Part shown: piece by piece, positions 1-64,000 of the stretch | Layout: each line of letters begins with the position of its first letter | Numbering within the stretch: position 1 is the first letter of the stretch | DNA from: Paenibacillus amylolyticus | GTDB taxonomy: Bacteria > Bacillota > Bacilli > Paenibacillales > Paenibacillaceae | Assembly (NCBI RefSeq): GCF_029689945.1 | Contig: NZ_CP121451.1 | Span: forward strand, 6,014,001-6,078,000 | Length of the DNA: 64,000 nucleotides | Reading direction: 5' to 3' | The notes under the pieces: generated by a model | What the model was told of the DNA's origin: nothing | Seen by the model: the letters and a program-made list of their open reading frames with translations, nothing else | Database searches by the model: none | Position numbers and translations under genes: made by a program

Positions 1-593
1 TACCATGGTTAATCCTGTATGTTTTTCATCAGGTTCCCATCTCCGATATTGTACACCGAAGTCTACAGCTGAATGAACCGCTCGTCCCAGAGTTGCACCT
101 CAATATACCGTTCCGGACCCTTATCACCCTGCCGGTTCCATTCCTGCGGCCAACCATAGGTACGAATTACTTCTATGATTTCATCTTTGGTATAGATCTG
201 TTTACGGTATGGTTTATCGTCCGAATAACGCATTGTTGGAAACAAGTCCCCGTAGGTAAAACTCACAACTTCGGCTGGAAGATCTCCCCACGGAATGATC
301 ACATGATTGGGTTCTGAATACCAGGATGACAACCATTCACATGCTCCGAGTGTTAGATAATGGGGATATAATTGTACCGGCTTACCACCCTTGGCAACAA
401 ATTGCTCATATGCTCTTTGCTCAAGTGCTCTGCGAATGGTCATGTAATCAGCGGGTCGCCGACTGGCAAAGTTTCTTCCCTGAAGACGGATCTTCTGGCT
501 AACTGTTTCTGCTTCAACCGCAGACAGGCTGGAGAGATTTCTGAAAGGACCAAGACTTTGTTCAAAATAATGATATGCATTCCAGTCGTTCAA
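1..593 (-). CDS. Uncharacterised protein, cut by window edge, frameshifted
   Basis: I do not recognise the family. The chosen start is TTG at 593, 7 nt after AAAGGAGG; the in-frame ATG at 614 lies in the ribosome site itself. One frame runs about 176 residues to a TAG at 63-65. Just past it the neighbouring frame stays open to the window edge and reads like protein (VQYRRWEPDEKHTG), which fits one missing G near 66. So the gene probably continues out of the window. It is rich in Trp and Tyr, with no signal peptide or membrane segment. The downstream side is unseen. Confidence 0.55.
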
Positions 594-747
594 CCCTTCT
601 CCTCCTTTGAACAAGATAGATTTGGACTATAAATCAGTTGATCGAATCGTTAATCTCAATTATTAATAAGGTAATTTTATCCAAAATATGATAAACTGGA
701 CATACGAGATTACTTCATTCAATTGAATCGCAACAGGAGGTCATCCT

Positions 748-1014
748 ATGTTTGGTGTTAACGTGAAAAAAATAGAAGATCAACTGGTCATTCGCTGGCA
801 GTTTTCCAAAATTGAAATTCCCATCGCTCATATCACATCGGTCACCCTGGATGATACGTACGGTGGCAGCGAACCATCCGCCATTCGGATCGGTCCAGTC
901 AATGGTACAAGCGAGAGGATTCTGATACGCACGGTTCAGCAATCGTACATTTTATTCACTTCCAGCGTGACTTTATATCCCCATATCCAAGCTATGTTAC
1001 CCCCGTCAAACTAG
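748..1014 (+). CDS. SunI/YnzG-like PH-domain small protein
   Basis: 88 residues, preceded by AGGAGG at 735-740 with 7 nt spacing. The opening MFGVNVKKIEDQLVIRWQFS and the later LDDTYGG and IRIG segments resemble the bacterial PH-like fold of the sublancin immunity protein SunI and its YnzG-type relatives, which are common as free-standing genes in Bacillus and Paenibacillus. The family fold is mostly beta strand. This copy lacks the membrane helix of true SunI, and no bacteriocin gene is nearby, so an immunity role is not supported. Stands alone and convergent with the sugar ABC cluster. Confidence 0.7.
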   Translation: MFGVNVKKIEDQLVIRWQFSKIEIPIAHITSVTLDDTYGGSEPSAIRIGPVNGTSERILIRTVQQSYILFTSSVTLYPHIQAMLPPSN

Positions 1015-1087
1015 ATTGTTGTTCGATCCGATTCGCATGTTTCTTGGAAGAAGGATTCCATTTACATATGCGCGCCACCATCAAATG

Positions 1088-1132
1088 AAGCGTTAGTATT
1101 CGCATGAATTCTTACAGCGAATACTAACGCTT
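1088..1132. terminator. Bidirectional hairpin terminator between convergent genes
   Basis: Perfect 16-bp inverted repeat: arms 1088-1103 (AAGCGTTAGTATTCGC) and 1117-1132 with a 13-nt loop. It lies between the stop of the SunI-like gene and the stop of the last permease gene. U-tracts on either side are weak, so efficiency is uncertain. Confidence 0.7.
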
Positions 1133-1157
1133 CTCTCATTCCAATTCAACACTCTAG

Positions 1158-2168
1158 TTAACCCACAACCCCAGAGCGCTCAATACTCTCCACGAAATAG
1201 CGCTGTACAAAAAGATACAAAATAATTAGCGGTGCAATCGCGAGCAAAATGCCTGTATCCACAATCATGGCCACATAGTTCGGATCGGCCTTAATGCCCG
1301 AGTTCGAACCAAAGCCCATCAGTTGCGGGATCAACTGGTTCGCCTGAGCAGGCAAGGAAGCCACCTTCAACGAGATCAGCGGACTTTCACTCATGAATAA
1401 TGCGGAATAAAACGTATCGTTGTACTGCCATACAAAAGAGAACAGAATAACCGTAATCAGTGGCGAGATCGCATTGGGCAACATGATGCGGGCAAACGTC
1501 TTGAATCCACCTGCGCCGTCAATCAGCGCAGCCTCCTCGATCTCCTTCGGCATGCCCTTGAAGAACTGACGGAAGATGTAGATGAACAACCCCGCCTTCA
1601 GCCCTCCCGCTGTAGCCGCCGTAATCACGGAAGGCCAATACGTATTCAGCAGATTGATGCCATTCTTTCCGGTGAATAACTGGATGATGCCCATAAAGTC
1701 AAAGCTGCGGAAATGCAGATACATCGGCACCATGAGTGTGCTTGTTGGCACCAGAATCGTTAGAATCACCAGTACAAAGAGCACATTGCTACCCGGAAAA
1801 GAAAACCGGGCGAAGCCGTATCCGGCAAGTGCACAGGATATGGCTGTCAGAAGCGTTGTGATGGTAACGAACAATAACGTGTTCGCCAGCAGAGGCAGAT
1901 AATCCATCACTTGCGCCGCCAGACGAATATTATCCAACGTAAAATGCTGAGGAATCATATAGATCGTTGGATTGTAAATATCCTGCTTATCCTTGAACGC
2001 GACTGACACTTTAAGAAATAACGGATATAAAATAATAAATGAAATACCAATGACCAAAGCATATCTGAATATGGAATAGAGAAGATCCGATGTCTTGTTT
2101 CGCACCCGCTGCATGTGGTAATTCTGCTTGGGAACTACCACCATGCGATCTGTTCCTGATGCAGCCAT
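1158..2168 (-). CDS. Carbohydrate ABC transporter permease, MalG type
   Basis: 336 residues with six predicted membrane helices. The cytoplasmic EAA loop that docks the ATPase is clear near residues 217-235 (EEAALIDGAGGFKTFARIML), placing it in the MalG/LacG branch of binding-protein-dependent transport permeases. The N-terminal cytosolic extension of about 30 residues is longer than usual. Start ATG follows GGGAGG. It is the last gene of the minus-strand cluster beginning at 14100, partner of the permease at 2197-3095. No ATPase gene is present, so it probably uses a shared MsmX-type ATPase encoded elsewhere (inference). Confidence 0.9.
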   Translation of the reverse strand: MAASGTDRMVVVPKQNYHMQRVRNKTSDLLYSIFRYALVIGISFIILYPLFLKVSVAFKDKQDIYNPTIYMIPQHFTLDNIRLAAQVMDYLPLLANTLLFVTITTLLTAISCALAGYGFARFSFPGSNVLFVLVILTILVPTSTLMVPMYLHFRSFDFMGIIQLFTGKNGINLLNTYWPSVITAATAGGLKAGLFIYIFRQFFKGMPKEIEEAALIDGAGGFKTFARIMLPNAISPLITVILFSFVWQYNDTFYSALFMSESPLISLKVASLPAQANQLIPQLMGFGSNSGIKADPNYVAMIVDTGILLAIAPLIILYLFVQRYFVESIERSGVVG

Positions 2169-2196
2169 AATCTGAAGCCTCCCTCAATGTGAACCG

Positions 2197-3095
2197 TCAG
2201 TTGTAATGAACGCGCCGGGATAACACCCAGCCCACTACGATCAGCACAAGGCCAATCACCAGCGTATACAGCCAGGACATCGCCGAGCTTAAGCCAAAGT
2301 TCTGGGTTTTGAAAGCCGTCTGATAGATGGCCTGGGTGACCGGACTTCCAGCAAATGAATCAATGATTGTATAGATGACATTCGTCAGAATTAACGGACT
2401 GACCATGGGAAATGTAATTTTCCAGAATGATTCATAGGCTGTTGCCCCTTCGATCTTCGCAACCTCGTACATCGATCCCGGTACCGATTGCAGCGCGGCG
2501 AGAAGATCAGAATCTGAACGCCTGAGCTGCTAATAATCTCATAGATTCGCATGATGGCTTCTACAATGTAATCCACATAAGCCATCGGCAATCCCACGTC
2601 CGCCAGCATCCGCACAATGGAAACCACGTTGAACGAAGCACCACCATCGGCTGATGCATCAACCGCACTGGCATCCCCCATCAGATTGATTAATCCCGCA
2701 GACTCAGCTGCTGCAACTGCACTGGAAGCCAGAATAACCGGCAGGAAAAAGATCGCACGTGCCATCGTTCTGCCTCTGAACTTCTGATTGAGCAGTGTCG
2801 CCGTGAACAGACTGAAAAACAGAATCATCGGCACGTTCAGTACCATCGCTCCTACCGAATCGACCAGAATCCGGTTAAACGTCGCGTCAACCAGAAGCGC
2901 ATCCGTGAAATTTTTCAATCCAACGAAGTCCAGAACGTATCCGCCTGGAGCAACAGACAGATTACTCAGACTGAACCGAATGGATTGCAGGAGCGGCGTG
3001 GCAAAGAGGAAGATGAAACCGAGCAGCCACGGAGAAATAAATGCAAGTCCAAGCAGCGATCTCCGTGACTTCAACGATAATCGAATGGTTCTCAT
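2197..3095 (-). CDS. Carbohydrate ABC transporter permease, MalF type (frameshifted as read)
   Basis: First half MRTIRLSLKSRRSLLGLAFI and on, second half YEVAKIEGATAYESFWKITF, are in different frames. Restoring one G at about 2500-2502 on the plus strand gives ...QILIFLAALQSVPGSMYEVA..., a classical permease with the EAA loop intact and about 299 residues. Its start ATG overlaps the DUF5696 stop by ATGA, implying translational coupling. Partner of the MalG-type permease just downstream. The region around residues 110-175, with an inserted Ala/Asp/Ser-rich stretch, is less typical. Confidence 0.85.
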
Positions 3096-5677
3096 CGGTT
3101 CACTCCTCCCACCACATAGTCCATCCCGCCAATCGTTGTTCCATCGACGCTTACTGCATCCGCATTGTAATTCACAAGGATGGATGTACCATCAGTATAG
3201 GTGACTCGGACCACACCATCCTGAATGCGTTCATGTCTGAGAATCTGCTCATTCCCCAGCTTTCCCAGTACTTCATTGGTCTGCTTATACAGGGCAATAG
3301 CGTCATCTACCCAATATTCATAGTCTGTTGCGTATGCCGAATCATAATTCGTCAGCTTCAGCCTGGATGATGGTTCATAGGTCCATTGAAAATACGGAGC
3401 TGCCCCTAGCTCCAGACTGCGCAGCAGCTGTTTGCGGAGATCCTGATCCCCTGACGTGTTCATCGGCACTGCCGCATAGTTCATGTATCCATGAATGACC
3501 ATCGCATAAAAAGGAACCTCTTCATCGGTAATATTGAACCGACTCGACCCTGCGGGTACATTCACAACATGTTGTGCACTTCCCCAAGCGTAACTATTGG
3601 CTGCGGATACCATCAGGTTCGGATAGGACTGTTGCAACTTGCCCAGCTGCTCCTTCACAATGTTCTTCGCCGTCTCTCGATGAATCACCCGATTATCCCG
3701 ATAATCCGAGGTCAGAACCTGCCCAAGATCACGGAGGGATAATCCGCCGAGGTCCAGTTGATTGAATTTGTCAGCAAACTCACTCACCACATAAGGAAGC
3801 TTGGCCGCGGAGAGCAGATAATAGCTATCTCTACTCTGATCCATGCGATTAAGCGCAGGATTGTACGGATACAATTCTGCTGTCTCCTTTGTGACAAACC
3901 GTGCCGCATCCGAGGAAGGAGCAAAGCGCAGATCATCGTGATATATGTGCTGGAAAGCCACATCCGGGAACAAGGCTCCACCTGACTGCTCCAACTTAGC
4001 GGACAATGCCTGAAGTTCGGCACGATTGCCTATTTCGCGTTCCAACTTCACCTGGGTTGGTGTATGATGGCTGATGCCACCACCGAACCATCCCTGATAC
4101 CGCATGTGTACGCGATGCACACCCTCCTGCTGTAACTTCGCCGCTATTTCCGCAGCCTGTTCGTACGTTGTCATAGCTAAAGTGGAGCGGTAGGGTACGC
4201 TCAGGAAGGAAGCCTTTATGTCCACTGCACCAAGTACATCCACATAGAACGGCAACTCTGTCTGTTCTGCGAGCGGCTTCAGTACGTCCTGCTCTATCAA
4301 CTTTCGCTGATACAAGCGGGCCATACCCGAGTAGCTTGCATCTTCTCCATGAAGGAAATGGTAGCGAACCTGAATATCTCCACGATAAGGCGCTTCGCTA
4401 AGTAGTTGGATCTCCTGCATTTTCTGCGAAGTGTACATCTCCAATTCATCTTCACCCCGCAGGGAAAAGGTTGCATTCACATGGTTGTAGCTGTTCTGTC
4501 TGCCTCCAATATCCGCGGAGATACTGGCCATTCCGTCCCCTTTTTCAATGACTGCAAACCACGCATTCTCCCCGTTCTTCAGACCAAACACAGGCATATG
4601 CGCAGATTCACTAACCTGAGGACGACTGAGCGAATTATCATTCGGGTCTGTGCCATAGACGCGCTGTACATATTGCTCTTCCTCAGTTTTGCCATTGTTC
4701 AGGTGGATCAGGCTGCCGGAACCATCCGGTACGAGCATATAACCCTCGCCTTTCGTATCCGCAGCGCCAAAGTAAGCAAGCAAATCAATATTCCGAATGC
4801 GGTATTGCCCACTTTCCTCGATCTGACTCAGAGGCACGGTCACAACAAGCGCTCCCTGCTCCAAACGGTATTCCACAGAAATCACAAAGCTTGGTTTATC
4901 CGATACGCCTCCGCCTTCGACCCCGTTCTCCTGATTGTCATAAGCGAGATCGTCCGCTGTGTAACCTGCCGTCTCAAAAGCACTCAACATCTTGTTCAAT
5001 ACAAGCTGCTTCGAAATCTGTCCATCCAGCCGCTCCAGAATATCCGGATTATTCTTGGTTGGATAATAACGGGCAGACGTGTATCTTGCGACAGTAGCGT
5101 CCAGCTTGGAAAGAACCTTCTCCTCAAGTCGCTGCTTGCTAATCAGTTTCGGCAGTGCATCAATCCCAAGTGATGTATCACCCAGTGTATAGTTGACCCG
5201 AATCCCCTGATCGATCTGGCCCGCTGTGAATTGTTTGTTGCTAATACTCGAACTGAAATTTGGAAAATTCTCCAAAGTGCCCATCGAATCCCGGAAAGAC
5301 ACGTTCAACTGGGAGGACAATACCTCTTTTTCATATGCGGAAGCGAGACTGTCCTCAGCCCGTTCTTTCGGGTTGCTATACCAGATCTCTCCACTTTTCC
5401 CGTCACGTACGGCAATTTCCGTTGTCTCCTCGTTATAGTACAGGGATAACCCCTGATCTTCGGCGACCAATTGCATGCCAGGTACCCCTTGCGAAGAGTC
5501 ACCAAGAAACTTCAACGGTTCCTCAGTGACGGGCATAGCTCTTGTTGTTGTGTCCAGATAAGCCGCAGCTTCTACGGCAGGAACCCCCCTGTTGTTTATA
5601 TACAGCAGCCCGGCTGCAATCATGATTACAGCTGTACCACCAGCCAGCACCGTATATAGTCGTTGCCTTTTGTTCAC
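3092..5677 (-). CDS. DUF5696 protein, membrane-anchored, possible glycosidase-like
   Basis: 861 residues from a GTG start behind AAAGGAGG. An N-terminal helix (about residues 8-27) acts as uncleaved signal or anchor, so the body is outside the cell. The sequence matches what I know as DUF5696: beta-rich N-terminal half, then an alpha/beta stretch (about 470-800) with segments such as VHRVHMRYQGWFGGG and VSAANSYAWGSAQHV, and a beta C-terminus (TYTDGTSILVNYNAD) like those ending many glycoside hydrolases. A TIM-barrel hydrolase role is inference only; no catalytic residues are assigned. Sits between YIP1 and the last permease pair. Confidence 0.75.
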   Translation of the reverse strand: MNKRQRLYTVLAGGTAVIMIAAGLLYINNRGVPAVEAAAYLDTTTRAMPVTEEPLKFLGDSSQGVPGMQLVAEDQGLSLYYNEETTEIAVRDGKSGEIWYSNPKERAEDSLASAYEKEVLSSQLNVSFRDSMGTLENFPNFSSSISNKQFTAGQIDQGIRVNYTLGDTSLGIDALPKLISKQRLEEKVLSKLDATVARYTSARYYPTKNNPDILERLDGQISKQLVLNKMLSAFETAGYTADDLAYDNQENGVEGGGVSDKPSFVISVEYRLEQGALVVTVPLSQIEESGQYRIRNIDLLAYFGAADTKGEGYMLVPDGSGSLIHLNNGKTEEEQYVQRVYGTDPNDNSLSRPQVSESAHMPVFGLKNGENAWFAVIEKGDGMASISADIGGRQNSYNHVNATFSLRGEDELEMYTSQKMQEIQLLSEAPYRGDIQVRYHFLHGEDASYSGMARLYQRKLIEQDVLKPLAEQTELPFYVDVLGAVDIKASFLSVPYRSTLAMTTYEQAAEIAAKLQQEGVHRVHMRYQGWFGGGISHHTPTQVKLEREIGNRAELQALSAKLEQSGGALFPDVAFQHIYHDDLRFAPSSDAARFVTKETAELYPYNPALNRMDQSRDSYYLLSAAKLPYVVSEFADKFNQLDLGGLSLRDLGQVLTSDYRDNRVIHRETAKNIVKEQLGKLQQSYPNLMVSAANSYAWGSAQHVVNVPAGSSRFNITDEEVPFYAMVIHGYMNYAAVPMNTSGDQDLRKQLLRSLELGAAPYFQWTYEPSSRLKLTNYDSAYATDYEYWVDDAIALYKQTNEVLGKLGNEQILRHERIQDGVVRVTYTDGTSILVNYNADAVSVDGTTIGGMDYVVGGVNR

Positions 5678-5691
5678 GGATGCCGCCTCCT

Positions 5692-6312
5692 TTAGGTCCG
5701 AAAAATCAACTCACGGTAAATGTTATAACCGAATTCGTACAGCTGTTGCAGCATGCTGAAGACGAGCGCCCCAAGGAACACGATAATGCCCATCACAATC
5801 AGCGTCAGTACCATCGTAATGATCGTTTTAATCACTGTGTACTGGTGCACCGTCATCATTCCAATGAACAGAAGCAGTACAAACCAGAAGAACGCGATGC
5901 TGTTGAACAAATAATAAAAAGCCGTCTCCTCCTGCACCATAAACCGACTGATCACGATCATTGGGGCATAGATCAGAATAACCGGAATGAGCGAGTAACC
6001 TGTCGCCAGCACGATCTCTCTGAACTTGCCTTCTCCTTCCATCAAGGTTGTAACTGCCCAGTTGGCCGTGCACCATAGAAAGAACGGGACCGCAACTGTA
6101 GCGATCTCGATGATGCTGTTAATCGTGCGAGGATCGATGTAATTGACGAGAAATCCTGCGTACTGCTTTTGCAAAATCATCATCACAATCGTAAGTACCA
6201 GTGCTGCAAAAGCAACAAGCAACCGCCCCCGGTTATCCGACTTGAGGTCCCAGAATGCATCAATGGGGTGAAAAATGAGATGCAGCGGAAACTTAATGAA
6301 ATCCTGCTTCAC
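5692..6312 (-). CDS. YIP1-family membrane protein
   Basis: 206 residues, five predicted membrane helices, starting MKQDFIKFPLHLIFHPIDAF. The opening segment and the overall helix pattern fit the bacterial YIP1 domain. The function of bacterial members is unknown. It lies 2 nt after the NHL/TPR gene and 14 nt before DUF5696, so the three are almost certainly one transcript and probably one membrane assembly next to the transporter (inference). Confidence 0.75.
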   Translation of the reverse strand: MKQDFIKFPLHLIFHPIDAFWDLKSDNRGRLLVAFAALVLTIVMMILQKQYAGFLVNYIDPRTINSIIEIATVAVPFFLWCTANWAVTTLMEGEGKFREIVLATGYSLIPVILIYAPMIVISRFMVQEETAFYYLFNSIAFFWFVLLLFIGMMTVHQYTVIKTIITMVLTLIVMGIIVFLGALVFSMLQQLYEFGYNIYRELIFRT

Positions 6313-6314
6313 GA

Positions 6315-7760
6315 TCAGCCTGCCTCCTCCGTCTCCATTTCAGCTGCCACCCGGGTCAGGATCAGAATGACAATCAGCGTGATTACAACGGTCAGGAATG
6401 TACCAAAGTGTTCCTTCATCATCTCCCGCCGATGCCTCTTGAACGCGACAGAATAACTCTTGCGGTCCATCCCAAGTTCAAAATAACCCAACGCTTCCTC
6501 GTTTTTCTTCTCCATTAATAAGGACTTGCCTATACCGATATAGGCGATGTCATAGTTGGCATTCAGCTTCAGTACTTCTCGCCATATATTCACAGCCTCG
6601 GTGTCCTCGCCCCGATAGTGGAGTGCCACCGCTTCATTGACACGGGTCCCAAAACGGGTTGGCTCATAGACGACAAGGTTGTTCTTGCCCCGATCCAGAA
6701 CCAAGTGATGCTCACCCGATTGTTCAATCGCAACTGGCGTTTTGAGCGTGCCCACCTGGTTTCCTTTGCCGCCGTATATGTAGAGCAGATGACCTTCATC
6801 GTCGTATGTGAACACCCGGTTCTGTGTCGCATCCAGTACACTGTACATGCCGTTGCCCAACACTTTGACATCAATCAGTTTGGATGGCCCCGGATTGTTG
6901 CGGAACCGGATATCGCCTTTGACATCGTAATAACCAAACCGTTTCAGTACATCTTCGCCAGAGGGATTCAGCCGCTTGATCGGTTCATTCGAGCCAGGAT
7001 CAATATTCGTCGCATACACGAATCCTTTGGGGTCGATATCTGCATTGGAGAACTCCGTTGGCACGAACAGGACCATCTGTGCGCGCTGGGCTTTGGTGGA
7101 TAACATGCGCCAGATATATTCGCCATAGTCGCGCTCCACTTTGTTGGTACCGACATATCCTATGAATTCCCCACTCTCGTCAAACTGCATAATCCCTTCA
7201 TAGACCCCCTGTGCCACAACATATACTCGGCCCACATGGTCTACCGTCAGCTTCAAGGGCTGGAACTGGAATTGGGTCGATAGGATATCCGACTCGGGCT
7301 TCGTGATGGTATGCATCAACGTCCCTTCTCCATCCAGGACAACGACACGACTATTGCCTGTATCAGCGACGTATATGTGTTCTTCTTCATTCACGAACAA
7401 TCCGCCCGGAAGATTGAAGGTTTCCTTGCTGCCCTCCATCATGAATCCATCAATGACGCGCAGCAGTTTAAAACGACTGTCCAATACGATAATTCGACTA
7501 TTGCCGCTATCCAAAATATAGATCAACCCGGAGGGTGAAACGTTCACATCAGAAGGGTCTTTGAACGCACTAATGCCGAGGTCACGACCAGATATAGTAC
7601 GCTCAGGCAGATAGGCATCTGGTGAAGGTACAGCCTCTTTCCAATAGTTGTAGTTATAACTCTCATACGGCGCCGGGGAGGCCACCGCAGGCACGGCATT
7701 CACCAGCAGCAGAGATACTGCCGCCAGTAGAACAAGCCATCTTTTCACTGTGCATGCCAT
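6315..7760 (-). CDS. Secreted/membrane NHL-repeat protein with TPR and C-terminal anchor
   Basis: 481 residues. Signal peptide at about 1-27 ending AVASPAP. Several NHL-type beta-propeller repeats follow, for example GLIYILDSGNSRIIVLD near residue 85 and HIYVADTGNSRVVVLD near 135. A TPR-like pair (about 375-440, EAVNIWREVLKLNANYDIAY) and a final membrane helix (about 455-474) complete it. The propeller is thus outside and tethered. It is likely an extracytoplasmic scaffold or ligand sensor for the cluster rather than an enzyme (inference). Confidence 0.75.
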   Translation of the reverse strand: MACTVKRWLVLLAAVSLLLVNAVPAVASPAPYESYNYNYWKEAVPSPDAYLPERTISGRDLGISAFKDPSDVNVSPSGLIYILDSGNSRIIVLDSRFKLLRVIDGFMMEGSKETFNLPGGLFVNEEEHIYVADTGNSRVVVLDGEGTLMHTITKPESDILSTQFQFQPLKLTVDHVGRVYVVAQGVYEGIMQFDESGEFIGYVGTNKVERDYGEYIWRMLSTKAQRAQMVLFVPTEFSNADIDPKGFVYATNIDPGSNEPIKRLNPSGEDVLKRFGYYDVKGDIRFRNNPGPSKLIDVKVLGNGMYSVLDATQNRVFTYDDEGHLLYIYGGKGNQVGTLKTPVAIEQSGEHHLVLDRGKNNLVVYEPTRFGTRVNEAVALHYRGEDTEAVNIWREVLKLNANYDIAYIGIGKSLLMEKKNEEALGYFELGMDRKSYSVAFKRHRREMMKEHFGTFLTVVITLIVILILTRVAAEMETEEAG

Positions 7761-7771
7761 ATCGTTCCCCC

Positions 7772-8635
7772 TTAATCCTTCATGCCCGAGCTCGCCATCG
7801 TCTCAATGATCCGGCTCTGCGAGAAAATAAATAGCGTGATCGGCACACTCATCAGTATAAGCGCTACCGCAGCTCCCGCTCCTGCCCGGGATATTCCGCC
7901 CTGGATAATCTGACCCGCTGCATAATGCAGGGTCTTGAGCTGCTCGCTGTAGATATATCCATTGCCATCACTGCCCCATAACATCTGGAACAGCAGAATG
8001 ATCAACGTAAGCCAGGCTGGCTTCACATTGGGCATGACAATGGACCAGAAGATCCGGTATTCACTGGCACCGTCAATCTTGGCTGCTTCCAGCAAGGCAT
8101 CCGGGATCTGCTCCATGAATTGTTTCATCAGATACAATCCAAGTGAATAGGCAAATGCCGGAATAATAACAGCCCAGTACGTATCAATCCATCCGAGCCA
8201 TGACATGATCATATAGTTCGGAATTGCCGTAACTGCCGGTGTGAACATCAGTGATAGTACGACTACCTGGAACATGAATACTTTGCCTGGAAACTTGTGT
8301 TTGGCAAGCGGGTAGGCCGCCGCGGAAGCAAGTAACACGTGACCTACAATTCCGATGCCTGTAATAAATACCGTGTTGAATATATAGCGTGAGAACGGCA
8401 CCCACGATTCGCTCATCAGATTCAGCAGATCTGTAAAGTTGCTGAACGTGGGATTTTTGACAAATAGCGTGGGCGGAAAAGTGAAGATTTCATCCAATGG
8501 TTTGAACGCATTGTTGATGGCATAGATCAGCGGCAGCACCATGAAGGCACCAAATACGAGCAGAAGGGCAAACAGGGAGAGACTTCCCGACAGCGAGCGA
8601 TTCACCCGCTTTTTGCCTGACGCAATTACAGCCAT
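7772..8635 (-). CDS. Carbohydrate ABC transporter permease, MalG type
   Basis: 287 residues, six helices, EAA loop LEAAKIDGASEYRIFWSIVM near residues 190-210. Standard length for MalG-like permeases. Starts 2 nt after the stop of its MalF-type partner (8638-9549). With the pair at 1158-3095, the cluster holds two complete heterodimeric channels but no ATPase. Confidence 0.9.
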   Translation of the reverse strand: MAVIASGKKRVNRSLSGSLSLFALLLVFGAFMVLPLIYAINNAFKPLDEIFTFPPTLFVKNPTFSNFTDLLNLMSESWVPFSRYIFNTVFITGIGIVGHVLLASAAAYPLAKHKFPGKVFMFQVVVLSLMFTPAVTAIPNYMIMSWLGWIDTYWAVIIPAFAYSLGLYLMKQFMEQIPDALLEAAKIDGASEYRIFWSIVMPNVKPAWLTLIILLFQMLWGSDGNGYIYSEQLKTLHYAAGQIIQGGISRAGAGAAVALILMSVPITLFIFSQSRIIETMASSGMKD

Positions 8636-8637
8636 AG

Positions 8638-9549
8638 CTATTCTCCCACCCTTCGAAGCAGTTTCTGTACCAGCAGGTTGGTACCCACCATAATCATGAA
8701 CAGCACAGTCGCAATCGCCGATGCATATCCCATCTCAAACCGTGTTGTACCAAAGTCGATCAAGTGGGTGACTACCGTCTCTGCTGCATAGTTCACGCTT
8801 GGGAACCCGGCCAGTGCAATCGACACATCGGCCACGGCGAATGAAGTTGTGAGCTGGATGACTGCACCGAACATGAGCTGCGGACGCATCGAAGGCAAGG
8901 TAATGTACCATAACTCTTGCCAGCGATTCTTGATCCCGTCCACGGCTCCCGCTTCGTACAACGTCCGATCCACCGTCTGCAAACCGGCGATAAATGCCAG
9001 AAATCCAGTTCCCAGACTCAGCCACAGCTGCACGAGAATAAGGATTGGCATAATGTACGCTTCCGTCTTCAACCACTGGATCGGCTCCAGCAGAAAACCC
9101 CATTTGATCAACAGCCCATTTGCGATACCATAACGATCTCCCGAGAAGATCATCAGCCAGATGAAATACACATTGCCCGAGATGGAGGGCGCGTAGAAGA
9201 TCAGCGTCATGAACGCTCTCCATTTCGGTGTTAACTCATTAATGATCCACGCGAAGACGAAACAGGCAATATAACTGATCGGTCCGGTAATAATGGCGAA
9301 CAGCAACGTATTCTTGATCGCAATCAGAAATACATCATCCTCCAGAAACAGACGAGTATAGTTCTGCCAGCCAATAAACCGCGGAAATTCCAGCATGTTA
9401 AAGTAGGTGAAGCTGAGTATGATCGAGATGACAACCGGAATCACGGTAAACATAATGAACAGGAGCATATAAGGTGCAAGCAGAACATAGGAATGTTTGC
9501 TGGCCTTCATTTCCTGGAGCTTCCAACTCCACCACGATTTCATGCCCAT
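8638..9549 (-). CDS. Carbohydrate ABC transporter permease, MalF type
   Basis: 303 residues, six helices with a short cytoplasmic N-terminus, and the EAA loop YEAGAVDGIKNRWQELWYIT around residues 215-235. UgpA/MalF-like. About 75 nt downstream of the large solute-binding protein gene, from which it probably receives substrate. Confidence 0.9.
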   Translation of the reverse strand: MGMKSWWSWKLQEMKASKHSYVLLAPYMLLFIMFTVIPVVISIILSFTYFNMLEFPRFIGWQNYTRLFLEDDVFLIAIKNTLLFAIITGPISYIACFVFAWIINELTPKWRAFMTLIFYAPSISGNVYFIWLMIFSGDRYGIANGLLIKWGFLLEPIQWLKTEAYIMPILILVQLWLSLGTGFLAFIAGLQTVDRTLYEAGAVDGIKNRWQELWYITLPSMRPQLMFGAVIQLTTSFAVADVSIALAGFPSVNYAAETVVTHLIDFGTTRFEMGYASAIATVLFMIMVGTNLLVQKLLRRVGE

Positions 9550-9623
9550 CCTTGACGCTTTCTCAGGAGGACTTTTTGTCCGTCTCGGAGTGATATTTGT
9601 GGCACGATTAACCCTCCCTCTAC

Positions 9624-12548
9624 TTACGGAAGACCAAATTCATTACGCTTGACGCGAATCTCGTCCTGAATATATTGGGTATAATCCATGATGGATTCCC
9701 TGGCTTCCACTTGGCCAACAACGGTTTTGTAAAATGCATTGAACAGATGGCGGCCTGTAAAATAACCACCAGGTACTTCGGGAATACCCTTCACCGTTTC
9801 GAATTGTGCCTTCAGATTGGCGTAATCCTCCGCCGGCCACGGCAGGGAATCCAGTGCCTTGATGTTGGCCGTTGGATAACGGAAGCCGCACCCATCAGCC
9901 CTTCCATCTCCCGTCCGAATTCAGCCTGAATCGGTGTACTGGTCCACCATTTCATGAACTCCCACGCCGCTTCCTGATCCTTGGCACCCTCCAGCATCAT
10001 GACTGCACTGCCTCCACCCGGTACGTCTCGATTCAAGGTTCCATCCGCCTGAACGGTTCCCGGGACAGGAACGAATCCCCATAATCCCCGAATCTCCGGT
10101 GCAAATACCGACAGCTGGTTGTACATGGTGTAATCCGTTAGTCCAATAGGCATCTGTCCTGTCCGGAAACGATTGGCAAAATCATATTCCCGCTCCAGCT
10201 TGTAATCGGTATAGAATTCTGTCCACTGCTTGAACGTCTCGATCCCGATCCGGGAATCCAGATCCGACTCCTTGTCATCATTCCGATAGAAGGCGCCACC
10301 GTTCTGTAGCAGCATCGTGGCATACTGCGAGTTCGGTGGAATATTGACACCCTGCATATTGGCCTGGGTCACAACCGGCATGCCAAATTCCATATGGTTT
10401 TTGCTCAAAATCGCGAGTAGCGCCTCGACATCCTGCCAGTTCTGAGGCACTTCAAGTCCCAGTTCTTCGAGCACATCTTTACGGTAAAACAGCATGTTAA
10501 AGGTCTGCGTCTCCGGCAGGGCATATACGCCTGAATCATAGGCATACGGTACGATTGCACTTTCCCTGAACTCCTGTTCTACGGTGCGATAGTCACTGAA
10601 TTGCGTCAGATCTACAGCCGAGTTCCGCATGGCAAAATTCACCGGCAGATCATTACCGATCTGCATGGCAATATCGGGTCCTTCGCCCGACAAGGTCGCT
10701 GGCAACAAGGTTCCCATGTTGACCAGCTTCAGATTGACGTTAATGCCACTGTCTGGTGTAAAAGTCTTATCAATCATCGCCTTCATCGTATTCGCCTGAT
10801 CCCGCCCGCTACCAATCCAGACGGTTACGGTACGCTGATCTTCCGATGTAGCTACATTGCCGATCTGGTTATAATCAATGAAGAACGAATGGTAGAATAT
10901 CTTCGCTTCATGACCGAGCTTGGCAAGCGGCCCCATGCCTGAACCGGGAATGTCAAGGTCGATCGAAGTGACATACAGTGCATCGATCTCAAGGGGCTGC
11001 TCTCGTGCCTGCTGCACCCAAGTGCCGAGACCCCCGTGTTGGTTTTGTATGCCGCAAGCCTTCTTGGAATGGTATTGGGCTTGTCAATCATCTCGTCCAG
11101 TTGCTGCGCCATCGTCTTGATCAGTGCTTCCTGATCGCTGGACTGTCCTGAGAGAAGACGAAGCTGTGCAGCCACATCTTTCAGTCGTTTACTTTCCCCG
11201 CTGAACACTTTCAGCAGATTTGGGATCTGCTTCTCCACCCGATAATCCCGGAATTCATCAGGCTTCGTGCCTGTGATCATCAGAATGCGTCGGTACATGG
11301 AGTTCAAGTTGTACAGACTGTCCTCCACATTGCGGATCAGCGGTGCAAAGTCACCTAGGCTGTTCTCCAGCCGTAGCACATGTTTGCCTTTTTCCAATTG
11401 AAACTTGTAGGCATCCTTACCACCCATGACATCAATGCGATAATCACTTTGATAACGGAAGGGTGCTTGGGCCATCTCTGCAAACGGAACTTCTCCATCA
11501 ATGGTCAGTTTGCGTGCGGAATAGATGCCTTTGACGAAATTCTGCTGTGCGGTAAATCCGATATGATACAGTCCGCTCTCCGGTACATCCACTTCCCATT
11601 CAATCCATTGTCCTGGCAGACGCCAATTAAAGCCGCCAATCGTATTAATGCGCACCTGGGAAGCGCTGTAAGGAGATACCGCAGAACTTGATCTTTCGCT
11701 CGTCGGGTATAACGTAGGTGAAGACTTCGCTATTGCTGCTTCTCCTTCAATGCGAATAAGGACATCCTTCGGCTGCCCGGAGGAATCCGACTGTTGTGCC
11801 CCCGCACTCTCCGCGTAAGGAACGGCTGTCTTCTCATTGAAAAGGCGAATGGACCGAATCACCATGGGTTCGCGCGATGATTTTAGCGTTAGTGTGTGTT
11901 TCCCTTTTCCAAATAAAACTTGAATGGAGCCTGTTCGTACCCGTCGGAGTCCTGAAACGTCTCTTCCATCCATCGTGGTTGCTCCACTTGTCTCGGACGA
12001 AGGTCATTGCCTTGATTATCCTGCTCAACAACATCTTTCTCATTGGCCCATACCCGGTCAAACTGTAAATAGGCGGCTTCCGCAAAAGGAAGTTCACCAT
12101 CAATGTACAATGCACGTTCGATGGCTGAACTCTTGCCTTCAACGGGATAATAGAGCGTAGACAGGTTGTACAGCCCCGTCTCTGGTACATCAATGGTCCA
12201 ATCGACTTGTCCGGTCTCTCCGGTATGGAGAGATACACCTTTCATTCCCTCATAATTAGTGAGTTTGCGGACGTCTTCACCTTCGGCACTTATGTAATTT
12301 CCCGCTTCAATGGTGATGTCCACACTCGGCTGTGAAGCCTGGCTTGTTCCAGAGCGATACTGTTCGTATCCCTTCTTCTGCCGGGTCTGCTGCAAGATCG
12401 CATCCACTTCAATCGCAGGCAGACTGCCAGGTGGAACGTCTGCACTTTTCCCATCAGCGCCGGAAGTTACATACAGAATGATGCAAGCTGCCGCCACGAT
12501 GATTACTGTGGACCATATCCATGTCTTACGTTGTAGAATTCCAGCCAT
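9624..12548 (-). CDS. Very large membrane-anchored extracellular solute-binding protein (three frameshifts as read)
   Basis: Start ATG at 12548, 9 nt after AGGAGG. One frame is restored by adding a base at each of three runs: near 11902 (GGGAAA), 11031-11035 (G5) and 9881 (CC). The product is about 975 residues. A membrane helix at about 8-27 anchors it. Two similar beta-rich modules follow, each with VPE(T/S)GLY and DGE(L/V)PFAE, resembling carbohydrate-binding or adhesin-type sandwiches, and then an SBP type 1 domain (from about residue 540, TVTVWIGSGRDQANTMKAM). C-terminus ends VKRNEFGLP at 9624. The usual family size is about 430, so the N-terminal half is an added sensor or binding region. 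Confidence 0.8.
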
Positions 12549-12598
12549 CCTGCGAGTCCTCCTCATCAAGGCTGATGCCAGCAAAGCCGATTTGGTGG

Positions 12599-12650
12599 TT
12601 CAGGAAAAGGGGCTCCGTGCAACATTGCCGACACGAGCCCCCTGCCTGAA
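12599..12650 (-). terminator. Intercistronic stem-loop between the two binding-protein genes
   Basis: Arms TTCAGG...GGGGCTC.GTG (12599-12619) and CAC.GAGCCCC..CCTGAA (12632-12650). On the minus strand the stem is followed by TTTTCC. Placed just after the stop of the lipoprotein gene, it probably makes the binding protein more abundant than the downstream channel genes, by partial termination or 3' end protection. Confidence 0.65.
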
Positions 12651-12719
12651 TCGTTTGCTGGTGAAGTCAATTTCATAACTCCTGAAGGTATTAAGAAATT
12701 GATTCAATGATAAATGTTG

Positions 12720-14100
12720 TTATTGTTTGCCGAGTTTATCAATGGCAGCTTGTGCCTGTGCTTTGTATTTCTCGGCTGTTGCTGTGACGGATGCATTGTC
12801 TTTGATGATATCGTTCACATAATCCCCGAAAGGATATCCCGTGTAGGCATCATCCAGCAAGATACGGCCCGTTCCCGCAATGTGCTCGCGGATGATGGCG
12901 ATATCTTTCTCATCTGTATAGCGACTCTCCAGATAATCCTGACCTGGATACTCTTCAATCTGCGGGATATCGAAGGTCTCTTCATAGATTTGGTAGACGA
13001 TCTTTGGGTCCTCCACACCTTTTGGAATAAATTTCGCAGATGCCGCGTTGTTTGCATACGTTACCTCTTTGCTACCCTGTGGTCCATTCGGAATGGGTAC
13101 AACGCCGACGGCAAAGGTGAGATCGCCCAACTGCCATTCAGCCGCAGTGAACAGGGCTACGTCTCCATCCTTAAAGGTATTGCTCTCCTCCCAGTTGGTT
13201 TTGTCGCCGGTTTTGACCTTCACGACATTCTCCACGTTATACAATCGTTTAACGAATTCGGTTGCTTCAATCGTTTTCGGATCGGATAATCCTTCCTTGC
13301 TATTGGCATCATCCACGATGGTTCCACCATTGGCAGCGGTAAAATGACGAACAACATCAAGGGCCCAGCCAGAAAATCCGTATACATCTGTTTTGCCGTC
13401 ATTATTCGTATCTTTGGTTGCCTGTTTGGCAAGTTCCATGAATCTGTCCCAATCCCATTTGCCTTGGTTATACAGCTCTTGAGGATCAGGTAATGACAGT
13501 TTTTTGAACAAGTCTCGGTTATAGTGAAGTCCCAACCCAATGCTGGTTGGCGAGTCGAAGGCGTATTCGTTGCCTGCAATGGCAGGGAATTTAGCAATCA
13601 GATTTGCTTCTTGGTTGATGTTGTTCTCAGGTGTAGTGAATTCGGAGAGGGGCAACAATTGCCCTTTGAGGATGGCAGGCAGTGCGGATTTGTATTCCAT
13701 CTGAACGATGTCAGCGAATGGTTCACCGGCCAGCGCAGACGTGGTGAATTTGTTCATGTATTCTTCGAAAGGCACGTTGACGAACTCCAGTTTTACGTTG
13801 TATTTCTTCTCTACCTCTGCAATTTTATCGAGTCTGGCCTTATCGGAGGCCGTCTCTCCCGTCGGTTTCAGATCCCACCAGGCCGCAACCTTGATGACAC
13901 GTCCGCCCAGATCAGGCACATTCGCCACAGCTTCTTCTGCTACGTCCTCTTTCTCTGGTTCAGCGGCTTCGGTGCTGTTGCCTGAGTTCGTTGTTCCCCT
14001 GCTTCGTTCCCCGTTTGCACCGGCTCCCCACCGCTGCAAGCGGATACAAAAGTATCACGGCCAATAACATCAGAGGTAGAACATTCCATCTTCTAATCAT
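12720..14100 (-). CDS. Extracellular solute-binding lipoprotein (two frameshifts near N-terminus)
   Basis: Start ATG at 14100 behind GGGGAGG. As read, the signal peptide MIRRWNVLPLMLLAVIL runs into the wrong frame. Adding a base near 14045 gives the lipobox LLVSAC-SGGE, and another near 13991-13999 joins the linker to the mature domain, which is open from there to 12720 (about 420 residues, VIKVAAWWDLKP, then NRDLFKKLSLPDP, EWQLGDLTFAVGVVPIPNGP). Family: sugar SBP type 1, exported and lipid-anchored. First gene of the cluster, directly behind the promoter and operator at 14176-14223. Confidence 0.85.
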
Positions 14101-14175
14101 GTTTTTAACAACCTCCCCGAATGTGTATATCAAACCAATCAAAAATAAACAACCACCACCATTTGTTATTTCATC

Positions 14176-14192
14176 GTTTGTTTTTGACAAAC
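14176..14192. promoter_or_regulatory. Candidate LacI-type operator over the transcription start
   Basis: Inverted repeat GTTTG-N7-CAAAC immediately downstream of the -10 of the binding-protein promoter, covering the expected +1. The position suits repression by the divergently encoded LacI-type regulator. Assignment is inference from location and symmetry. Confidence 0.45.
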
Positions 14193-14194
14193 AA

Positions 14195-14223
14195 AATTTA
14201 ACACAGCAAAATGTAAGCGTCAA
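14195..14223 (-). promoter_or_regulatory. Sigma-A promoter of the carbohydrate ABC cluster
   Basis: On the minus strand: -35 TTGACG (14218-14223), 17-bp spacer, -10 TAAATT (14195-14200) preceded by an extended TGT. Expected start near 14188, leaving a leader of about 88 nt before the ATG at 14100. Confidence 0.6.
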
Positions 14224-14355
14224 CATTTTTGTTGTTAACATTTTCTAATTATTCTGATAAAATGCTGATAAAACAGTTTAACCCCTGTGTTAAAGCTTAT
14301 TCACCACCATCACACCTAAGTACATTTTATTAAAACCATAACTATAACGTTGTTA

Positions 14356-14384
14356 ATTTTGTTATTTTTAAATAATAACAAAAT
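14356..14384. promoter_or_regulatory. AT-rich palindrome upstream of the LacI-type gene
   Basis: Arms ATTTTGTTATT (14356-14366) and AATAACAAAAT (14374-14384), 11 bp, 7-nt centre. It sits in the middle of the 490-bp divergent intergenic region. Possible second operator for looping or autoregulation; it could also be a weak hairpin. The rest of 14101-14588 is AT-rich with no open frame. Confidence 0.4.
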
Positions 14385-14588
14385 AATAATTTTAAAGACA
14401 AAATTCGTCATTCTATCTGGAAATATGCTTACCCTCACGTTGATCGTTTGCATAAAATACTGTGCTTCACTAACATTTTGAATTCTCTGTCCGTTATTAG
14501 ATTAAGAGAAATACATCATGCTATACTAGGATCAGTTGGATATCGCTCCAAACAAGGAATACGGCAGAATTACGAGTGTAAGGATGGT

Positions 14589-15629
14589 ATGATGAAAACG
14601 AAGGTAACAATTCAGGAGATTGCACATTTTACAGGTTTGTCGAAATTCGCGGTGTCACGAGCTTTGTCTGGAAAATCGGGAGTTAGCGATCAGACGAGGG
14701 ATGTTATTCTCAAGGCTGCTGGCAAACTTGGGTATTTCAAAGATAACAGCCTCTTGTCTGGTGAACTGTCTCACAGCAGTGAATCACATGACTCGAAAAA
14801 CACACGTTCAAGCGGTACCATCTTGATTTTGTTTCCCAATGTTCGGTACCAAAATCAAGACTCCGTATACTGGGGACCCGTCTTTAACGGGATTTCTTCC
14901 AAGCTGAACCAAAAAGGCATTAATATTCTGACCTTGACGGAACCATCTGCAGACCAGCTATTCACCCTGCTCAATCCGGATGCCATTCGTGGAATCATTA
15001 CTGTTGGCTCAATCTCAACCCCGATTCTGCTTGAAATTAAGCGGCTCAGTATTCCGGTTGTCATGGTTGATCATCTGGACCCTGTTTTTCACAGTGATAG
15101 CATATTCACCGATAACTTTGCATCCATGCGCGAGATCATGCTCTATTTGCTACGCAAAGGCTTCAAAACATTTCAGTTCGTTGGCAATATCGGGGATGCT
15201 CAGAGTTTCTATGAACGCTGGATTGCATACACTTCTGTACTTATGGGCCATGGGATGGAAATAAGTCAGATTCCCGAGCTGAGTAATCAGGCATTGGATG
15301 AGTTCCGCCAGACGTTCACTTCGGTAATCCATGAGGATAACCTGCCTGAGGTATTTGTATGTGCGAATGATTTTTATGGGCTATATACCATAGAAGCCCT
15401 TGAGAGTATGGGGATTCGTGTACCCGATCAGTGTGTTGTCACGGGATTTGATAATCTATACGACCATATCCCATTACTGGCTACAGTTAATGTGAACAAG
15501 GAATTGCTCGGTGCGCGTTCGGTGGATCAGATGTTATGGCGCATAGCGAATCCAGAAAGCAATGTCGAGAAAAAGTTGATTCTTGCTGACGTCATCATCC
15601 GTGAACAGTTCGGCAGGCATAGTGGATAA
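14589..15629 (+). CDS. LacI-family transcriptional regulator
   Basis: About 346 residues from the ATG pair at 14589/14592, which follows TAAGGA; the upstream open frame is not coding-like. N-terminal helix-turn-helix VTIQEIAHFTGLSKFAVSRA plus hinge, then a periplasmic-binding-protein-like effector domain (about 70-340; FVCANDFYGLYTIEALESMG, CVVTGFDNL). Divergent to the ABC cluster, so it is the likely local repressor responding to the imported sugar or a derivative. Confidence 0.85.
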   Translation: MMKTKVTIQEIAHFTGLSKFAVSRALSGKSGVSDQTRDVILKAAGKLGYFKDNSLLSGELSHSSESHDSKNTRSSGTILILFPNVRYQNQDSVYWGPVFNGISSKLNQKGINILTLTEPSADQLFTLLNPDAIRGIITVGSISTPILLEIKRLSIPVVMVDHLDPVFHSDSIFTDNFASMREIMLYLLRKGFKTFQFVGNIGDAQSFYERWIAYTSVLMGHGMEISQIPELSNQALDEFRQTFTSVIHEDNLPEVFVCANDFYGLYTIEALESMGIRVPDQCVVTGFDNLYDHIPLLATVNVNKELLGARSVDQMLWRIANPESNVEKKLILADVIIREQFGRHSG

Positions 15630-15717
15630 AAGCAGAATATATGATGGTTCATATGTGTGAATATACATATTGAAGCATATATGGAGTAAAGCTTATGTGC
15701 ACACAGAACTGCATGCC

Positions 15718-15759
15718 AAATACCCCTTTAACCGTATTCGAGCGGCTATAGGGGTATTT
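15718..15759. terminator. Bidirectional terminator after the LacI-type gene
   Basis: Arms AAATACCCC (15718-15726) and GGGGTATTT (15751-15759) between the regulator and the convergent DUF4272 gene. Confidence 0.65.
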
Positions 15760-15780
15760 GCATTTTCACAGCATCCCGTT

Positions 15781-16968
15781 CTACGTATCTGTCCGCACAT
15801 CATCCCACTCCTGATCCAGATAACAGATCAGCCAGTTCAATGCACGGTGTCGTTCATAAGCCACTCCACCATTTAAGCCAGCGGGAGGTGTTTTGTCATT
15901 GACACGACTATCCACACACACCCAGTTATACCGGTAGATCAGATCTGCTTCATCCAGAATCTCGCTCTTGTTACGCAGAGATGCATCGGAGAGAAAGTCG
16001 GCAAAACTGTCCTTCTGTTGCAAATAACCGACATCCTTCCCTACGTTACACAACTCCGTTGGTGCACCAAGTTCCTCCACATAACCTAGCGCCCACAACA
16101 TCACGTGATAAGCTTCATATCCCCAAGAGAATGCGATGATCTCCTGTTGTGCTGCCCCATGTTGGTCGATAAACCTCTTCTCTACGGGTGAGAAAAAGGA
16201 TTCAGCCGCATACTTGTCGATCACTTCCTGAACCAGAGCCGCGGTATCTTCCGCGCTTTCGCCTGCTCCCAGACACTCACCCTTAAGCGCGGCAAGACAC
16301 AAGGCAACTGCACGGCGAGCGACTTCCTCTTTACTCCGAATGGTGGTGTGCTCATCTCCGGCCCTTGCAGGCAAGTTCGCATTATACGGAATGCCTTGTT
16401 CCGTCAACCGTTGCTCTGAACGCACTTTACGTTGAATGCCAGACTCCGACTGGGGTCTGTTCCCGTCAAGGAAACTGGTGTGCGCTGTCACCGTATAATC
16501 CTCCACCTCAGACTCTCCATTCACATCCAGCAATAACTGGCCTTGTGCATTCAGCAGAGATCCACCTCCCCAGAAGATCACAGCATCCAGAGCATCAGCC
16601 AGTTGCAATAACTCGCCGAAGAATTCTTCCGAGATATCCTCTTCTGTCTCAATACCAACCACCATATTGAGTGTGGAACATTTGATCAATACCTTTTCCT
16701 GAAGCGAAGCATTGCGCCCATCAATCTGACTCAAAAATCCAAGCATCCCCTGAATCATTGTTGTAAATTCTTCAGGATGTGTCTGGCTGGTCATGATATT
16801 GAAGCCTTTGGTTTTCTTACTGAGCCATTTCTTCTGAGTCACTTGAATATGAGTCTTGTCTTCCCGGCGTTTAATCGTACCCCCAGGATAAATGGATTGA
16901 ATCAATTCAAATAGCTGATCCAGATCAAACTGAGAGCTATATATCGCACAATTTCTCATGAAGTTCAC
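15781..16968 (-). CDS. DUF4272 domain protein
   Basis: 395 residues, cytosolic by sequence. The C-terminal two thirds carry the features I associate with DUF4272: EEVARRAVALCLAALKGECL near residue 215, and CNVGKDVGYLQQKDSF, EILDEADLIYRYNWVCVDSR and AYERHRALNWLI toward the end. The N-terminal 190 residues are alpha/beta and of unknown role. Molecular function of the family is not known. The start ATG-AAC-TTC-ATG offers two nearby starts. Repeat copy A lies immediately upstream, between it and rtcB. Confidence 0.8.
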   Translation of the reverse strand: MNFMRNCAIYSSQFDLDQLFELIQSIYPGGTIKRREDKTHIQVTQKKWLSKKTKGFNIMTSQTHPEEFTTMIQGMLGFLSQIDGRNASLQEKVLIKCSTLNMVVGIETEEDISEEFFGELLQLADALDAVIFWGGGSLLNAQGQLLLDVNGESEVEDYTVTAHTSFLDGNRPQSESGIQRKVRSEQRLTEQGIPYNANLPARAGDEHTTIRSKEEVARRAVALCLAALKGECLGAGESAEDTAALVQEVIDKYAAESFFSPVEKRFIDQHGAAQQEIIAFSWGYEAYHVMLWALGYVEELGAPTELCNVGKDVGYLQQKDSFADFLSDASLRNKSEILDEADLIYRYNWVCVDSRVNDKTPPAGLNGGVAYERHRALNWLICYLDQEWDDVRTDT

Positions 16969-16982
16969 CCTCTCTCATATAT

Positions 16983-17161
16983 AGTTCAACTAATGAATAT
17001 TTACACTGGCACTCCGATGGCAGAATAACTTTCCGATCGCTGTTATCCCCAGATTTTTTTATTCCTTTTTTTGAAAGGGGAAATCCGGTGATAAAGGCGA
17101 ACGCTCCGCTTCTTCAAGTTATTTCTGCCCTCTCCGTTATCGTGTAAATGTTCAGTTGAAC
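16983..17161 (+). repeat. Interspersed structured repeat, copy A (short form)
   Basis: Terminal inverted repeats: left AGTTCAACT...ATTTACAC, right GTGTAAAT...AGTTGAAC. The inside holds GGCAGAATAACTT pairing with AAGTTATTTCTGCC, and a central CCCC-AGAT / ATCCGG hairpin with AAAGGGG. Lacks the second internal hairpin found in copies B, D and E. Begins directly after the rtcB stop codon. Confidence 0.8.
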
Positions 17162-17169
17162 ATATATGA

Positions 17170-18389
17170 TTAATCTTTATACGGATCGAATTCATTACCT
17201 CCGGCCATGGCGACACCAACGGGACGCAGCACATGGTTGATTTTTAGCGTATTCGCATGTGCATTCAATACGTCTTGCAGTTTCTTATACACAAACGGAC
17301 TTTCGTCTGTGCCCGCTCCCCGCAGTTCCACGCCATAGGCGCGAATCGCCTCATGCATCTGTGCTTCGCTAATCTCACCGCCCATGCGTGTGCGCAGCTT
17401 GTAATTCATTTTGCCAGCCGCCTGGGTTCGGCTCATCGTGCGCCCTGCCCCATGTACAGTGCTGCGGAATGACTCGGTATTCTCCTCGCTGTGGATCCCC
17501 TCCACAATTACCGAGATATCCCCATACTGCCTCCAACAAAACCAAGTTGCCCGGGTGCGAGCGGTGTTGCACCTTTACGGACCACGACTACCTCTTCACC
17601 CATGTGCTGTTCCTTCCAGGCAAAGTTGTGATGGTTATGTACCGTGTATTCAGCACTTACGCCGAGAATGCCGAGCACCTGTTCAATGACATAGTCACGT
17701 CCTGCATAGGCGTACCGGCCCGCCAAAGTCATTCCATCCCAATACATATCACCCAATTCGCTGTTCAAGTCAAACAACGTCGGCGGTTGATCCATGGATT
17801 CGCCCGGCGCTTTGCCACTGAACTGACGCCCTGCGGCCAGGTTAAGGAATCCACTCGCCACTTTGTGACCGAACCCGCGGCTGCCAAAATGATTTGCGAT
17901 CCATACCTTTCCCGTTGCCTCTTCTACAAAAATATCCACGAAATGATTGCCACTGCCTACGGTTCCGAGTTGGTTGCGTGCGAGTGTCTTCAGCTTATGT
18001 TGTAATCCCGGTTCAATGGTATCAAACAGCTTCCAGCTCGCGTCGTCGAACAGTTCATGATCCACAGGTGTTGGATTGTTCCGACCTACGCCGAAAGATA
18101 TGGTCGAATTGATGTCATCCATAATCGTACCAATCTCATCCCGAATATCATCCCACATCAGATGGGTACGCACAGCCTTGTTGCCACAGGCAATATCATA
18201 TCCGACACCAGACGGACTGATCATATTCCGATAAGCGACAACACCACCGATTGGTTGCGAGTATCCTTTGTGATGGTCAGCCATCAGAGCTACACCCAAT
18301 ACATCTCCATATTGCGAGCAAGTCACCGCCTGACTTACGGCATTCTCCAGCGGCTCCCCCCAGACTTTAATGTTATCTACGATACGCAT
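17170..18389 (-). CDS. rtcB: RtcB-family RNA ligase (frameshifted as read)
   Basis: RtcB seals RNA 2',3'-cyclic phosphate to 5'-OH ends using GTP and Mn2+. The frame from 18389 gives 293 residues with DIACGNKAV, GSGNHFVDIF, NHFGSRGFGH and HNHHNFAWKE, the metal-binding histidine set, then breaks at a run of four Cs (17520-17523). Adding one base gives GGSMGDISVIVEG and joins the rest, which holds HGAGRTMSR with the histidine that is guanylylated in the family. Total about 406 residues, normal for the bacterial short form. No rtcA or archease gene is visible nearby. Confidence 0.88.
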
Positions 18390-18523
18390 GATTGTGTTAG
18401 CCTCCTATGTATTATTTTGAATAATTCATCTTCCATTTTGGTCTATTGCTTTCATTAGTTTAACAAAGATCAGCGTGGCTCGAAACGTTCTCTTCCTTCA
18501 ATCACCAATGATGTACACATTAA

Positions 18524-18546
18524 AAAAGAGAGCTTAGCTCCCTTTT
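18524..18546 (-). terminator. Terminator after the small secreted protein gene
   Basis: On the minus strand AAAG-GGAGCT-A-AGCTC-CTTT followed by T6. The rest of 18390-18567 shows no gene. Confidence 0.6.
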
Positions 18547-18567
18547 CTCACGTTTGGTTGTTCCTAT

Positions 18568-18990
18568 TCACTTCTTGCTTATCTTGAACTTGAACGCCCA
18601 AGTTGCTGTGTTACCAGAATATCGACCTCTGTTCTCGGTCACCACTACGGAGAGCGTCTTGTTGGTTGATTTGGAGAATGAAGATAGTTTGACATTGGCC
18701 GTTTTACTCCCATAATCGGGAATCTTGTCCTGTTCTTCAGCGATGGCCTCCAGTTTTAATGTACCTGTGGACTTCAGATTTAACGTGACCGATGAACCTT
18801 CTTCCAGGTCTTTGCCGTTCACACTTGCTCCGATGGCCCACTCATTACCGACAGAGTTATTCTCGACAAGCTCTGCGCTCACCAACGTAACGGTTACCTT
18901 AACCGTTTTGGCGGCAGCATGGGAAGTTGGGGAACACACGGCGAATACCAGACTTAGAATCATGAAAACATTAGCCCATTTTTTGAGCAC
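18568..18990 (-). CDS. Secreted protein of unknown function
   Basis: 140 residues. Signal peptide about 1-26 with cleavage after SHAAA. The mature part is beta-rich (KVTVTLVSAELVENNSVGNE, then STGTLKLEAIAEEQ and a C-terminal TWAFKFKISKK), with no cysteines. It may be a small beta-sandwich. I do not recognise the family. Monocistronic, with its own terminator. Confidence 0.7.
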   Translation of the reverse strand: MLKKWANVFMILSLVFAVCSPTSHAAAKTVKVTVTLVSAELVENNSVGNEWAIGASVNGKDLEEGSSVTLNLKSTGTLKLEAIAEEQDKIPDYGSKTANVKLSSFSKSTNKTLSVVVTENRGRYSGNTATWAFKFKISKK

Positions 18991-19098
18991 GAGAGTGCCT
19001 CCCTCTTATTCGTTTCATTTGTTAAGACTATGCCTTATTCGCCATGATCCTTAAGTAATCCTTCCACTAGTTTAAGAAATTCCCATCCGCTTGGTTAT

Positions 19099-19539
19099 TC
19101 AAAAATGCTTCCGGTAACCCTGCACCTTCTCATCCCTGAAACCCAGTTTCTCATAAAATAGATGCGCTTCTTTACGCTGATCGCCAGACACCAGAATCAT
19201 GTAACCACAACCCAGATCTTTCGCAATCCGCTCAATCTGGAGCATTAATCTCTGCCCGATGCCCTGCCTGCGTACCTGATCCGATACGATCACATTCTCC
19301 ACAACCATGAACGGTTTACACGGGCCTACCAGATCCATACACTCAATCCCCATAACGGAACCAACCAGTTTACCATTGTAAAATGCCCCCAGCACATGAT
19401 AATGACCGTTCTGCTGTATGTATTGGAACATCTTTTTCATCTGCTGCTCATGGGTAGGCATTCCCATCAACTCATTGTATAGCTGACTTAATGCCGGTAA
19501 ATCTTTAAGTTCGATTCCTTTAATGGTAACCATCTTCAT
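19099..19539 (-). CDS. GNAT family N-acetyltransferase
   Basis: 146 residues. Acetyl-CoA pyrophosphate loop RRQGIGQRLM near residues 92-101, preceded by VENVIVSDQV, and the C-terminal AHLFYEKLGFRDEKVQGY typical of the fold. Substrate unknown. One of eight GNAT genes in this window. Upstream neighbour at 19574 is also GNAT but not similar in detail. Confidence 0.88.
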   Translation of the reverse strand: MKMVTIKGIELKDLPALSQLYNELMGMPTHEQQMKKMFQYIQQNGHYHVLGAFYNGKLVGSVMGIECMDLVGPCKPFMVVENVIVSDQVRRQGIGQRLMLQIERIAKDLGCGYMILVSGDQRKEAHLFYEKLGFRDEKVQGYRKHF

Positions 19540-19573
19540 CCTCCTGATTCTATTCTGTTTCCCTTACGTTAAC

Positions 19574-20002
19574 TTAAGTGAGATCCTTTTTAAAATAATA
19601 ATGACTGTGTCCAGTCGGTGCATTCTCGATCGTTGTGATCAAGTGGTAGCCATGCTTCTTGTAAAATTCCGGCGCTTGATAGGAGAACGTGTTCAACATG
19701 ACAAAATCACAAGATTTCTCTCGGGCTATTCGCTCAACTTCAAGCAACAACTGTGAACCATATCCCCGATGCCGTTGTGCAGAATCCACCCAAAGAATAT
19801 CAACCTCCAACCAATTCCAGCAAAGTGTACTAATGACACCTGCAACAATATCGCCGTTCTCATTTTTGATATTGAAATTCAATTCTTCGTAACGATTCCT
19901 TAATTCCTCGCTCACATGCGCAGCATTAAATGCAATAAGCTGATGGCGAACATACTCTGAATCCTCTGAAGTGCTTGGGTTAATATTCCCTTTCAACATC
20001 AT
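19574..20002 (-). CDS. GNAT family N-acetyltransferase
   Basis: 142 residues. Strand WLEVDILWVDSAQRHRGYGS carries the acetyl-CoA loop (RHRGYGSQLL), followed by DFVMLNTFSYQAPEFYKKHG, a pattern seen in small histone-acetyltransferase-HPA2-like GNAT proteins. Ends HSHYYFKKDL, as many Bacillus relatives do. Follows the SDR gene by 20 nt. Confidence 0.88.
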   Translation of the reverse strand: MMLKGNINPSTSEDSEYVRHQLIAFNAAHVSEELRNRYEELNFNIKNENGDIVAGVISTLCWNWLEVDILWVDSAQRHRGYGSQLLLEVERIAREKSCDFVMLNTFSYQAPEFYKKHGYHLITTIENAPTGHSHYYFKKDLT

Positions 20003-20021
20003 CTATTAGCTCCTTTTTATC

Positions 20022-20744
20022 TCAGGCACCACCTGCAATACCATTCTCCTCAAGCGTATGAAGCAACTGCCTCGCTACATCTCGTGGTGATTGTAATTGG
20101 CCTGATTCGTATACTTGATTGAATACCTCAGATAATGCAAATTCTTCTGGATTCTTGCCTCTTGCCGCAGCCTGTAGCTCCGTATCTACCATTCCCGGGT
20201 CGAATGCAACGATCTCCACCGGATTTTCCAATCCGGATTGTTCCATGGCCACACATTGGTTGAACATGTTCATGCCTGCTTTGGAGGTACAATAAGATGC
20301 CATTGAAGGTGCGGGATAAATGCCTGAAGCGGAAGAAACATTAACTATTTTTCTGTGTGTGGTCAGGTGGTTGGTATGTTGTATAAAAGATGAAGTCAGA
20401 ATCATGGGCGCCCCCAAGCTGATATTCAGATTCCGACTAATCTCCTTGGCAGTAGACTGACCTATCGGTTTCAACGGCTCAAGCACGGCTGCATTGTTAA
20501 TAAGCCCGATGAATTCAACTTCCTGTAGCGGAATCCGCCCCAATAGACTTGAGACAAGATCGTCGATACGATCGAGATCTGCAAGATCAAACTGAATATG
20601 CTGATAACGTTCGAAAGCTCCCTCCAAGTCAGACGTTCCGCGTGCAATACCGTAGACGTGATCTCCCTTTTCCAATAAAAGCTCTGCGAGCTGTTTTCCG
20701 ATTCCTTTGGATGTCCCTGTAATGATGTAAAACCTTTGTCCCAT
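20022..20744 (-). CDS. SDR-family NAD(P)-dependent oxidoreductase, benzil-reductase-like
   Basis: 240 residues. Rossmann motif GTSKGIGKQ at about 10-18, NNAAV near 88, catalytic Ser in VNVSSASG and Tyr-Lys in SYCTSK (about 150-155). Resembles the Bacillus YueD group, described as (S)-benzoin-forming benzil reductases, though the natural substrate is uncertain. Cytosolic. Short gap to the GNAT gene downstream suggests co-transcription. Confidence 0.85.
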   Translation of the reverse strand: MGQRFYIITGTSKGIGKQLAELLLEKGDHVYGIARGTSDLEGAFERYQHIQFDLADLDRIDDLVSSLLGRIPLQEVEFIGLINNAAVLEPLKPIGQSTAKEISRNLNISLGAPMILTSSFIQHTNHLTTHRKIVNVSSASGIYPAPSMASYCTSKAGMNMFNQCVAMEQSGLENPVEIVAFDPGMVDTELQAAARGKNPEEFALSEVFNQVYESGQLQSPRDVARQLLHTLEENGIAGGA

Positions 20745-20816
20745 AAGCTTATTCTCCCTTCTCTTACACGGTGCAATATTAGTTGAAGGTCAACCTCTGA
20801 CTTTATAAATCCATAA

Positions 20817-21536
20817 CTACACGTCCGTTTTCTTCCACATGGTCACCCACAAAATCGGTAGGCCAAAACAATCGTCATCCTGCCCCATCGCTTTCATCGG
20901 ACGTAATTCTACACATTCAAATGGATCTTGCAGTAAATAACGAAGCTTTTCCTCCGTAAAGGCCAGCCCGCCTTTCATCGACTTCTCGCGGTATACCTCC
21001 CAATCATCCATGACGCTCTCCGGCCCACCTTGACCACCAAATCCTGGAGCGAAACAAGTCATGCCGAAATATCCTCCAGGCCGGAGCGCATTGTGGATCA
21101 TTTCTATGTAGGGAATGCGCTGATGAGGCAACAGATGGTGCAGACAACCCGAGTCGTAGACAAGATCATATTCTTGCTCTGGAGCCAGTTCAAACACGGA
21201 TCGACATTCAAAGTTCACGTCCAGTTGCTCTTCTGCCGCTCTCTCCTTAGCCCAGGCAATCGCTGTCTCGGAAAGATCATAAGCATCCACCTGATACCCT
21301 TGGCGCGTTAAATACAGTGAATTTCTGCCCGGACCACATCCCAGTTCCAATGCCTTGCCACCTGTCAGCAGACCTGCGTTTACATGTGCTACCAGATTCT
21401 CATCCGGTTTGTTTGGGAAAAAGGGGATGGGTCTGTTCCGATCCTCATAGAACGGCTCCCAAAATTGCTTGGCAGATCTGAAGTCCGCATCGAGCATATC
21501 ATACAGATCCTGTACACTTTTAATCGTCTTTTCCAC
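20817..21536 (-). CDS. Class I SAM-dependent methyltransferase
   Basis: About 239 residues from GTG at 21536, chosen because AAGGAGG lies 9 nt upstream; the longer frame to 21605 starts without a ribosome site. SAM motif I ALELGCGPGRNSLYL, then VDAYDLSETAIAWAK. FFPNKPDENL and the HHLLPHQRIPYIEM segment match the TehB/thiopurine-type small-molecule methyltransferases. Substrate unknown. Monocistronic. Confidence 0.85.
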   Translation of the reverse strand: MEKTIKSVQDLYDMLDADFRSAKQFWEPFYEDRNRPIPFFPNKPDENLVAHVNAGLLTGGKALELGCGPGRNSLYLTRQGYQVDAYDLSETAIAWAKERAAEEQLDVNFECRSVFELAPEQEYDLVYDSGCLHHLLPHQRIPYIEMIHNALRPGGYFGMTCFAPGFGGQGGPESVMDDWEVYREKSMKGGLAFTEEKLRYLLQDPFECVELRPMKAMGQDDDCFGLPILWVTMWKKTDV

Positions 21537-21696
21537 AACCACATTCCTCCTTAGATTCTCCATCCTCACCGTCGTATCCAATTGTTCATTTCTCGTAATT
21601 TCCATTAAATTTGTGACACTCTATTATAACATTTTTAACCATTAATTCTCTATTTTTCTTGCATTTTTTCACTCCAAAACATAAGCTTTTCCCAAC

Positions 21697-21726
21697 AAAA
21701 AACGACCGACATGAATGTCGATCGCT
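21697..21726 (-). terminator. Rho-independent terminator after the VOC gene
   Basis: Minus strand CGATCGACAT-TC-ATGTCGGTCG followed by T6, with a second small hairpin AAAAGCT-CTA-AGCTTTT just before it (21729-21745). Confidence 0.75.
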
Positions 21727-21755
21727 TAAAAAGCTTAGAGCTTTTGAGTTGTCAT

Positions 21756-22139
21756 TTATTTTGCCCGTTCCAAGACTGCGAAGTAATTTCCTTCGTTATC
21801 AGCAAAGTTGAAGACACGTCCGGTTGGCATCTCGACAATCTCTCCAACCGTTACATGTTTGCCAGACAAGTCGGCATATAACTGATCCAGATTTTCAGTG
21901 AAGAACATTAACGAAGGTGTGCCCAGATTTACACCGGCCGACATCCGTTCGACGACCTCTTTGTCATGGAGAATAATACTTGTCTGCGAATCTCGGGTAG
22001 GCGCAATCTCAATCCATCTCATGCCCCCATCAAGATTTACTTCATCCACAATGTGGAATCCTGCGACTTCGGTCCAAAAAGCCAGGGATTCATCTTGGTT
22101 ATTGACATACAACATAATCTGGCCGACTTTGCTAAACAT
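21756..22139 (-). CDS. VOC superfamily (glyoxalase/bleomycin-resistance-like) protein
   Basis: 127 residues, single betaalphabetabetabeta pair: GQIMLYVNNQDESLAFWTEV at the start and GRVFNFADNEGNYFAVLE at the end. Candidate metal ligands include His in FHIVDE and Glu in the last strand. Substrate unassigned; these act on or bind small molecules including antibiotics. Monocistronic, flanked by terminators. Confidence 0.85.
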   Translation of the reverse strand: MFSKVGQIMLYVNNQDESLAFWTEVAGFHIVDEVNLDGGMRWIEIAPTRDSQTSIILHDKEVVERMSAGVNLGTPSLMFFTENLDQLYADLSGKHVTVGEIVEMPTGRVFNFADNEGNYFAVLERAK

Positions 22140-22309
22140 GGATCATTCACTCCTCTGATCATCTCATCTCTCAACATCCTGCTTATCATTCCTCATATTC
22201 CAATAGAGTATAACATGCAAGACGGCTTTTTATCATATTTCTTTAGAGTGAAGTGGATTTCTTTATGATCATCAATGTTTAGTCATCAGATGAGTTTCTT
22301 GAAGTTCCC

Positions 22310-22783
22310 TTATAGGGTTTTAACAAGGGAAAGCCTATGAAACCCCGAGGTATAATAATTCAAATCAACACCTTCTTTTTGAAAATTCATTCGTTCATAA
22401 AATACGAGCGCTGCTTCATTTTCTTTATGATCAAGTGTGTAAAGCATGACATCACTACAACCGAATTCAGCTATTTTTATACATATTTTTGTAATTAGTG
22501 AACGTGCTACTCCCTGTCGAAGGTGTGATCTACATGTAACAACGCCAACGATCTCATACCGGTTAACAGTAGGATGAAAGATATAACCAGCATGACCTAT
22601 AACAACATCTGATTCGTCGACCATGACATAATAAGCTTGGATACGTTCATCCATCATATTTAAAAATGAATCCCAGCGCGCAGGGTACTGATCTCGTATA
22701 AAAGAAGGGAATTGAAAATGATGATCCGTCATCATTTTCAGCACTACTGGTTGATCAATAGCTTGAAAAATCCGAATAGTCAT
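22310..22783 (-). CDS. GNAT family N-acetyltransferase
   Basis: About 157 residues from ATG at 22783 (after AGGTGAT). The loop CRSHLRQGVARSLI carries a variant of the (R/Q)xxGx(G/A) acetyl-CoA motif; then LYTLDHKENEAALVFYERMN. Substrate unknown. Lower GC than its neighbours, which could mean transfer, but the sample is small. Confidence 0.82.
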   Translation of the reverse strand: MTIRIFQAIDQPVVLKMMTDHHFQFPSFIRDQYPARWDSFLNMMDERIQAYYVMVDESDVVIGHAGYIFHPTVNRYEIVGVVTCRSHLRQGVARSLITKICIKIAEFGCSDVMLYTLDHKENEAALVFYERMNFQKEGVDLNYYTSGFHRLSLVKTL

Positions 22784-22887
22784 CTTTTTATCACCTACCC
22801 TTCGTGTGCATGTAAACATCTTTTAAGTTACCAACTTCATAATATTTCATTGCCGCCACCAGTCCTTTCATTACCTCAATAAAAAAT

Positions 22888-22917
22888 AAAGTGTTTGATC
22901 AAAAGATCAAACACTTT
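22888..22917 (-). terminator. Rho-independent terminator
   Basis: Perfect 13-bp stem AAAGTGTTTGATC / GATCAAACACTTT with 4-nt loop and an A/T-rich tail (TATTTTTTAT) on the minus strand. Serves the GNAT gene at 23023. Confidence 0.85.
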
Positions 22918-23022
22918 GCCCAGGCGTACGGCATATTGTAGATGTGCTTCCTCGTGGTTTACTCCACGTTTACGCCAGTCACACACAACAGATATTTAAT
23001 AACTAGTATACATGACTTACAC

Positions 23023-23538
23023 TTATTGCGTGCCTTTTAAGTTCTTCGTCAGATAAAGTACAACATCGTCGTCCATAATTGTTTCTTCACCTGGCTGAAT
23101 GTAATGATCGTGTCTGTGGACACCATGACCGTCCGGTATGTATCCGCGATGGGCATATAAAACTTGTGCTTTGCCATAATCGGAAAATACACCTACACCA
23201 ATACCTGCTACATCCGTTCGTTCCGAAATAACTTCCTCTGCCCGGTCCATCAATCGCGATCCAATACCTTGGCGTTGGAACTTGATCAGCACATTGAAAT
23301 CGTTAATTTCGGGAATGCCTTGTTCCCTGAAAGACGGGTATTTGGAATGCCACAATACATTCACATAACCAGCAAACTCTCCATTCAACTCGGCTACCAA
23401 GGTCAAACGTTCGCCATTCTGCTGTTCAACCAAGTAATGAAGATACTGCTCTTCGAACCTCCCCCAACCCTGCTCCTGGAACGCCTTGGATATGATCACA
23501 GGATCGCTCTCATTTAATAGCCTGATATGTACACTCAC
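23023..23538 (-). CDS. GNAT family N-acetyltransferase
   Basis: 171 residues, GTG start after AAGGAGG. Acetyl-CoA loop FQRQGIGSRLMDRAE near residues 88-102, then VGVFSDYGKAQVLYAHRGYI. Similar in layout to many Bacillus single-gene acetyltransferases annotated only as GNAT. Followed by a strong terminator. Confidence 0.88.
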   Translation of the reverse strand: MSVHIRLLNESDPVIISKAFQEQGWGRFEEQYLHYLVEQQNGERLTLVAELNGEFAGYVNVLWHSKYPSFREQGIPEINDFNVLIKFQRQGIGSRLMDRAEEVISERTDVAGIGVGVFSDYGKAQVLYAHRGYIPDGHGVHRHDHYIQPGEETIMDDDVVLYLTKNLKGTQ

Positions 23539-23573
23539 TGATGAATCCTCCTTATAAAGGTATTTCTCCTAAA

Positions 23574-24098
23574 CTATATTCCCAACCGATCTCGAAGCGA
23601 CGTGATATGAGCCACATGGTGTTTGCCATGCCAAGCATACACGCCCAGATTATAATCCAATCTTGTCGTTTCTTCCGATGACGGATGATAGAATTGTTTG
23701 GCATAATCTGCATCTGTCAACGCGTTTAAAAGAAATACCCAACGACGATGGAGCGCATCCAGAATCTGAAGCGAAAATTCGACATCCAGGTCTCTTGAAT
23801 CACTCAGTTCGGCCCAACGCTCTTCATAATAAGGTCGAATCGTTGGTGTATCCTCTGTCAGTGCCAGCTTGAACCGAATCATACTGTTCATATGACTGTC
23901 TGCCATGTGGTGAATGACTTGTTTGAGCATCCATCCACCTTCTCGATACGGCAGACTTAATTGCTCTTCACTCAGTCCCTTTACCGCTTCGCGCGCACGT
24001 ACAGGTAGCTCAGCAATGTCCTGAATCCACTTCTCCCGCTGTGCCAAAGTAACTTCACCCGTGTGTACAAATGGGCCTATCGGAAATCGTTCATTCAT
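23574..24098 (-). CDS. YfiT/BstA-like putative bacillithiol transferase (DinB fold)
   Basis: 174 residues. DinB-fold metal ligands are visible as His in VIHHMADSHMNS (about 64-70) and in VYAWHGKHHVAHI (about 152-160), giving the three-histidine site of the YfiT/BstA group. Family members transfer bacillithiol to electrophiles. The start MNERFPIGPF is typical of the family. Adjacent to a GNAT gene upstream and downstream but not overlapping. Confidence 0.85.
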   Translation of the reverse strand: MNERFPIGPFVHTGEVTLAQREKWIQDIAELPVRAREAVKGLSEEQLSLPYREGGWMLKQVIHHMADSHMNSMIRFKLALTEDTPTIRPYYEERWAELSDSRDLDVEFSLQILDALHRRWVFLLNALTDADYAKQFYHPSSEETTRLDYNLGVYAWHGKHHVAHITSLRDRLGI

Positions 24099-24148
24099 CC
24101 ATTATTCCTCCTTTTGTGTATGATTCAGAATCATGCTATAAACAGCAA

Positions 24149-24691
24149 CTACCGAGCATATTCCATAAGCCAACAGTCTCTCATCTGACCTTCGTGCTGC
24201 TCATGTTTCTCCAACAGCTTAATCCTTTGGAAACCACATTTCTCATAACAGGATATCGCTCGCAAGTTCCAGGCTTGAGGGTCCATAACCACTTTACAGG
24301 CTTGTTGTTCATTAATCAGATAAGCCAGCATGGACTTCACCAGCAATGTCCCGATACCTTTATTCCAGTAGCCTACCTCACCAATAAACTGATCCGTTCC
24401 ATAGATGATCTCATCCGTGTCTCCATAACCATACTCCGTTCGTTCTTCTTCCTCAAGCTTATAGAACTGAATGTATCCAATTGGATTTCCTCCATACTCT
24501 ACGATACATCGGGTAGCATCATCATCCTGATTGTAAAAATGCTCCCTAACCAGATGAAAATCATGCGGTCGATCACGGCCTTCGTAGTATTGAAGAACTT
24601 CCGGGTCAGACAGCCACTTCACCAGATGGTGTTCATCTTTTTTATCTAGTAAACGTACCGTAATCTCATTCCATTCATAGATTAACATCAC
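24149..24691 (-). CDS. GNAT acetyltransferase, AAC(6')-like
   Basis: 180 residues. Resembles the Acetyltransf_8/AAC(6') group: EHHLVKWLSDPEVLQYYEGR at the start, EVGYWNKGIGTLLVKSMLAY with the acetyl-CoA loop, DPQAWNLRAISCYEKCGF. That group includes aminoglycoside 6'-acetyltransferases but also siderophore and unknown enzymes, so no resistance is claimed. Start is GTG at 24691 or ATG at 24688, overlapping the stop of the preceding gene (TGATG), so the two are coupled. Confidence 0.8.
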   Translation of the reverse strand: MMLIYEWNEITVRLLDKKDEHHLVKWLSDPEVLQYYEGRDRPHDFHLVREHFYNQDDDATRCIVEYGGNPIGYIQFYKLEEEERTEYGYGDTDEIIYGTDQFIGEVGYWNKGIGTLLVKSMLAYLINEQQACKVVMDPQAWNLRAISCYEKCGFQRIKLLEKHEQHEGQMRDCWLMEYAR

Positions 24692-25229
24692 TCTGCATAC
24701 TCCTTAATGATTTCAAGAGGATTTCCCGAAACCCAGCTCAGGTCCTTGCCCAACACATTTTCCTTATGAACATAATAGATCATAGGTTGCTTAATAAGTT
24801 CTGCTTTCTCACCCAAAGGATGAATGGTAAAACGCATCTTGTACGTGCCCACTGCATCAGGTATAGAGAATCCTGAAAATTCAGTAGTTGCCGTGGATGA
24901 CTGCCTCTCTAACGCTTGACGAAGGATCTCTTCTGTTGCACCCGTGCTGCCAACCGAAGCAGGTTGAATAAATCGGTTGTCCCTTTATCACTAAAAGTTA
25001 TTGAACCCCAGCCAGGCACAACCGGATATATAGTATGCTGACCCTTATCTTCGTTTCTTCGTATTATGGTTAATTGCACCTCGTATTCCTCCGCAGCTGT
25101 CTGCCGAATGGTGCCCTTTAAGTTAACATCCTGCGCTGTAACGCTTGGATTCAGATTATTATATATAATGAAGACCGCCACAGTAACAACCGCAATGCCT
25201 GTTAGCCAAAATTTCGTGCTTCTACGCAT
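24688..25229 (-). CDS. Membrane-anchored protein of unknown function (frameshifted as read)
   Basis: Starts MRRSTKFWLTGIAVVTVAVF at 25229, giving one N-terminal membrane helix and an outside domain. The first frame ends at 24909; the neighbouring frame then runs as VGSTGATEEILRQALERQ to a TGA at 24688-24690. An indel in the stretch 24950-24975 would join them into about 180 residues. Second half is beta-rich (TYKMRFTIHPLGEKAE, KENVLGKDLSW). Not recognised. Overlaps the AAC(6')-like gene by one base. Confidence 0.6.
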
Positions 25230-25245
25230 GTAAATTCCCCCAAGA

Positions 25246-25353
25246 TTAACCGTACTTCTGGAACAATTCACGCTCCATTAATGCCTGTGTGACGCAGTCT
25301 AATTCCGGAGAAGCAGACCACCCGGATGGCACCATTGACTCCCGTCTCACCAT
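25246..25353 (-). CDS. Possible 35-residue peptide
   Basis: ATG at 25353 or at 25335 (after GGGAG), ending FQKYG at the stop 25246-25248, 17 nt before the next gene. Amino-acid composition looks protein-like (SPELDCVTQALMERELF) but there is no family match I know. It could be the C-terminal remnant of a longer gene. The rest of 25354-25567 shows nothing convincing. Confidence 0.25.
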   Translation of the reverse strand: MVRRESMVPSGWSASPELDCVTQALMERELFQKYG

Positions 25354-25567
25354 AGTTCTGTTCTGAGAATTCTGTGTTCAATCGGCTTCATCCCCTGACA
25401 AAAAATCCCTTACCCCAAAACATTCGACATGGACAAGTCGATTCTCCTGTTAAATTCACGGTATATCTTTTAGTAAAATTTGAAACGCTTCTCTTCCAGT
25501 TTCCGTATTAAGGTCGAAGTCGTATTTATCCCCAAATAGTAAACCATCTGATCCGGAGGTTGAGCGC

Positions 25568-26340
25568 ATGTCATTTTTCAAGAAAATGTTGGCCAGTGTA
25601 GGTGTTGGAGCAGCCAAAGTAAATACCGAATTACATACACCACAAGTAACGCCTGGAGGGATCATCTCGGGGGTTGTGTACATTGAAGGTGGAGATGTGG
25701 AACAGAACGTAGATCGAATCTATCTTTCAATCAAAACCCATTACATCGGGAGCACGATGATCGCAAAGTCAAAGAAACAGCTGTTATAGCCAAATATTTG
25801 CTCACCGACGGTTTCACCTTACAGCCTGGAGCCAGATTGGAGAAAGACTTCTCATTTGACCTGCCTGAAAACCTGCCGATTACACTGCATCGTGCAGAGG
25901 TCTGGGTAGAGACGGGCCTGGATATCTCAAGCGCCGTGGATCCCTCAGACCGGGACAGACTGCATGTGGTTCCTAGCAAAGACATGAAGACTGTGCTCGA
26001 AGCGATTGATATTCTTGGCTTCAAGCTGCGTGAAGTGACCAACGACTATGCGCCGAAGCTGGGCGGAAATCTGCCATTTGTACAGGAATTCGAATTCGTA
26101 CCAACAAGCAAGTTCCGTGGTCATCTGGATGAGTTGGAAGTGCTGTTCTATCCGATGGGCGATTCGCTCGAACTGCTGTTGCAGATCGACCGGCGCGCTC
26201 GTGGGCTCAGTGGAATATTCTCCGAAGCCATGGGTACGGATGAAAGTTATGTCCGCCTGCATCTGTACGAAAGGCATCTGGCACGAGGTGCGCATTCTGT
26301 CGCTCAAGGATTGGAAGAAGTCATTTCCAAACATATTTAG
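25568..26340 (+). CDS. spo0M: Sporulation-control protein Spo0M (frameshifted as read)
   Basis: MSFFKKMLASVGVGAAKVNT is the classical Spo0M opening. The protein has an arrestin-like N-terminal half and modulates sporulation entry. As read, the frame breaks at GGG 25748-25750; one added G gives HYIGEHDDRKVKETAVIAKY and joins the rest, a total of about 257 residues, exactly the family size. The C-terminal half (FRGHLDELEVLFYP, GTDESYVRLHLYE) is complete. Stand-alone with its own terminator. Confidence 0.9.
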
Positions 26341-26361
26341 TCTGTATTCTGTAGAAAAAAT

Positions 26362-26405
26362 AAAACCGTCCTCTATCAGACCAATCTGATGAAGGACGGT
26401 TTTTG
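26362..26405 (+). terminator. Terminator after spo0M
   Basis: Stem AAACCGTCCT / AGGACGGTTT with an inner ATCAGA-CCAA-TCTGAT stem, followed by TTTTTGATTTTT. Confidence 0.85.
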
Positions 26406-26494
26406 ATTTTTGGGTAATAGGACTTCGAAGTTCTCCCAGTACAAAGGCAGCGTAAGTACATGGAACAAGACTTGGAACTTACGAGGACACACCT

Positions 26495-26788
26495 TCAGGA
26501 ACGCTGTGTCCAGCGCTGCATGCCTGATCGAAGACCGTAATATGCAGCGGCGAGTAAAATGAACCCGGCAAATGCCATGATCATGGAGGTTGCATCCCAT
26601 TGAACAATAGTTCCAAAAGCAACCTTGGATTGCAATGGCGTACCGGATGAAGCAGTGTTCATTATTTCAGGTACGTAATTCTTGGTCATAATCATACCTT
26701 GAACGACATTCCATGCTACAAAACCGATGATGAATAACAAGGTAACCAGAACGGATTCCGTTGCTAATCTTTTGTTCATGTTTGTCAT
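26495..26788 (-). CDS. Small membrane protein of unknown function
   Basis: About 97 residues from ATG 26788 behind AAGAGGAGG. Two membrane helices (about 12-30 and 65-85), short termini, with a conserved-looking MTKNYVPEIMNTASSGTP segment outside. Not recognised. It lies 18 nt after the stop of the DMP19-like gene, so both are likely co-transcribed. Confidence 0.65.
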   Translation of the reverse strand: MTNMNKRLATESVLVTLLFIIGFVAWNVVQGMIMTKNYVPEIMNTASSGTPLQSKVAFGTIVQWDATSMIMAFAGFILLAAAYYGLRSGMQRWTQRS

Positions 26789-26806
26789 TACGCCTCCTCT
26801 TCCCAT

Positions 26807-27376
26807 TCAATTAGACAAGAAGTGCTGCAACTCCTTTTTCAGAAGATCTTTGTTGGCATCCACATACTGATACAGCAAGTCGAAACTTTCCTCGTTATCC
26901 GCTTGCATGCTAAGATTCGCGGCTTCCAGTTCAATCTCCTGCAATACCTTATGAATCTGTTCCCCGTGTGTTTGCAGGCTTGTTGTGATATCGTCTTCGG
27001 TCAAGCCATTCACATTATCTCGTAGTTGCCCGTGCGTTATGCCATTTTCGGACAACATCTGCTCTATTTTTTTTAGGATCACAGCATCTGCATCATTGCC
27101 GGTCCGCTCCATCGCTGCTATTGTCTCAACCAGATACTGCCCGCTGGCATTCTCAAGGAAACCGCTCATGCCGTTCATGGACAGCTCGGTATCCAGATCG
27201 ATGATCAGGATGATATCTCGCAGCACTTGCGGAAGTTCAGGGCCGCTGTCTCGAATTGTCGCAAATTCAGCCCGATAAAGGTCCATGGCAATACTCCCTA
27301 CCACCTCTTCACCTGACATCTCTTCAAGCTGATCGAGGGGTAACAACTCCTGCAGTTCTTCTTGTAACTTGTTCAT
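26807..27376 (-). CDS. DMP19/DUF4375-like protein
   Basis: 189 residues, acidic, all-alpha. LDTELSMNGMSGFLENASGQ followed by YLVETIAAMERTGNDADAVI recalls the DUF4375/DMP19 pattern (NGG-F-QYF-N-SG ... ETI-AL--IGA). That family includes phage DNA-mimic DMP19 homologues, but function in bacilli is not known. The match is by eye, so moderate. Start has AGGAGG 9 nt upstream. Confidence 0.5.
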   Translation of the reverse strand: MNKLQEELQELLPLDQLEEMSGEEVVGSIAMDLYRAEFATIRDSGPELPQVLRDIILIIDLDTELSMNGMSGFLENASGQYLVETIAAMERTGNDADAVILKKIEQMLSENGITHGQLRDNVNGLTEDDITTSLQTHGEQIHKVLQEIELEAANLSMQADNEESFDLLYQYVDANKDLLKKELQHFLSN

Positions 27377-27591
27377 CTTTCTCTGCCTCCTGTATCTCTC
27401 TGTCTATATATACGCCGACACGTTATTACATCATAGCAGAATACGCTATACAAGTTGAATTTATATAAGATGGTATTGTGTATCACTTTTATCAAATTTA
27501 CAGGGAATATCGCCAAGTTAACGTGCACTTGACCTATGGAAAATGTTCCACTGTTATGATCTTGGCATCACGAGTCTTGGGAGGGGTATTG

Positions 27592-28748
27592 ATGCGCCTG
27601 GCCTTGTTCACAGACACCTATCTTCCGGAAACCAATGGTGTTGCTGGCACGCTCCACCGCTTGAGTAACCATCTGAACCGCAGAAGGATTGAACATCTGC
27701 TGTTTACACCGAACTCCATCATTGAAGGAAGCCATGAGACTCAAGTCAGATCGGTTGCCAACATTCCTTTTTTTCTGTATCCCGAATGCCGCATTGCTCT
27801 TCCCAACAGAGCAGACACGCACAAGCAGCTCCAAGCCTTTCAGCCCGATCTGCTGCATATCGCCACGCCTTTTAATATGGGGCTGCTTGGCCTGAGGTAT
27901 GCACTCAAACATCATACTCCGCATGTGATCTCCTACCACACCCACTTCGATCGTTATCTCGAATACTACCGGTTGAAAAGCATGATTCCACTCTATTGGA
28001 AATACATCCAATGGTTCCACCGTGCCTGTGATGCTACACTCACGCCATCGCAGGAAACGTTAAACACATTGCAGACCCATGGCATTCAGCGTCTAAAGCT
28101 GTGGTCACGCGGAATTGATTGCAATCTGTACTCTCCTGATAAACGCAGCTCGGCTATCCGTGAACGATACCACATCACCGCTCCCCTGATCCTACTCTAC
28201 GTTGGACGCATTGCCCCGGAAAAGATATCGCTACGCTCACCACTACCATGCAGCAGTTGCCCCAGGAAATGCAATCCCGTGTACACTGGATTATCGTTGG
28301 CGACGGTCCCTCTCTTCCCAAAATGCGCCTGCAATCCCCACCAAATGTCACCTTTACAGGATATATGCATGGAGAAGACCTTGCTGTTATGTATGCTTCG
28401 GCAGATCTGTTTGTGTTTCCTTCCGCTACGGAGACATTTGGCAATGTAGTGCTGGAAGCGATGGCTTCAGGGCTTCCTGTGGTGGCGGCCAATGCCGGAG
28501 GTGTAAAGGATCTAGTCGTCCACCACCGTAATGGGGTATTATTCGAGCCAGGTCAGGCTGATGCACTGATTCGTGAGATATGTCTCTGGGGAGATCACAG
28601 GAACCAATTGCGGATGATGGGATTGGAAGGACGAAAGCTGGCTGAGCAGCGGTCGTGGGAGCATATTTTTGATACACTGATCGGTGATTATGAAGAGGCT
28701 ATCGAACATCGAAACAGACAAAAGAAAGATCGGATGATTACAGCGTAG
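27592..28748 (+). CDS. GT4 glycosyltransferase, MgtA/SqdX-like (frameshifted as read)
   Basis: Start ATG 27592 after GGGAGGGG; the ORF extension upstream lacks a ribosome site. The N-terminal domain has LFTDTYLPETNGVAGTLHRL, PFNMGLLGLRY and SYHTHFDRYLEYY, typical of MgtA/SqdX-type transferases that glycosylate lipids. At 28221-28224 a missing G breaks the frame: EKD-IATLTTTMQQLPQEMQ is restored by it. The C-terminal domain then shows SATETFGNVVLEAMASGLPV, the nucleotide-sugar EX7E region. About 385 residues. Probably adds a sugar to a lipid or glycan (inference). Confidence 0.82.
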
Positions 28749-28820
28749 TCTGATGAAAACTGAGTATGCGATATGAACAAGAGATATAAATCCGTAGGAA
28801 CAACAGAAGATGATATCAAG

Positions 28821-28854
28821 AAGACATGTTTACCCTCCAACGGGATCATGTCTT
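28821..28854. terminator. Bidirectional hairpin between convergent genes
   Basis: Arms AAGACATG (28821-28828) and CATGTCTT (28847-28854) with CCC/GGG pairing inside. Between the GT4 gene and the Nudix gene. Confidence 0.6.
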
Positions 28855-28882
28855 TTGGTGCACCAAACCACTTGCTGAATTA

Positions 28883-29412
28883 TTAAATATCTGCAAACTT
28901 GTTTGGCTCAAATAATATCGTTTCCTGCATTTTGTTCCATATGACCTGCGTAGTGCCCTTTGGGTCTGTTCCGCTCTGCACGTTGCCAATCCAGATGTCT
29001 TCTGCTCCCGGGTGTTGTAAATAATGCCTGAGCGTCGCTTTGACCAGAATGGACGCATGCAAATCCAGCACCTCATCTTGCGGTATCCAGAATAACTCGC
29101 CTTCATCGGAAGGTACAAATTGTCGATGTTTCGTCTCTCCGAAATAGACAAACTGCTGCCAAATCTCGCCACCGCTAACCTCTAACAGAATATATCGAAG
29201 CCGAAAGTGTTCAATATCTGCTTGCTTTAATCCGGTCTCTCTTCAATCTCCCGATAACTGGCGCTCATGGGGGCGTTCAATTCCCCTTGTTCCAGATGCC
29301 CACCGATGCCACCCCAAAATTCAAAATCAAATAATCTGCTGCCCGCCTTCTTCATCATCAGCATGTCCGAGCCATTGCTCAGAAACGCTGTAGCCATCTG
29401 TCTAATCTCCAT
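28883..29412 (-). CDS. Nudix hydrolase (frameshifted as read)
   Basis: MEIRQMATAFLSNGSDMLMM, then the Nudix helix region GHLEQGELNAPMSASYREIE. One missing G at about 29234-29241 turns EEETGL into a stop; restored, it continues through FPWIPQ-type residues (ELFWIPQDEVLDLHASILVK) to ...EPNKFADI at 28883, about 176 residues. The spacing between the first Glu and REXXEE is two longer than the consensus box. Substrate class (nucleotide or dinucleoside) is not predictable. Confidence 0.78.
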
Positions 29413-29476
29413 ATGTACCTCGCTTTCCAGACTGTGATTATCGAAGTCCTCAACTATATAAACCGAACAAAAAAAT

Positions 29477-29665
29477 ATTTACACTAGCCACTCCGATGAC
29501 AGAACAACCTTCCGATCGCTGTTATCCCCAGATTTTTTGATTCCTTTTTCTAAAGGGTAAATCCGGGGATAAAGGCGAGGTGTATGCTTCCGAAGTAGCT
29601 TTCTTTCAGAAAGCTTTTAGCTCCGCTTCTTCAGGTTATTTCTGTCCTCTACGTTTTGTGTAAAT
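29477..29665 (+). repeat. Interspersed structured repeat, copy B (long form)
   Basis: ATTTACAC...GTGTAAAT ends, GACAGAACAACCTT pairing with AGGTTATTTCTGTC, and the extra internal hairpin AGCTTTCT-TTC-AGAAAGCT. Fills most of the 280-bp gap between the Nudix and HAD genes. Confidence 0.8.
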
Positions 29666-29692
29666 GTTATATTCAATTAATATAACCGCCTT

Positions 29693-30355
29693 CTATAGCA
29701 ATTCCTTTAGCTCCCTAAGATATTCAATTGTATGTAAAGGACTAATCGTGATGCTGTCCTGCCAAGGTTGGTTGACCTTTATCCAGATCGTACTCATGCC
29801 TGCGCTTGCTGCTCCTTGAATATCGTTCACCGGATGATCACCAACGTAAATACATTGCTCCGGGGATAGCCCGAAATAATCAAGTGCAAGCTGAAAGATG
29901 CGTGGATCAGGCTTTTTGACTCCTGCCTCTTCTGAAACAATAATATGGTCGTAGTCATCCCGGATACCGAGTTGATCAATTTTCCCATACTGAATATCGG
30001 TCTGCCCATTGGTAATTAACCCGGTTCGATATTTCTCCCGTAGATGCTGAACGACTTCTCGCGCCTCTTCCATCAGAACGGAACTTCGCACATACTCTCT
30101 GCCATAGAACTCCATCAGTTCTGCATGTGGCGGATGTTCTGCCCAAGGCAGTTCATGCAATAGCTCGTTGAACAGAAGGGGCTTGTCCTTATAACCATCC
30201 TGATCGAGTTCAATGATTCGTTTGCTTACATCTTCGGTTGACTCAAGGTGACCAAAATAAGTCTTAATCAAACGCTGTGTGAAGCTATCAAAGGTCATTG
30301 TTCTGTTGAGAATCGTATTATCCAAATCAAAAATAACAGCTTTAATATGATCCAT
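29693..30355 (-). CDS. HAD-superfamily hydrolase (phosphatase), YjjG/REG-2-like
   Basis: 220 residues. Motif I VIFDLDNTIL at 7-16, motif II TGLITNG, motif III Lys in GVKKPDPRIF, motif IV YVGDHPVNDIQGA. The alpha-helical cap after motif I makes it subfamily IA (HAD-like noncanonical nucleotidase or phosphoglycolate-phosphatase-like). Cytosolic. It is bracketed by two direct copies of the interspersed repeat, B and C. Confidence 0.88.
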   Translation of the reverse strand: MDHIKAVIFDLDNTILNRTMTFDSFTQRLIKTYFGHLESTEDVSKRIIELDQDGYKDKPLLFNELLHELPWAEHPPHAELMEFYGREYVRSSVLMEEAREVVQHLREKYRTGLITNGQTDIQYGKIDQLGIRDDYDHIIVSEEAGVKKPDPRIFQLALDYFGLSPEQCIYVGDHPVNDIQGAASAGMSTIWIKVNQPWQDSITISPLHTIEYLRELKELL

Positions 30356-30372
30356 CGCTCTTCCCCAGTTTT

Positions 30373-30534
30373 ATCACACTGACACTCCGATGACAGAATA
30401 ACCTTCCAATTGCTGTTACCCCCAGATTTTTTTTGATTCCCTTTTATAAAGGAAAAATCCGGGGATAAAGGCGACCGCTTCGCTTTTTCAAGTTATTTCT
30501 GTCCTCTCCGTGATCGTGTGATGTCTAGTTGAAC
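30373..30534 (+). repeat. Interspersed structured repeat, copy C (short form)
   Basis: CACACTGACACTCCGATGAC at the left, CGTGTGAT then AGTTGAAC at the right; central hairpin CCCC-AGAT...ATCCGGGG. Lacks the second hairpin, as copy A does. The left outer arm (GTTCAA) is missing here. Same orientation as copy B. Confidence 0.75.
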
Positions 30535-30581
30535 TTATAACTACCTCAGTGCAAAAACAGCTTTGATGAAAGAAGCACCAG

Positions 30582-30752
30582 TTACTTTTTCTTTTTATGA
30601 TAGTGATAGCCCGTGCACAGACCCTTTTGTTTGGATTTGGCTGAACAGTTATGTCCACCATTCTTATCCAGTCTGCCCGGATGAGCGTAAGCGGAAGAAG
30701 ATACACCAACAAGTACAACAAGAGACAGGATTACAATAACAATCTTTTTCAT
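30582..30752 (-). CDS. Small secreted YHYH-domain protein
   Basis: 56 residues. Signal peptide MKKIVIVILSLVVLVGVSSS with cleavage after AYA. The mature part HPGRLDKNGGHNCSAKSKQK then GLCTGYHYH and a KKKK tail is the YHYH motif, also found fused to secreted nucleases and in many tiny Bacillus exported proteins. Its two cysteines could form a disulphide or, with histidines, a metal site (inference). Upstream sequence has AAGGGTGAC as ribosome site. A longer frame in the same place is a shadow. Confidence 0.8.
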   Translation of the reverse strand: MKKIVIVILSLVVLVGVSSSAYAHPGRLDKNGGHNCSAKSKQKGLCTGYHYHKKKK

Positions 30753-30861
30753 AAGTCACCCTTCGATCTACACCCTATGCTTTAGGGCTTAATACGTGCT
30801 ATATCATTCTACATGAAAATCCACAATTGGGATATCCTTCATCTTTTTTATGCGTACATTC

Positions 30862-31638
30862 TTATAATATTTTAAATTGCTTCAATGCATGGTTGACGCC
30901 ATCTTCACTTGCCCGTAGGGTGACATAATCGGCACTTTGTTTAATACGTTCTCCGCCATTTCCCATCGCAATTCCGATTCCCGCATAAGCTAGCAGATCC
31001 ACATCATTCTCTCCATCGCCAAAGGCCATCGTCTCTTCTCTGGTTATCTTCAGGTAGTCGAGAACTATCCCTGCGGCTATCGATTTGCTCACTTCGCTCG
31101 CTTCCAGCACATTCACCACATAGGGATGGAACCTCACGAATCGCAATGAAGGAAATCTGGTTTGGAATTTCTCCGTCTCCGCTTCATCGGCATATAAACA
31201 AATGCAATATATATCCTGTTCCAACGTGCTTATTTTCTCCGGGGAATCCATGATTCCAAGCGTATCTCGTAAGGCGTCAGTAACACGAGCATCTGCTGTA
31301 CACAATCCGTTCATCTCAAATGACTCTGTAAAATATGAAATGCTGTGCCCATGCAACTCGGCAAACTCACTGAAATCTCCTACCATCTGTGCAGAAAGTA
31401 TGGACTTATGTATCACTTCATCACCTGCTTTGATCAATGCCCCATTAGCCGAAATGATCGTCTCGATTCCTAGGTTTCTGAATTCTTCGCATAAATTATA
31501 GGGCCTGCCTGTGACAAGTACCACGTGAACACCTTTACGAATCAATTCCCGGATCGACTCTGCTGCCCGTGGTGATAAACTCCGATCTATTTCGCTCAGC
31601 AATGTACCATCCACATCAAAGAATACAGCTTTTATCAA
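30862..31638 (-). CDS. Cof-type HAD-IIB phosphatase
   Basis: 258 residues. Motif I FFDVDGTLLSEIDRSLSPRA, motif II VLVTGRPYNL, motif IV AFGDGENDVDLLAYAGIG with the terminal GNGGERIKQSADYVT that marks the Cof/YidA group. Members dephosphorylate sugar phosphates, FMN or PLP, and specificity cannot be read from sequence. Monocistronic. Confidence 0.9.
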   Translation of the reverse strand: MIKAVFFDVDGTLLSEIDRSLSPRAAESIRELIRKGVHVVLVTGRPYNLCEEFRNLGIETIISANGALIKAGDEVIHKSILSAQMVGDFSEFAELHGHSISYFTESFEMNGLCTADARVTDALRDTLGIMDSPEKISTLEQDIYCICLYADEAETEKFQTRFPSLRFVRFHPYVVNVLEASEVSKSIAAGIVLDYLKITREETMAFGDGENDVDLLAYAGIGIAMGNGGERIKQSADYVTLRASEDGVNHALKQFKIL

Positions 31639-31682
31639 AATATCCTTCCTCCTCTAATCCGCTTCCTGAGACTTCACGTAAA

Positions 31683-31730
31683 AAGAGCAAGTATAGAATA
31701 ACCTGATGCGGTCTTCCTGCACTTGCTCTT
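31683..31730 (-). terminator. Terminator after the ydbS-ydbT operon
   Basis: AAGAGCAAGT / ACTTGCTCTT stem (31683-31692, 31721-31730) followed by T5 on the minus strand. Confidence 0.75.
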
Positions 31731-31734
31731 GTGA

Positions 31735-33299
31735 TTAACGGGTCTGAACATCTCGGGTACGTCCCATGTACCAGGATTGAAATGATTCCGCCATATCCAG
31801 GGGAACATCATGTGCCCGATGATGCATAACAGGTTTGGCACGATTTACGGTATGAATGGAAGCCACACCGAACCAACGCTGTAACACATTACGGGTGATC
31901 TGCACCTCGATGACTTTCTCACGTTTGGAAATGAAGAGTGTTGAAGTGAGCGCACCGGTTCGAAGTTGAATGAAATTCTGATTCAGGATGAATCGGGTAT
32001 GGAAAAAGTCCATCACTCTGCATATTGCAATCCACACGAGCAGAATCGCAGAAATCATCCACCAGGCATGCTTTTGTCCAAACACCAATGGTTTGAAGTA
32101 CCACAATAAACCTGTGATCACAATCCACCCCCAGCTTGGTTTAAGCAGGCGCAGCCATAGTGATATTCGTGGAAGTTTCTCCATCTCCTGCGTAACCCGA
32201 TAGGACGGCAAGATCTCCTCAATCAGGCTATAAGCTTGCTTAATAGGCAAGAAAGGATAGAGCGAGTTCACCTCCTGCTCAGATTCCCCAAACTACCCGC
32301 AGTGGTAAGTTCTACTTCCACTAATCCAAGCAACCTTTTCATCGGAGACTGTGTAATTTTCACTGCCTGAACGCGTTCTTTCAGGATCGAAAATGACGTT
32401 TGTTCCATCATGCCTTTCGTGATATAGATCCGCTTAACATCCGAGGTGATCTGAAAATCCCCATACTTAACGAAGGTTCTAACGATGCCTAGAGCAATAG
32501 ATATGATCAATAAAGCCAAAATCATCAAACCGGCAATCCACCAGGAATCCAGCCAGGTTAATAACAAACTTTCCGTTACTTCTTCATCAGGAAAGAAATC
32601 TTTCACCCAGGAATAAAGTGTGCCCAGGACTGGAATCAATACCAGAAAGCTGAGTGAGGTAAACGACGCTTTGAGTATATCCTTGCGGGTCGAATGATAA
32701 TGAAGAACCCGTTCCTGTTTCTCTTTTGCAGGCAGAGACATGGCTTGATCCGTTATAATAGAGCAGACTTGCTGTGCCTCTTCGTCTTCCATATCTTTGA
32801 TTGTATCGAACGGTTCATGTTCCTCTGTTACACCTACTGTATCTGCATCGTCTGTCATATAACCCGCTACAATCTTCTCCAACTGCTCCGCTTCCCAAAG
32901 GGAAACAACGTGTAACTGAAAGGTAGCATCTTCTCCCTTAATCCCTGTCTCGAATCGGATCGACGTCACGCGGAACAATCGATGAAACAACGTCGTATGC
33001 CGGTTCACATTCTGGACCTTGGTATACGGTATCGTTCTTCGAGTACGGTTGAACACTCCACTGTAGATGTGAAAGGCCTTATCGTCTGCTGTATAACGAG
33101 ACGTAAACCATTTCCAGATGATTGAGATGATGCCGATAGAGATACCTGCATAAAAGGCGATCCTACCATAGAAAAGCCATTGGGACTCTGATCCCTGACG
33201 GAAAACAAATAAAAACAGGATGATGGCGAACGAATTCTTCACCAGTTTCCACAGACTCCACAGCATGGTTAATGGATGATGTCGCTTCAGATCAATCAT
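31735..33299 (-). CDS. ydbT: PH-domain membrane protein YdbT (frameshifted as read)
   Basis: Read as two pieces of 343 and 178 residues. They join at a run of four Cs (32286-32289): one more G gives AGSLGESEQEVNSLYPFLPI. Total about 521 residues, close to B. subtilis YdbT. Pairs of membrane helices alternate with three bacterial PH (YdbS-like) modules, each starting after a helix, for example FHIYSGVFNRTRRTIPYTKV. In B. subtilis YdbST is reported to protect against a bacteriocin-type peptide (amylocyclicin). Overlaps the ydbS stop by ATGA. Confidence 0.85.
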
Positions 33300-33793
33300 T
33301 CATCCACCTCATTAATACGTGCATAAGACGCAATCTGATGACGCAGAGCAAGCGCGACTTCCTCGGGCAATGCCGGGATTTCATGCGATGACCCCATCGT
33401 GCCAACTGATACGGAATAAAGTCCATATTTTCGCATCAAAGGTCCCTGATTTGTTGTAACCGATTGCACTTTCGCCATGGGGATAATCTGATGTACCTTG
33501 GTTAGCGCCCCACGCTTCAATTGCAGAAACTCCTCGTTCACATCATAGTACCAATGCTTATATAACCATGCAGGCTGGATGAAAATATCCCACACTGCAT
33601 AGAGCACCGATATGGCCGTAATGCCCCACAACATCCAACCAATCCACGTCTTCCATCCATAGATGGCATCGAGTGTTAGGAGTACAGCAAGGATTAGAAA
33701 GCCTATCACATTCCATAGGATGGCGCTAATTCTCCACAGATTTACCGCATGAGGGGACAGCCGTTGCTCGGGTGTATTCCACTGGATTGACAT
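33296..33793 (-). CDS. ydbS: PH-domain membrane protein YdbS
   Basis: 165 residues from ATG 33793 behind GGAGTG. Two membrane helices (about 26-45, 50-70), then one bacterial PH module: EEFLQLKRGALTKVHQIIPM, VQSVTTNQGPLMRKYGLYSV. Coupled by overlap to ydbT, as in B. subtilis. A longer upstream start to 33841 has no ribosome site. Confidence 0.88.
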   Translation of the reverse strand: MSIQWNTPEQRLSPHAVNLWRISAILWNVIGFLILAVLLTLDAIYGWKTWIGWMLWGITAISVLYAVWDIFIQPAWLYKHWYYDVNEEFLQLKRGALTKVHQIIPMAKVQSVTTNQGPLMRKYGLYSVSVGTMGSSHEIPALPEEVALALRHQIASYARINEVDE

Positions 33794-33887
33794 TTGTTCA
33801 CTCCTTTTTACCTCGGGTACATAAAAACACACATGATACACTGTACGAACAATCGTCCACGATTGATGCAGAAAGATTCCGATATTA

Positions 33888-33928
33888 AAAGAGATGACCC
33901 CTGTATAATACAGGTCGTCATCTCTTTA
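33888..33928 (-). terminator. Terminator overlapping the GNAT stop
   Basis: AAAGAGATGAC / GTCATCTCTTT with an inner CTGTA-TAA-TACAG stem and a TTTT tail. Confidence 0.75.
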
Positions 33929-34513
33929 TTCGTAATCAAAAGCGGGTTTTTGAACACCCTCTATAAAATCCTGTACGTTACACAGCCAAACCATATGGTC
34001 TGTTCCTTCGCCCCAGTAGTTCTTTGCCACCACATAGGGTTTACCGAATTTGCGTTTCCACTTCTTCTGTGCGATTCGATAGCCGCTATCCAGGCAGAAT
34101 TGCTGAATTCCCTGCTGCTGCAATTCGTTAACCAGTGCGACGATGAGCGCCGAACCAATCCCTTGACCTTGAACCTCAGGCATCACGTACAGGCTACCCA
34201 GTTCTCCGATATCGTTCAGTCGGCCCTCTGTGCATTCTCGAATCTCCTCTCCACAAGGTCCATACGAGATGGTGCCTACAATAACATCTCCCCTCTTGGC
34301 GACGAGGAAAAATACACTTGATTCCATGTTATCCTTTGCTTGCAATGCCGTGTGAATCATTGCTTTTTTGTGTGTTATTTCTTCCTGAATATCATCCAGA
34401 AGCGAGCCTATGCCCTCCTGTTCGAATGCTGCGGGGATCGTTGTCTCGAATACCTGATACGCTCCATCTGCATCCGATCGTGTCATAAGTTCAATAGTAA
34501 TTTTGTCGTCCAC
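33926..34513 (-). CDS. GNAT family N-acetyltransferase
   Basis: 195 residues, GTG start after GGAGAGG. Acetyl-CoA loop VQGQGIGSALIVALVNELQQ near residues 115-134, preceded by LGSLYVMPE, and a long N-terminal part (EGIGSLLDDIQEEI). Ends in TDHMVWLCNVQDFI, a type seen in Bacillus GNATs of about 190 residues. Substrate unknown. Confidence 0.85.
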   Translation of the reverse strand: MDDKITIELMTRSDADGAYQVFETTIPAAFEQEGIGSLLDDIQEEITHKKAMIHTALQAKDNMESSVFFLVAKRGDVIVGTISYGPCGEEIRECTEGRLNDIGELGSLYVMPEVQGQGIGSALIVALVNELQQQGIQQFCLDSGYRIAQKKWKRKFGKPYVVAKNYWGEGTDHMVWLCNVQDFIEGVQKPAFDYE

Positions 34514-34540
34514 AGGTTCCTCTCCGTTCCATATACCTTC

Positions 34541-34963
34541 TTAATCGGTACGTCGCTGAATCAGTCTTCTCAGTTGATTCGCATCCTCAAGAGAAATGCT
34601 GTACCCAGTATGCGTGTCTTCCTCGTTTACTAACAAGCCTTACATCTTGGGATCCATTCCTAATGAAAAATCATACCTTGTAACCGAGCCATCTGCATTA
34701 TTAATGCTCAACTTGTACTGTGTACCATAATCAATAATACCCTGCATACGCACTGCCTTATGTATGGCCTCCATCATGATTCGAATCTCGTCAGGTCGAT
34801 CAAACACAACATCTTGGCATGGTTCCGAGGCGAGGTTGGGATTACACGTTAAAGTGATGAGTACAGGAAGCCCTTCTTCCGCGTTCGATTCATTCGGTTT
34901 GCTGCACCCTGCCATGAACGTGGCAATGACGACTATGAGCAACACGCCTACATATCTCACCAT
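34541..34963 (-). pseudogene. Lipoprotein of unknown function with in-frame TAA
   Basis: Lipobox FMAGC at residues 16-20. The frame stops after SLGMDPKM, but the same frame continues coding-like (GLLVNEEDTHTGYSIS, LEDANQLRRLIQRRTD) to a second TAA at 34541. So the internal TAA (34638-34640) probably replaced a Lys codon in a protein of about 140 residues. The mature part contains two cysteines (CNP, PCQD). If the stop is real, the C-terminal 32 residues are lost. Confidence 0.6.
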
Positions 34964-35068
34964 ACTGTGTTCCTCCCCGACTTCGTGTTAATTAGACAAG
35001 TAATGAACAGAGGAGTAATAGATACAGTATCTAATGACTCGATTACACTGAACTTTCGGTAGTCATAT

Positions 35069-35742
35069 TCAGTTACGTAACTCCGGGTCCCATGAAGACA
35101 ACAACGCGCACAGTCGCTCCACGGTCTCTTCCACAAATACCTGAACTCTCTCACCCGTAATGAACTCAGGGGTTATTCCCGGCTCTTTTCCATTAAGAAA
35201 AGAAAACGTGTGATCCCGCCAACAGATAATCTCATCAGCAGTTAAACGATCCGTCATGTCATAACCCGGTGAGCTGTTGAGCCCCTGCCATACCTCTTCG
35301 CTCCATCTTGAACCTCGATAGAGATTGAAATCGATCTGGTCTGTCTCCTGATAATATAAACGCGCCAGTTCTTCCTTGGATCTACTCGTACCTATGGACA
35401 AGTCTGCTTTGTTGACCCGTTCGACGAATTCAGGATGCACACTCCGGAACCAGTAATAGTCTGTCATCACATGCATAAAGTACCCACGAACAAACCACTT
35501 CCATCCTTCATCGGAACGTTGTTGCATATAGGATAAGTAGAGTTCCTTCAGTCCTCCGACGTAATCTCCTTCATCTGTCGGGTTGAAATGGGTGTACTCC
35601 TTATCTTCTCTGGTTGTGCCTTCACGCATATGTATGGAATCCGGGCGATATTCCCCAGATAGAATGAACCTCGATCAGCCTGCACTTGCAGCGAGTCAGC
35701 AATCAGATTAGCAATATTGAGATGAACCATGGGTAGCGGCAT
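35069..35742 (-). CDS. Zinc-dependent phospholipase C-like hydrolase (frameshifted as read)
   Basis: Starts MPLPMVHLNIANLIADSLQV after AAAGGAG. One missing base at GGG 35643-35645 restores GNIAPDSIHMREGTT, the typical motif of this family. About 224 residues. His and Asp candidates are HL (residue 7), D in APDSIH, and H in YFMHVMTDYYW. The family is related to zinc-dependent phospholipase C and is annotated as such in Paenibacillus. No signal peptide. A paralogue lies at 45497. Confidence 0.72.
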
Positions 35743-35879
35743 AGCGTTGATCTCCTTTATATCGGGAAGTATTCTACACTATTTAGAAAATGAAAAGATA
35801 TCACCTATTGGTGCAACGTAAGGATCACTGGAATAGCGAGACTCTACTATGCTCCACCTTTTTCAACGTAAATACGTGA

Positions 35880-36659
35880 TTAATCCTGTATTCTCTCCAA
35901 TTGCATCCGGTTGAACAGCTTCTCCAGATCCGTATGGTACTCCGGGTGCGCCTTCACAAGCAGACGAATGTATTCGGACCCACATTCATAGAACATCAAG
36001 CGGTTAAACGGGGCTGTGTCTCTCATATGATTGCTTTCCTGTCCAAATTTTGCTCGAATCAGATTCTCAACATAACGCGCGTAACCCTCGTTCCACTCCA
36101 GCCAGCTCCAGTACTCGGCTTGTTCTTCATTTAATGAAGTGAACAACGCCTTTCTAGCTGTGTGGACTTGTGTCAGGTCTTTGCTCTTCAAAGCAGACAA
36201 CAATGCGTTAATCCGCTCCACAACGACTGCATCTTCGTACGGAAATTCATAATCCAGTTCCCATGTTACACGCTTCAGTTGCGTCATTTTATGTTTAATC
36301 TGAAGACGATTCACGATCCGCTCATCATACTTCTCATATACGTAGCAATGAACATATTCGTGGAATAGATAAACTTTCTGCTCCAGGTCTTTGAACGCTG
36401 CGTCCGTTACGATCGCACACATTCGTCCGTCCATATGAGGCACTGGCATGGCTGCAAGGCATTCATCTGGAATATACAAATCGTCCGGAACCGTCTTTAC
36501 CCACTCATATTGCTGCGTCTTGGACGAATAATCATAGATATATAATAAAGCTTCATAGGCGACAACCACTGGATAATGTTCTGCGAACAAAGGATGTATG
36601 CTAACCAAGTCCTTCTGAAGCTCGTTTAACTCGTTAATTTGCTCTAAAAAAGCTTCCAT
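35880..36659 (-). CDS. Uncharacterised protein with HExxH metallopeptidase-like motif
   Basis: 259 residues, no signal peptide. FHEYVHCYVYEKYDE near residue 105 holds HEYVH, and WNEGYARYVENL about 95 residues later supplies a Glu in the position of a gluzincin third ligand. This makes a cytosolic zinc peptidase plausible, though I know no named family. Start has GAGAGG upstream. Confidence 0.65.
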   Translation of the reverse strand: MEAFLEQINELNELQKDLVSIHPLFAEHYPVVVAYEALLYIYDYSSKTQQYEWVKTVPDDLYIPDECLAAMPVPHMDGRMCAIVTDAAFKDLEQKVYLFHEYVHCYVYEKYDERIVNRLQIKHKMTQLKRVTWELDYEFPYEDAVVVERINALLSALKSKDLTQVHTARKALFTSLNEEQAEYWSWLEWNEGYARYVENLIRAKFGQESNHMRDTAPFNRLMFYECGSEYIRLLVKAHPEYHTDLEKLFNRMQLERIQD

Positions 36660-36788
36660 GTTGTGAACCTCTCTTTACTGAAATGATGCGTTAATCATAC
36701 TAGATTAAGACAGATAAAACACTGAGAGAAAAATGATAATTCTGTTCGAGTGTGAAATGATGAACGTTAGAACCGCTCCCCGCGTTTC

Positions 36789-36842
36789 TCATACAGGTAG
36801 ATATCCAGTCACATTAATCAACATTAGAAATATCGTAATCAT
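36789..36842 (-). CDS. Possible 17-residue hydrophobic peptide
   Basis: AGGAGG, 10-nt spacing, then MITIFLMLINVTGYLPV and a TGA. The ribosome site is far better than chance would place in an intergenic region, but the peptide is too short to judge. The rest of 36660-37022 is empty apart from the terminator at 36967. Confidence 0.3.
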   Translation of the reverse strand: MITIFLMLINVTGYLPV

Positions 36843-36966
36843 ATTTGTTATTCCTCCTATGAACCTATTAAAGTAACACTCCCTATTCCAGCATATTTTT
36901 CCTCAGTTAACTTTTATGAAGGATGTAAGGATTATCTGGTTTGTTTACTTACTGGTTCAAAACAAA

Positions 36967-37003
36967 AAACCTCCACATCCGTAGGCAAATGGTGGAAGTT
37001 TTA
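36967..37003 (-). terminator. Terminator after the HIT gene
   Basis: AAACCTCCACAT / ATGGTGGAAGTTT, one bulge, 10-nt loop, T-rich both sides. Confidence 0.7.
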
Positions 37004-37022
37004 TAATTCGGTGTAGAACTCT

Positions 37023-37354
37023 CTAAGTTCGTTCACCACTGACTATATGCCAATGCTGATGCTTCGAGTCTTGATAACTGCCAGGTTAGTTATAATCTTC
37101 GATGAGCCTGTCTGAGCTAACATGTCGGCAGATACCTTTTTAATGACCTTCATCATTTCTAAGAGTAGCTCATCATTATTCTCTTCCTCATCTGAAATGA
37201 AGGACTGAATATGTATCTTGGGAATTACAACAATGTGATGCTTGTAGTATGGCCGAGTGTGATGATAAGCCAAAACGTTATTGGTTTCCATCACAACATT
37301 GACCGGCGTTTTACCACTCAGCACCTCATCACAATAAAAATCTTCTATCATCAT
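37023..37354 (-). CDS. HIT-family nucleotide hydrolase/transferase (frameshifted as read)
   Basis: MMIEDFYCDEVLSGKTPVNV, then HHTRPYYKHHIVVIPK, the HIT fold. As read it ends NLAVIKTRSISIGI, but one added G at 37081-37082 gives NLGSYQDSKHQHWHIVSGER, which contains the catalytic His-x-His-x-His signature (HQHWH). About 110 residues. Members hydrolyse AMP conjugates. Precedes nothing downstream; monocistronic. Confidence 0.82.
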
Positions 37355-37390
37355 GCTCCCCCATCTTCAAAGTGCGTAGGTTTCGTATAC

Positions 37391-37981
37391 CTATGATTTG
37401 GCCAAGTTTCCCTGGTCCACGGATTTCTGAATAATCTGCTGCGCATATTCCCACAAAGTCTCGGAGCCGTTCGCAATCTCACGGTTTCTGTTTAACACCT
37501 GATCCCTTGTAATGTTATATTTCTGCCATGTATCTCCCTCATTCTGATGGTTGTGGATAATAGGCTGCAGGCGATCTAGAGATGAGGCAAACTGTGCTTC
37601 AGACGTCTGTTTTGCTTCAAACTCTAGCCATAAGTGGAGTAGTTCTTCAGCCTGTTCCTTAGGCAACATTCCAAACAGCCGATGAGCCGCTTTGAGTTCA
37701 CGATCATATTTATCCGTATACCCCACTGCATCGTAGGCAAAGGTATCGCCTGCATCGATCTCTACCAGATCATGAACAAGAAGCATCTTAATGACTTTGA
37801 GCATATCCACATCCTTGTTGGCGTGACTCTGTAAAACCAAAGCCATCATCGCCAGATGCCAGGAATGCTCCGCATCATTTTCAAGTCTCTCACCATGCAT
37901 AATTCTCGTCTTTCGTTCAATCGTTTTTAGTTTATCAATCTCAATGAGAAATTGAATCTGATCCTGTAATGATTCGCTCAC
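37391..37981 (-). CDS. HD-domain phosphohydrolase, 5'-nucleotidase YfbR-like
   Basis: 196 residues, GTG start after AAGGAGG. The HD signature is spread as GERLENDAEHSWHLAMMALV and LLVHDLVEIDAGDTFAYD, which marks the YfbR/HDDC2 branch of 5'-deoxynucleotidases. Metal ligands: H in AEHSW, H-D in VHDLV, E-D in EIDAGD and a distal D. Substrate dNMPs is family knowledge. Ends close to the HIT gene. Confidence 0.85.
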   Translation of the reverse strand: MSESLQDQIQFLIEIDKLKTIERKTRIMHGERLENDAEHSWHLAMMALVLQSHANKDVDMLKVIKMLLVHDLVEIDAGDTFAYDAVGYTDKYDRELKAAHRLFGMLPKEQAEELLHLWLEFEAKQTSEAQFASSLDRLQPIIHNHQNEGDTWQKYNITRDQVLNRNREIANGSETLWEYAQQIIQKSVDQGNLAKS

Positions 37982-38005
37982 AGCATTTCCTCCTTCATGT
38001 CAGAA

Positions 38006-38150
38006 ATCACATCTGATATTCATAGATTCTCGTCTCTTCATCATCCATCAGATACTCTTTCGCTTTTACCTCTTAAATACATGGTCCTGAAGTTTTCCAC
38101 CAACAATTTGGTCGCCGTCCAGCATCTGCAGAGGTATCGATAATTAGCAT
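38006..38150 (-). pseudogene. Possible coding remnant
   Basis: Minus strand reads MLDGDQIVGGKLQDHVFK, then in the next frame EVKAKEYLMDDEETRIYEYQ before a TGA at 38011. The composition is protein-like in both parts, joined by one indel at about 38070. No start with ribosome site and no family known to me. Looks like the 3' end of a lost gene. Confidence 0.3.
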
Positions 38151-38154
38151 AATC

Positions 38155-38916
38155 TTAATCTCTGTTCAATTGGATCTGATTCAACATATATTCCGCATAC
38201 TCCAGAAGTGAGGCTTCACTCAAATTCACAATCTCCAGTTCACCATTGTACTTTGCAAGGCATTGTGAGATGACATCCGTGTATTTCGAAGGAAGGTTTG
38301 TACGTGCCCATTCTCCTGCTTCTCGCTTGGAGTGAATGACTGAATCTTTCACGTACAAAAGAACACGGGATAGACTCAAAACATAGTAGACGGGATTCTC
38401 CACAATTTCTTCCATAGCTGAACTCGCGTCCGATGTAATTGAAGCAATCATATGTTCACGATTTTCCGGTTGAAACAGGTCCTTAATGGGTTTACCATCC
38501 AGCACAATACCTCGATCATAGATAACCGCCATATGAGCTACCAGATCCGGATCTTCATATCCACCACATAGATATTGCTCATCGGTTCGATATTTCTCCC
38601 GGTGATAAGCAGAGTAATGAAACTCGAAAGGAGTAGGGTATGCCATAACAACAACTGTAGATTCCAGTACGATACTGAGTTCAAAACCTTTCGTAATGCG
38701 CATCTCGTCTTCGATATTCATCAGCTTCTTGGCAATCCTTCGATAGGTGTCGGCAGATCGCTTTTCCCGGCTAACGACCAATATATCGATATCACTCTGA
38801 TTTGGATGAAAGCATCCCATAGCCATAGAACCGTGTAGATAGATTCCCACCAAAGCTTCCGTTAATTCTTCTTTCAAGACACGAGTAACGCTATCTAAAA
38901 CCGTCTTTTCATTCAA
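38155..38916 (-). CDS. Aminoglycoside nucleotidyltransferase-like (AadA/ANT(9) type)
   Basis: 253 residues from TTG 38916, spaced 9 nt from AAAGGAG. Nucleotidyltransferase core GSMAMGCFHPNQSDIDILVV near residues 30-49 (Gly-Ser, then Asp-x-Asp metal ligands). C-terminal DUF4111-like helical domain (SREAGEWARTNLPSKY). Related to AadA streptomycin/spectinomycin adenylyltransferases; chromosomal Paenibacillus homologues are common, so resistance is possible but unproven. Confidence 0.75.
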   Translation of the reverse strand: MNEKTVLDSVTRVLKEELTEALVGIYLHGSMAMGCFHPNQSDIDILVVSREKRSADTYRRIAKKLMNIEDEMRITKGFELSIVLESTVVVMAYPTPFEFHYSAYHREKYRTDEQYLCGGYEDPDLVAHMAVIYDRGIVLDGKPIKDLFQPENREHMIASITSDASSAMEEIVENPVYYVLSLSRVLLYVKDSVIHSKREAGEWARTNLPSKYTDVISQCLAKYNGELEIVNLSEASLLEYAEYMLNQIQLNRD

Positions 38917-38966
38917 AATAAGCAACTCCTTTATGTACATGTATCAGGCACCCCGAAACCGTAACA

Positions 38967-39632
38967 TCACTCATCAACAGACCCACACTCTCTGTAATCT
39001 ACAAGACACACATTTCCATATAACTCTACGCTTTCACCATTCATTACAAGCCCGCCACCATCTTGGCATGCATAGACTGTCGTACGGTTAATACGGGTAT
39101 ACTTTCTTAACGAATCCAGGGTATCTTCCGAACCATCCCAGTGCGGTGCGAACTCAAAATCAACAAGCCCCAGTGCTTTCATATCATTCAGATCTACATT
39201 GTTCTCATCTGCATCTTCCCCATACCCAGCGATCTCTATCGTAGGTGTAGATAGAATACTGCCTGCGCTGACCCCGATCAGAATGCTGACACTCTTCACA
39301 TAGGAACGTAGCTGACCAAGCATATTTCTCTTCTGTAATAGACTTAGAAAATAAAACGTGTTTCCGCCGGATAGATGAATTACATCACACTCGTAAATAG
39401 AGCCAAATGTGTTCTCCTCATACTCCAGATCAAGATCGTAATAGTGAATATTATCTATTCCTATCTGATTATAGTAACGTCTAGTATGTTCAAAATATTT
39501 CCGCTCCGGGTCAGAACATGAAGGGATATATCCGATAGAAGGCTGTTCACTGTTGAATAAACTTCGTATTCTCTGATCCAATTTATCGTTAGATTCGAAT
39601 ACCATATCACTTAGCAGAACAAACGTAGTCAT
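38967..39632 (-). CDS. Peptidase E (S51) / class I glutamine-amidotransferase-like
   Basis: 221 residues. Nucleophile elbow GVSAGSILSTP with Ser, and HLSGGNTFYFLSLL earlier, characteristic of peptidase S51 (alpha-aspartyl dipeptidase E). Catalytic His is likely the FAPHWDGSE one. Cytosolic. Ribosome site GGGAGG, which lies inside the small upstream frame at 39607-39771. Confidence 0.85.
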   Translation of the reverse strand: MTTFVLLSDMVFESNDKLDQRIRSLFNSEQPSIGYIPSCSDPERKYFEHTRRYYNQIGIDNIHYYDLDLEYEENTFGSIYECDVIHLSGGNTFYFLSLLQKRNMLGQLRSYVKSVSILIGVSAGSILSTPTIEIAGYGEDADENNVDLNDMKALGLVDFEFAPHWDGSEDTLDSLRKYTRINRTTVYACQDGGGLVMNGESVELYGNVCLVDYRECGSVDE

Positions 39633-39771
39633 CTGAATTCCTCCCGTACCTATTAGACTGGCTTAAACTCTCTATCCAAAATCGAAAAAAAATACTGGTC
39701 TGTCCACTGATTGTTCCTGAGATCCCCAAAATGATACTGGCTAAAAGTATAGAGAACGGAACAGATTTCAT
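39607..39771 (-). CDS. Small membrane peptide upstream of peptidase E
   Basis: ATG 39771 follows AAGGAGG. MKSVPFSILLASIILGISG begins with one membrane helix. In the present frame it runs 54 residues into the peptidase E gene. If one G is missing from the GGGG run near 39724-39727, the product would instead be about 39 residues ending NQWTDQYFFSILDREFKPV, which looks more natural. Real gene likely, exact end uncertain. Function unknown. Confidence 0.45.
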   Translation of the reverse strand: MKSVPFSILLASIILGISGTISGQTSIFFRFWIESLSQSNRYGRNSDDYVCSAK

Positions 39772-39789
39772 TTTAATCCTCCTTGCTCA

Positions 39790-40040
39790 AAAGGAACCTA
39801 TGTCAGACCCAACATATTTTTTCTGTAAAGTGTAATAGAAGAGATTGTCTACTAACTCAGTGGACTTCGAAAAGTTCAACTTGTCTAACAAGCTCTGCGA
39901 TTGAATATTTGCCTGCTCCACAGAATCGTTAAACGTTCGTCATTGTGTACTGCCCTGCTTCGCCAAGAAAATCAGTTTTGGTTCTCTTGGTAATCCACCA
40001 AGTGTTCACCGTGACCATGACGAATAAATGTAATGTCCAT
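39790..40040 (-). pseudogene. Possible histidine-phosphatase remnant
   Basis: ATG 40040 after AGAGGG gives MDITFIRHGHGEHLVDYQEN; the RHG core is that of histidine phosphatases. It meets a TGA after 22 codons. Downstream fragments in other frames look partly coding (GEAGQYTMTNV; SVEQANIQSQSLLDKLNFSK) but do not reassemble into a full protein. Most likely a decayed gene, with more than sequencing indels involved. Confidence 0.4.
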
Positions 40041-40094
40041 AAGCCCTCTATTCCTGAAAGATACTCAACCGATATATTTTTGTTTTCTAAATAC

Positions 40095-40280
40095 TCATCT
40101 TGCTGACCATCCATCAGACACTCCATCTATAAATCCTGTGATGAATGAAAAAATAACGAGTCCGAGCAATAAAATCAAACTGGCGATACCCCATTTAAGC
40201 AACAGATTCCTTTTGCTTTTTGCACCAATCCCTAACAATAGTGCTGTTACAACAATCAATGCCACTTCCAACAAAACCAT
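40095..40280 (-). CDS. Small two-helix membrane protein
   Basis: 61 residues after CGGAGGG. Two hydrophobic segments (about 2-17 and 28-50), separated by KSKRN. Ends DGVSDGWSAR. Not recognised. Small enough to be a regulator or stress peptide, but nothing in the context says so. Confidence 0.55.
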   Translation of the reverse strand: MVLLEVALIVVTALLLGIGAKSKRNLLLKWGIASLILLLGLVIFSFITGFIDGVSDGWSAR

Positions 40281-40295
40281 GCAATAAACCCTCCG

Positions 40296-40730
40296 TTATG
40301 TATTATGATGAGCAGTTTTCATATATGTTCGGACCTGTTCTGCAAACTGAACTTCTTCCGCCTGCGTTTTGGTCTCATTGAAGCTCTCCAAACCTTTCCA
40401 CTGCGTTGCACCTGAAGTCATATCATTGCTCCAGCGAATGTCCTGCTCTGAGATTTCAAGCTGATGATCACCCAGTATGTCTTTGCTCTCACGTGCCAAT
40501 TTCTTAATTTTCCTTTTGGTTCGTATGTAAGTCATACCATTGGCAAATGTACTGCACAGCAGAGCAGCGATAATGGCTTGTACCCATGTAAAATCTAATT
40601 GTCTAAATATGATGGTAATGGCCACAGGCAGCGCACATACAGCGATCAGCATCCCCTTCCCATACAGTTTAAACATCGCAAATTTGTTCATTTCCCAGTA
40701 ATCTTCTTCTGTCAGATGAATATGCATCAT
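40296..40730 (-). CDS. YcxB-like membrane protein, apparently shortened
   Basis: 144 residues from ATG 40730; GGAGG lies 11 nt upstream, whereas the 40766 start has none. Layout: N-terminal segment HIHLTEEDYWEMNKFAMFKL, two helices (about 25-70), then the beta module LEISEQDIRWSNDMTSGATQ. The family usually ends in strands with an IPxR motif; here the frame passes straight from SFNETK to TQAEEVQFAEQVRTYM, as if the central strand pair had been deleted in frame. Confidence 0.6.
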   Translation of the reverse strand: MMHIHLTEEDYWEMNKFAMFKLYGKGMLIAVCALPVAITIIFRQLDFTWVQAIIAALLCSTFANGMTYIRTKRKIKKLARESKDILGDHQLEISEQDIRWSNDMTSGATQWKGLESFNETKTQAEEVQFAEQVRTYMKTAHHNT

Positions 40731-40766
40731 GTTTTCTTTTTCCTCCACTTGTTGTAATCTATCCAT

Positions 40767-41018
40767 TTACTCATAAATCTTGCCCATATACAGGATTTGA
40801 GCACATCTCTTCCATGGATTATCCGGCTTCTCGTAATGGATTAATCCATCTACCGACGCTTGTCCCCACTCGGCTGCCGCTTCCAAAAATGCTGCTATGG
40901 AATCATTCTGCCATTCATCTGCATGGCCTTCCCGATCCTTAGCTAATTGTTTAAGGAAAGCCATAAAGGTCACTTCATCTTCGACTTCATTTACAAGTTC
41001 AAATAACGTTTTTTTCAT
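40767..41018 (-). CDS. DUF7660-type small protein
   Basis: 83 residues. The end NPWKRCAQILYMGKIYE and the central EWQNDSIAAFLEAAAEWGQA agree with a small family I know as DUF7660, found widely as isolated genes; members often sit near immunity-type genes, but function is unknown. Stop touches the next ATG, so it may be co-transcribed with the YcxB-like gene. Confidence 0.65.
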   Translation of the reverse strand: MKKTLFELVNEVEDEVTFMAFLKQLAKDREGHADEWQNDSIAAFLEAAAEWGQASVDGLIHYEKPDNPWKRCAQILYMGKIYE

Positions 41019-41061
41019 GTTGTTTAGTTCACCTGCTCTCGATGTTCATAATCTCGTAAGG

Positions 41062-41904
41062 TTACTTCAGAATCTTTTCTAGTCTGTGTCTACAAACCTC
41101 GCGGTCATATTCCGAATTATCCAGCCATACCTTATCCATCTGAAGTAAGTCATAGATTTCGGATTCCAGCTTCTTTCTTTCCTGCAAAACCTGTACCGTA
41201 CCCTGAACACCCTGATACCCCCGCGCTTGCCCCAGCCCCTGGTTCGTATAATAATGAATGAAACCCTCAGACCATTCCTTCGGTCTTTCACGAACTGCCT
41301 TATCAAAGGTATACGATATATCCTTCTGGTTGATATAGATGAGAAGCGGGTTTAGAGCATGAACGATACGCCCGAGTTCCAATACATACTGCACGTTCTG
41401 CTCTTTGGATTGATTGCATTTTACGAGACCCATGGTCAGTGGATTCTGGATAAAACAACACTCAAATATCGTGATGCAATCATCATTCGTGCTTAACACG
41501 TTGTTGGTGAAATCTTGCCACTTCTCGGTGATCAGCTTCACATTTTGCTTAAAAGGAATCTCGTAAATATCTCGGTTGAAAATATCCTGTACAATGTGAT
41601 GGGGAAGCTCTATTCCCCACTGTTCTCTCATCTTACGATAAGGAATCAGAAAACCATCGCCATGGGCAGTTGCATTGCTTACCAGAATTTCTCTGTATTC
41701 TTCATGTTTATTCAATAAAATTTCAAAGTCTCCAGCATAATAAAAAGAAACTCCCTCGTAATCCGCAGGGTGATCCAGATTCCCTTCTTGAAATAGTTGC
41801 ACCTGCTTGCCTTGCCCCTTCAATATTTCGGATACCATGTGGGCAACCGTTGACTTGCCTGAACCCGGTAAGCCTTCAATCAGTATTAATCGTCTTGTCA
41901 TCAT
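41062..41904 (-). CDS. P-loop NTPase, AAA/kinase-like
   Basis: 280 residues from the ATG pair at 41904/41901, which follows AAAGGG. The Walker A motif GLPGSGKST is at about residues 10-18. Further: CFIQNPLTMGLVKCN and RPKEWSEGFIHYYTNQGLG. Resembles the small thymidylate-kinase-like Bacillus proteins annotated as AAA or hypothetical kinase. The open frame continues upstream to 42111 into a lipoprotein signal, which I treat as a separate fragment. Confidence 0.72.
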   Translation of the reverse strand: MMTRRLILIEGLPGSGKSTVAHMVSEILKGQGKQVQLFQEGNLDHPADYEGVSFYYAGDFEILLNKHEEYREILVSNATAHGDGFLIPYRKMREQWGIELPHHIVQDIFNRDIYEIPFKQNVKLITEKWQDFTNNVLSTNDDCITIFECCFIQNPLTMGLVKCNQSKEQNVQYVLELGRIVHALNPLLIYINQKDISYTFDKAVRERPKEWSEGFIHYYTNQGLGQARGYQGVQGTVQVLQERKKLESEIYDLLQMDKVWLDNSEYDREVCRHRLEKILK

Positions 41905-42090
41905 TGCATCACCCTTTATATTGTGTAAATGTGAAGATATAGATCTTCCATGTGTCAGACACGATGTTATTTTTCCTGTGACATTTAAGGTTAAAGAATC
42001 TATTGATTGCTGTGCATCGTCAGTGTTTTCCTTGTTCTGACAGGCCACCAAAAGTAGAAATACTAATGAAACTACGGTTAACTTTTTCAT
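41905..42090 (-). pseudogene. Truncated lipoprotein, fused in frame to the next gene
   Basis: MKKLTVVSLVFLLLVAC is a lipoprotein signal with the lipobox at 14-17, followed by QNKENTDDAQQSIDSLTLNV and then unrelated sequence that runs in frame into the P-loop protein. Typical lipoproteins of this start are longer, so a deletion probably removed the rest. Whether the fused protein is exported cannot be told; a cytosolic kinase with a lipoprotein signal would not work. Confidence 0.45.
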
Positions 42091-42350
42091 ATTCCGTCCT
42101 CCAATCAGCAATCGTCTACATAAGAAGACTTCCTATCTATGTAAAATTTTCTCTCAAGGCACATCATAACCCATAATGTGGAATTTGCGAATAAACGAAG
42201 TAAACCATCTCTGTTTCTCTCGCATTTCACGCAAAAAACACGCTTCTCAGCTCGAGTTACCTCATGCAAAGAGCGCGAATATCAGAAAGAATGTCCTCCA
42301 ACTTTTGTAACTGCCCCACAATCAATTTACCTATCTATTAAATAGCATTT

Positions 42351-42676
42351 TCAGTATGCCGACCGCTTCAATCTGGATTTCTTTTTCTTCATGATCCGAG
42401 AAAAGATAACTATACGTTGAAAAGATTCCCATATGGCGTATATGTCCACCTTTGTAATGAACCCTCTTTCGTCACCGTCGATTGTCTGTGTAAACGTACT
42501 GCCTTCAATCACATTATACAAAGAATGGATGCCATGTTCACTTGAGAGCCAGGCAAACAAATCCTCTTCGTTTGGATTGGTCATGACGAGAATAATGAAC
42601 AGAACAACGAACACAACAATGCCCGTTCTTAGTCCTGCCCCCTCTTGCTACCATGTTGCGTGTATTTAGGCTTCAT
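42351..42676 (-). CDS. DUF4359-like protein (frameshifted as read)
   Basis: From ATG 42676, MKPKYTQHGSKRG reaches a run of five Gs; one more G opens AGLRTGIVVFVVLFIILVMT, a membrane helix, and joins NPNEEDLFAWLSSEHGIHSL. About 108 residues, with a basic tail (MKKKKSRLKRS). The helix followed by TNP-x-x-x-x-Y/F pattern fits DUF4359. Function unknown. 42112-42350 upstream of the next gene holds nothing convincing. Confidence 0.55.
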
Positions 42677-42681
42677 TGAAT

Positions 42682-43074
42682 TCACCCCGTTTCTTGAGAC
42701 GAAATCTCTACGTTCTTCGCCAGAACCCAACCACTCAAGCCGTACGAGGATGAGATCACCATGTACTTGTATTTCTCCTCAATCAGCTTGGTGTGCAATT
42801 CGTCATAGGAATCATAACTGACAGGCCAGCTGTAGCCCTTTCCCGACTCTAACAATTGGCGATTATAAGAGATAAAACGCGCTATATCCCACTCATCCAG
42901 ATCCAAAATAATGCTGCCATGCAGCGGTGTATCGAACGCATGGGCCATTACACCAGAGAATAAAACATCCATATTTTTCGGCACAGCATGACTGGAACGA
43001 GTACGCATCCTGATCCATTCATTCTATAAATCAACTTCGTAACTTAATATGACGTTGTCATGCAAACTTGGCAT
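42682..43074 (-). pseudogene. Uncharacterised protein with in-frame TAG
   Basis: ATG 43074 after GGAGGGGG reads MPSLHDNVILSYEVDL, then TAG (43024-43026), then in the same frame NEWIRMRTRSSHAVPKNMDV to 42682. The amber codon probably replaced a Lys codon; the natural protein would be about 130 residues. Typical of a family of small cytosolic proteins that I cannot name. If the stop is real, an internal start at 43008 would leave 108 residues. Confidence 0.55.
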
Positions 43075-43114
43075 AATCCCCCTCCTTCCAATGTGTCTGT
43101 TAGCTCGTTTACTC

Positions 43115-43513
43115 TCAAACACCGTAATATCGTTTATAGTCCAAGACCCATTCTACTTTGGAGAAATGAACAAAATCATACGGATCGCACTGTTTAAGGT
43201 ACAGCAACTCCTTATTCGCCTGTTCCCCGTCCATCTTTTCCAGATAAAACAAGGTCTCCTCATATCCTGCACCACATAATAACTGCACATCAATATAACT
43301 GCTCGTATCCTGATTCTTTTGTTTGGCCTGCCAGATCAGCGTGGTGTCCTCTACATTACCGATACAGAACAACATGATGCACAGTAGTTTCAGAACTTCG
43401 TTATCCTCTGACTGTCGGTTCTCCATCTCTTGATGAAGCAACTGACGAATGGCCTCCCGGTTTACCTCATCAGGTTCCAACCCGTACAACTGCAACAGTT
43501 CTTCCTCGTTCAT
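43115..43513 (-). CDS. Uncharacterised cytosolic protein
   Basis: 132 residues, acidic and helical (EEELLQLYGLEPDEVNREAI ... ENRQSEDNEVLKLLCIMLFC). Resembles a group found in Bacillus as orphan genes next to similar small ones; function unknown. Start behind AAGGGG. Confidence 0.6.
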   Translation of the reverse strand: MNEEELLQLYGLEPDEVNREAIRQLLHQEMENRQSEDNEVLKLLCIMLFCIGNVEDTTLIWQAKQKNQDTSSYIDVQLLCGAGYEETLFYLEKMDGEQANKELLYLKQCDPYDFVHFSKVEWVLDYKRYYGV

Positions 43514-43641
43514 ATTTGTTCCCCTTACCTACTTCAGAATGTGTTGTTTAACTCTTCCGCTTTTTCCTGCTATCCATTCTAGCATAAAAATAAAAAGCGA
43601 TAATGTGCAGTACAAGTTATCATCTCGTACATAATAAAAAA

Positions 43642-43660
43642 CTACTCACTCATGAGTAGC
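43642..43660 (-). terminator. Terminator after the 43683 gene
   Basis: CTACTC-ATGAGT-GAGTAG followed by T6 on the minus strand. Confidence 0.7.
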
Positions 43661-43682
43661 CCTCGATGCATCATTTGATATC

Positions 43683-44183
43683 TTATTCAACCTTCAGATA
43701 CATCTCCTGATTTTGCAGGATCATCTCGTTCATGTGTACAATAGCAGCTTGCGCCACGGACTGATAGGTCGCATACAACACTTCTGTTCTCTGAAGCAAG
43801 ATGGGGTCCTTCTCCAGATCCGTTGGTAACACCTCGCGCAATGCTTCACCCACTTGGTTTTGGTCCGTAATCAGGCTTTCTATCTGTTCCAGTACGGTCA
43901 CCATCTCATCTAAATGAAAAAAACGCATCCCATTTTTAATCCCATTCCAACTCTTGATCTGGGTGATGTTATACGCCGAAAACCAATAAAATTCTGCCAG
44001 ACTCTTCGTGTGATTGTGATAGGAATAGAACAAAAATAAGGCCTGTTGCCCTTCGTTTAACTGGCGGTATAGTTCTGTTTTGGCTGTCATATCTCTGCCC
44101 CGTACCGAAACAAGCATGGGTTCAATGCACAGCCAGCTAAGTTGCTTGGAATGTATATCTTCTGGTCGAAGTCCAGCCTTCAT
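43683..44183 (-). CDS. Uncharacterised protein
   Basis: 166 residues from ATG 44183, preceded by GAGAGGAG; the upstream extension to 44297 overlaps the DUF4188 gene and is not used. Mostly helical (ELYRQLNEGQQALFLFYSYH, LDEMVTVLEQIESLITDQNQ). Not recognised. Confidence 0.6.
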   Translation of the reverse strand: MKAGLRPEDIHSKQLSWLCIEPMLVSVRGRDMTAKTELYRQLNEGQQALFLFYSYHNHTKSLAEFYWFSAYNITQIKSWNGIKNGMRFFHLDEMVTVLEQIESLITDQNQVGEALREVLPTDLEKDPILLQRTEVLYATYQSVAQAAIVHMNEMILQNQEMYLKVE

Positions 44184-44208
44184 AACATGCTCCTCTCTAT
44201 TCACTACT

Positions 44209-44712
44209 TTAGGGATTCTTTGGTGTTTCCACTGCCGGTTCATTCTCGCCGCCCATTCTGCGCCTGGATGTCTCCATCTTCCCTGTCGAAGGCACATGTT
44301 CAGACGCTTTAGCTAATCCGAATTCGGGCATGTTGGCGTATATGGTCTCGAAGGAACCCGATTGAGCCTTGTATGTCTCATGATAGATCCCTACTGTTCC
44401 GTCGGAACCAATGGAGCGGTTGAATCTTTTCCAGGCTTCCAAGTGCAGTCCGCCCCGTGCGTATTTCTCCAATTCATCATATGACCGCCAATATTGAAGT
44501 AACGTCACCCCACGCCAGCTTATAAAGTACTCTGTACTCAGAAATCCGGTCTCCGGATTCATATACAGCTCTTTAATCATCGGGCCCATGGACTGTAGAA
44601 CGGGCAGCCATTTATGTATAGCCCACAGACGATTAATCCTCATTCCGATGATAAAAACAACAAATTCTCCCTCAATCTGAGCTGAATATCTTCGCTTATG
44701 AATATTGACCAC
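44209..44712 (-). CDS. DUF4188 protein, dimeric-barrel monooxygenase-like
   Basis: 167 residues from GTG 44712, spaced 6 nt after AAGGAGG, which overlaps the end of the previous gene. IEGEFVVFIIGMRINRLWAI, GFLSTEYFISWRGVTLLQYW and NMPEFGLAKASEHVP are hallmarks of DUF4188. The fold suggests a small oxygenase or heme-like binder; function not known. The C-terminal 25 residues are low complexity. Confidence 0.8.
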   Translation of the reverse strand: MVNIHKRRYSAQIEGEFVVFIIGMRINRLWAIHKWLPVLQSMGPMIKELYMNPETGFLSTEYFISWRGVTLLQYWRSYDELEKYARGGLHLEAWKRFNRSIGSDGTVGIYHETYKAQSGSFETIYANMPEFGLAKASEHVPSTGKMETSRRRMGGENEPAVETPKNP

Positions 44713-44713
44713 G

Positions 44714-44911
44714 TCACGCCTCCTTCTCGTCCAACATGTACCTGCGTTCAATAAACCTGATCTTACTGGCAATATTAAAAGCTTGGCTTGTCGTCACACC
44801 CTCTTTAATTATATGACCTGCACTATCAAATAATCGGACATTAGTCCACATTAATTCTAATGAATTAGCACACTTATCCGCTTCTTTTCGATCTTCATAT
44901 GACCATTTCAC
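44714..44911 (-). CDS. Small cytosolic protein
   Basis: 65 residues from GTG 44911, whose codon overlaps the stop of the previous gene (GTGA). Helical, charged (KWSYEDRKEADKCANSLELM). Not recognised. Coupled upstream and downstream, so part of a run of three short genes with DUF4188. Confidence 0.55.
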   Translation of the reverse strand: MKWSYEDRKEADKCANSLELMWTNVRLFDSAGHIIKEGVTTSQAFNIASKIRFIERRYMLDEKEA

Positions 44912-45113
44912 CGATGCCTAATATGCTGAGGGACCCACTGTGATCTGAATTTCTTTAATTTTTTGTAGGAAATATACTTCTCGATTCTCCTTCCTCCCCT
45001 GGCCATACCATACACCAATGGACTTTCAGCCATACCGTGACAATATAAAATGTACAGCTTCGCACCCTTCGGAGTTGATTGTCCTTAATAACATTGGCAA
45101 TTACCGCATACAT
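44908..45113 (-). CDS. Small protein, only readable after frame repair
   Basis: ATG 45113 after GGAGGGGA. MYAVIANVIKDNQLRRG meets a broken frame at CCC 45065-45067; with one added G it runs AKLYILYCHGMAESPLVYGM and on to ...HIRHR at 44908, 68 residues. The repaired frame ends exactly at the GTGA overlap with the next gene, which supports it. Function unknown. Confidence 0.5.
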
Positions 45114-45138
45114 CTGGTCTCCCCTCCAATATCTGAAG

Positions 45139-45480
45139 TTAGTTGATCCTCATATTGTCTGCAAACGTTTCTTGATCCAGATTCTCTGCTATTAAAACTC
45201 TCACAATACTAGTCGCGTTGTTGAATTTCATTTTGTTATTCTTCTGTTGGTAGTTCCACCCTTGTCTTATTGCATATTGAATAAAGCTGGATATCAGTTT
45301 GGGTTCATAGACAGATATATCCCAGGTGTCTTCCCAAGCAACGTCGAACTCTACAAAAGTAGATTTAAGCGCATTCGAATAAATCCGAATGATGATATTG
45401 TATGCTTGCTCATCCACAACGTACAGGAAGAGTGCATCATTCACTACAATTTTACGGACTTGTTTCCTGTTTACCTTCAC
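45139..45480 (-). CDS. Uncharacterised small protein
   Basis: 113 residues, GTG start after AAGGTGGGG. Mostly strands and helices of a small alpha/beta domain (DALFLYVVDEQAYNIIIRIY). Not recognised. Confidence 0.55.
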   Translation of the reverse strand: MKVNRKQVRKIVVNDALFLYVVDEQAYNIIIRIYSNALKSTFVEFDVAWEDTWDISVYEPKLISSFIQYAIRQGWNYQQKNNKMKFNNATSIVRVLIAENLDQETFADNMRIN

Positions 45481-45496
45481 GCATACCCCACCTTAC

Positions 45497-46132
45497 TTAC
45501 GCATTGCTGTGTAAAGCTTCATACACATTCCATTCAGTATACAATTGTTTTAGCGCTAATCCTGTTGTATGTATGAACTTTTCCATAGCTTCCATGGATA
45601 TAATATTGAAGTCACCCAAAGGTTCGTTGGCAGGGTTAGCTAAAAACTCCAGTTTCTTTGCCCTATACTGATATACCTCAGCTTCCAGCAATCCACCTAA
45701 ATCATATGCTCTCCCCACTTTCAGCTCACTTAACCAATATTTAGCCTTGTTCCGATTCCTTAAAATCATAAACTCCAGCTTCTTAACATCCTGTGTATAT
45801 TCGCTTCTTCCATTGGGGTGAACTTCATACGCAGGATAGATATCGAATGTCCACACGCGGTCCGTATAGATGTGGGCGATGTAACCGCACAGATATTGCA
45901 TGAATTTGGGATCACTATAAGCTAACGGTTTGTTTGACTCAAAAAAGGCTTTAAACTCTTCGTCTGTTGCAAATCTGCCTTCCTCTGGCATGAGGTGGGT
46001 TTTTGCCTTTTCGGTACGAAGATTGGTTCTTACATGGATGGAATCTGGAGCGAGGCTTCCCAATAACAATTCAGGGGATGGCTCGCAGATTAATTCGGAT
46101 GCAATTGCAAAATGAACCATAGGCCAAGGCAA
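45497..46132 (-). CDS. Zinc-dependent phospholipase C-like hydrolase, paralogue
   Basis: 211 residues from TTG 46132, 8 nt after AAAGGAG, which gives MPWPMVHFAIASELI and matches the start MPLPMVHL of the paralogue at 35742. GSLAPDSIHVRTNLRTEK is the metal-site region; YLCGYIAHIYTDRVW holds further His and Asp. Intact here. The family may act on lipids, but members lack signal peptides, so a cytosolic role is possible. Confidence 0.75.
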   Translation of the reverse strand: MPWPMVHFAIASELICEPSPELLLGSLAPDSIHVRTNLRTEKAKTHLMPEEGRFATDEEFKAFFESNKPLAYSDPKFMQYLCGYIAHIYTDRVWTFDIYPAYEVHPNGRSEYTQDVKKLEFMILRNRNKAKYWLSELKVGRAYDLGGLLEAEVYQYRAKKLEFLANPANEPLGDFNIISMEAMEKFIHTTGLALKQLYTEWNVYEALHSNA

Positions 46133-46178
46133 TATAAAAACTCCTTTCAATATCATGTAAACTACTGTATTAACGCTA

Positions 46179-46730
46179 TCACTCGCGTAATAGTTTAGAC
46201 TCTCCTTGCTTCAAATCAACAAATATAGGCTTCTGCACATTGTTTATTGTGGAAATATCAATCTCATCAAGATATCTGAAAACAAGCTGCAATGATTCCT
46301 TTTGTTCATCTTCAAATAAAAGAGTTACCTGGTCATCACAGAGTTTCCCCTCCAACTCTGCAATAACGTCAAATAAAAACATTACAAATACTACTTCATT
46401 TCCATCCGGATACGTATAGTGCATTCTCTCGCCCGTGTATATGGAGGCCAATTCATAAGAACTCACTTCAAGCCCTGTTTCCTCTTTCACTTCTCTAATC
46501 ATGGTTTCTTCGATTCGTTCACCTGGCTCCATACCCCCACCTGGTAATCCCCAATCTCCATAATCAGATCTCTTTTGCAGCAGAACCCTTCCCATATGAT
46601 CTCGAATAATAGCTCCACCCGTAACTACAATACGACTAGTCATGCCTCTGCCCCTCTCTGTTGGGTTGCTTCTGACGGCCCCCCTTACACGATCACTTCC
46701 GTAGACTCCTCTTAATTCATCATAACCCAT
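46179..46730 (-). CDS. Nudix hydrolase
   Basis: 183 residues if started at 46730 (MGYDELRGVYGSD, which resembles the MGY-x-x-LR opening of Bacillus Nudix proteins); ATG 46643 has a GAGGGG site and would give 154. The Nudix helix is complete at the GGGMEPGERIEETMIREVKE / ETGL stretch. VVTGGAIIRDHMGRVLLQKR shows the first strands. Probably a nucleotide or NTP-like substrate. Slightly AT-rich. Confidence 0.82.
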   Translation of the reverse strand: MGYDELRGVYGSDRVRGAVRSNPTERGRGMTSRIVVTGGAIIRDHMGRVLLQKRSDYGDWGLPGGGMEPGERIEETMIREVKEETGLEVSSYELASIYTGERMHYTYPDGNEVVFVMFLFDVIAELEGKLCDDQVTLLFEDEQKESLQLVFRYLDEIDISTINNVQKPIFVDLKQGESKLLRE

Positions 46731-46831
46731 GTATTGGTAAATGGAAATTGAAAAAGATCCTATCCACCTCCCAACGCATGAGAAGCAAATCGGACCTAAA
46801 AAAAATAAATTACACTCAAAAAACCTTTCGT

Positions 46832-47359
46832 TTACTCAGAAATTCTGCCTCTTCGCACAAAAGTCTGAGACAAAATCCGGTGGCTACCCGGTATGTTGTC
46901 AATCTCAATGTTATGTTCAGACTCGGTATATTCAATCTGATGTTGCTCATAATACTTTTTCCAGAACGAAACTGCTGCTGCATTGTTAGCGAGTTGTCCT
47001 ACTTGGAATCTACCCTGAAACTGAGCAAAAACCAAGTCAACCGCTTGTGCTGCCAGTCCCTGTCCGCGATACTTTTTGATCAGGAACAGCTCCTGCACGG
47101 TATAATCCACATTTTCCGGCACATATGGAGGTGAGCACATCAAGACGAATCCAATCACTTTCCCTTCGTACTGAATCAAAAACGGATGCAGCTCATCGCG
47201 TTCCAAATATAGATACGTGTTGGTTGGATCGTATGTACCCTCTTCCAGCAGATCTTCGCCCGAGAATTCAGACAGATCATATAAATACAAGTTGAACAGA
47301 TTGAGAAACAATTCCTTTTGTTCTGGCAAAATACGCGTAATATGTACATTCATCTTCAT
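46832..47359 (-). CDS. GNAT family N-acetyltransferase
   Basis: 175 residues, start after GGGAGAGG. Acetyl-CoA loop KYRGQGLAAQAVDLVFAQFQ near residues 95-114, preceded by VQELFLIKK, then NAAAVSFWKKYYEQHQ. Bacterial GNATs of this subtype often have LYDLSEF-GED near residue 30, as here. Substrate unknown. Confidence 0.88.
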   Translation of the reverse strand: MKMNVHITRILPEQKELFLNLFNLYLYDLSEFSGEDLLEEGTYDPTNTYLYLERDELHPFLIQYEGKVIGFVLMCSPPYVPENVDYTVQELFLIKKYRGQGLAAQAVDLVFAQFQGRFQVGQLANNAAAVSFWKKYYEQHQIEYTESEHNIEIDNIPGSHRILSQTFVRRGRISE

Positions 47360-47538
47360 TGCACCTCTCCCTTATCATTAGTTCGTTAATGATCCACACA
47401 AGACTACCGATATTCACAACGAGCTTGCTCTGTCATGATCTCAATATATCGTTTCAACCCCAGCAGACATAGGCAAAGTTTGATTTAAACCATAGATAAC
47501 CTTACTTTCAAATTGGACATGAACATCTGTACAAAAAA

Positions 47539-47556
47539 AAGACTCCCTACAGAGTC
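47539..47556 (-). terminator. Terminator after the isochorismatase gene and repeat copy D
   Basis: GACTC-TGTAGG-GAGTC followed by T8 on the minus strand. Confidence 0.75.
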
Positions 47557-47628
47557 TGATTATTGGTCTTATCTTATTTTTACCAAGTATCCATTAGCAC
47601 TTAGCTAATAATTATTGAATGATATAGG

Positions 47629-47842
47629 TTCAACTTACTTTTTACACAAAAACGGAGAGGACAGAAATAACCTGAAGAAGCGGAGCTAAAAGCTTTCTGC
47701 AAGAAAGCTGCCTCGGAAGCATACACTTCGCCTTTATCACCGGATTTCCCCTTTAAAAAAGGAATCAAAAAAATCTGGGGATAACAGCAATCGGAAGGTT
47801 GTTCTGTCATTGGAGTGTCAGTGTAAACCTCTTTAGTTGAAC
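47629..47842 (-). repeat. Interspersed structured repeat, copy D (long form, inverted)
   Basis: Read on the minus strand: GTTCAACT..TTTACACTGACACTCC at the left, GTGTAAAAAGTAAGTTGAA at the right, with the AGCTTTCT-TGC-AGAAAGCT hairpin. The element is in the downstream region of the isochorismatase gene; an 85-residue frame over it is repeat-derived. Confidence 0.8.
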
Positions 47843-48327
47843 TTATATAGATAATCAACTACAGGATATGAGATCACATTGCGATCTCTGTACGTTGAAG
47901 TCACCGCTTCGTGATGTGTGCTAAGAATTCCGTTTTGCAACATTACCGGTCGGAAACCTCGCTCCATCGCTCCGTTGTAGGTGAATAGAACACATTCCTC
48001 TGCGGCAAAACCGGCGATGATCAATAGTTCTATGCCATGACTCTTCAACACCTGCTCCAGATCGGTCTGCCAGAAGGCATTAGACGCTTCCTTCGTAACC
48101 GTGATATCCTTCTCATTCACATCCACCTCGGGAATAATGCGATACTCTTCTGGCTCTGCCTCTTCCATACCTTCCACATCCTGAACGTGAACAACCTTAT
48201 GATCATTCGAGCGCAGTACGTTGGCCACATGGTTAATGTACTCGCAAGCATGGTCTATTGAAATCTGGTCCATCTTTTTCCGCACAATACTCTCTTGCAT
48301 ATCAACAATCAGCAAACCTACCTTCAT
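47833..48327 (-). CDS. Isochorismatase-family cysteine hydrolase
   Basis: 164 residues from ATG 48327 after GAGGAG. GLLIVDMQESIV carries the catalytic Asp, KEASNAFWQTDLE the Lys, IIAGFAAEECVLFTYNGAME the Cys. Nicotinamidase/isochorismatase fold; substrate unknown. Its 3' end touches repeat copy D. Confidence 0.88.
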   Translation of the reverse strand: MKVGLLIVDMQESIVRKKMDQISIDHACEYINHVANVLRSNDHKVVHVQDVEGMEEAEPEEYRIIPEVDVNEKDITVTKEASNAFWQTDLEQVLKSHGIELLIIAGFAAEECVLFTYNGAMERGFRPVMLQNGILSTHHEAVTSTYRDRNVISYPVVDYLYKFN

Positions 48328-48355
48328 CCAATCGCTCCTCAACAATAAATTCAAC

Positions 48356-49066
48356 TTAATCTTTAAATAATTCATTCAGCATCCGGTCACGGTTCTCCAG
48401 AAAGCTGCGAGTAATCTGATAATGATCGGTATCCTCATAGGTTACCTCTTGAATATGGCTATCGTCAAAACTTAAAATCTCTGCCCCCGGATACCCCAGC
48501 AAAATGGGTGAGTGCGTCGCAATAATGAATTGCGAAGTGCCTGACAGATCATGAAGGATGCGCAATAACGAGAGCTGCCTGGCTGGAGATAAAGCGGCTT
48601 CGGGCTCGTCGAGCAGATAGATGCCTTTGGAACTGAAGCGATTGACGAACAGACTGAGAAAAGACTCCCCGTGCGACTGCTTATGCAATGAACGCCCGCC
48701 ATAATACCGAAGTGATTCCGGCATCTCATCGACATGTGATGCAAACTGATAGAAGGACTCCGAGCGCATGAAGAAGCCATTTGTTATTTTGGGCAACCAT
48801 GCCAGTCTTAGATAGTTCCCGAGCGAGGACTCCGAAGCATGTGTCTCATAGCTATTATTCCTGCCTCCCCCTGCGGTATTGAATCCACATTGATGAGCGA
48901 TGCCTTCCAGCAGCGTTGATTTCCCTGAACCATTTTCACCTACAAAAAAAGTAATGTTATTCGTGAACTCCAATCGTTTCAAGGACCGGATCGTGGGGAT
49001 GTCAAAAGGATATTGGTCTCGATTCTCAATCTTGGCCGACATGAGTTCCACACTTCGAAGATACAT
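48356..49066 (-). CDS. AAA-family ATPase (ABC/SMC-type, stand-alone)
   Basis: 236 residues from ATG 49066 after GGGAGG. Walker A GENGSGKSTLL, signature-like QSHGESFLSLF, Walker B GIYLLDEPEAALSP, switch His in ATHSPILLGYP. Matches predicted ATPases of the YhaN-like/DUF2813 or Wzm-like soluble kind (RecF-related). No partner genes next to it, so not a complete defence system. Ends 28 nt before the isochorismatase start, possibly co-transcribed. Confidence 0.8.
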   Translation of the reverse strand: MYLRSVELMSAKIENRDQYPFDIPTIRSLKRLEFTNNITFFVGENGSGKSTLLEGIAHQCGFNTAGGGRNNSYETHASESSLGNYLRLAWLPKITNGFFMRSESFYQFASHVDEMPESLRYYGGRSLHKQSHGESFLSLFVNRFSSKGIYLLDEPEAALSPARQLSLLRILHDLSGTSQFIIATHSPILLGYPGAEILSFDDSHIQEVTYEDTDHYQITRSFLENRDRMLNELFKD

Positions 49067-49165
49067 AATCATCCTCCCGATGTGTTCTATTTCAATCTAA
49101 CGCTCAGATTCATTCCCTTTCCATCGTACCCTATAACGGGGTTCATATGAAACCGTATCAACCAA

Positions 49166-49192
49166 AAAGAGCAAGCCATAGGCTTACTCTCT
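49166..49192 (-). terminator. Terminator after the GT2-GtrA gene
   Basis: AGAGTAAGCC / GGCTTGCTCT with T5 on the minus strand. Confidence 0.75.
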
Positions 49193-49200
49193 CTTCAGGG

Positions 49201-50213
49201 TTAATAAACAAATCTGCGCTGCGCCCAATAGCTAAATACAAAGATGGACACTTCGGTCAATAGTTTGGCAGCGAGCAGCGGGATGATCAGTTTTTCATTA
49301 TAAAAATACAGCAAACCGTAGTTTAATAACAGCACCAGCAGGACAAGTGAGAAGTATTTGGGCAAAGACTGCCGAACCTTGGAGGTTCGTCCTGCGGAGA
49401 ACACATACTTCCGGTTAATCGTATAGTTGAAGATGGAACTGCATAATCTTGCTGCAACAACCGACAGAAACAGATTATGCGTGAAATACTGGATAACGAA
49501 TAGTAATCCAAAATCAATCAGAGCAGACAATACCGAAGAAGTGCTGAACATCAGAATTGGCAGATAGATGCGGAACGAATCAACCAGTGGGCGGAAATGG
49601 GAGGACTCATTGTGATCCAGATACACTGTATCAATAAACTCCTCCGTAATCTCATACCCTTCCTTGTGTGCCGTTAACAGCATGTTCATCTCGTATTCAA
49701 ATCGATCCCCGGGAATCTGGTTCAACCAGTCCAGCATGGCGTAGGGAAAACCGCGTAGACCCGTTTGCGTATCATATACCTTGGTACCTGTCGTGAGGGA
49801 AAAGACCGCTCGTGTGACTGTATTGCCAAAACGACTGCGTGCTGGAATTTTACCACTGAAGCGACGACTGCCGAGTACAATTCCGGGTGTCGTTTGGGCG
49901 AGCAATACTTCAAGAATACGCTTAATATCATGTGGCAGATGCTGCCCGTCACTGTCTGCACACACTACACCGCCCTGAGGTCCGTGCTTTTGAATGTACT
50001 GAAAGCCTGTCTTCAATGCTCTGCCCTTGCCCAGATTGACGGGATGTGTCAGGACCGTACAGCCATAGGCTTCTGCCGTTTCGAAAATTCCACGGTAACC
50101 GGTCCACTGCCATCATCCACGATCACAATGGGTCCAAGCTTGAATGTCTGTAACTGCAGAACGAGATTCAGTAAACGCACATCGGGTTCGTAAGATGGAA
50201 TTAATATCGTCAT
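49201..50213 (-). CDS. GT2 glycosyltransferase fused to GtrA membrane domain (frameshifted as read)
   Basis: ATG 50213, MTILIPSYEPDVRLLNLVLQ, UDP-sugar motif IVIVDDGSGP, then a broken frame at CC 50099-50100. One G restores GYRGIFETAEAYGCTVLTHP and joins ADSDGQHLPHDIKRIL (acceptor-site Asp pair). About 337 residues; the last 115 are four membrane helices of the GtrA kind. Such proteins make or use polyprenyl-phosphate-linked sugars (family knowledge). Coupled to the phosphodiester glycosidase by an ATGA overlap. Confidence 0.85.
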
Positions 50214-51223
50214 GATCCTTGTCCCTCCGTCAGATATAGAATGTCACTTACGCCGCGTTCCTGGTCACGCCCCAGCGGATTATTCACGACTCTACCCATA
50301 AAATACATTGTGGATGAACCGCCGCCGTCCAGATTGTAGGCTTCGGTTGCTCCAAGGCCTTTCATGACATCGGCCAGTTCTGCCAAGGTCATGCCACGGC
50401 TGTCGTCCTGCCGTCCGTCCACCACCACAAAGACATAATGATTCGGAGCAATCATGCCGATCGCTGTTCTTGGATTCGCATCCTGGATGGAGCGGTTACC
50501 GAAGTTGGTATCGATTTTCACACTGCTAAAATCACTGACGATCTCGCCATCCTGAACCAGAATGGGCCCAAAGGATAATGTATTAGTTGCACCTTCGGCC
50601 AGCAGTTCCGAGGAAGAAATCTCGTTCTCGTTATATGTTTTTATCGTTCCGTCATTGAACAGGGCCAGTGCATCCCGTGTCGGGCTATCCCGGTACAACG
50701 TCCCATTTCGGATAATGACACCATCATCACGGAATCCGTAATAGTCCCCATTAATGGCAAAGATCGCATTGTTGGCTGCGGCAATCTCTGACGTATTCTC
50801 GGTAATGTTCGTTCCAAAACTGTTATCCGCCAGCGCAGTTCGCAGGCTGCTTGCATCTGTTAGCTGAACATCAGCGACATAATACGTAATCTGATCGGAG
50901 CCAGATCCTGTCTGTACCTTATCGATATGGACCTCCATATCATCACTCGAATAATTCCAATCATCTGACGTTGCGTTCACATCAGTTGCGGTGGTTGCAG
51001 TGCTGGTGGAATCATTCGTGCTTCCCGTTGCTGCCGTTGCCGTGTTCTCATCCGCGACAACCACCTGTACATGCCTAATCAGGTAACGGTCAGCCAGGCT
51101 GTACAGGATTCCACCTACTGCGAGCACCATGACAAGTGTGATGATGAGCCATCTTCGTTTTCTTGGGGAGATTGGTCTTTTATGTGGGTCTTTCCGGGTT
51201 GGTTTCTGATAGATCTTCATCAT
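50210..51223 (-). CDS. Membrane-anchored phosphodiester glycosidase (NAGPA domain)
   Basis: 337 residues. Transmembrane anchor about 24-45, a Ser/Thr/Ala-rich linker (about 58-90), then the phosphodiester glycosidase (NAGPA/DUF2233) domain: NAIFAINGDYYGFRDDGVII, TYNENEISSSELLAEGATN, PRTAIGMIAPNHYVFVVVDG, YNLDGGGSSTMYFMG. Homologues release sugars from phosphodiester-linked glycans. Outside-facing. Makes an operon with the GT2-GtrA gene; together they suggest tailoring of a surface glycan (inference). Confidence 0.88.
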   Translation of the reverse strand: MMKIYQKPTRKDPHKRPISPRKRRWLIITLVMVLAVGGILYSLADRYLIRHVQVVVADENTATAATGSTNDSTSTATTATDVNATSDDWNYSSDDMEVHIDKVQTGSGSDQITYYVADVQLTDASSLRTALADNSFGTNITENTSEIAAANNAIFAINGDYYGFRDDGVIIRNGTLYRDSPTRDALALFNDGTIKTYNENEISSSELLAEGATNTLSFGPILVQDGEIVSDFSSVKIDTNFGNRSIQDANPRTAIGMIAPNHYVFVVVDGRQDDSRGMTLAELADVMKGLGATEAYNLDGGGSSTMYFMGRVVNNPLGRDQERGVSDILYLTEGQGS

Positions 51224-51300
51224 GTGAAGCTCACCTCTTCATCTAAGTTCTTAAGGCCATATTAGGCCGGGTAGCTTAAATGAATCTGAAACCAAATGAA

Positions 51301-51517
51301 TTGAACTAAGGAATATTCACACTGACACTACGATGACAGAACAACCTTCCAATCGCTGTTACCCCCAGATTTTTTTGATTCCCCTTTTCTAAAGGGGAAA
51401 ATCCGGGGATAAAGGCGAAGCGTATGCTTCCGAAGTAGCTTTCTTGCAGAAAGCTTTTAGCTTCGCTTTTTCAGGTTTTTTCTGTCCTCTCCGCTATTTT
51501 GTGAATGAATAGTTCAA
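51301..51517 (+). repeat. Interspersed structured repeat, copy E (long form)
   Basis: TTGAACT...TTCACAC at the left, GTGAATG...AGTTCAA at the right; perfect TTCCCCTTT-TCT-AAAGGGGAA hairpin and GCGAAGC / GCTTCGC around AGCTTTCT-TGC-AGAAAGCT. Upstream of the phosphodiester glycosidase and downstream of the radical SAM gene. Confidence 0.8.
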
Positions 51518-51523
51518 TAAAAT

Positions 51524-51563
51524 AAGGTGATCCGTTTTCCCATTGAGGAAAGCAGATCACCTT
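51524..51563 (-). terminator. Terminator after the radical SAM gene
   Basis: AAGGTGATC / GATCACCTT (51524-51532, 51555-51563) with an inner TCC/GGA pairing, followed by TATTTTATT on the minus strand. 51564-51648 shows nothing else. Confidence 0.7.
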
Positions 51564-51648
51564 GATTTTCAATCTATAGAACCCTGAAGGTCATTTCTAT
51601 CGGAATACATATTTTATTTAACACACATATCTTCAACAGATCTTCCTG

Positions 51649-52604
51649 TTATGCGTTTGCAAAAAGAGCATCGTACGCAGGACAAGGTCGCTTCTCCAGG
51701 AATTCTGTTAAGGCCGGTGGCTGCTGGGCATAGATCTCCTTCAACGACGTTCCGTTATAGATGTTGCCAATCACGACAGGATGGCATAACTCACAGATGA
51801 GAATATCCCCGTTGCCGTGCAAGTGCAGCTGTTTCGTGCCATCCACACAATTAGAGAAATACACACCAGTTTGTTCACGCAGATTCAACTGTTCAGCGAA
51901 CCGGTCCATACAGGTAAAATAGAGCGTTGTATCTGGCTTTTTATGCTCAATTAATTCCGTTACAGATCGAACGAGGGACTCTCTGGATACAATCTGACTC
52001 CAATCGGTATGCGGCATCTTAATGCTGTTCTGGATCTCATGGATGCGCACACCCAGATCATATACCTTATCACTAATGGCCTGCATGTTCGCTTGGTTGC
52101 CTTCAAACAGTAGCGTTTCCAATACCGTCTCCAGACCGGCTTCCGTACACAAACGGATATTCTGCTCCAGTCTCTCATACATGCGAGGATGCACACGGTA
52201 GTACGCAGCATAGGCCTCTGCATCCGTATAATTGAACGAGATATGGATGTTGGACAAGCCTGCATCACGCAATGCAAGAATCCGTTCTTCTGTCAGCAGA
52301 CTGGCATTACTGTTCAATTGTGTATCGATGCCATGTGCCGCACAGTATGTCACAATCTCCAGGCAATCCTGGTATTTCAGGGTGACTTCTCCCCGGACAA
52401 TCGTACGCGCCTGAGATGAGGAAGCTCACTAATAATACGGATGACTTCCTGACTACCGATGCATGCGCCATCATCCCGATTGTAGGCGCAGCAGTAGTCG
52501 CATTTATAATTGCAGTTCGATGTCACTCCCACTTCAAGCCCTTCCAGCTCATATACACCGGGTGTTTCCAATTCGAGTGATTTATATTTGTTTTTAGCTG
52601 TCAA
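51649..52604 (-). CDS. Radical SAM protein with SPASM-like C-terminus (frameshifted as read)
   Basis: TTG 52604, 8 nt after AGGAGG. Cluster motif CNYKCDYC near residue 33. At CCCC 52391-52394 one missing G turns RLSGGEVTLKYQDCLEIVTY into a stop; repaired, the protein is about 318 residues, with FTCMDRFAEQ, CVDGTKQLHLHGNGDILICE and LCHP, which look like the second iron-sulfur (SPASM/twitch) site. Such enzymes often modify peptides, but no precursor peptide gene is visible within 500 bp, so substrate unknown. Confidence 0.8.
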
Positions 52605-52743
52605 TTCGTTATACCTCCTGATTCCTTCATTCATTCCATGTTTGGATAACTTGAAGAGTATAGTGGATGGCACACGGTTGACGATATGACATTATGTACG
52701 TTGGTTGTTGTAAGGTGAGATACAAGGTAATTCCATCATCCCT

Positions 52744-53379
52744 CTACTCTATATCATCCACGTTAAACTCAGGATTATAGGCAAACTCATGGCTCGCCAG
52801 CATGATGAATGAAACACGACCTTTTTGATCAAAATTCATGGATAAACCTTTCATATTCGCCAATCTGCCTTCTTCCAATATTGTATGATCAAAGGACGCT
52901 ATGACATGGTACTTACCTTGTTTATTTTTCTCCATCATATATGTAATACTTTTTACTTTTCCTTTTCTAGTATCTATAAAAGCTTTCTTGCCATATTGTT
53001 GGAAGACCTCCTGGACTGTACTTCCATAGCCTATCCCGCTTGGCGTTTTATACGTTTGGAACTTTGCCTGGTCATCAATCATGATGCCATCCACACGGCC
53101 ATCTTTGTAATGAATAGTCATATCTTTGTACTGGTAGACATTCGTATGCTTATAATAATCTACGTGTGGTCCAAGTTGCTGCTCAACCTCTTCACGAGTA
53201 CTTCCGAGTTTAATCGTAATATCTTTGGATTTAATCTGAAATTGGAATTCATCCTCATTAAATATCTTAGTTGCATGAGATGCAGGAGTTTCTTGTGAAA
53301 CGGCATTACGATGGTATGCCACTTCTGAGCTACTTAAAAAAGTCATGACTAGCATAAGATACAGGATTCCTTTGCTCAA
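52744..53379 (-). CDS. Exported protein of unknown function
   Basis: 211 residues, TTG start. Signal peptide-like first 24 residues. Two repeats with KLGSTREEVEQQLGPHVDYY (about 55-74) and GIGYGSTVQEVFQQYGKKAF, like the SmpA/OmlA-type or YxiF-like repeats. Suggests a small surface-exposed beta fold; function unknown. Confidence 0.65.
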   Translation of the reverse strand: MSKGILYLMLVMTFLSSSEVAYHRNAVSQETPASHATKIFNEDEFQFQIKSKDITIKLGSTREEVEQQLGPHVDYYKHTNVYQYKDMTIHYKDGRVDGIMIDDQAKFQTYKTPSGIGYGSTVQEVFQQYGKKAFIDTRKGKVKSITYMMEKNKQGKYHVIASFDHTILEEGRLANMKGLSMNFDQKGRVSFIMLASHEFAYNPEFNVDDIE

Positions 53380-53409
53380 CCTTGATCGCCCTTTCCCAAA
53401 ACACGTTCT

Positions 53410-53984
53410 TTATTTAATACGAGTATTAAAATCTTCTTTTACAATGGCATACATTTTCAGATCCTGAAGTTCATTTTTCACCTTCATATATTTCCTCAGA
53501 ACACCCTCGAATTGCATGCCTGCCTTCTCCATAACCTTGGCGGAACCGTTGTTCTTCACTAAACATTGAGCCTGGATTCGTTCCAATCCCACTTCGTCAA
53601 ATCCAAATTGGATGATTCGTTTCACTACTTCGGTCATGTAGCCTTGATTCCAATATTGATCAGATAACACATATCCCAGCTCGACTCTCCTGTTATCGCT
53701 ATCACACCCTAGATAGTTACAACTACCAATCAGTCTCTTGGTGTGTTTATCTTCAATCCCCACGGGCCGATTAGATCCGTCTCATAGCGACTCATGACAA
53801 AATCTAAAAAGGCTTTGGTATCTTCTTTGCTCTGATGCGCGTCCCAAGTGGTGAACTCCGAGACAGCGGGTACAACACAATAACTATACATATCATCGAG
53901 ATCATCATAGGTAAGCCGCCGGAGTATCGTCCTTTCGGTCTCCAACACCGGAAATGGTTCGAAGAAACTTTCAATCGTTTTCAT
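53410..53984 (-). CDS. GNAT acetyltransferase, RimJ-like (frameshifted as read)
   Basis: ATG 53984 after GGAGG. ETERTILRRLTYDDLDDMYS is the RimJ/RimL opening. The frame breaks at CCCC 53758-53761; one added G gives DLIGPWGIEDKHTKRLIGSC and joins the acetyl-CoA loop DQYWNQGYMTEVVKRIIQFG. Total about 191 residues. Members acetylate protein N-termini or ribosomal proteins; substrate unproven here. Confidence 0.85.
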
Positions 53985-54062
53985 AGATTCGCCTCCCTGA
54001 GATTGTTAGGTAAAGAAATCCATAACCGTTTGATCCGCGCTGCCTACTCATCTGTTATACAA

Positions 54063-54719
54063 TCAAGGCCACAATCTGCGTGTCTTCCACTGCCCATCTT
54101 GCATCACATATTGGACTCGCACATGCTTACGCTCCGCATCTCCCTGCCAGAACTCCACCTCCTGTGCATTCACGGCATATAAACGCCATTGAGGTGTAAC
54201 GACATCGGGGTCACGTTGGATACGTTCTTTCTCAGCTTCAATGGAGCGATTCAGCACGTCCTCACTATCCAAAACCTCACTCTGATGCCCTGTCATGGCA
54301 ACTGCTCTCGCTCCAGCTGAACGTTTGCGGAAATCATCAGCGCCCGCTTGATCTCCCTGATCCTCAGCAACGCCCTTTATCCGAATCTGTCTTCCCAAGG
54401 AAGGCCAGTAGAAGGTGAGAGCCACATGAGGGTTCTCCTTTAACTGCTGCCCTTTTCGACTCTCCGAACTGGAGGCAAAATAGAACGTTTCGTCCATTAC
54501 GTTTTTCAAAATCAACACCCGCGCATCAGGATAACCGTTGTGATCCACGGTGGAGATCGTCATGGCATGAGGTTCTTTCACCTCGTTCTCAACCGCCACG
54601 CTCAACCATTCCAAAAACAGCTCTCCCGGCCGCTCCGGCAACTGTCCCGTATCCCACGCTGGAAATGGGCCAGATAAAGACTTCAACTGTTGTAGCAGTT
54701 CAATCGATGGATTACTCAT
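54063..54719 (-). CDS. pdxH: Pyridoxamine 5'-phosphate oxidase-like protein
   Basis: 218 residues. N-terminal helix, then the FMN-binding barrel: HAMTISTVDHNGYPDARVLI, FYFASSSESRKGQQLKENPH, ALTFYWPSLGRQIRIKGVAE, and the end FWQGDAERKHVRVQY. The RQ and RKH positions correspond to PLP/FMN contacts of PdxH, so a real PNP oxidase is possible; other vitamin B6-linked flavoproteins share the fold. Single gene between two short ones. Confidence 0.8.
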   Translation of the reverse strand: MSNPSIELLQQLKSLSGPFPAWDTGQLPERPGELFLEWLSVAVENEVKEPHAMTISTVDHNGYPDARVLILKNVMDETFYFASSSESRKGQQLKENPHVALTFYWPSLGRQIRIKGVAEDQGDQAGADDFRKRSAGARAVAMTGHQSEVLDSEDVLNRSIEAEKERIQRDPDVVTPQWRLYAVNAQEVEFWQGDAERKHVRVQYVMQDGQWKTRRLWP

Positions 54720-54743
54720 ATCATCGCCTCCGTCTTCAATTTT

Positions 54744-55358
54744 TTAATCAAGATGGCTTAACACATTTGCGCTGCTAAGTTTCCAACCATGTCTTCCCTT
54801 TTCAATGGTGTGTACACTGGTGTTACCCATGGGATAGAAGCTGGACTTATTGCTCCATTCCCGCTTCTCAAGCAGATAATACAGAATGTTAATCACTCCG
54901 CCATGAGTAATTAACAGGACATTGGACTGGACTGTGTGTTCCTCCATATCTCTAAGGAGTTGCTCGAAAGATGTGCTTATTCGGTTATAAAAATCCCTTG
55001 GACTTTCTCCTCCCGGAAAAGGGGAATGCATCTCAAGAGTGTTGAAATACACTCCTGGATAATATTCTTCCGCTTCCTTATGGCGCATTCCTGCCAAATC
55101 CCCATTATTCATCTCCCGCCAATCTTTCATAAAGCTAGCCCGCATGTTTAATCTTTTCTCAATTTCCCGTGTTGTCTGCACTGCACGAGCAAGATCACTG
55201 CTCATGATCGTATGTATGTTGTACTCCTCAGCGTGAAGATGCAGATGCTCTCCGAGTTTCTTGGATTGATTGATCCCCTGTTCCGTAAGTCCACGCTCAC
55301 TCCATCCGCCTCGATACCCTTCCTCGTCCATCCCGTGCCTCACCAGATATATTTTCAA
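54744..55358 (-). CDS. Histidine phosphatase family protein
   Basis: 204 residues, TTG start after GGAGG. RHG motif YLVRHGMDEEG near residue 4, phosphate pocket SSDLARAVQTTREI, second His in LLITHGGVINILYY. Phosphoglycerate-mutase-like; substrate unknown. Cytosolic. Confidence 0.88.
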   Translation of the reverse strand: MKIYLVRHGMDEEGYRGGWSERGLTEQGINQSKKLGEHLHLHAEEYNIHTIMSSDLARAVQTTREIEKRLNMRASFMKDWREMNNGDLAGMRHKEAEEYYPGVYFNTLEMHSPFPGGESPRDFYNRISTSFEQLLRDMEEHTVQSNVLLITHGGVINILYYLLEKREWSNKSSFYPMGNTSVHTIEKGRHGWKLSSANVLSHLD

Positions 55359-55408
55359 GATCTCTCCTCCTTTTCACTTCCTATGGAACAGATTCCTTCA
55401 CAAATAAA

Positions 55409-55441
55409 CCCGACCTCAGATAGCTTCTATCCAAGATCGGG
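55409..55441 (-). terminator. Terminator after the DUF2569 gene
   Basis: CCCGA / TCGGG with inner AGATAG-CTT-CTATC stem, T-rich tail on the minus strand. Confidence 0.65.
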
Positions 55442-55458
55442 CATTTCCTGCAACCCAT

Positions 55459-55965
55459 TTATCTTACAAATGTGTTATGAACTCGTTCTGACTTAATAAA
55501 GTAAGGAATCCAGATGGCACAAGCGAGTGCCGATCTGCCAATATCCCTTAACGAGCTTCCGTCCTCAAGTTCTCTCGCCATTGGAATCTGAAGCAACAAC
55601 AGATAATCAATAATACCAACGGCCAGGCTGACACTATAAAACATGATCATAAGACGAGGAAAAATCGATTTTTTGCTATAAAGAGCAATGATCGTATATA
55701 TGCCAAACACTAAAAAGAGTGCGTTATATACCGTTTCAAAAATGATGACCGGTCCCCATAGCGGGTGATAATAGTCTGATTGCTCCGAAGTCAGCAATTC
55801 CCAAGTCTCTGTCGTCATTGTGGGCAACGAAAATTGAATTAATTGTGCTGCCAGGAAAATTACCGTAAGAAATAATCCAATCTGGACAAGAATCAACCAA
55901 CCGCCTAATCCCGACACGCCTAGTGGACGGTAGTCTGTCTTTTGCTCTTGAATATGTGGTTCCAC
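55459..55965 (-). CDS. DUF2569 membrane protein
   Basis: 168 residues, GTG start. Four membrane helices. GVSGLGGWLILVQIGLFLTV near residue 16 is the DUF2569 opening (G-I-G-G-W-L-I/L). Short loops, KSERVHNTFV tail. Role unknown; common in Bacillus. About 370 bp of empty sequence lies upstream (55966-56337) with no gene I can support. Confidence 0.82.
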   Translation of the reverse strand: MEPHIQEQKTDYRPLGVSGLGGWLILVQIGLFLTVIFLAAQLIQFSLPTMTTETWELLTSEQSDYYHPLWGPVIIFETVYNALFLVFGIYTIIALYSKKSIFPRLMIMFYSVSLAVGIIDYLLLLQIPMARELEDGSSLRDIGRSALACAIWIPYFIKSERVHNTFVR

Positions 55966-56337
55966 TTCGTAACACTTCCTTTATATCATTTTGTTTTTCT
56001 GAGATGAGTCTTCCACGTAATAATATTACTCCAAAGCGAATCTACGGGTGCTTCTATCTCCTTACTTCACGTGCGTTGTATGTATGTCTGTCTGATACAC
56101 TTCTATAGCTACCTTACACCCTCCCTATCCTATAGAATTTTACACAACTTCCTTATTGTACTACGAGTGTCAAGGAAGAAGCTTCAATTTCAGAATATTA
56201 TACTTTTATGCTTTAAAAGCAAAGAAGATGTTCGCTATACTTCCGCCATGTTCAGCATAGTACGCGTACGTCATAATGCTCTTATACAGATGCAGATGGT
56301 GACTCTGCATTTGACGTCTACAAAGGAGGATATGGAT

Positions 56338-57285
56338 ATGCCCAATCTAAAAGTAAAACTTTTGCCTTTTGCGGATATTTCAGATTATGTCGAAGGCTTC
56401 GATATCGTTTCCACCCAGTGGGGCAGTGATGGCCTTGTCTATGTACTGCTGATGAATCAGATCCCTGAAAGAAACCGAGGTATGTTCGTCCAAAGTAAAT
56501 TGACTCAAAGCTATACGTACAAAGTGCTCATTGTGACAGAGCAAACTATCGAGGAAGTTGTCATTTGGGGACAGACGTTTAATTATCATTACGTACAACC
56601 ATTACATGATCATTTGCTGCTCGTCGGGGCACGCTGTACGAATTATGGGAATGATCAGTTTGATTTGAACGCCAAAGTGTGTGATTTAGACGGTAATACC
56701 ATTCGCGAGTTTTTGTTGGGAGACGGGATCCAAAGTGTGCAGGTCACAGAAAAGGGAACGATCTGGACCAGTTACTTCGATGAAGGGGTATTTGGTAACT
56801 ACGGATGGAGCGATCCGATTGGATCATGTGGTCTGCTGGCCTGGGATGAGCACGGGAATAAACGATATGAAAATCGTGAAGCTGACATCGCGGATTGTTA
56901 CGCACTCAATGTGGTCAATGAGAAGCAGGTCTGGTTCTACTTCTATACCGATTTTGAACTCGGTTGTATCTCAGGGGGCACCTGTGAACCCAACGTTACA
57001 TTCATCAATCCAAACATCTCCGGTTCCTCCGGCTTCAGTACGGATGGTTATCATTTTTTGTTCGATGCCGGGTACGGTAAACATGGGACGTTTGTGCTTA
57101 AGAAAATGGAGAAGCCCGGAAGATTCAGCAAAGGGCAGAAAGTTGATTTGCTAAATGAAGATGATAAGCCCTTCAAGCAGGCAAGGCAGGATTTTCGCCA
57201 ACATCGTCTGCTACTCAGTAAAGGTAACTTGTTGTATCGGGTAACGATGGAGGAGATTCTTTCAGCAGCTTCTGGTTTGGATTAG
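56338..57285 (+). CDS. Uncharacterised beta-propeller-like protein
   Basis: 315 residues from ATG 56338, 7 nt after AAAGGAGG; an earlier ATG is too close to it. Several short strands with Trp/Tyr-Asp patterns (ISDYVEGFDIVSTQWGSDGL, CDLDGNTIREFLLGDGIQSV, AWDEHGNKRYENREADIADC) suggest six to seven blades. No signal peptide, so cytosolic. I do not recognise a named family. The only plus-strand gene between 28.7 and 63.7 kb. Confidence 0.65.
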   Translation: MPNLKVKLLPFADISDYVEGFDIVSTQWGSDGLVYVLLMNQIPERNRGMFVQSKLTQSYTYKVLIVTEQTIEEVVIWGQTFNYHYVQPLHDHLLLVGARCTNYGNDQFDLNAKVCDLDGNTIREFLLGDGIQSVQVTEKGTIWTSYFDEGVFGNYGWSDPIGSCGLLAWDEHGNKRYENREADIADCYALNVVNEKQVWFYFYTDFELGCISGGTCEPNVTFINPNISGSSGFSTDGYHFLFDAGYGKHGTFVLKKMEKPGRFSKGQKVDLLNEDDKPFKQARQDFRQHRLLLSKGNLLYRVTMEEILSAASGLD

Positions 57286-57304
57286 CAGAGTATCCTGAAG
57301 AGGG

Positions 57305-57598
57305 TTACTTCTTAAACGATAATCCCTCTTCTTCCAAAGCGTTTCGCAGTTTAGGTATGGCAGATGGTCCGATCCCATGCAGCTTCAGGATTTCTTTCTC
57401 CGTGTACTCCGCAAGTTGCTGTAGTGTTGTAATGCCTTCATTCTCCAAGGCTCGTCTGGCGGGAGCAGACATCAAGGCTAGAAATCCATTTTTCGGTTTA
57501 CGTTCAGCTTCGCACGTTGGACAGGTTGGGCAGTCGCTTTTTTTATAATACGAATGTCCTTGTTCGCATGTTCTGAGTGTTCCTTTATCGTTTGCCAT
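57305..57598 (-). CDS. Zinc-finger plus alpha-CTD-like helix-hairpin-helix protein
   Basis: 97 residues. The N-terminal part CEQGHSYYKKSDCPTCPTCE holds a C-x3-H-x6-C-x2-C-x2-C zinc site. The C-terminal part (about 42-95) is like the RNA polymerase alpha-CTD: PARRALENEGITTLQQLAEY, then HGIGPSAIPKLRNALEEEGL. Such proteins may bind DNA or RNA polymerase; function unknown. Transcribed before the next gene only if read through. Confidence 0.75.
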   Translation of the reverse strand: MANDKGTLRTCEQGHSYYKKSDCPTCPTCEAERKPKNGFLALMSAPARRALENEGITTLQQLAEYTEKEILKLHGIGPSAIPKLRNALEEEGLSFKK

Positions 57599-57634
57599 GT
57601 GGGCATTTCTCCTGAATTAAACATTGGAATAAAA

Positions 57635-58228
57635 TCACAATCCGTACTCAGCAAAAATGGCTGCATATTTCTTTTCAAATATCGTCCAGCGCTTTTCGGC
57701 TCCGTATTTGGCATGTAGTTGCTCTAAATAATGCTTGGCTTCTTCCGTATCGCCGGCTTGCAGCAGGAAGCGGAAGGTTTCTTCGCTTAAATGTAGCGCT
57801 GTCTTGGCCATATAATAATGGACTATATCTTTGGCCCCTGTTAGCGAGTGCAGGAATGTAATGGCCTCTTCCAAATGTGAAACCAGTTCTTTCGATAAAG
57901 CGTCTGAATCGATATCAGGCGTTAGGGAATAGTGGTCCGGAGCGGATGGGACTATTTCCTCGATCCGGCAGGTAAAATGCGATTGTTTCTCCAGTATGGC
58001 CCCACTCGATGCAACGGACTGCAACTCCGCGAGCTCGGTAGAATGGATACTACAGTTAATATAAAACTTCACATGACTACTACTGTTATACTTTGATTTC
58101 TGAATGTTGAACTTGTATACGAGGTTTCCAGCCGTTTTGGAGAAATTCAGATCTTTCTTGGAATAGCCGTGTTTGGCTAATAAGGGTTTGACGTCTGTGT
58201 TGATGATCTTCTTAAACAGTTCCTGCAT
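57635..58228 (-). CDS. DUF4304 protein
   Basis: 197 residues. Opening KKIINTDVKPLLAKHGYSKK, then NFSKTAGNLVYKFNIQKSKY and FYINCSIHS are DUF4304 markers. C-terminal helical part (about 105-195). Function unknown; in other genomes members sit near contact-toxin immunity genes, but here there is no toxin. Start after GGGAGTG. Confidence 0.75.
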   Translation of the reverse strand: MQELFKKIINTDVKPLLAKHGYSKKDLNFSKTAGNLVYKFNIQKSKYNSSSHVKFYINCSIHSTELAELQSVASSGAILEKQSHFTCRIEEIVPSAPDHYSLTPDIDSDALSKELVSHLEEAITFLHSLTGAKDIVHYYMAKTALHLSEETFRFLLQAGDTEEAKHYLEQLHAKYGAEKRWTIFEKKYAAIFAEYGL

Positions 58229-58286
58229 TAGATATCACTCCCAAGTCAGCGTTTATTGAATACTTGTTACCCTTTTTTGTTCAGAA

Positions 58287-58799
58287 TCATGCTTGTTCTA
58301 TTTTATAAAAATAAGGGCCACACATGGATTCGTGCGTATACACGTACGTCCATGTAAACGCTCGGTCGAAGATATAGATATCCTGCTCCGAATCAAAATC
58401 TGCTGCAATGATCCGATTCGCATTTTCGTATAAAAGTACCCAACCACGATTTTCATACATCACATATACTTCATCTTTCGGCTCGGCATCAAAAGCATCT
58501 CGTGCTTCATCATGTGTCAGACATTTCTGTTGTTCATAACTGAACATATGCCACTTGTACTCGCTATAATGGATAGACTCTTTGACCACATCATCGATAT
58601 TATTGGCGAATGCCCGGTCCCATTGCTGTACAATCCTTTCGCATTCCTCGTACAGTTCGGAGACAACAACCCCTTTGTCCTGCAAATTCTTCTTGAATAT
58701 ATATTCCTGATGGATACGCTCAATCCCCCAGTATGCGCGGTTCAGTTCCAATTCGGGTAAAGTATCCAGCAGCTCGTTAATTTTATCTCGAATCATCAT
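58287..58799 (-). CDS. DUF4275 protein
   Basis: 170 residues. VQQWDRAFANNIDDVVKESI, then YKWHMFSYEQQKCLTHDEAR and DIYIFDRAFTWTYVYTHESM-CGPYF agree with the family pattern (W-x-W-HVFSYE ... FTWTYV-THE-CGPYF). Cytosolic, function unknown; also commonly near immunity genes. Confidence 0.75.
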   Translation of the reverse strand: MMIRDKINELLDTLPELELNRAYWGIERIHQEYIFKKNLQDKGVVVSELYEECERIVQQWDRAFANNIDDVVKESIHYSEYKWHMFSYEQQKCLTHDEARDAFDAEPKDEVYVMYENRGWVLLYENANRIIAADFDSEQDIYIFDRAFTWTYVYTHESMCGPYFYKIEQA

Positions 58800-58844
58800 T
58801 ACCTCCCTAGGGTATCGGATTTAAATTAACTGGTCCTCGCCTGA

Positions 58845-59387
58845 CTATTTAGCTTCTTCTCGCAGCATATGAGCCAGTTGGTACATCTCCGCAATGTCAT
58901 ATCTGTTCTGCTTCTGGAATCTCCGAATCGCTTCGTCGATCTCTACCACTTCAACCGCAACCACCTGCTCACCATCCTCTGGATTCAGCGGATCAGCAAC
59001 AAGCTCAACGTCTCCATAACCGATGATTCGTACAAAATGGGGATGCGGGATATGCGCTCGATACGGTTCCAACGCACTGGATGTACAGTGAAATTGACCA
59101 AAAATCCGATAGGAGCGCATTACTGCCCCAAGTTCCTCCATCAGTTCGCGCTTCAGCCCATCCATATACGGCTCACCTGCTTCAAGCGTGCCTCCAGGCA
59201 GCTCCCAGTCTCCATTATCCAGTTGGAAAACAACACATTGATCCCCAATAAACGGAATGATGCTGATATTGCTCACCAGTGTTTCATCCACGACCTTATC
59301 CAATCTGAACTCCGCCTCAATAATCCCCCAATGAATCGACGTACTCAGTGCCGGGAACTGTTCTGAATTTAAGCTGCTCATTCGCAT
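58845..59387 (-). CDS. Nudix hydrolase
   Basis: 180 residues from ATG 59387, 5 nt after AGAGAGG. The Nudix helix GGTLEAGEPYMDGLKRELME plus ELGA is complete. Starts with LVSNISIIPFIGDQCVVFQL. ADP-ribose-pyrophosphatase-like in general shape; substrate unknown. Confidence 0.85.
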   Translation of the reverse strand: MRMSSLNSEQFPALSTSIHWGIIEAEFRLDKVVDETLVSNISIIPFIGDQCVVFQLDNGDWELPGGTLEAGEPYMDGLKRELMEELGAVMRSYRIFGQFHCTSSALEPYRAHIPHPHFVRIIGYGDVELVADPLNPEDGEQVVAVEVVEIDEAIRRFQKQNRYDIAEMYQLAHMLREEAK

Positions 59388-59438
59388 CCGTTCCTCTCTA
59401 ATGAATTCCACTATTCTTCCAATTATAGTCGAAAATAC

Positions 59439-59486
59439 AGAAAGAAGGCCACCTCCCCAACGGGAATACGTGACCCTCTTCTTTCG
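59439..59486 (-). terminator. Terminator of the hss-hrt operon
   Basis: Long stem GAAAGAAG...CTTCTTTC with inner CAC/GTG pairing on the minus strand, T-rich tail. Between hrtA and the Nudix gene. Confidence 0.65.
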
Positions 59487-59547
59487 CTCTGTACGCCCTC
59501 TAAGCCTTAGATCATATTTCTATCCAGACTCTCAGACCTTCCTCCTT

Positions 59548-60225
59548 CTAATGCTGTACCAGCTTTCCTTTCTCCAAAAAAAGAACCCGGCTACAGAGCG
59601 GCAAAATCCGCTCATCATGCGTAACCATCACGGCACTTTTGCCCTGCTCCTTTATGAGCCGTGCAATCATGCCAACAATATCCAGCCCACGCTCCGCGTC
59701 CAGGCTGGCAGTCGGTTCATCTGCGAGCAGTACAGCCGGATCGTTCATCAAAGCCCGTGCAATGGCGACCCGCTGACGTTCCCCACCAGACAGCTTCTCC
59801 GCATACGCCTTCCGCCGATGAGTTAAACCTACCGTATCCAGCAGCTCATCCACTCGTTTCTCCGCTTTGCTTTTATCCGTTCCGGCGAGCTTTGCAACGA
59901 CCATGAGTTGTTCTTCCACTTTCAGATAAGGAATGAGATTGGCACTTTGAAATATAAATCCAAGCTGCTGTAGTCGCATATCGGATATGTCCTGTTTGCT
60001 TTTGCCCATGATAGAGGCTCCATCCAGCAGAACCTGTCCTTCCGTTGGTTCGAGAAGCGCGCCAGCAATGGACAAGAATGTACTTTTACCCGAGCCGGAA
60101 GGCCCCATCACAGCCACAAGTTCCCCTTCGGCTACCTCAAGGTCGAGCTTATCCAGAATCGTGCGTTTACTGCCACCATCTTCAAAAGTCTGTGTAATTC
60201 CCTGCAATACCAATCGGTTTCTCAT
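59548..60225 (-). CDS. hrtA: Heme-efflux ABC transporter ATPase HrtA
   Basis: 225 residues. Walker A GPSGSGKST at 41-49, signature KLSGGERQRVAIARALMN, Walker B VLLADEPTASLDAE, His loop VTHDERI. Very like S. aureus HrtA across its length (SDMRLQQLGFIFQSANLIPY, KVEEQL). HrtAB exports or protects from excess heme. ATG overlaps the hrtB stop by ATGA. Identification rests on gene neighbourhood as well as similarity. Confidence 0.85.
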   Translation of the reverse strand: MRNRLVLQGITQTFEDGGSKRTILDKLDLEVAEGELVAVMGPSGSGKSTFLSIAGALLEPTEGQVLLDGASIMGKSKQDISDMRLQQLGFIFQSANLIPYLKVEEQLMVVAKLAGTDKSKAEKRVDELLDTVGLTHRRKAYAEKLSGGERQRVAIARALMNDPAVLLADEPTASLDAERGLDIVGMIARLIKEQGKSAVMVTHDERILPLCSRVLFLEKGKLVQH

Positions 60226-61352
60226 GCTGCAGTCCTCCCAATCGCATCAAGCGCATCAATTTTGGTAACCTTCCACACCGAGAATAACGAACCCGCCACA
60301 GAAATGAGAATGAATAACACACAGGTCAAGGCGAGGGTAGATAAACCTAATTGAAATGGCATGGATGCTGGCAAAATGGACTCAAACAGTCGAACTAACA
60401 GCACGCTGATTACCAGACTACCAACGGACAGGACCAAGACTTGTAATGAAACACTACCCGCCAGATAACCATTCCGCGTTCCGATCGCTTTTAATATGCC
60501 GAACTGACTTGTTTTCTGAATCGTGATGACATAGAAGAATACTGCAAGCACAAACGCCGAGATAACATATAGAAAAGCGATCATCATGAGCAACGATCCC
60601 TGCTCTTCCTTATATCCAGGGATGGCCGATACGGCATCCGACTTCGTGATGACTTCCGTATCAGGCATTGCAGCACTTAGTTCGTCTACCTGCTCACCCG
60701 CGTCCTTTACCGCAATGGCATTGTATATCGGAGCATTGGCATTGGTGTCGGCTGAACCTTGTGTAGTCCGTGTCCCTCCTTGAAGCGTAAGCCATTCTTC
60801 TTCATTCAGGAACACGACCGGAGAGTGACTGAAAGACTCATTTTGTACAAATCCGCCAACGGTCCACTTCATCCCCGAAGCTTGATCGACCAGAACGGTG
60901 CCAATCGTCACACCGGATTCAGCTAACTTATGATCCACCACAACCTGCCCGTTGGTCTGATCCGTAATCGAAATTCCTTCGGTAACTGCTGGAGCAAGCC
61001 AGCCTTCCGGATTCACCATGAACAACGTGACATCGATCTTTTTCGTGTCGCCCATTGGACTGACCGTTGTCATTTTCACACCGAGCGGCTCAGCATTCTC
61101 TTGCCCCACCACGGAGCGAGCTTGATTAAGTTGATCCTGATCCACTTGTGACCGGGTAAACCGATGATTCGAATCCTGTTCCAGCACAAAGTGGGTTGCT
61201 GCCATATTTTTGACCGAAGCTGCGTTGTCATACGCCAGCCCCTGTGCAAGACCTGTAACAAACAGTACCAGAAATGAAACCAGCACCATGATTGTAGCAA
61301 TTAAGGCATATCGCCCTTTGGCATACCTCATTTCCCGAATAGCCAAGTACAT
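60222..61352 (-). CDS. hrtB: Heme-efflux ABC transporter permease HrtB
   Basis: 376 residues, FtsX-like: helix about 16-38, large outside domain (40-240), then three helices. The start YLAIREMRYAKGRYALIATI and SFLVLFVTGLAQGLAYDNAA agree with HrtB, as does SAFVLAVFFYVITIQKTSQF near 265. Start ATG after GGGAGG. It has its own promoter and a likely HssR site upstream. Confidence 0.85.
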   Translation of the reverse strand: MYLAIREMRYAKGRYALIATIMVLVSFLVLFVTGLAQGLAYDNAASVKNMAATHFVLEQDSNHRFTRSQVDQDQLNQARSVVGQENAEPLGVKMTTVSPMGDTKKIDVTLFMVNPEGWLAPAVTEGISITDQTNGQVVVDHKLAESGVTIGTVLVDQASGMKWTVGGFVQNESFSHSPVVFLNEEEWLTLQGGTRTTQGSADTNANAPIYNAIAVKDAGEQVDELSAAMPDTEVITKSDAVSAIPGYKEEQGSLLMMIAFLYVISAFVLAVFFYVITIQKTSQFGILKAIGTRNGYLAGSVSLQVLVLSVGSLVISVLLVRLFESILPASMPFQLGLSTLALTCVLFILISVAGSLFSVWKVTKIDALDAIGRTAA

Positions 61353-61380
61353 GTTGTGTGACCTCCCTCTTGATAACCCA

Positions 61381-61413
61381 AGTATAAGAGGCGAAAATGA
61401 ACGGCAAATGAAT
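61381..61413 (-). promoter_or_regulatory. hrtBA promoter with candidate HssR direct repeat
   Basis: Minus strand: ATTCATTTG-CC-GTTCATTTT (61405-61413 and 61394-61402), period 11, then -10 TATACT (61386-61381). The weak -35 TTTGCC overlaps the first repeat unit. The 11-nt period and the GTTCAT core agree with the HssR site reported upstream of S. aureus hrtAB. This arrangement suits class II activation. Confidence 0.6.
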
Positions 61414-61419
61414 AACAGA

Positions 61420-62796
61420 TTACATCTGCGGGAGTGTCACAGTAAAGACTGTTCCCTCAGGCGAACTGGCAACCTCGATCGTACCGTCATGAATTCGGAT
61501 AATTTTCTGCACAATGGCAAGTCCAAGCCCGGTTCGGCCGGAAGAACGTTCCCGCGCACGGTCCACCCGATAGAATCGATCGAACAGGAAAGGCAGATGC
61601 TCGGCTGCAATGCCGTCCCCTGTATCCCGAATCTGAATGACACACTGGTTATCCATCTGCTCGGCATGAATCTCAATGCTTCTTCCCTGTGGCAGATGAT
61701 TCACTGCATTACCCAGCAGATTCATCCACACCTGCATGAGCAGCACTTCATTACCGACGAGCTGGATGGATTCGGGTACCGACATCCGAAGCAGCAGTTC
61801 TTTTTCTTCGAGTTGCCATTGCAGCACCTGAACCGCTTGACGGAACTGGTCTCGCAAAGAGAACTTTACTTTGGACAGATCTTCGTTTCCTTGTTCAAGA
61901 GAGGACAGGAGAAGCAGCTGCTTGCTCAGCAAGGAGAGATGACGGCTCTCCTCCTCAATGATCGACGCATAGTGCTCCCGTTCCTGTTCAGGCACATCTC
62001 GATCTGCCACCAATTGGGCAAAACCCTGTATCGAGGTCAGCGGTGATTGAATCTCATGAGATACGTTGGATACAAACTGCTGCCGCGCCTGATCCACTCT
62101 CTCCAATTCACGACTCATGGTCATGAAATGCTGGGCCAATTGTCCAATCTCGTCACGCCTTGAGGTAGGCAATTTCAGATTATACTTTCCTTGTGCAATC
62201 CGCTTGGTCGCCTCGGACAGACGTTCAATCGGATTGACCAGATAACGGGTACTGATCAGAAAGATCAGAATACTAATGCCTATGGTAAATGCACCAATCA
62301 GTGCAAAAAAGATACGCAGCTCACCGAATTGCAGGATTACGTCCGGACGCATAAAGAGAGCGTAATTCGTATTGCCCAACTGTAAATGAACACCCACGGT
62401 GTTGCTTAATTGATTATCGAAGAAACCGGTAATGAACGGTTTACTTGGAAACTGCGCGACACCATGGTACACCTCGCCATTCAGCACCAGATCTACCGCT
62501 TGCTTGTCCAGGTCCTTCTCACGGAATTCGCGGCCGTAGAATTGGTCGTTGCCTTTTCCATCCGTCACATAGATTTCGTATCCAAGATCGGCGGCATTGT
62601 TCAAATACTGCTCCATGGTCCCGGGTTGCTGCTCCACAAATTGTTTCATCTGCATTGCAATGCCCACCAGCTTCTCATCATTGAAGTCCTTGAGCTTCGC
62701 ATGATAATAGATATTCGATAAAAGGAAACCGAGCATGGCGCTGACCACAATTACTGCAACCGTAATAAGGAATACCCGGACATACAAGGTCCTCAC
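61420..62796 (-). CDS. hssS: Heme-sensor histidine kinase HssS
   Basis: 458 residues, GTG start overlapping the hssR stop (GTGA). Helices at about 8-28 and 161-182 flank an outside sensor (30-160) containing YHGVAQ, FITGFFDNQLSNTVGV and LFMRPD, which are near-identical in HssS. HAMP about 183-236, phospho-acceptor His247 in FVSNVSHEIQSPLTSI, then N, G1 (DTGDGIA) and G2 (GRTGLGLAIVQ) boxes. Senses heme stress. A 278-residue antisense frame is a shadow. Confidence 0.88.
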   Translation of the reverse strand: MRTLYVRVFLITVAVIVVSAMLGFLLSNIYYHAKLKDFNDEKLVGIAMQMKQFVEQQPGTMEQYLNNAADLGYEIYVTDGKGNDQFYGREFREKDLDKQAVDLVLNGEVYHGVAQFPSKPFITGFFDNQLSNTVGVHLQLGNTNYALFMRPDVILQFGELRIFFALIGAFTIGISILIFLISTRYLVNPIERLSEATKRIAQGKYNLKLPTSRRDEIGQLAQHFMTMSRELERVDQARQQFVSNVSHEIQSPLTSIQGFAQLVADRDVPEQEREHYASIIEEESRHLSLLSKQLLLLSSLEQGNEDLSKVKFSLRDQFRQAVQVLQWQLEEKELLLRMSVPESIQLVGNEVLLMQVWMNLLGNAVNHLPQGRSIEIHAEQMDNQCVIQIRDTGDGIAAEHLPFLFDRFYRVDRARERSSGRTGLGLAIVQKIIRIHDGTIEVASSPEGTVFTVTLPQM

Positions 62797-63468
62797 GGTG
62801 CTTTCACCTCCATTTTGTAACCAATGCCCCGCACCGTTTGGATCACAAAATCGTCCGTATAATCAGCGAACCGATCACGGAGTCGCTTAATATGTACATC
62901 AACAGTACGGTCATCTCCTTCGTAATCCGCTCCCCAGACAAGTCGAATGAGTTCATCCCGAGAGAACAAACGTCCCGGGAACTGGGCAAGCTGTGAAAGT
63001 AATTCAAATTCCTTCATGGGTAAAAAGAGAATGGATTGCCCGTCCGAAACCTCCACATTGTTCCGGTCGATCACGATCCGGTTCATACGGATGATATCAC
63101 TGGACGTGCGATGGTAGCGGCGAAATAATGCCTTTACCCGGTAGACCAGTTCTTCGGGTTCAAACGGCTTGGTCACATATTCATCCGTTCCTTTCAAATA
63201 ACCTTCTCTTGTCAGATAGCTGATCTCGTGCCGTCAGCAACATAATCGGAATGTCATAATGCTGCCGAATGAAATCACATAACTCCAGTCCGTCCATGCT
63301 AGGCATCATGACATCGAGGATCGCCAGATCGATTGGCGTTTCTTGCATCAGTTTCACCGCTTCTACACCATCCTGCGCTTCATGTACCCTATAGCCTTCC
63401 TTGGTCATGACATGCCGCAAGAGTGCTCTAATATTCGCATCATCGTCTGCCAGCAGCAGATGTTTCAT
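62793..63468 (-). CDS. hssR: Response regulator HssR (frameshifted as read)
   Basis: Start ATG 63468 (MKHLLLADDDANIRALLRHV) after AAGGGCGG. Receiver domain with Asp52 in AILDVMMP and Thr in LLTARD. The frame breaks at about 63205-63211 by loss of two bases in an AGAG repeat; DKREGYLKGTDEYVTKPF is restored. C-terminal OmpR-type winged helix (about 130-224; FELLSQLAQFPGRLFSRDEL, DDRTVDVHIKRLRDR). About 225 residues. Predicted activator of hrtBA. Confidence 0.85.
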
Positions 63469-63599
63469 ATCGTTATCCGCCCTTCTATGTAGCGAGAACA
63501 TCTCACTATGATCCTGCACAGATGGTAGCACAAAAGCAATCTCATTCGCCAGCACGTGCACGGAGATACCTTGATATGTTTACATTTCCTTAAATCTGG

Positions 63600-63628
63600 T
63601 TGACACTACTATGAGGCGCAACTATAAT
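63600..63628 (+). promoter_or_regulatory. Near-perfect sigma-A promoter of the cation exporter
   Basis: TTGACA (63600-63605), 17-bp spacer, TATAAT (63623-63628). Both hexamers are exact consensus. Expected start near 63636. Leader of about 120 nt to the ATG at 63759. Confidence 0.85.
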
Positions 63629-63639
63629 GAAACCATAAC

Positions 63640-63665
63640 ATATGAACGAACGCTCATATATTCAT
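63640..63665. promoter_or_regulatory. Candidate ArsR/SmtB-type operator
   Basis: ATATGA-N8-TCATAT (63640-63645, 63654-63659), with an overlapping ATGAA...TTCAT pair (63642-63646, 63661-63665). Covers about +5 to +30. The ATGAA/TTCAT half-sites are like those bound by CzrA/SmtB zinc repressors; inference from pattern, position and the gene it controls. Confidence 0.5.
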
Positions 63666-63758
63666 TTGTTAGTGGGTAACCTTTGCTACAGATTCATTTA
63701 TAGTCACACTAGAATTCATATTACATAACGGAGCCTCGCTCCAAAGGAGAGGATTCAT

Positions 63759-64000
63759 ATGTCTGGACATCAACACAGTCATAACCATGGGCACGATCAC
63801 GCTCACACCACCAATAACAAAAAAGTATTGTTGTTTTCCTTCATTATTATTACCGTCTATATGATTGTTGAAGCCATTGGCGGATTCATAACCAACAGTC
63901 TCGCACTTATTTCGGATGCAGGCCATATGTTGTCCGATTCCATTGCACTCGGGATCGCTTTGCTGGCGTTCACGTTTGGTGAAAAAGCCGTGAATACGGG
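63759..64000 (+). CDS. czcD: Cation diffusion facilitator, CzcD-like zinc exporter (cut by window edge)
   Basis: First 80 residues visible, start ATG after AAAGGAGAGG. N-terminal His-rich tail MSGHQHSHNHGHDHAH is a metal-binding extension, followed by the first CDF helix (KVLLFSFIIITVYMIVEAIG) and the conserved NSLALISDAGHMLSDSIALG, whose Asp and His are metal ligands in the transport site. CDF antiporters export Zn2+, Co2+ or Cd2+. The other three quarters lie beyond the window. Confidence 0.9.
   Translation, partial: MSGHQHSHNHGHDHAHTTNNKKVLLFSFIIITVYMIVEAIGGFITNSLALISDAGHMLSDSIALGIALLAFTFGEKAVNT

Follow-up and report, generated by a model that had tools for sequence, protein, structure and literature searches.

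Repeats of about 170–230 bp occur at five places in the window analysed here, a 64,000-nucleotide stretch of Paenibacillus amylolyticus (positions 6,014,001 to 6,078,000 of contig NZ_CP121451.1), and they raise the question of whether an RNA under selection as RNA can be carried, or have been captured, by a mobile repeat. A preliminary description of the window proposed a MITE mobilised in trans, a REP-like element or a structured RNA. The MITE and structured-RNA readings are not alternatives, because the predicted RNA fold rides inside the MITE. With moderate confidence, we favor an explanation in which a covarying, order-wide element that is predicted to fold as RNA is enclosed here by IS630-type repeats, was probably spread in trans and is probably transcribed in untranslated regions. 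The REP-like reading was not supported by size or anatomy, since the core comprises 124 model positions in a three-part fold of two long helices and a small hairpin, compared with the 20–40-base palindromes of REP/BIME elements.

All five copies were found where the preliminary description had placed them (Table 1), and no open reading frame longer than 85 aa was found on any of them. The covariance model gave 10 matches in the window, namely the five full-strength cores and five opposite-strand shadows of 18–24 bits. The paired arm changes quoted earlier were correct: copy A has GGCAG with CTGCC and AACTT with AAGTT, and copies B, D and E have GACAG with CTGTC and AACCT with AGGTT. Copy C is mixed, with AACCT facing AAGTT, which gives an A·C on the written strand and a G·U on the other. 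The division into short forms (A and C) and long forms with an extra AGCTTTCT hairpin (B, D and E) also held. Copies A and C look like a short sister form. The core has a small GC hairpin, and the AGCTTTCT hairpin sits within it and lengthens it, a change that a folded RNA would tolerate. The missing left end of copy C adjoins the start of a HAD-hydrolase gene (29693–30355, minus strand), and copy D overlaps the 3′ end of an ORF with an isochorismatase domain (47833–48375, minus strand).

Table 1. Repeat copies in the window, their cores and the additional hairpin (positions counted from the first base of the window).
Feature	Coordinates	Strand	Remarks
Copy A, short form	16979..17166	-	spans both terminal repeats, the left one degenerate
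Core of copy A	17015-17134	-	113.9 bits, covariance model
Copy B, long form	29457..29682	-	TA on either side at 29455-29456 and 29683-29684
Core of copy B	29494-29651	-	90.5 bits, covariance model
Extra AGCTTTCT...AGAAAGCT hairpin of copy B	29597..29615	.	expanded small GC hairpin of core
Copy C, short form	30373..30539	-	without left terminal repeat
Core of copy C	30388-30508	-	104.5 bits, covariance model
Copy D, long form, inverted	47623..47847	+	
Core of copy D	47655-47812	+	80.1 bits, covariance model
Copy E, long form, degenerate ends	51295..51523	-	
Core of copy E	51331-51491	-	91.4 bits, covariance model

The original count of five copies was a large underestimate. A BLAST search of the genome itself (G000, 6.83 Mb) with copy E returned 40 scored matches among 207 first-look candidates, and the covariance model detected 15 cores of at least 50 bits in a 400-kb stretch, which extrapolates to about 250 copies per genome. 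By DNA search, 32 of 59 genomes carried the family, all of them in the genus (32 of its 36 genomes, this one counted, against 0 of 23 in other genera), and the species with related loci include Paenibacillus xylanexedens and P. amylolyticus. Weaker matches, confined to the centre of the element, were obtained in ten further genomes of the genus. The covariance model R1, whose E-values are rough, detected the core in all 75 genomes of the genus and, across the order with the own genus counted, in 198 of 246, representing 32 of 46 genera; since R1 was built from the alignment A3 described below, its matches on A3 copies are not independent. Among 299 genomes of the phylum, only five matched, all within the family to which this genome belongs, a result that doubles as a specificity control. 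The order in these searches is that of GTDB; in the NCBI taxonomy, Paenibacillus and Saccharibacillus belong to the Paenibacillaceae within the order Caryophanales. Two plasmid records matched the sister core and one matched the window copy, all from P. cellulosilyticus, and phages queried with copy E only gave no match. In the loci scanned, no Rfam 15 family reached its gathering score on the element (the best sub-threshold match, mir-3910, scored 28.4 bits where 95 are required), and identity with a known Rfam 15 family was dropped on this ground. No title on this repeat was found among the publications searched in one library, and no such motif is named in the accessible part of a transcriptome paper on P. 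riograndensis (PMC5670726).

Intact copies are bounded by TATAAGTTGAACTAA inverted repeats and flanked by TA duplications in CTAG-like targets. The consensus of the end, from 30 aligned copies of this genome and from base counts at 76 ends (left ends only), is TATAA(G/A)TTGAACTAA, preceded by TA and, often, by C. The 15-base pattern TATAARTTGAACTAA, with up to two mismatches, occurs 171 times in this genome, compared with 61 times for the reversed control. IS630 elements duplicate TA on insertion and prefer CTAG targets. Both ends were recognised within three mismatches in 12 of 39 copies from the syntenic tracts, in 1 of the 60 copies of sister type and at 3 of 4000 positions chosen at random; under a lenient rule allowing five mismatches, TA stood on both sides of 12 of the 23 tract copies with recognisable ends.

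When syntenic tracts from four genomes were compared, sites occurred in filled and in empty versions, and the TA duplication read cleanly at 4 of the 11 sites compared. One reads CTTCTAGCAAA when empty and CTTC-TA-[ TATAAATTGAAC...GTTCAATTTATA ]-TA-GAAAA when filled; a second reads TCTAGCATA when empty and TTC-TA-[...]-TA-GCAAA when filled; the third is a CTAGATATGGGG site, and the fourth is that of window copy D, resolved through the orthologue in genome G016 and the loci L063 and L066. In the flanks of these four sites, 3–10 of 28 bases differ through divergence or small indels. At the other seven sites, including those of copies A, B and E, the ends or flanks were too changed or the fit was worse. 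The site of copy B is empty in three relatives, and the TA model leaves two bases unexplained there; a 6-bp TATATA duplication was considered for it and dropped after the wider comparison of sites. Apart from this poorer fit, no compared site demands another duplication. Target-site duplications at the readable sites and empty sites in relatives, which the preliminary description proposed to look for, were both seen. The form that lacks terminal repeats gave no clean empty site, either at one locus compared across 12 genomes or at a few tract sites, so that any mobility of that form is putative. Close pairs of copies in (−,+) order raised the idea of a composite element, a cassette; the three longer pairs enclose ordinary-looking ORFs and the short pairs are largely orthologues of two loci, and this reading was rejected.

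The likely mobiliser was sought through the DDE_3 domain. It had no match in this genome at an E-value of 0.001; across the genus, 21 of 75 genomes had a match, which in 19 exceeded the cut-off. Among the 30 DDE_3 loci fetched, five from four genomes (L251, L256, L271, L272 and L273) span 1162–1167 bp between the same repeats, with inverted repeats at most two mismatches from the end of the repeat family itself; others among the fetched loci have related ends. In L251 and L272, two reading frames encode an HTH part and a DDE_3 part, both of which best match the IS630 transposase NF033545, the DDE_3 part over its cut-off and the HTH part under it. In the copy-rich genomes compared, G000, G011 and G016 had no DDE_3 match, and G008 had a fragment of 28.3 bits. 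Judged by its short length, its lack of a transposase gene, its IS630 ends and its TA duplication, the shell is an IS630-type MITE. Because its ends match those of the 1.16-kb IS630 elements and its own genome has no DDE_3 match, we infer that the copies were probably moved in trans by an IS630 transposase now missing from this genome. The proposal of a MITE mobilised in trans is therefore supported in this lineage by the ends, the TA duplication and the empty sites, the movement itself being predicted.

Such a shell could also belong to a purely selfish MITE, with a palindrome kept for the transposase or for single-stranded DNA hairpins, or by arm-to-arm copying at replication, and with no RNA function. 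Terminal repeats, TA duplications and empty sites are what this explanation predicts, and it is consistent with the presence of copies beside genes in both orientations and with the small variation among the long MITE cores. We regard it as rather unlikely, because the core also exists without terminal repeats and throughout the order, and because of the features of the core described next.

In other species, the core stands without the transposon ends. In the ten genomes with centre-only matches, the core, read in the orientation of the window, contains a nearly invariant CTTCCGATCGCTGTT, a stem and a nearly invariant AAAGGCGAACGCTnnCGCTTCTTCAG, and the stem is rewritten between copies (TTATCCCCGGAT/ATCCGGGGATAA, TTGCAACGGGAT/ATCCCGTTGCAA, TTGCCTCCAGAT/ATCTGGAGGCAA and more). 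In P. typhae, P. algorifonticola, P. camerounensis, P. cellulosilyticus, Paenibacillus sp. SY21-1 and Saccharibacillus, the loop is mostly kept and the stems are quite different; in P. camerounensis and P. typhae, short helices are altered pairwise, from UCGC/GCGA to CCGC/GCGG. A nearly fixed loop amid rewritten stems tells against a purely selfish MITE.

Covariation was evaluated in A3, an alignment of 54 cores written as the predicted RNA strand, of which 47 represent the diverged set and seven are short copies of the window type; it was made with MAFFT without regard to structure. Of 61 diverged copies, one was left out ahead of clustering; two of the 51 representatives were dropped before alignment A1, and L328 and L299 before A3. 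Of the 40 base pairs, 26 showed two-sided change, compared with 19.7 in shuffles, and such changes filled 315 cells compared with 85.5. In A3, 94.6% of the 2117 cells were paired, against 80.2% in shuffles and 35.5–50.0% for slid structures, and the covariation score was 0.438 against 0.164. None of 500 shuffles reached any of the five covariation measures, a result to be read with the facts that the structure was derived from the alignment on which it was tested and that shuffles leave relatedness in place, so that copies are not independent. With the fold predicted on the other strand, 56 cores showed two-sided change at 20 of 31 pairs. The covariation noted in the preliminary description thus persisted, far above shuffles, once many copies were aligned.

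The 25 long window-type (MITE) cores alone showed two-sided change at only 7 of 38 pairs. The covariation therefore comes mainly from other species, and it is consequently no proof of selection on the MITE copies themselves. The small variation among these long cores fits a recent spread.

The mismatches also pointed to one strand. In the 56 cores read in plus orientation and paired according to the structure predicted for it, there were 1644 Watson-Crick cells, 13 G·U, 46 A·C and 31 other mismatches, compared with 116 G·U and 142 A·C expected under independence. A·C exceeded G·U by cells (p = 1.9e-5), by pairs (21 vs 5, p = 0.0025) and by sequences (21 vs 7, p = 0.0125), although related copies are not independent in these tests and strand-biased mutation could contribute. 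The 46 A·C cells are wobble pairs on the opposite strand, which points to an RNA of that strand. Copy E was more stable when folded on the predicted RNA strand (−83.4 kcal/mol, z −7.9) than on the plus strand (−74.2 kcal/mol, z −6.2), and on neither strand did any of 200 shuffles fold as low. A process acting at the level of DNA, as in the selfish explanation, should yield G·U and A·C alike, and the 13 and 46 seen argue against it. Together, the covariation, the one-strand mismatch bias and the presence of the core without transposon ends supported the structured-RNA proposal, the RNA being predicted, and they support the view that the core is probably older and wider than the MITE shell.

We next consider the position beside genes, with gene boundaries taken from a simple ORF caller. 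In 28 of 42 copies of this genome, the predicted 3′ end is closer to an ORF boundary than the 5′ end (p = 0.044), and the median free sequence is 20.5 bases on the 3′ side and 106.5 on the 5′ side. Between tandem neighbours, 21 copies are sense and 10 antisense, which is not significant (p = 0.07). In six genomes (L157, L281, L282, L290, L296 and L297), one sister locus has the element immediately ahead of the ribosome-binding site of the same gene, and the inner stem has been rewritten from species to species. This closeness to gene boundaries suggests a role in untranslated regions.

Two other kinds of transcript were considered. The copies could be very long intrinsic terminators or attenuators, in which the transcript ends at a T-run past the outer stem and the core serves as spacer or control part. 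In several sister-type copies, a T-run does follow the outer stem, T4 or longer lies within 70 bases in 24 of 37 non-window copies (a count without control, and not taken as support), and part of the loci lie between convergent genes. The MITE form ends in TTATATAG instead of a T-run, however, and a fixed loop is needless for a plain terminator, so that we consider this improbable. We think it very improbable that the copies are separate genes for a single type of small RNA, each with its own promoter upstream of the core: a small RNA encoded at hundreds of loci would be unusual, and several copies lie directly before a ribosome-binding site, against which stand the larger free space on the predicted 5′ side and the pairs with 5′ sides face to face at some loci (L371; L313, L314 and their orthologues).

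In the favored explanation, a folded RNA spread inside IS630-type repeats, an IS630-family transposase would have carried element copies in trans within this lineage, and the element would be transcribed as part of the untranslated regions of neighbouring genes. The working molecule would be RNA, with CUGAAGAAGCG..CGUUCGCCUUU in the 5′ half and AACAGCGAUCGGAAG in the 3′ half. Its nearly fixed loop may bind a protein or another partner, and the fold, lying beside a start or stop codon, may alter the expression or stability of the message. A bolder and tentative extension, which we hold possible but doubtful, is an order-wide regulatory RNA whose nearly fixed loop would bind a single partner and so tie dozens to hundreds of genes per genome to it; the transposon shell would have made this RNA a self-spreading module that puts RNA control beside new genes.

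Among the known repeats of Bacilli, bcr1 of the Bacillus cereus group is likewise a high-copy intergenic repeat predicted to fold; the likeness is one of description. The closest parallels come from Streptococcus pneumoniae, as described in the part of the source available (PMC3049150). RUP is an intergenic repeat of about 107 bp with about 110 copies and a predicted fold, its terminal repeats resemble those of the IS630-type element IS630-Spn1, it has a target duplication, and it is almost absent beyond S. pneumoniae and S. mitis. As a mobile unit, the present family works like RUP. BOX is a modular folded repeat of about 125 copies with an optional inner boxB and transcribed examples (PMC3049150); compared by description, it shares folding and modularity with the present family, in which transcription is predicted. 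The terminal repeats of BOX have been likened to ISSpn2 (PMC3049150), in contrast to the IS630-type ends of the present shell. Correia and ERIC elements are palindromic MITEs beside genes whose transcripts can be cleaved by RNase III or RNase E, according to the part of the source seen (PMC10969869); they belong to other phyla, and the comparison, again by description, sets them apart from the present core, which R1 confined to one family in the phylum-wide search.

BOX and RUP were judged parasitic partly for their near-confinement to one lineage (PMC3049150). An order-wide core with a nearly fixed loop, paired stem changes and a strand bias, found both inside and outside a transposon shell, makes the long-standing question with which we began testable. 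There is also a practical gap, in that a repeat abundant in the genomes of a widely used genus has no name in the RNA library scanned. The family differs from RUP and BOX, as far as these are described in that source, in its order-wide spread, in a core that exists independently of the shell and terminal repeats, and in stems that covary around a loop that is nearly fixed.

The inner stem of the folded element was found to be entirely different between species at a single orthologous site, at which the flanks were conserved. This site was represented by six fetched loci, with the TTATCCCC type of inner stem at L157, L281, L282 and L290 and the TTGCAACG type at L296 and L297. The difference could have arisen by gene conversion between copies or by fast paired change. 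At other positions the centre of the element was partly or wholly missing and remnants with the outer arms were left, which looks like the outcome of a hairpin deletion. Genomes G014 and G061 have such remnants at the L293 locus, and G011 and G016 have them at the sites of window copies A and E.

Among the copies in other species that have the core without MITE terminal inverted repeats, the outermost arms (e.g., those of L088, L371 and L307) varied from locus to locus. Inspection by eye of flanks and single-sequence folds indicated that these arms look complementary within a copy, and the hairpin would thereby be longer. One intergenic region of L371 contained two cores, the predicted 5' sides of which point toward each other, and the same face-to-face arrangement of two cores was observed in L313, L314 and their orthologues. 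The L371 record (NZ_CP054609.1, P. cellulosilyticus) is filed as 'plasmid unnamed1'; it carries recO, glyQ, glyS, dnaG and rpoD, and looks like a piece of chromosome or a second chromosome.

Positions of the paired L371 cores and of the only window match to reach the Rfam gathering score in the Rfam scan
Feature	Location	Strand	Source	Score
ZMP/ZTP riboswitch aptamer (RF01750)	window 22911-22992	-	Rfam	58.7 bits
Core, first of pair	L371 5992-6119	-		
Core, second of pair	L371 6718-6842	+		

The L153-type loci matching the transposase domain DDE_3 (L253, L257, L262 and L274) are other IS630-type elements of the genus, and their ends are related but different, at about CTATATAGAACGCAATTAA.
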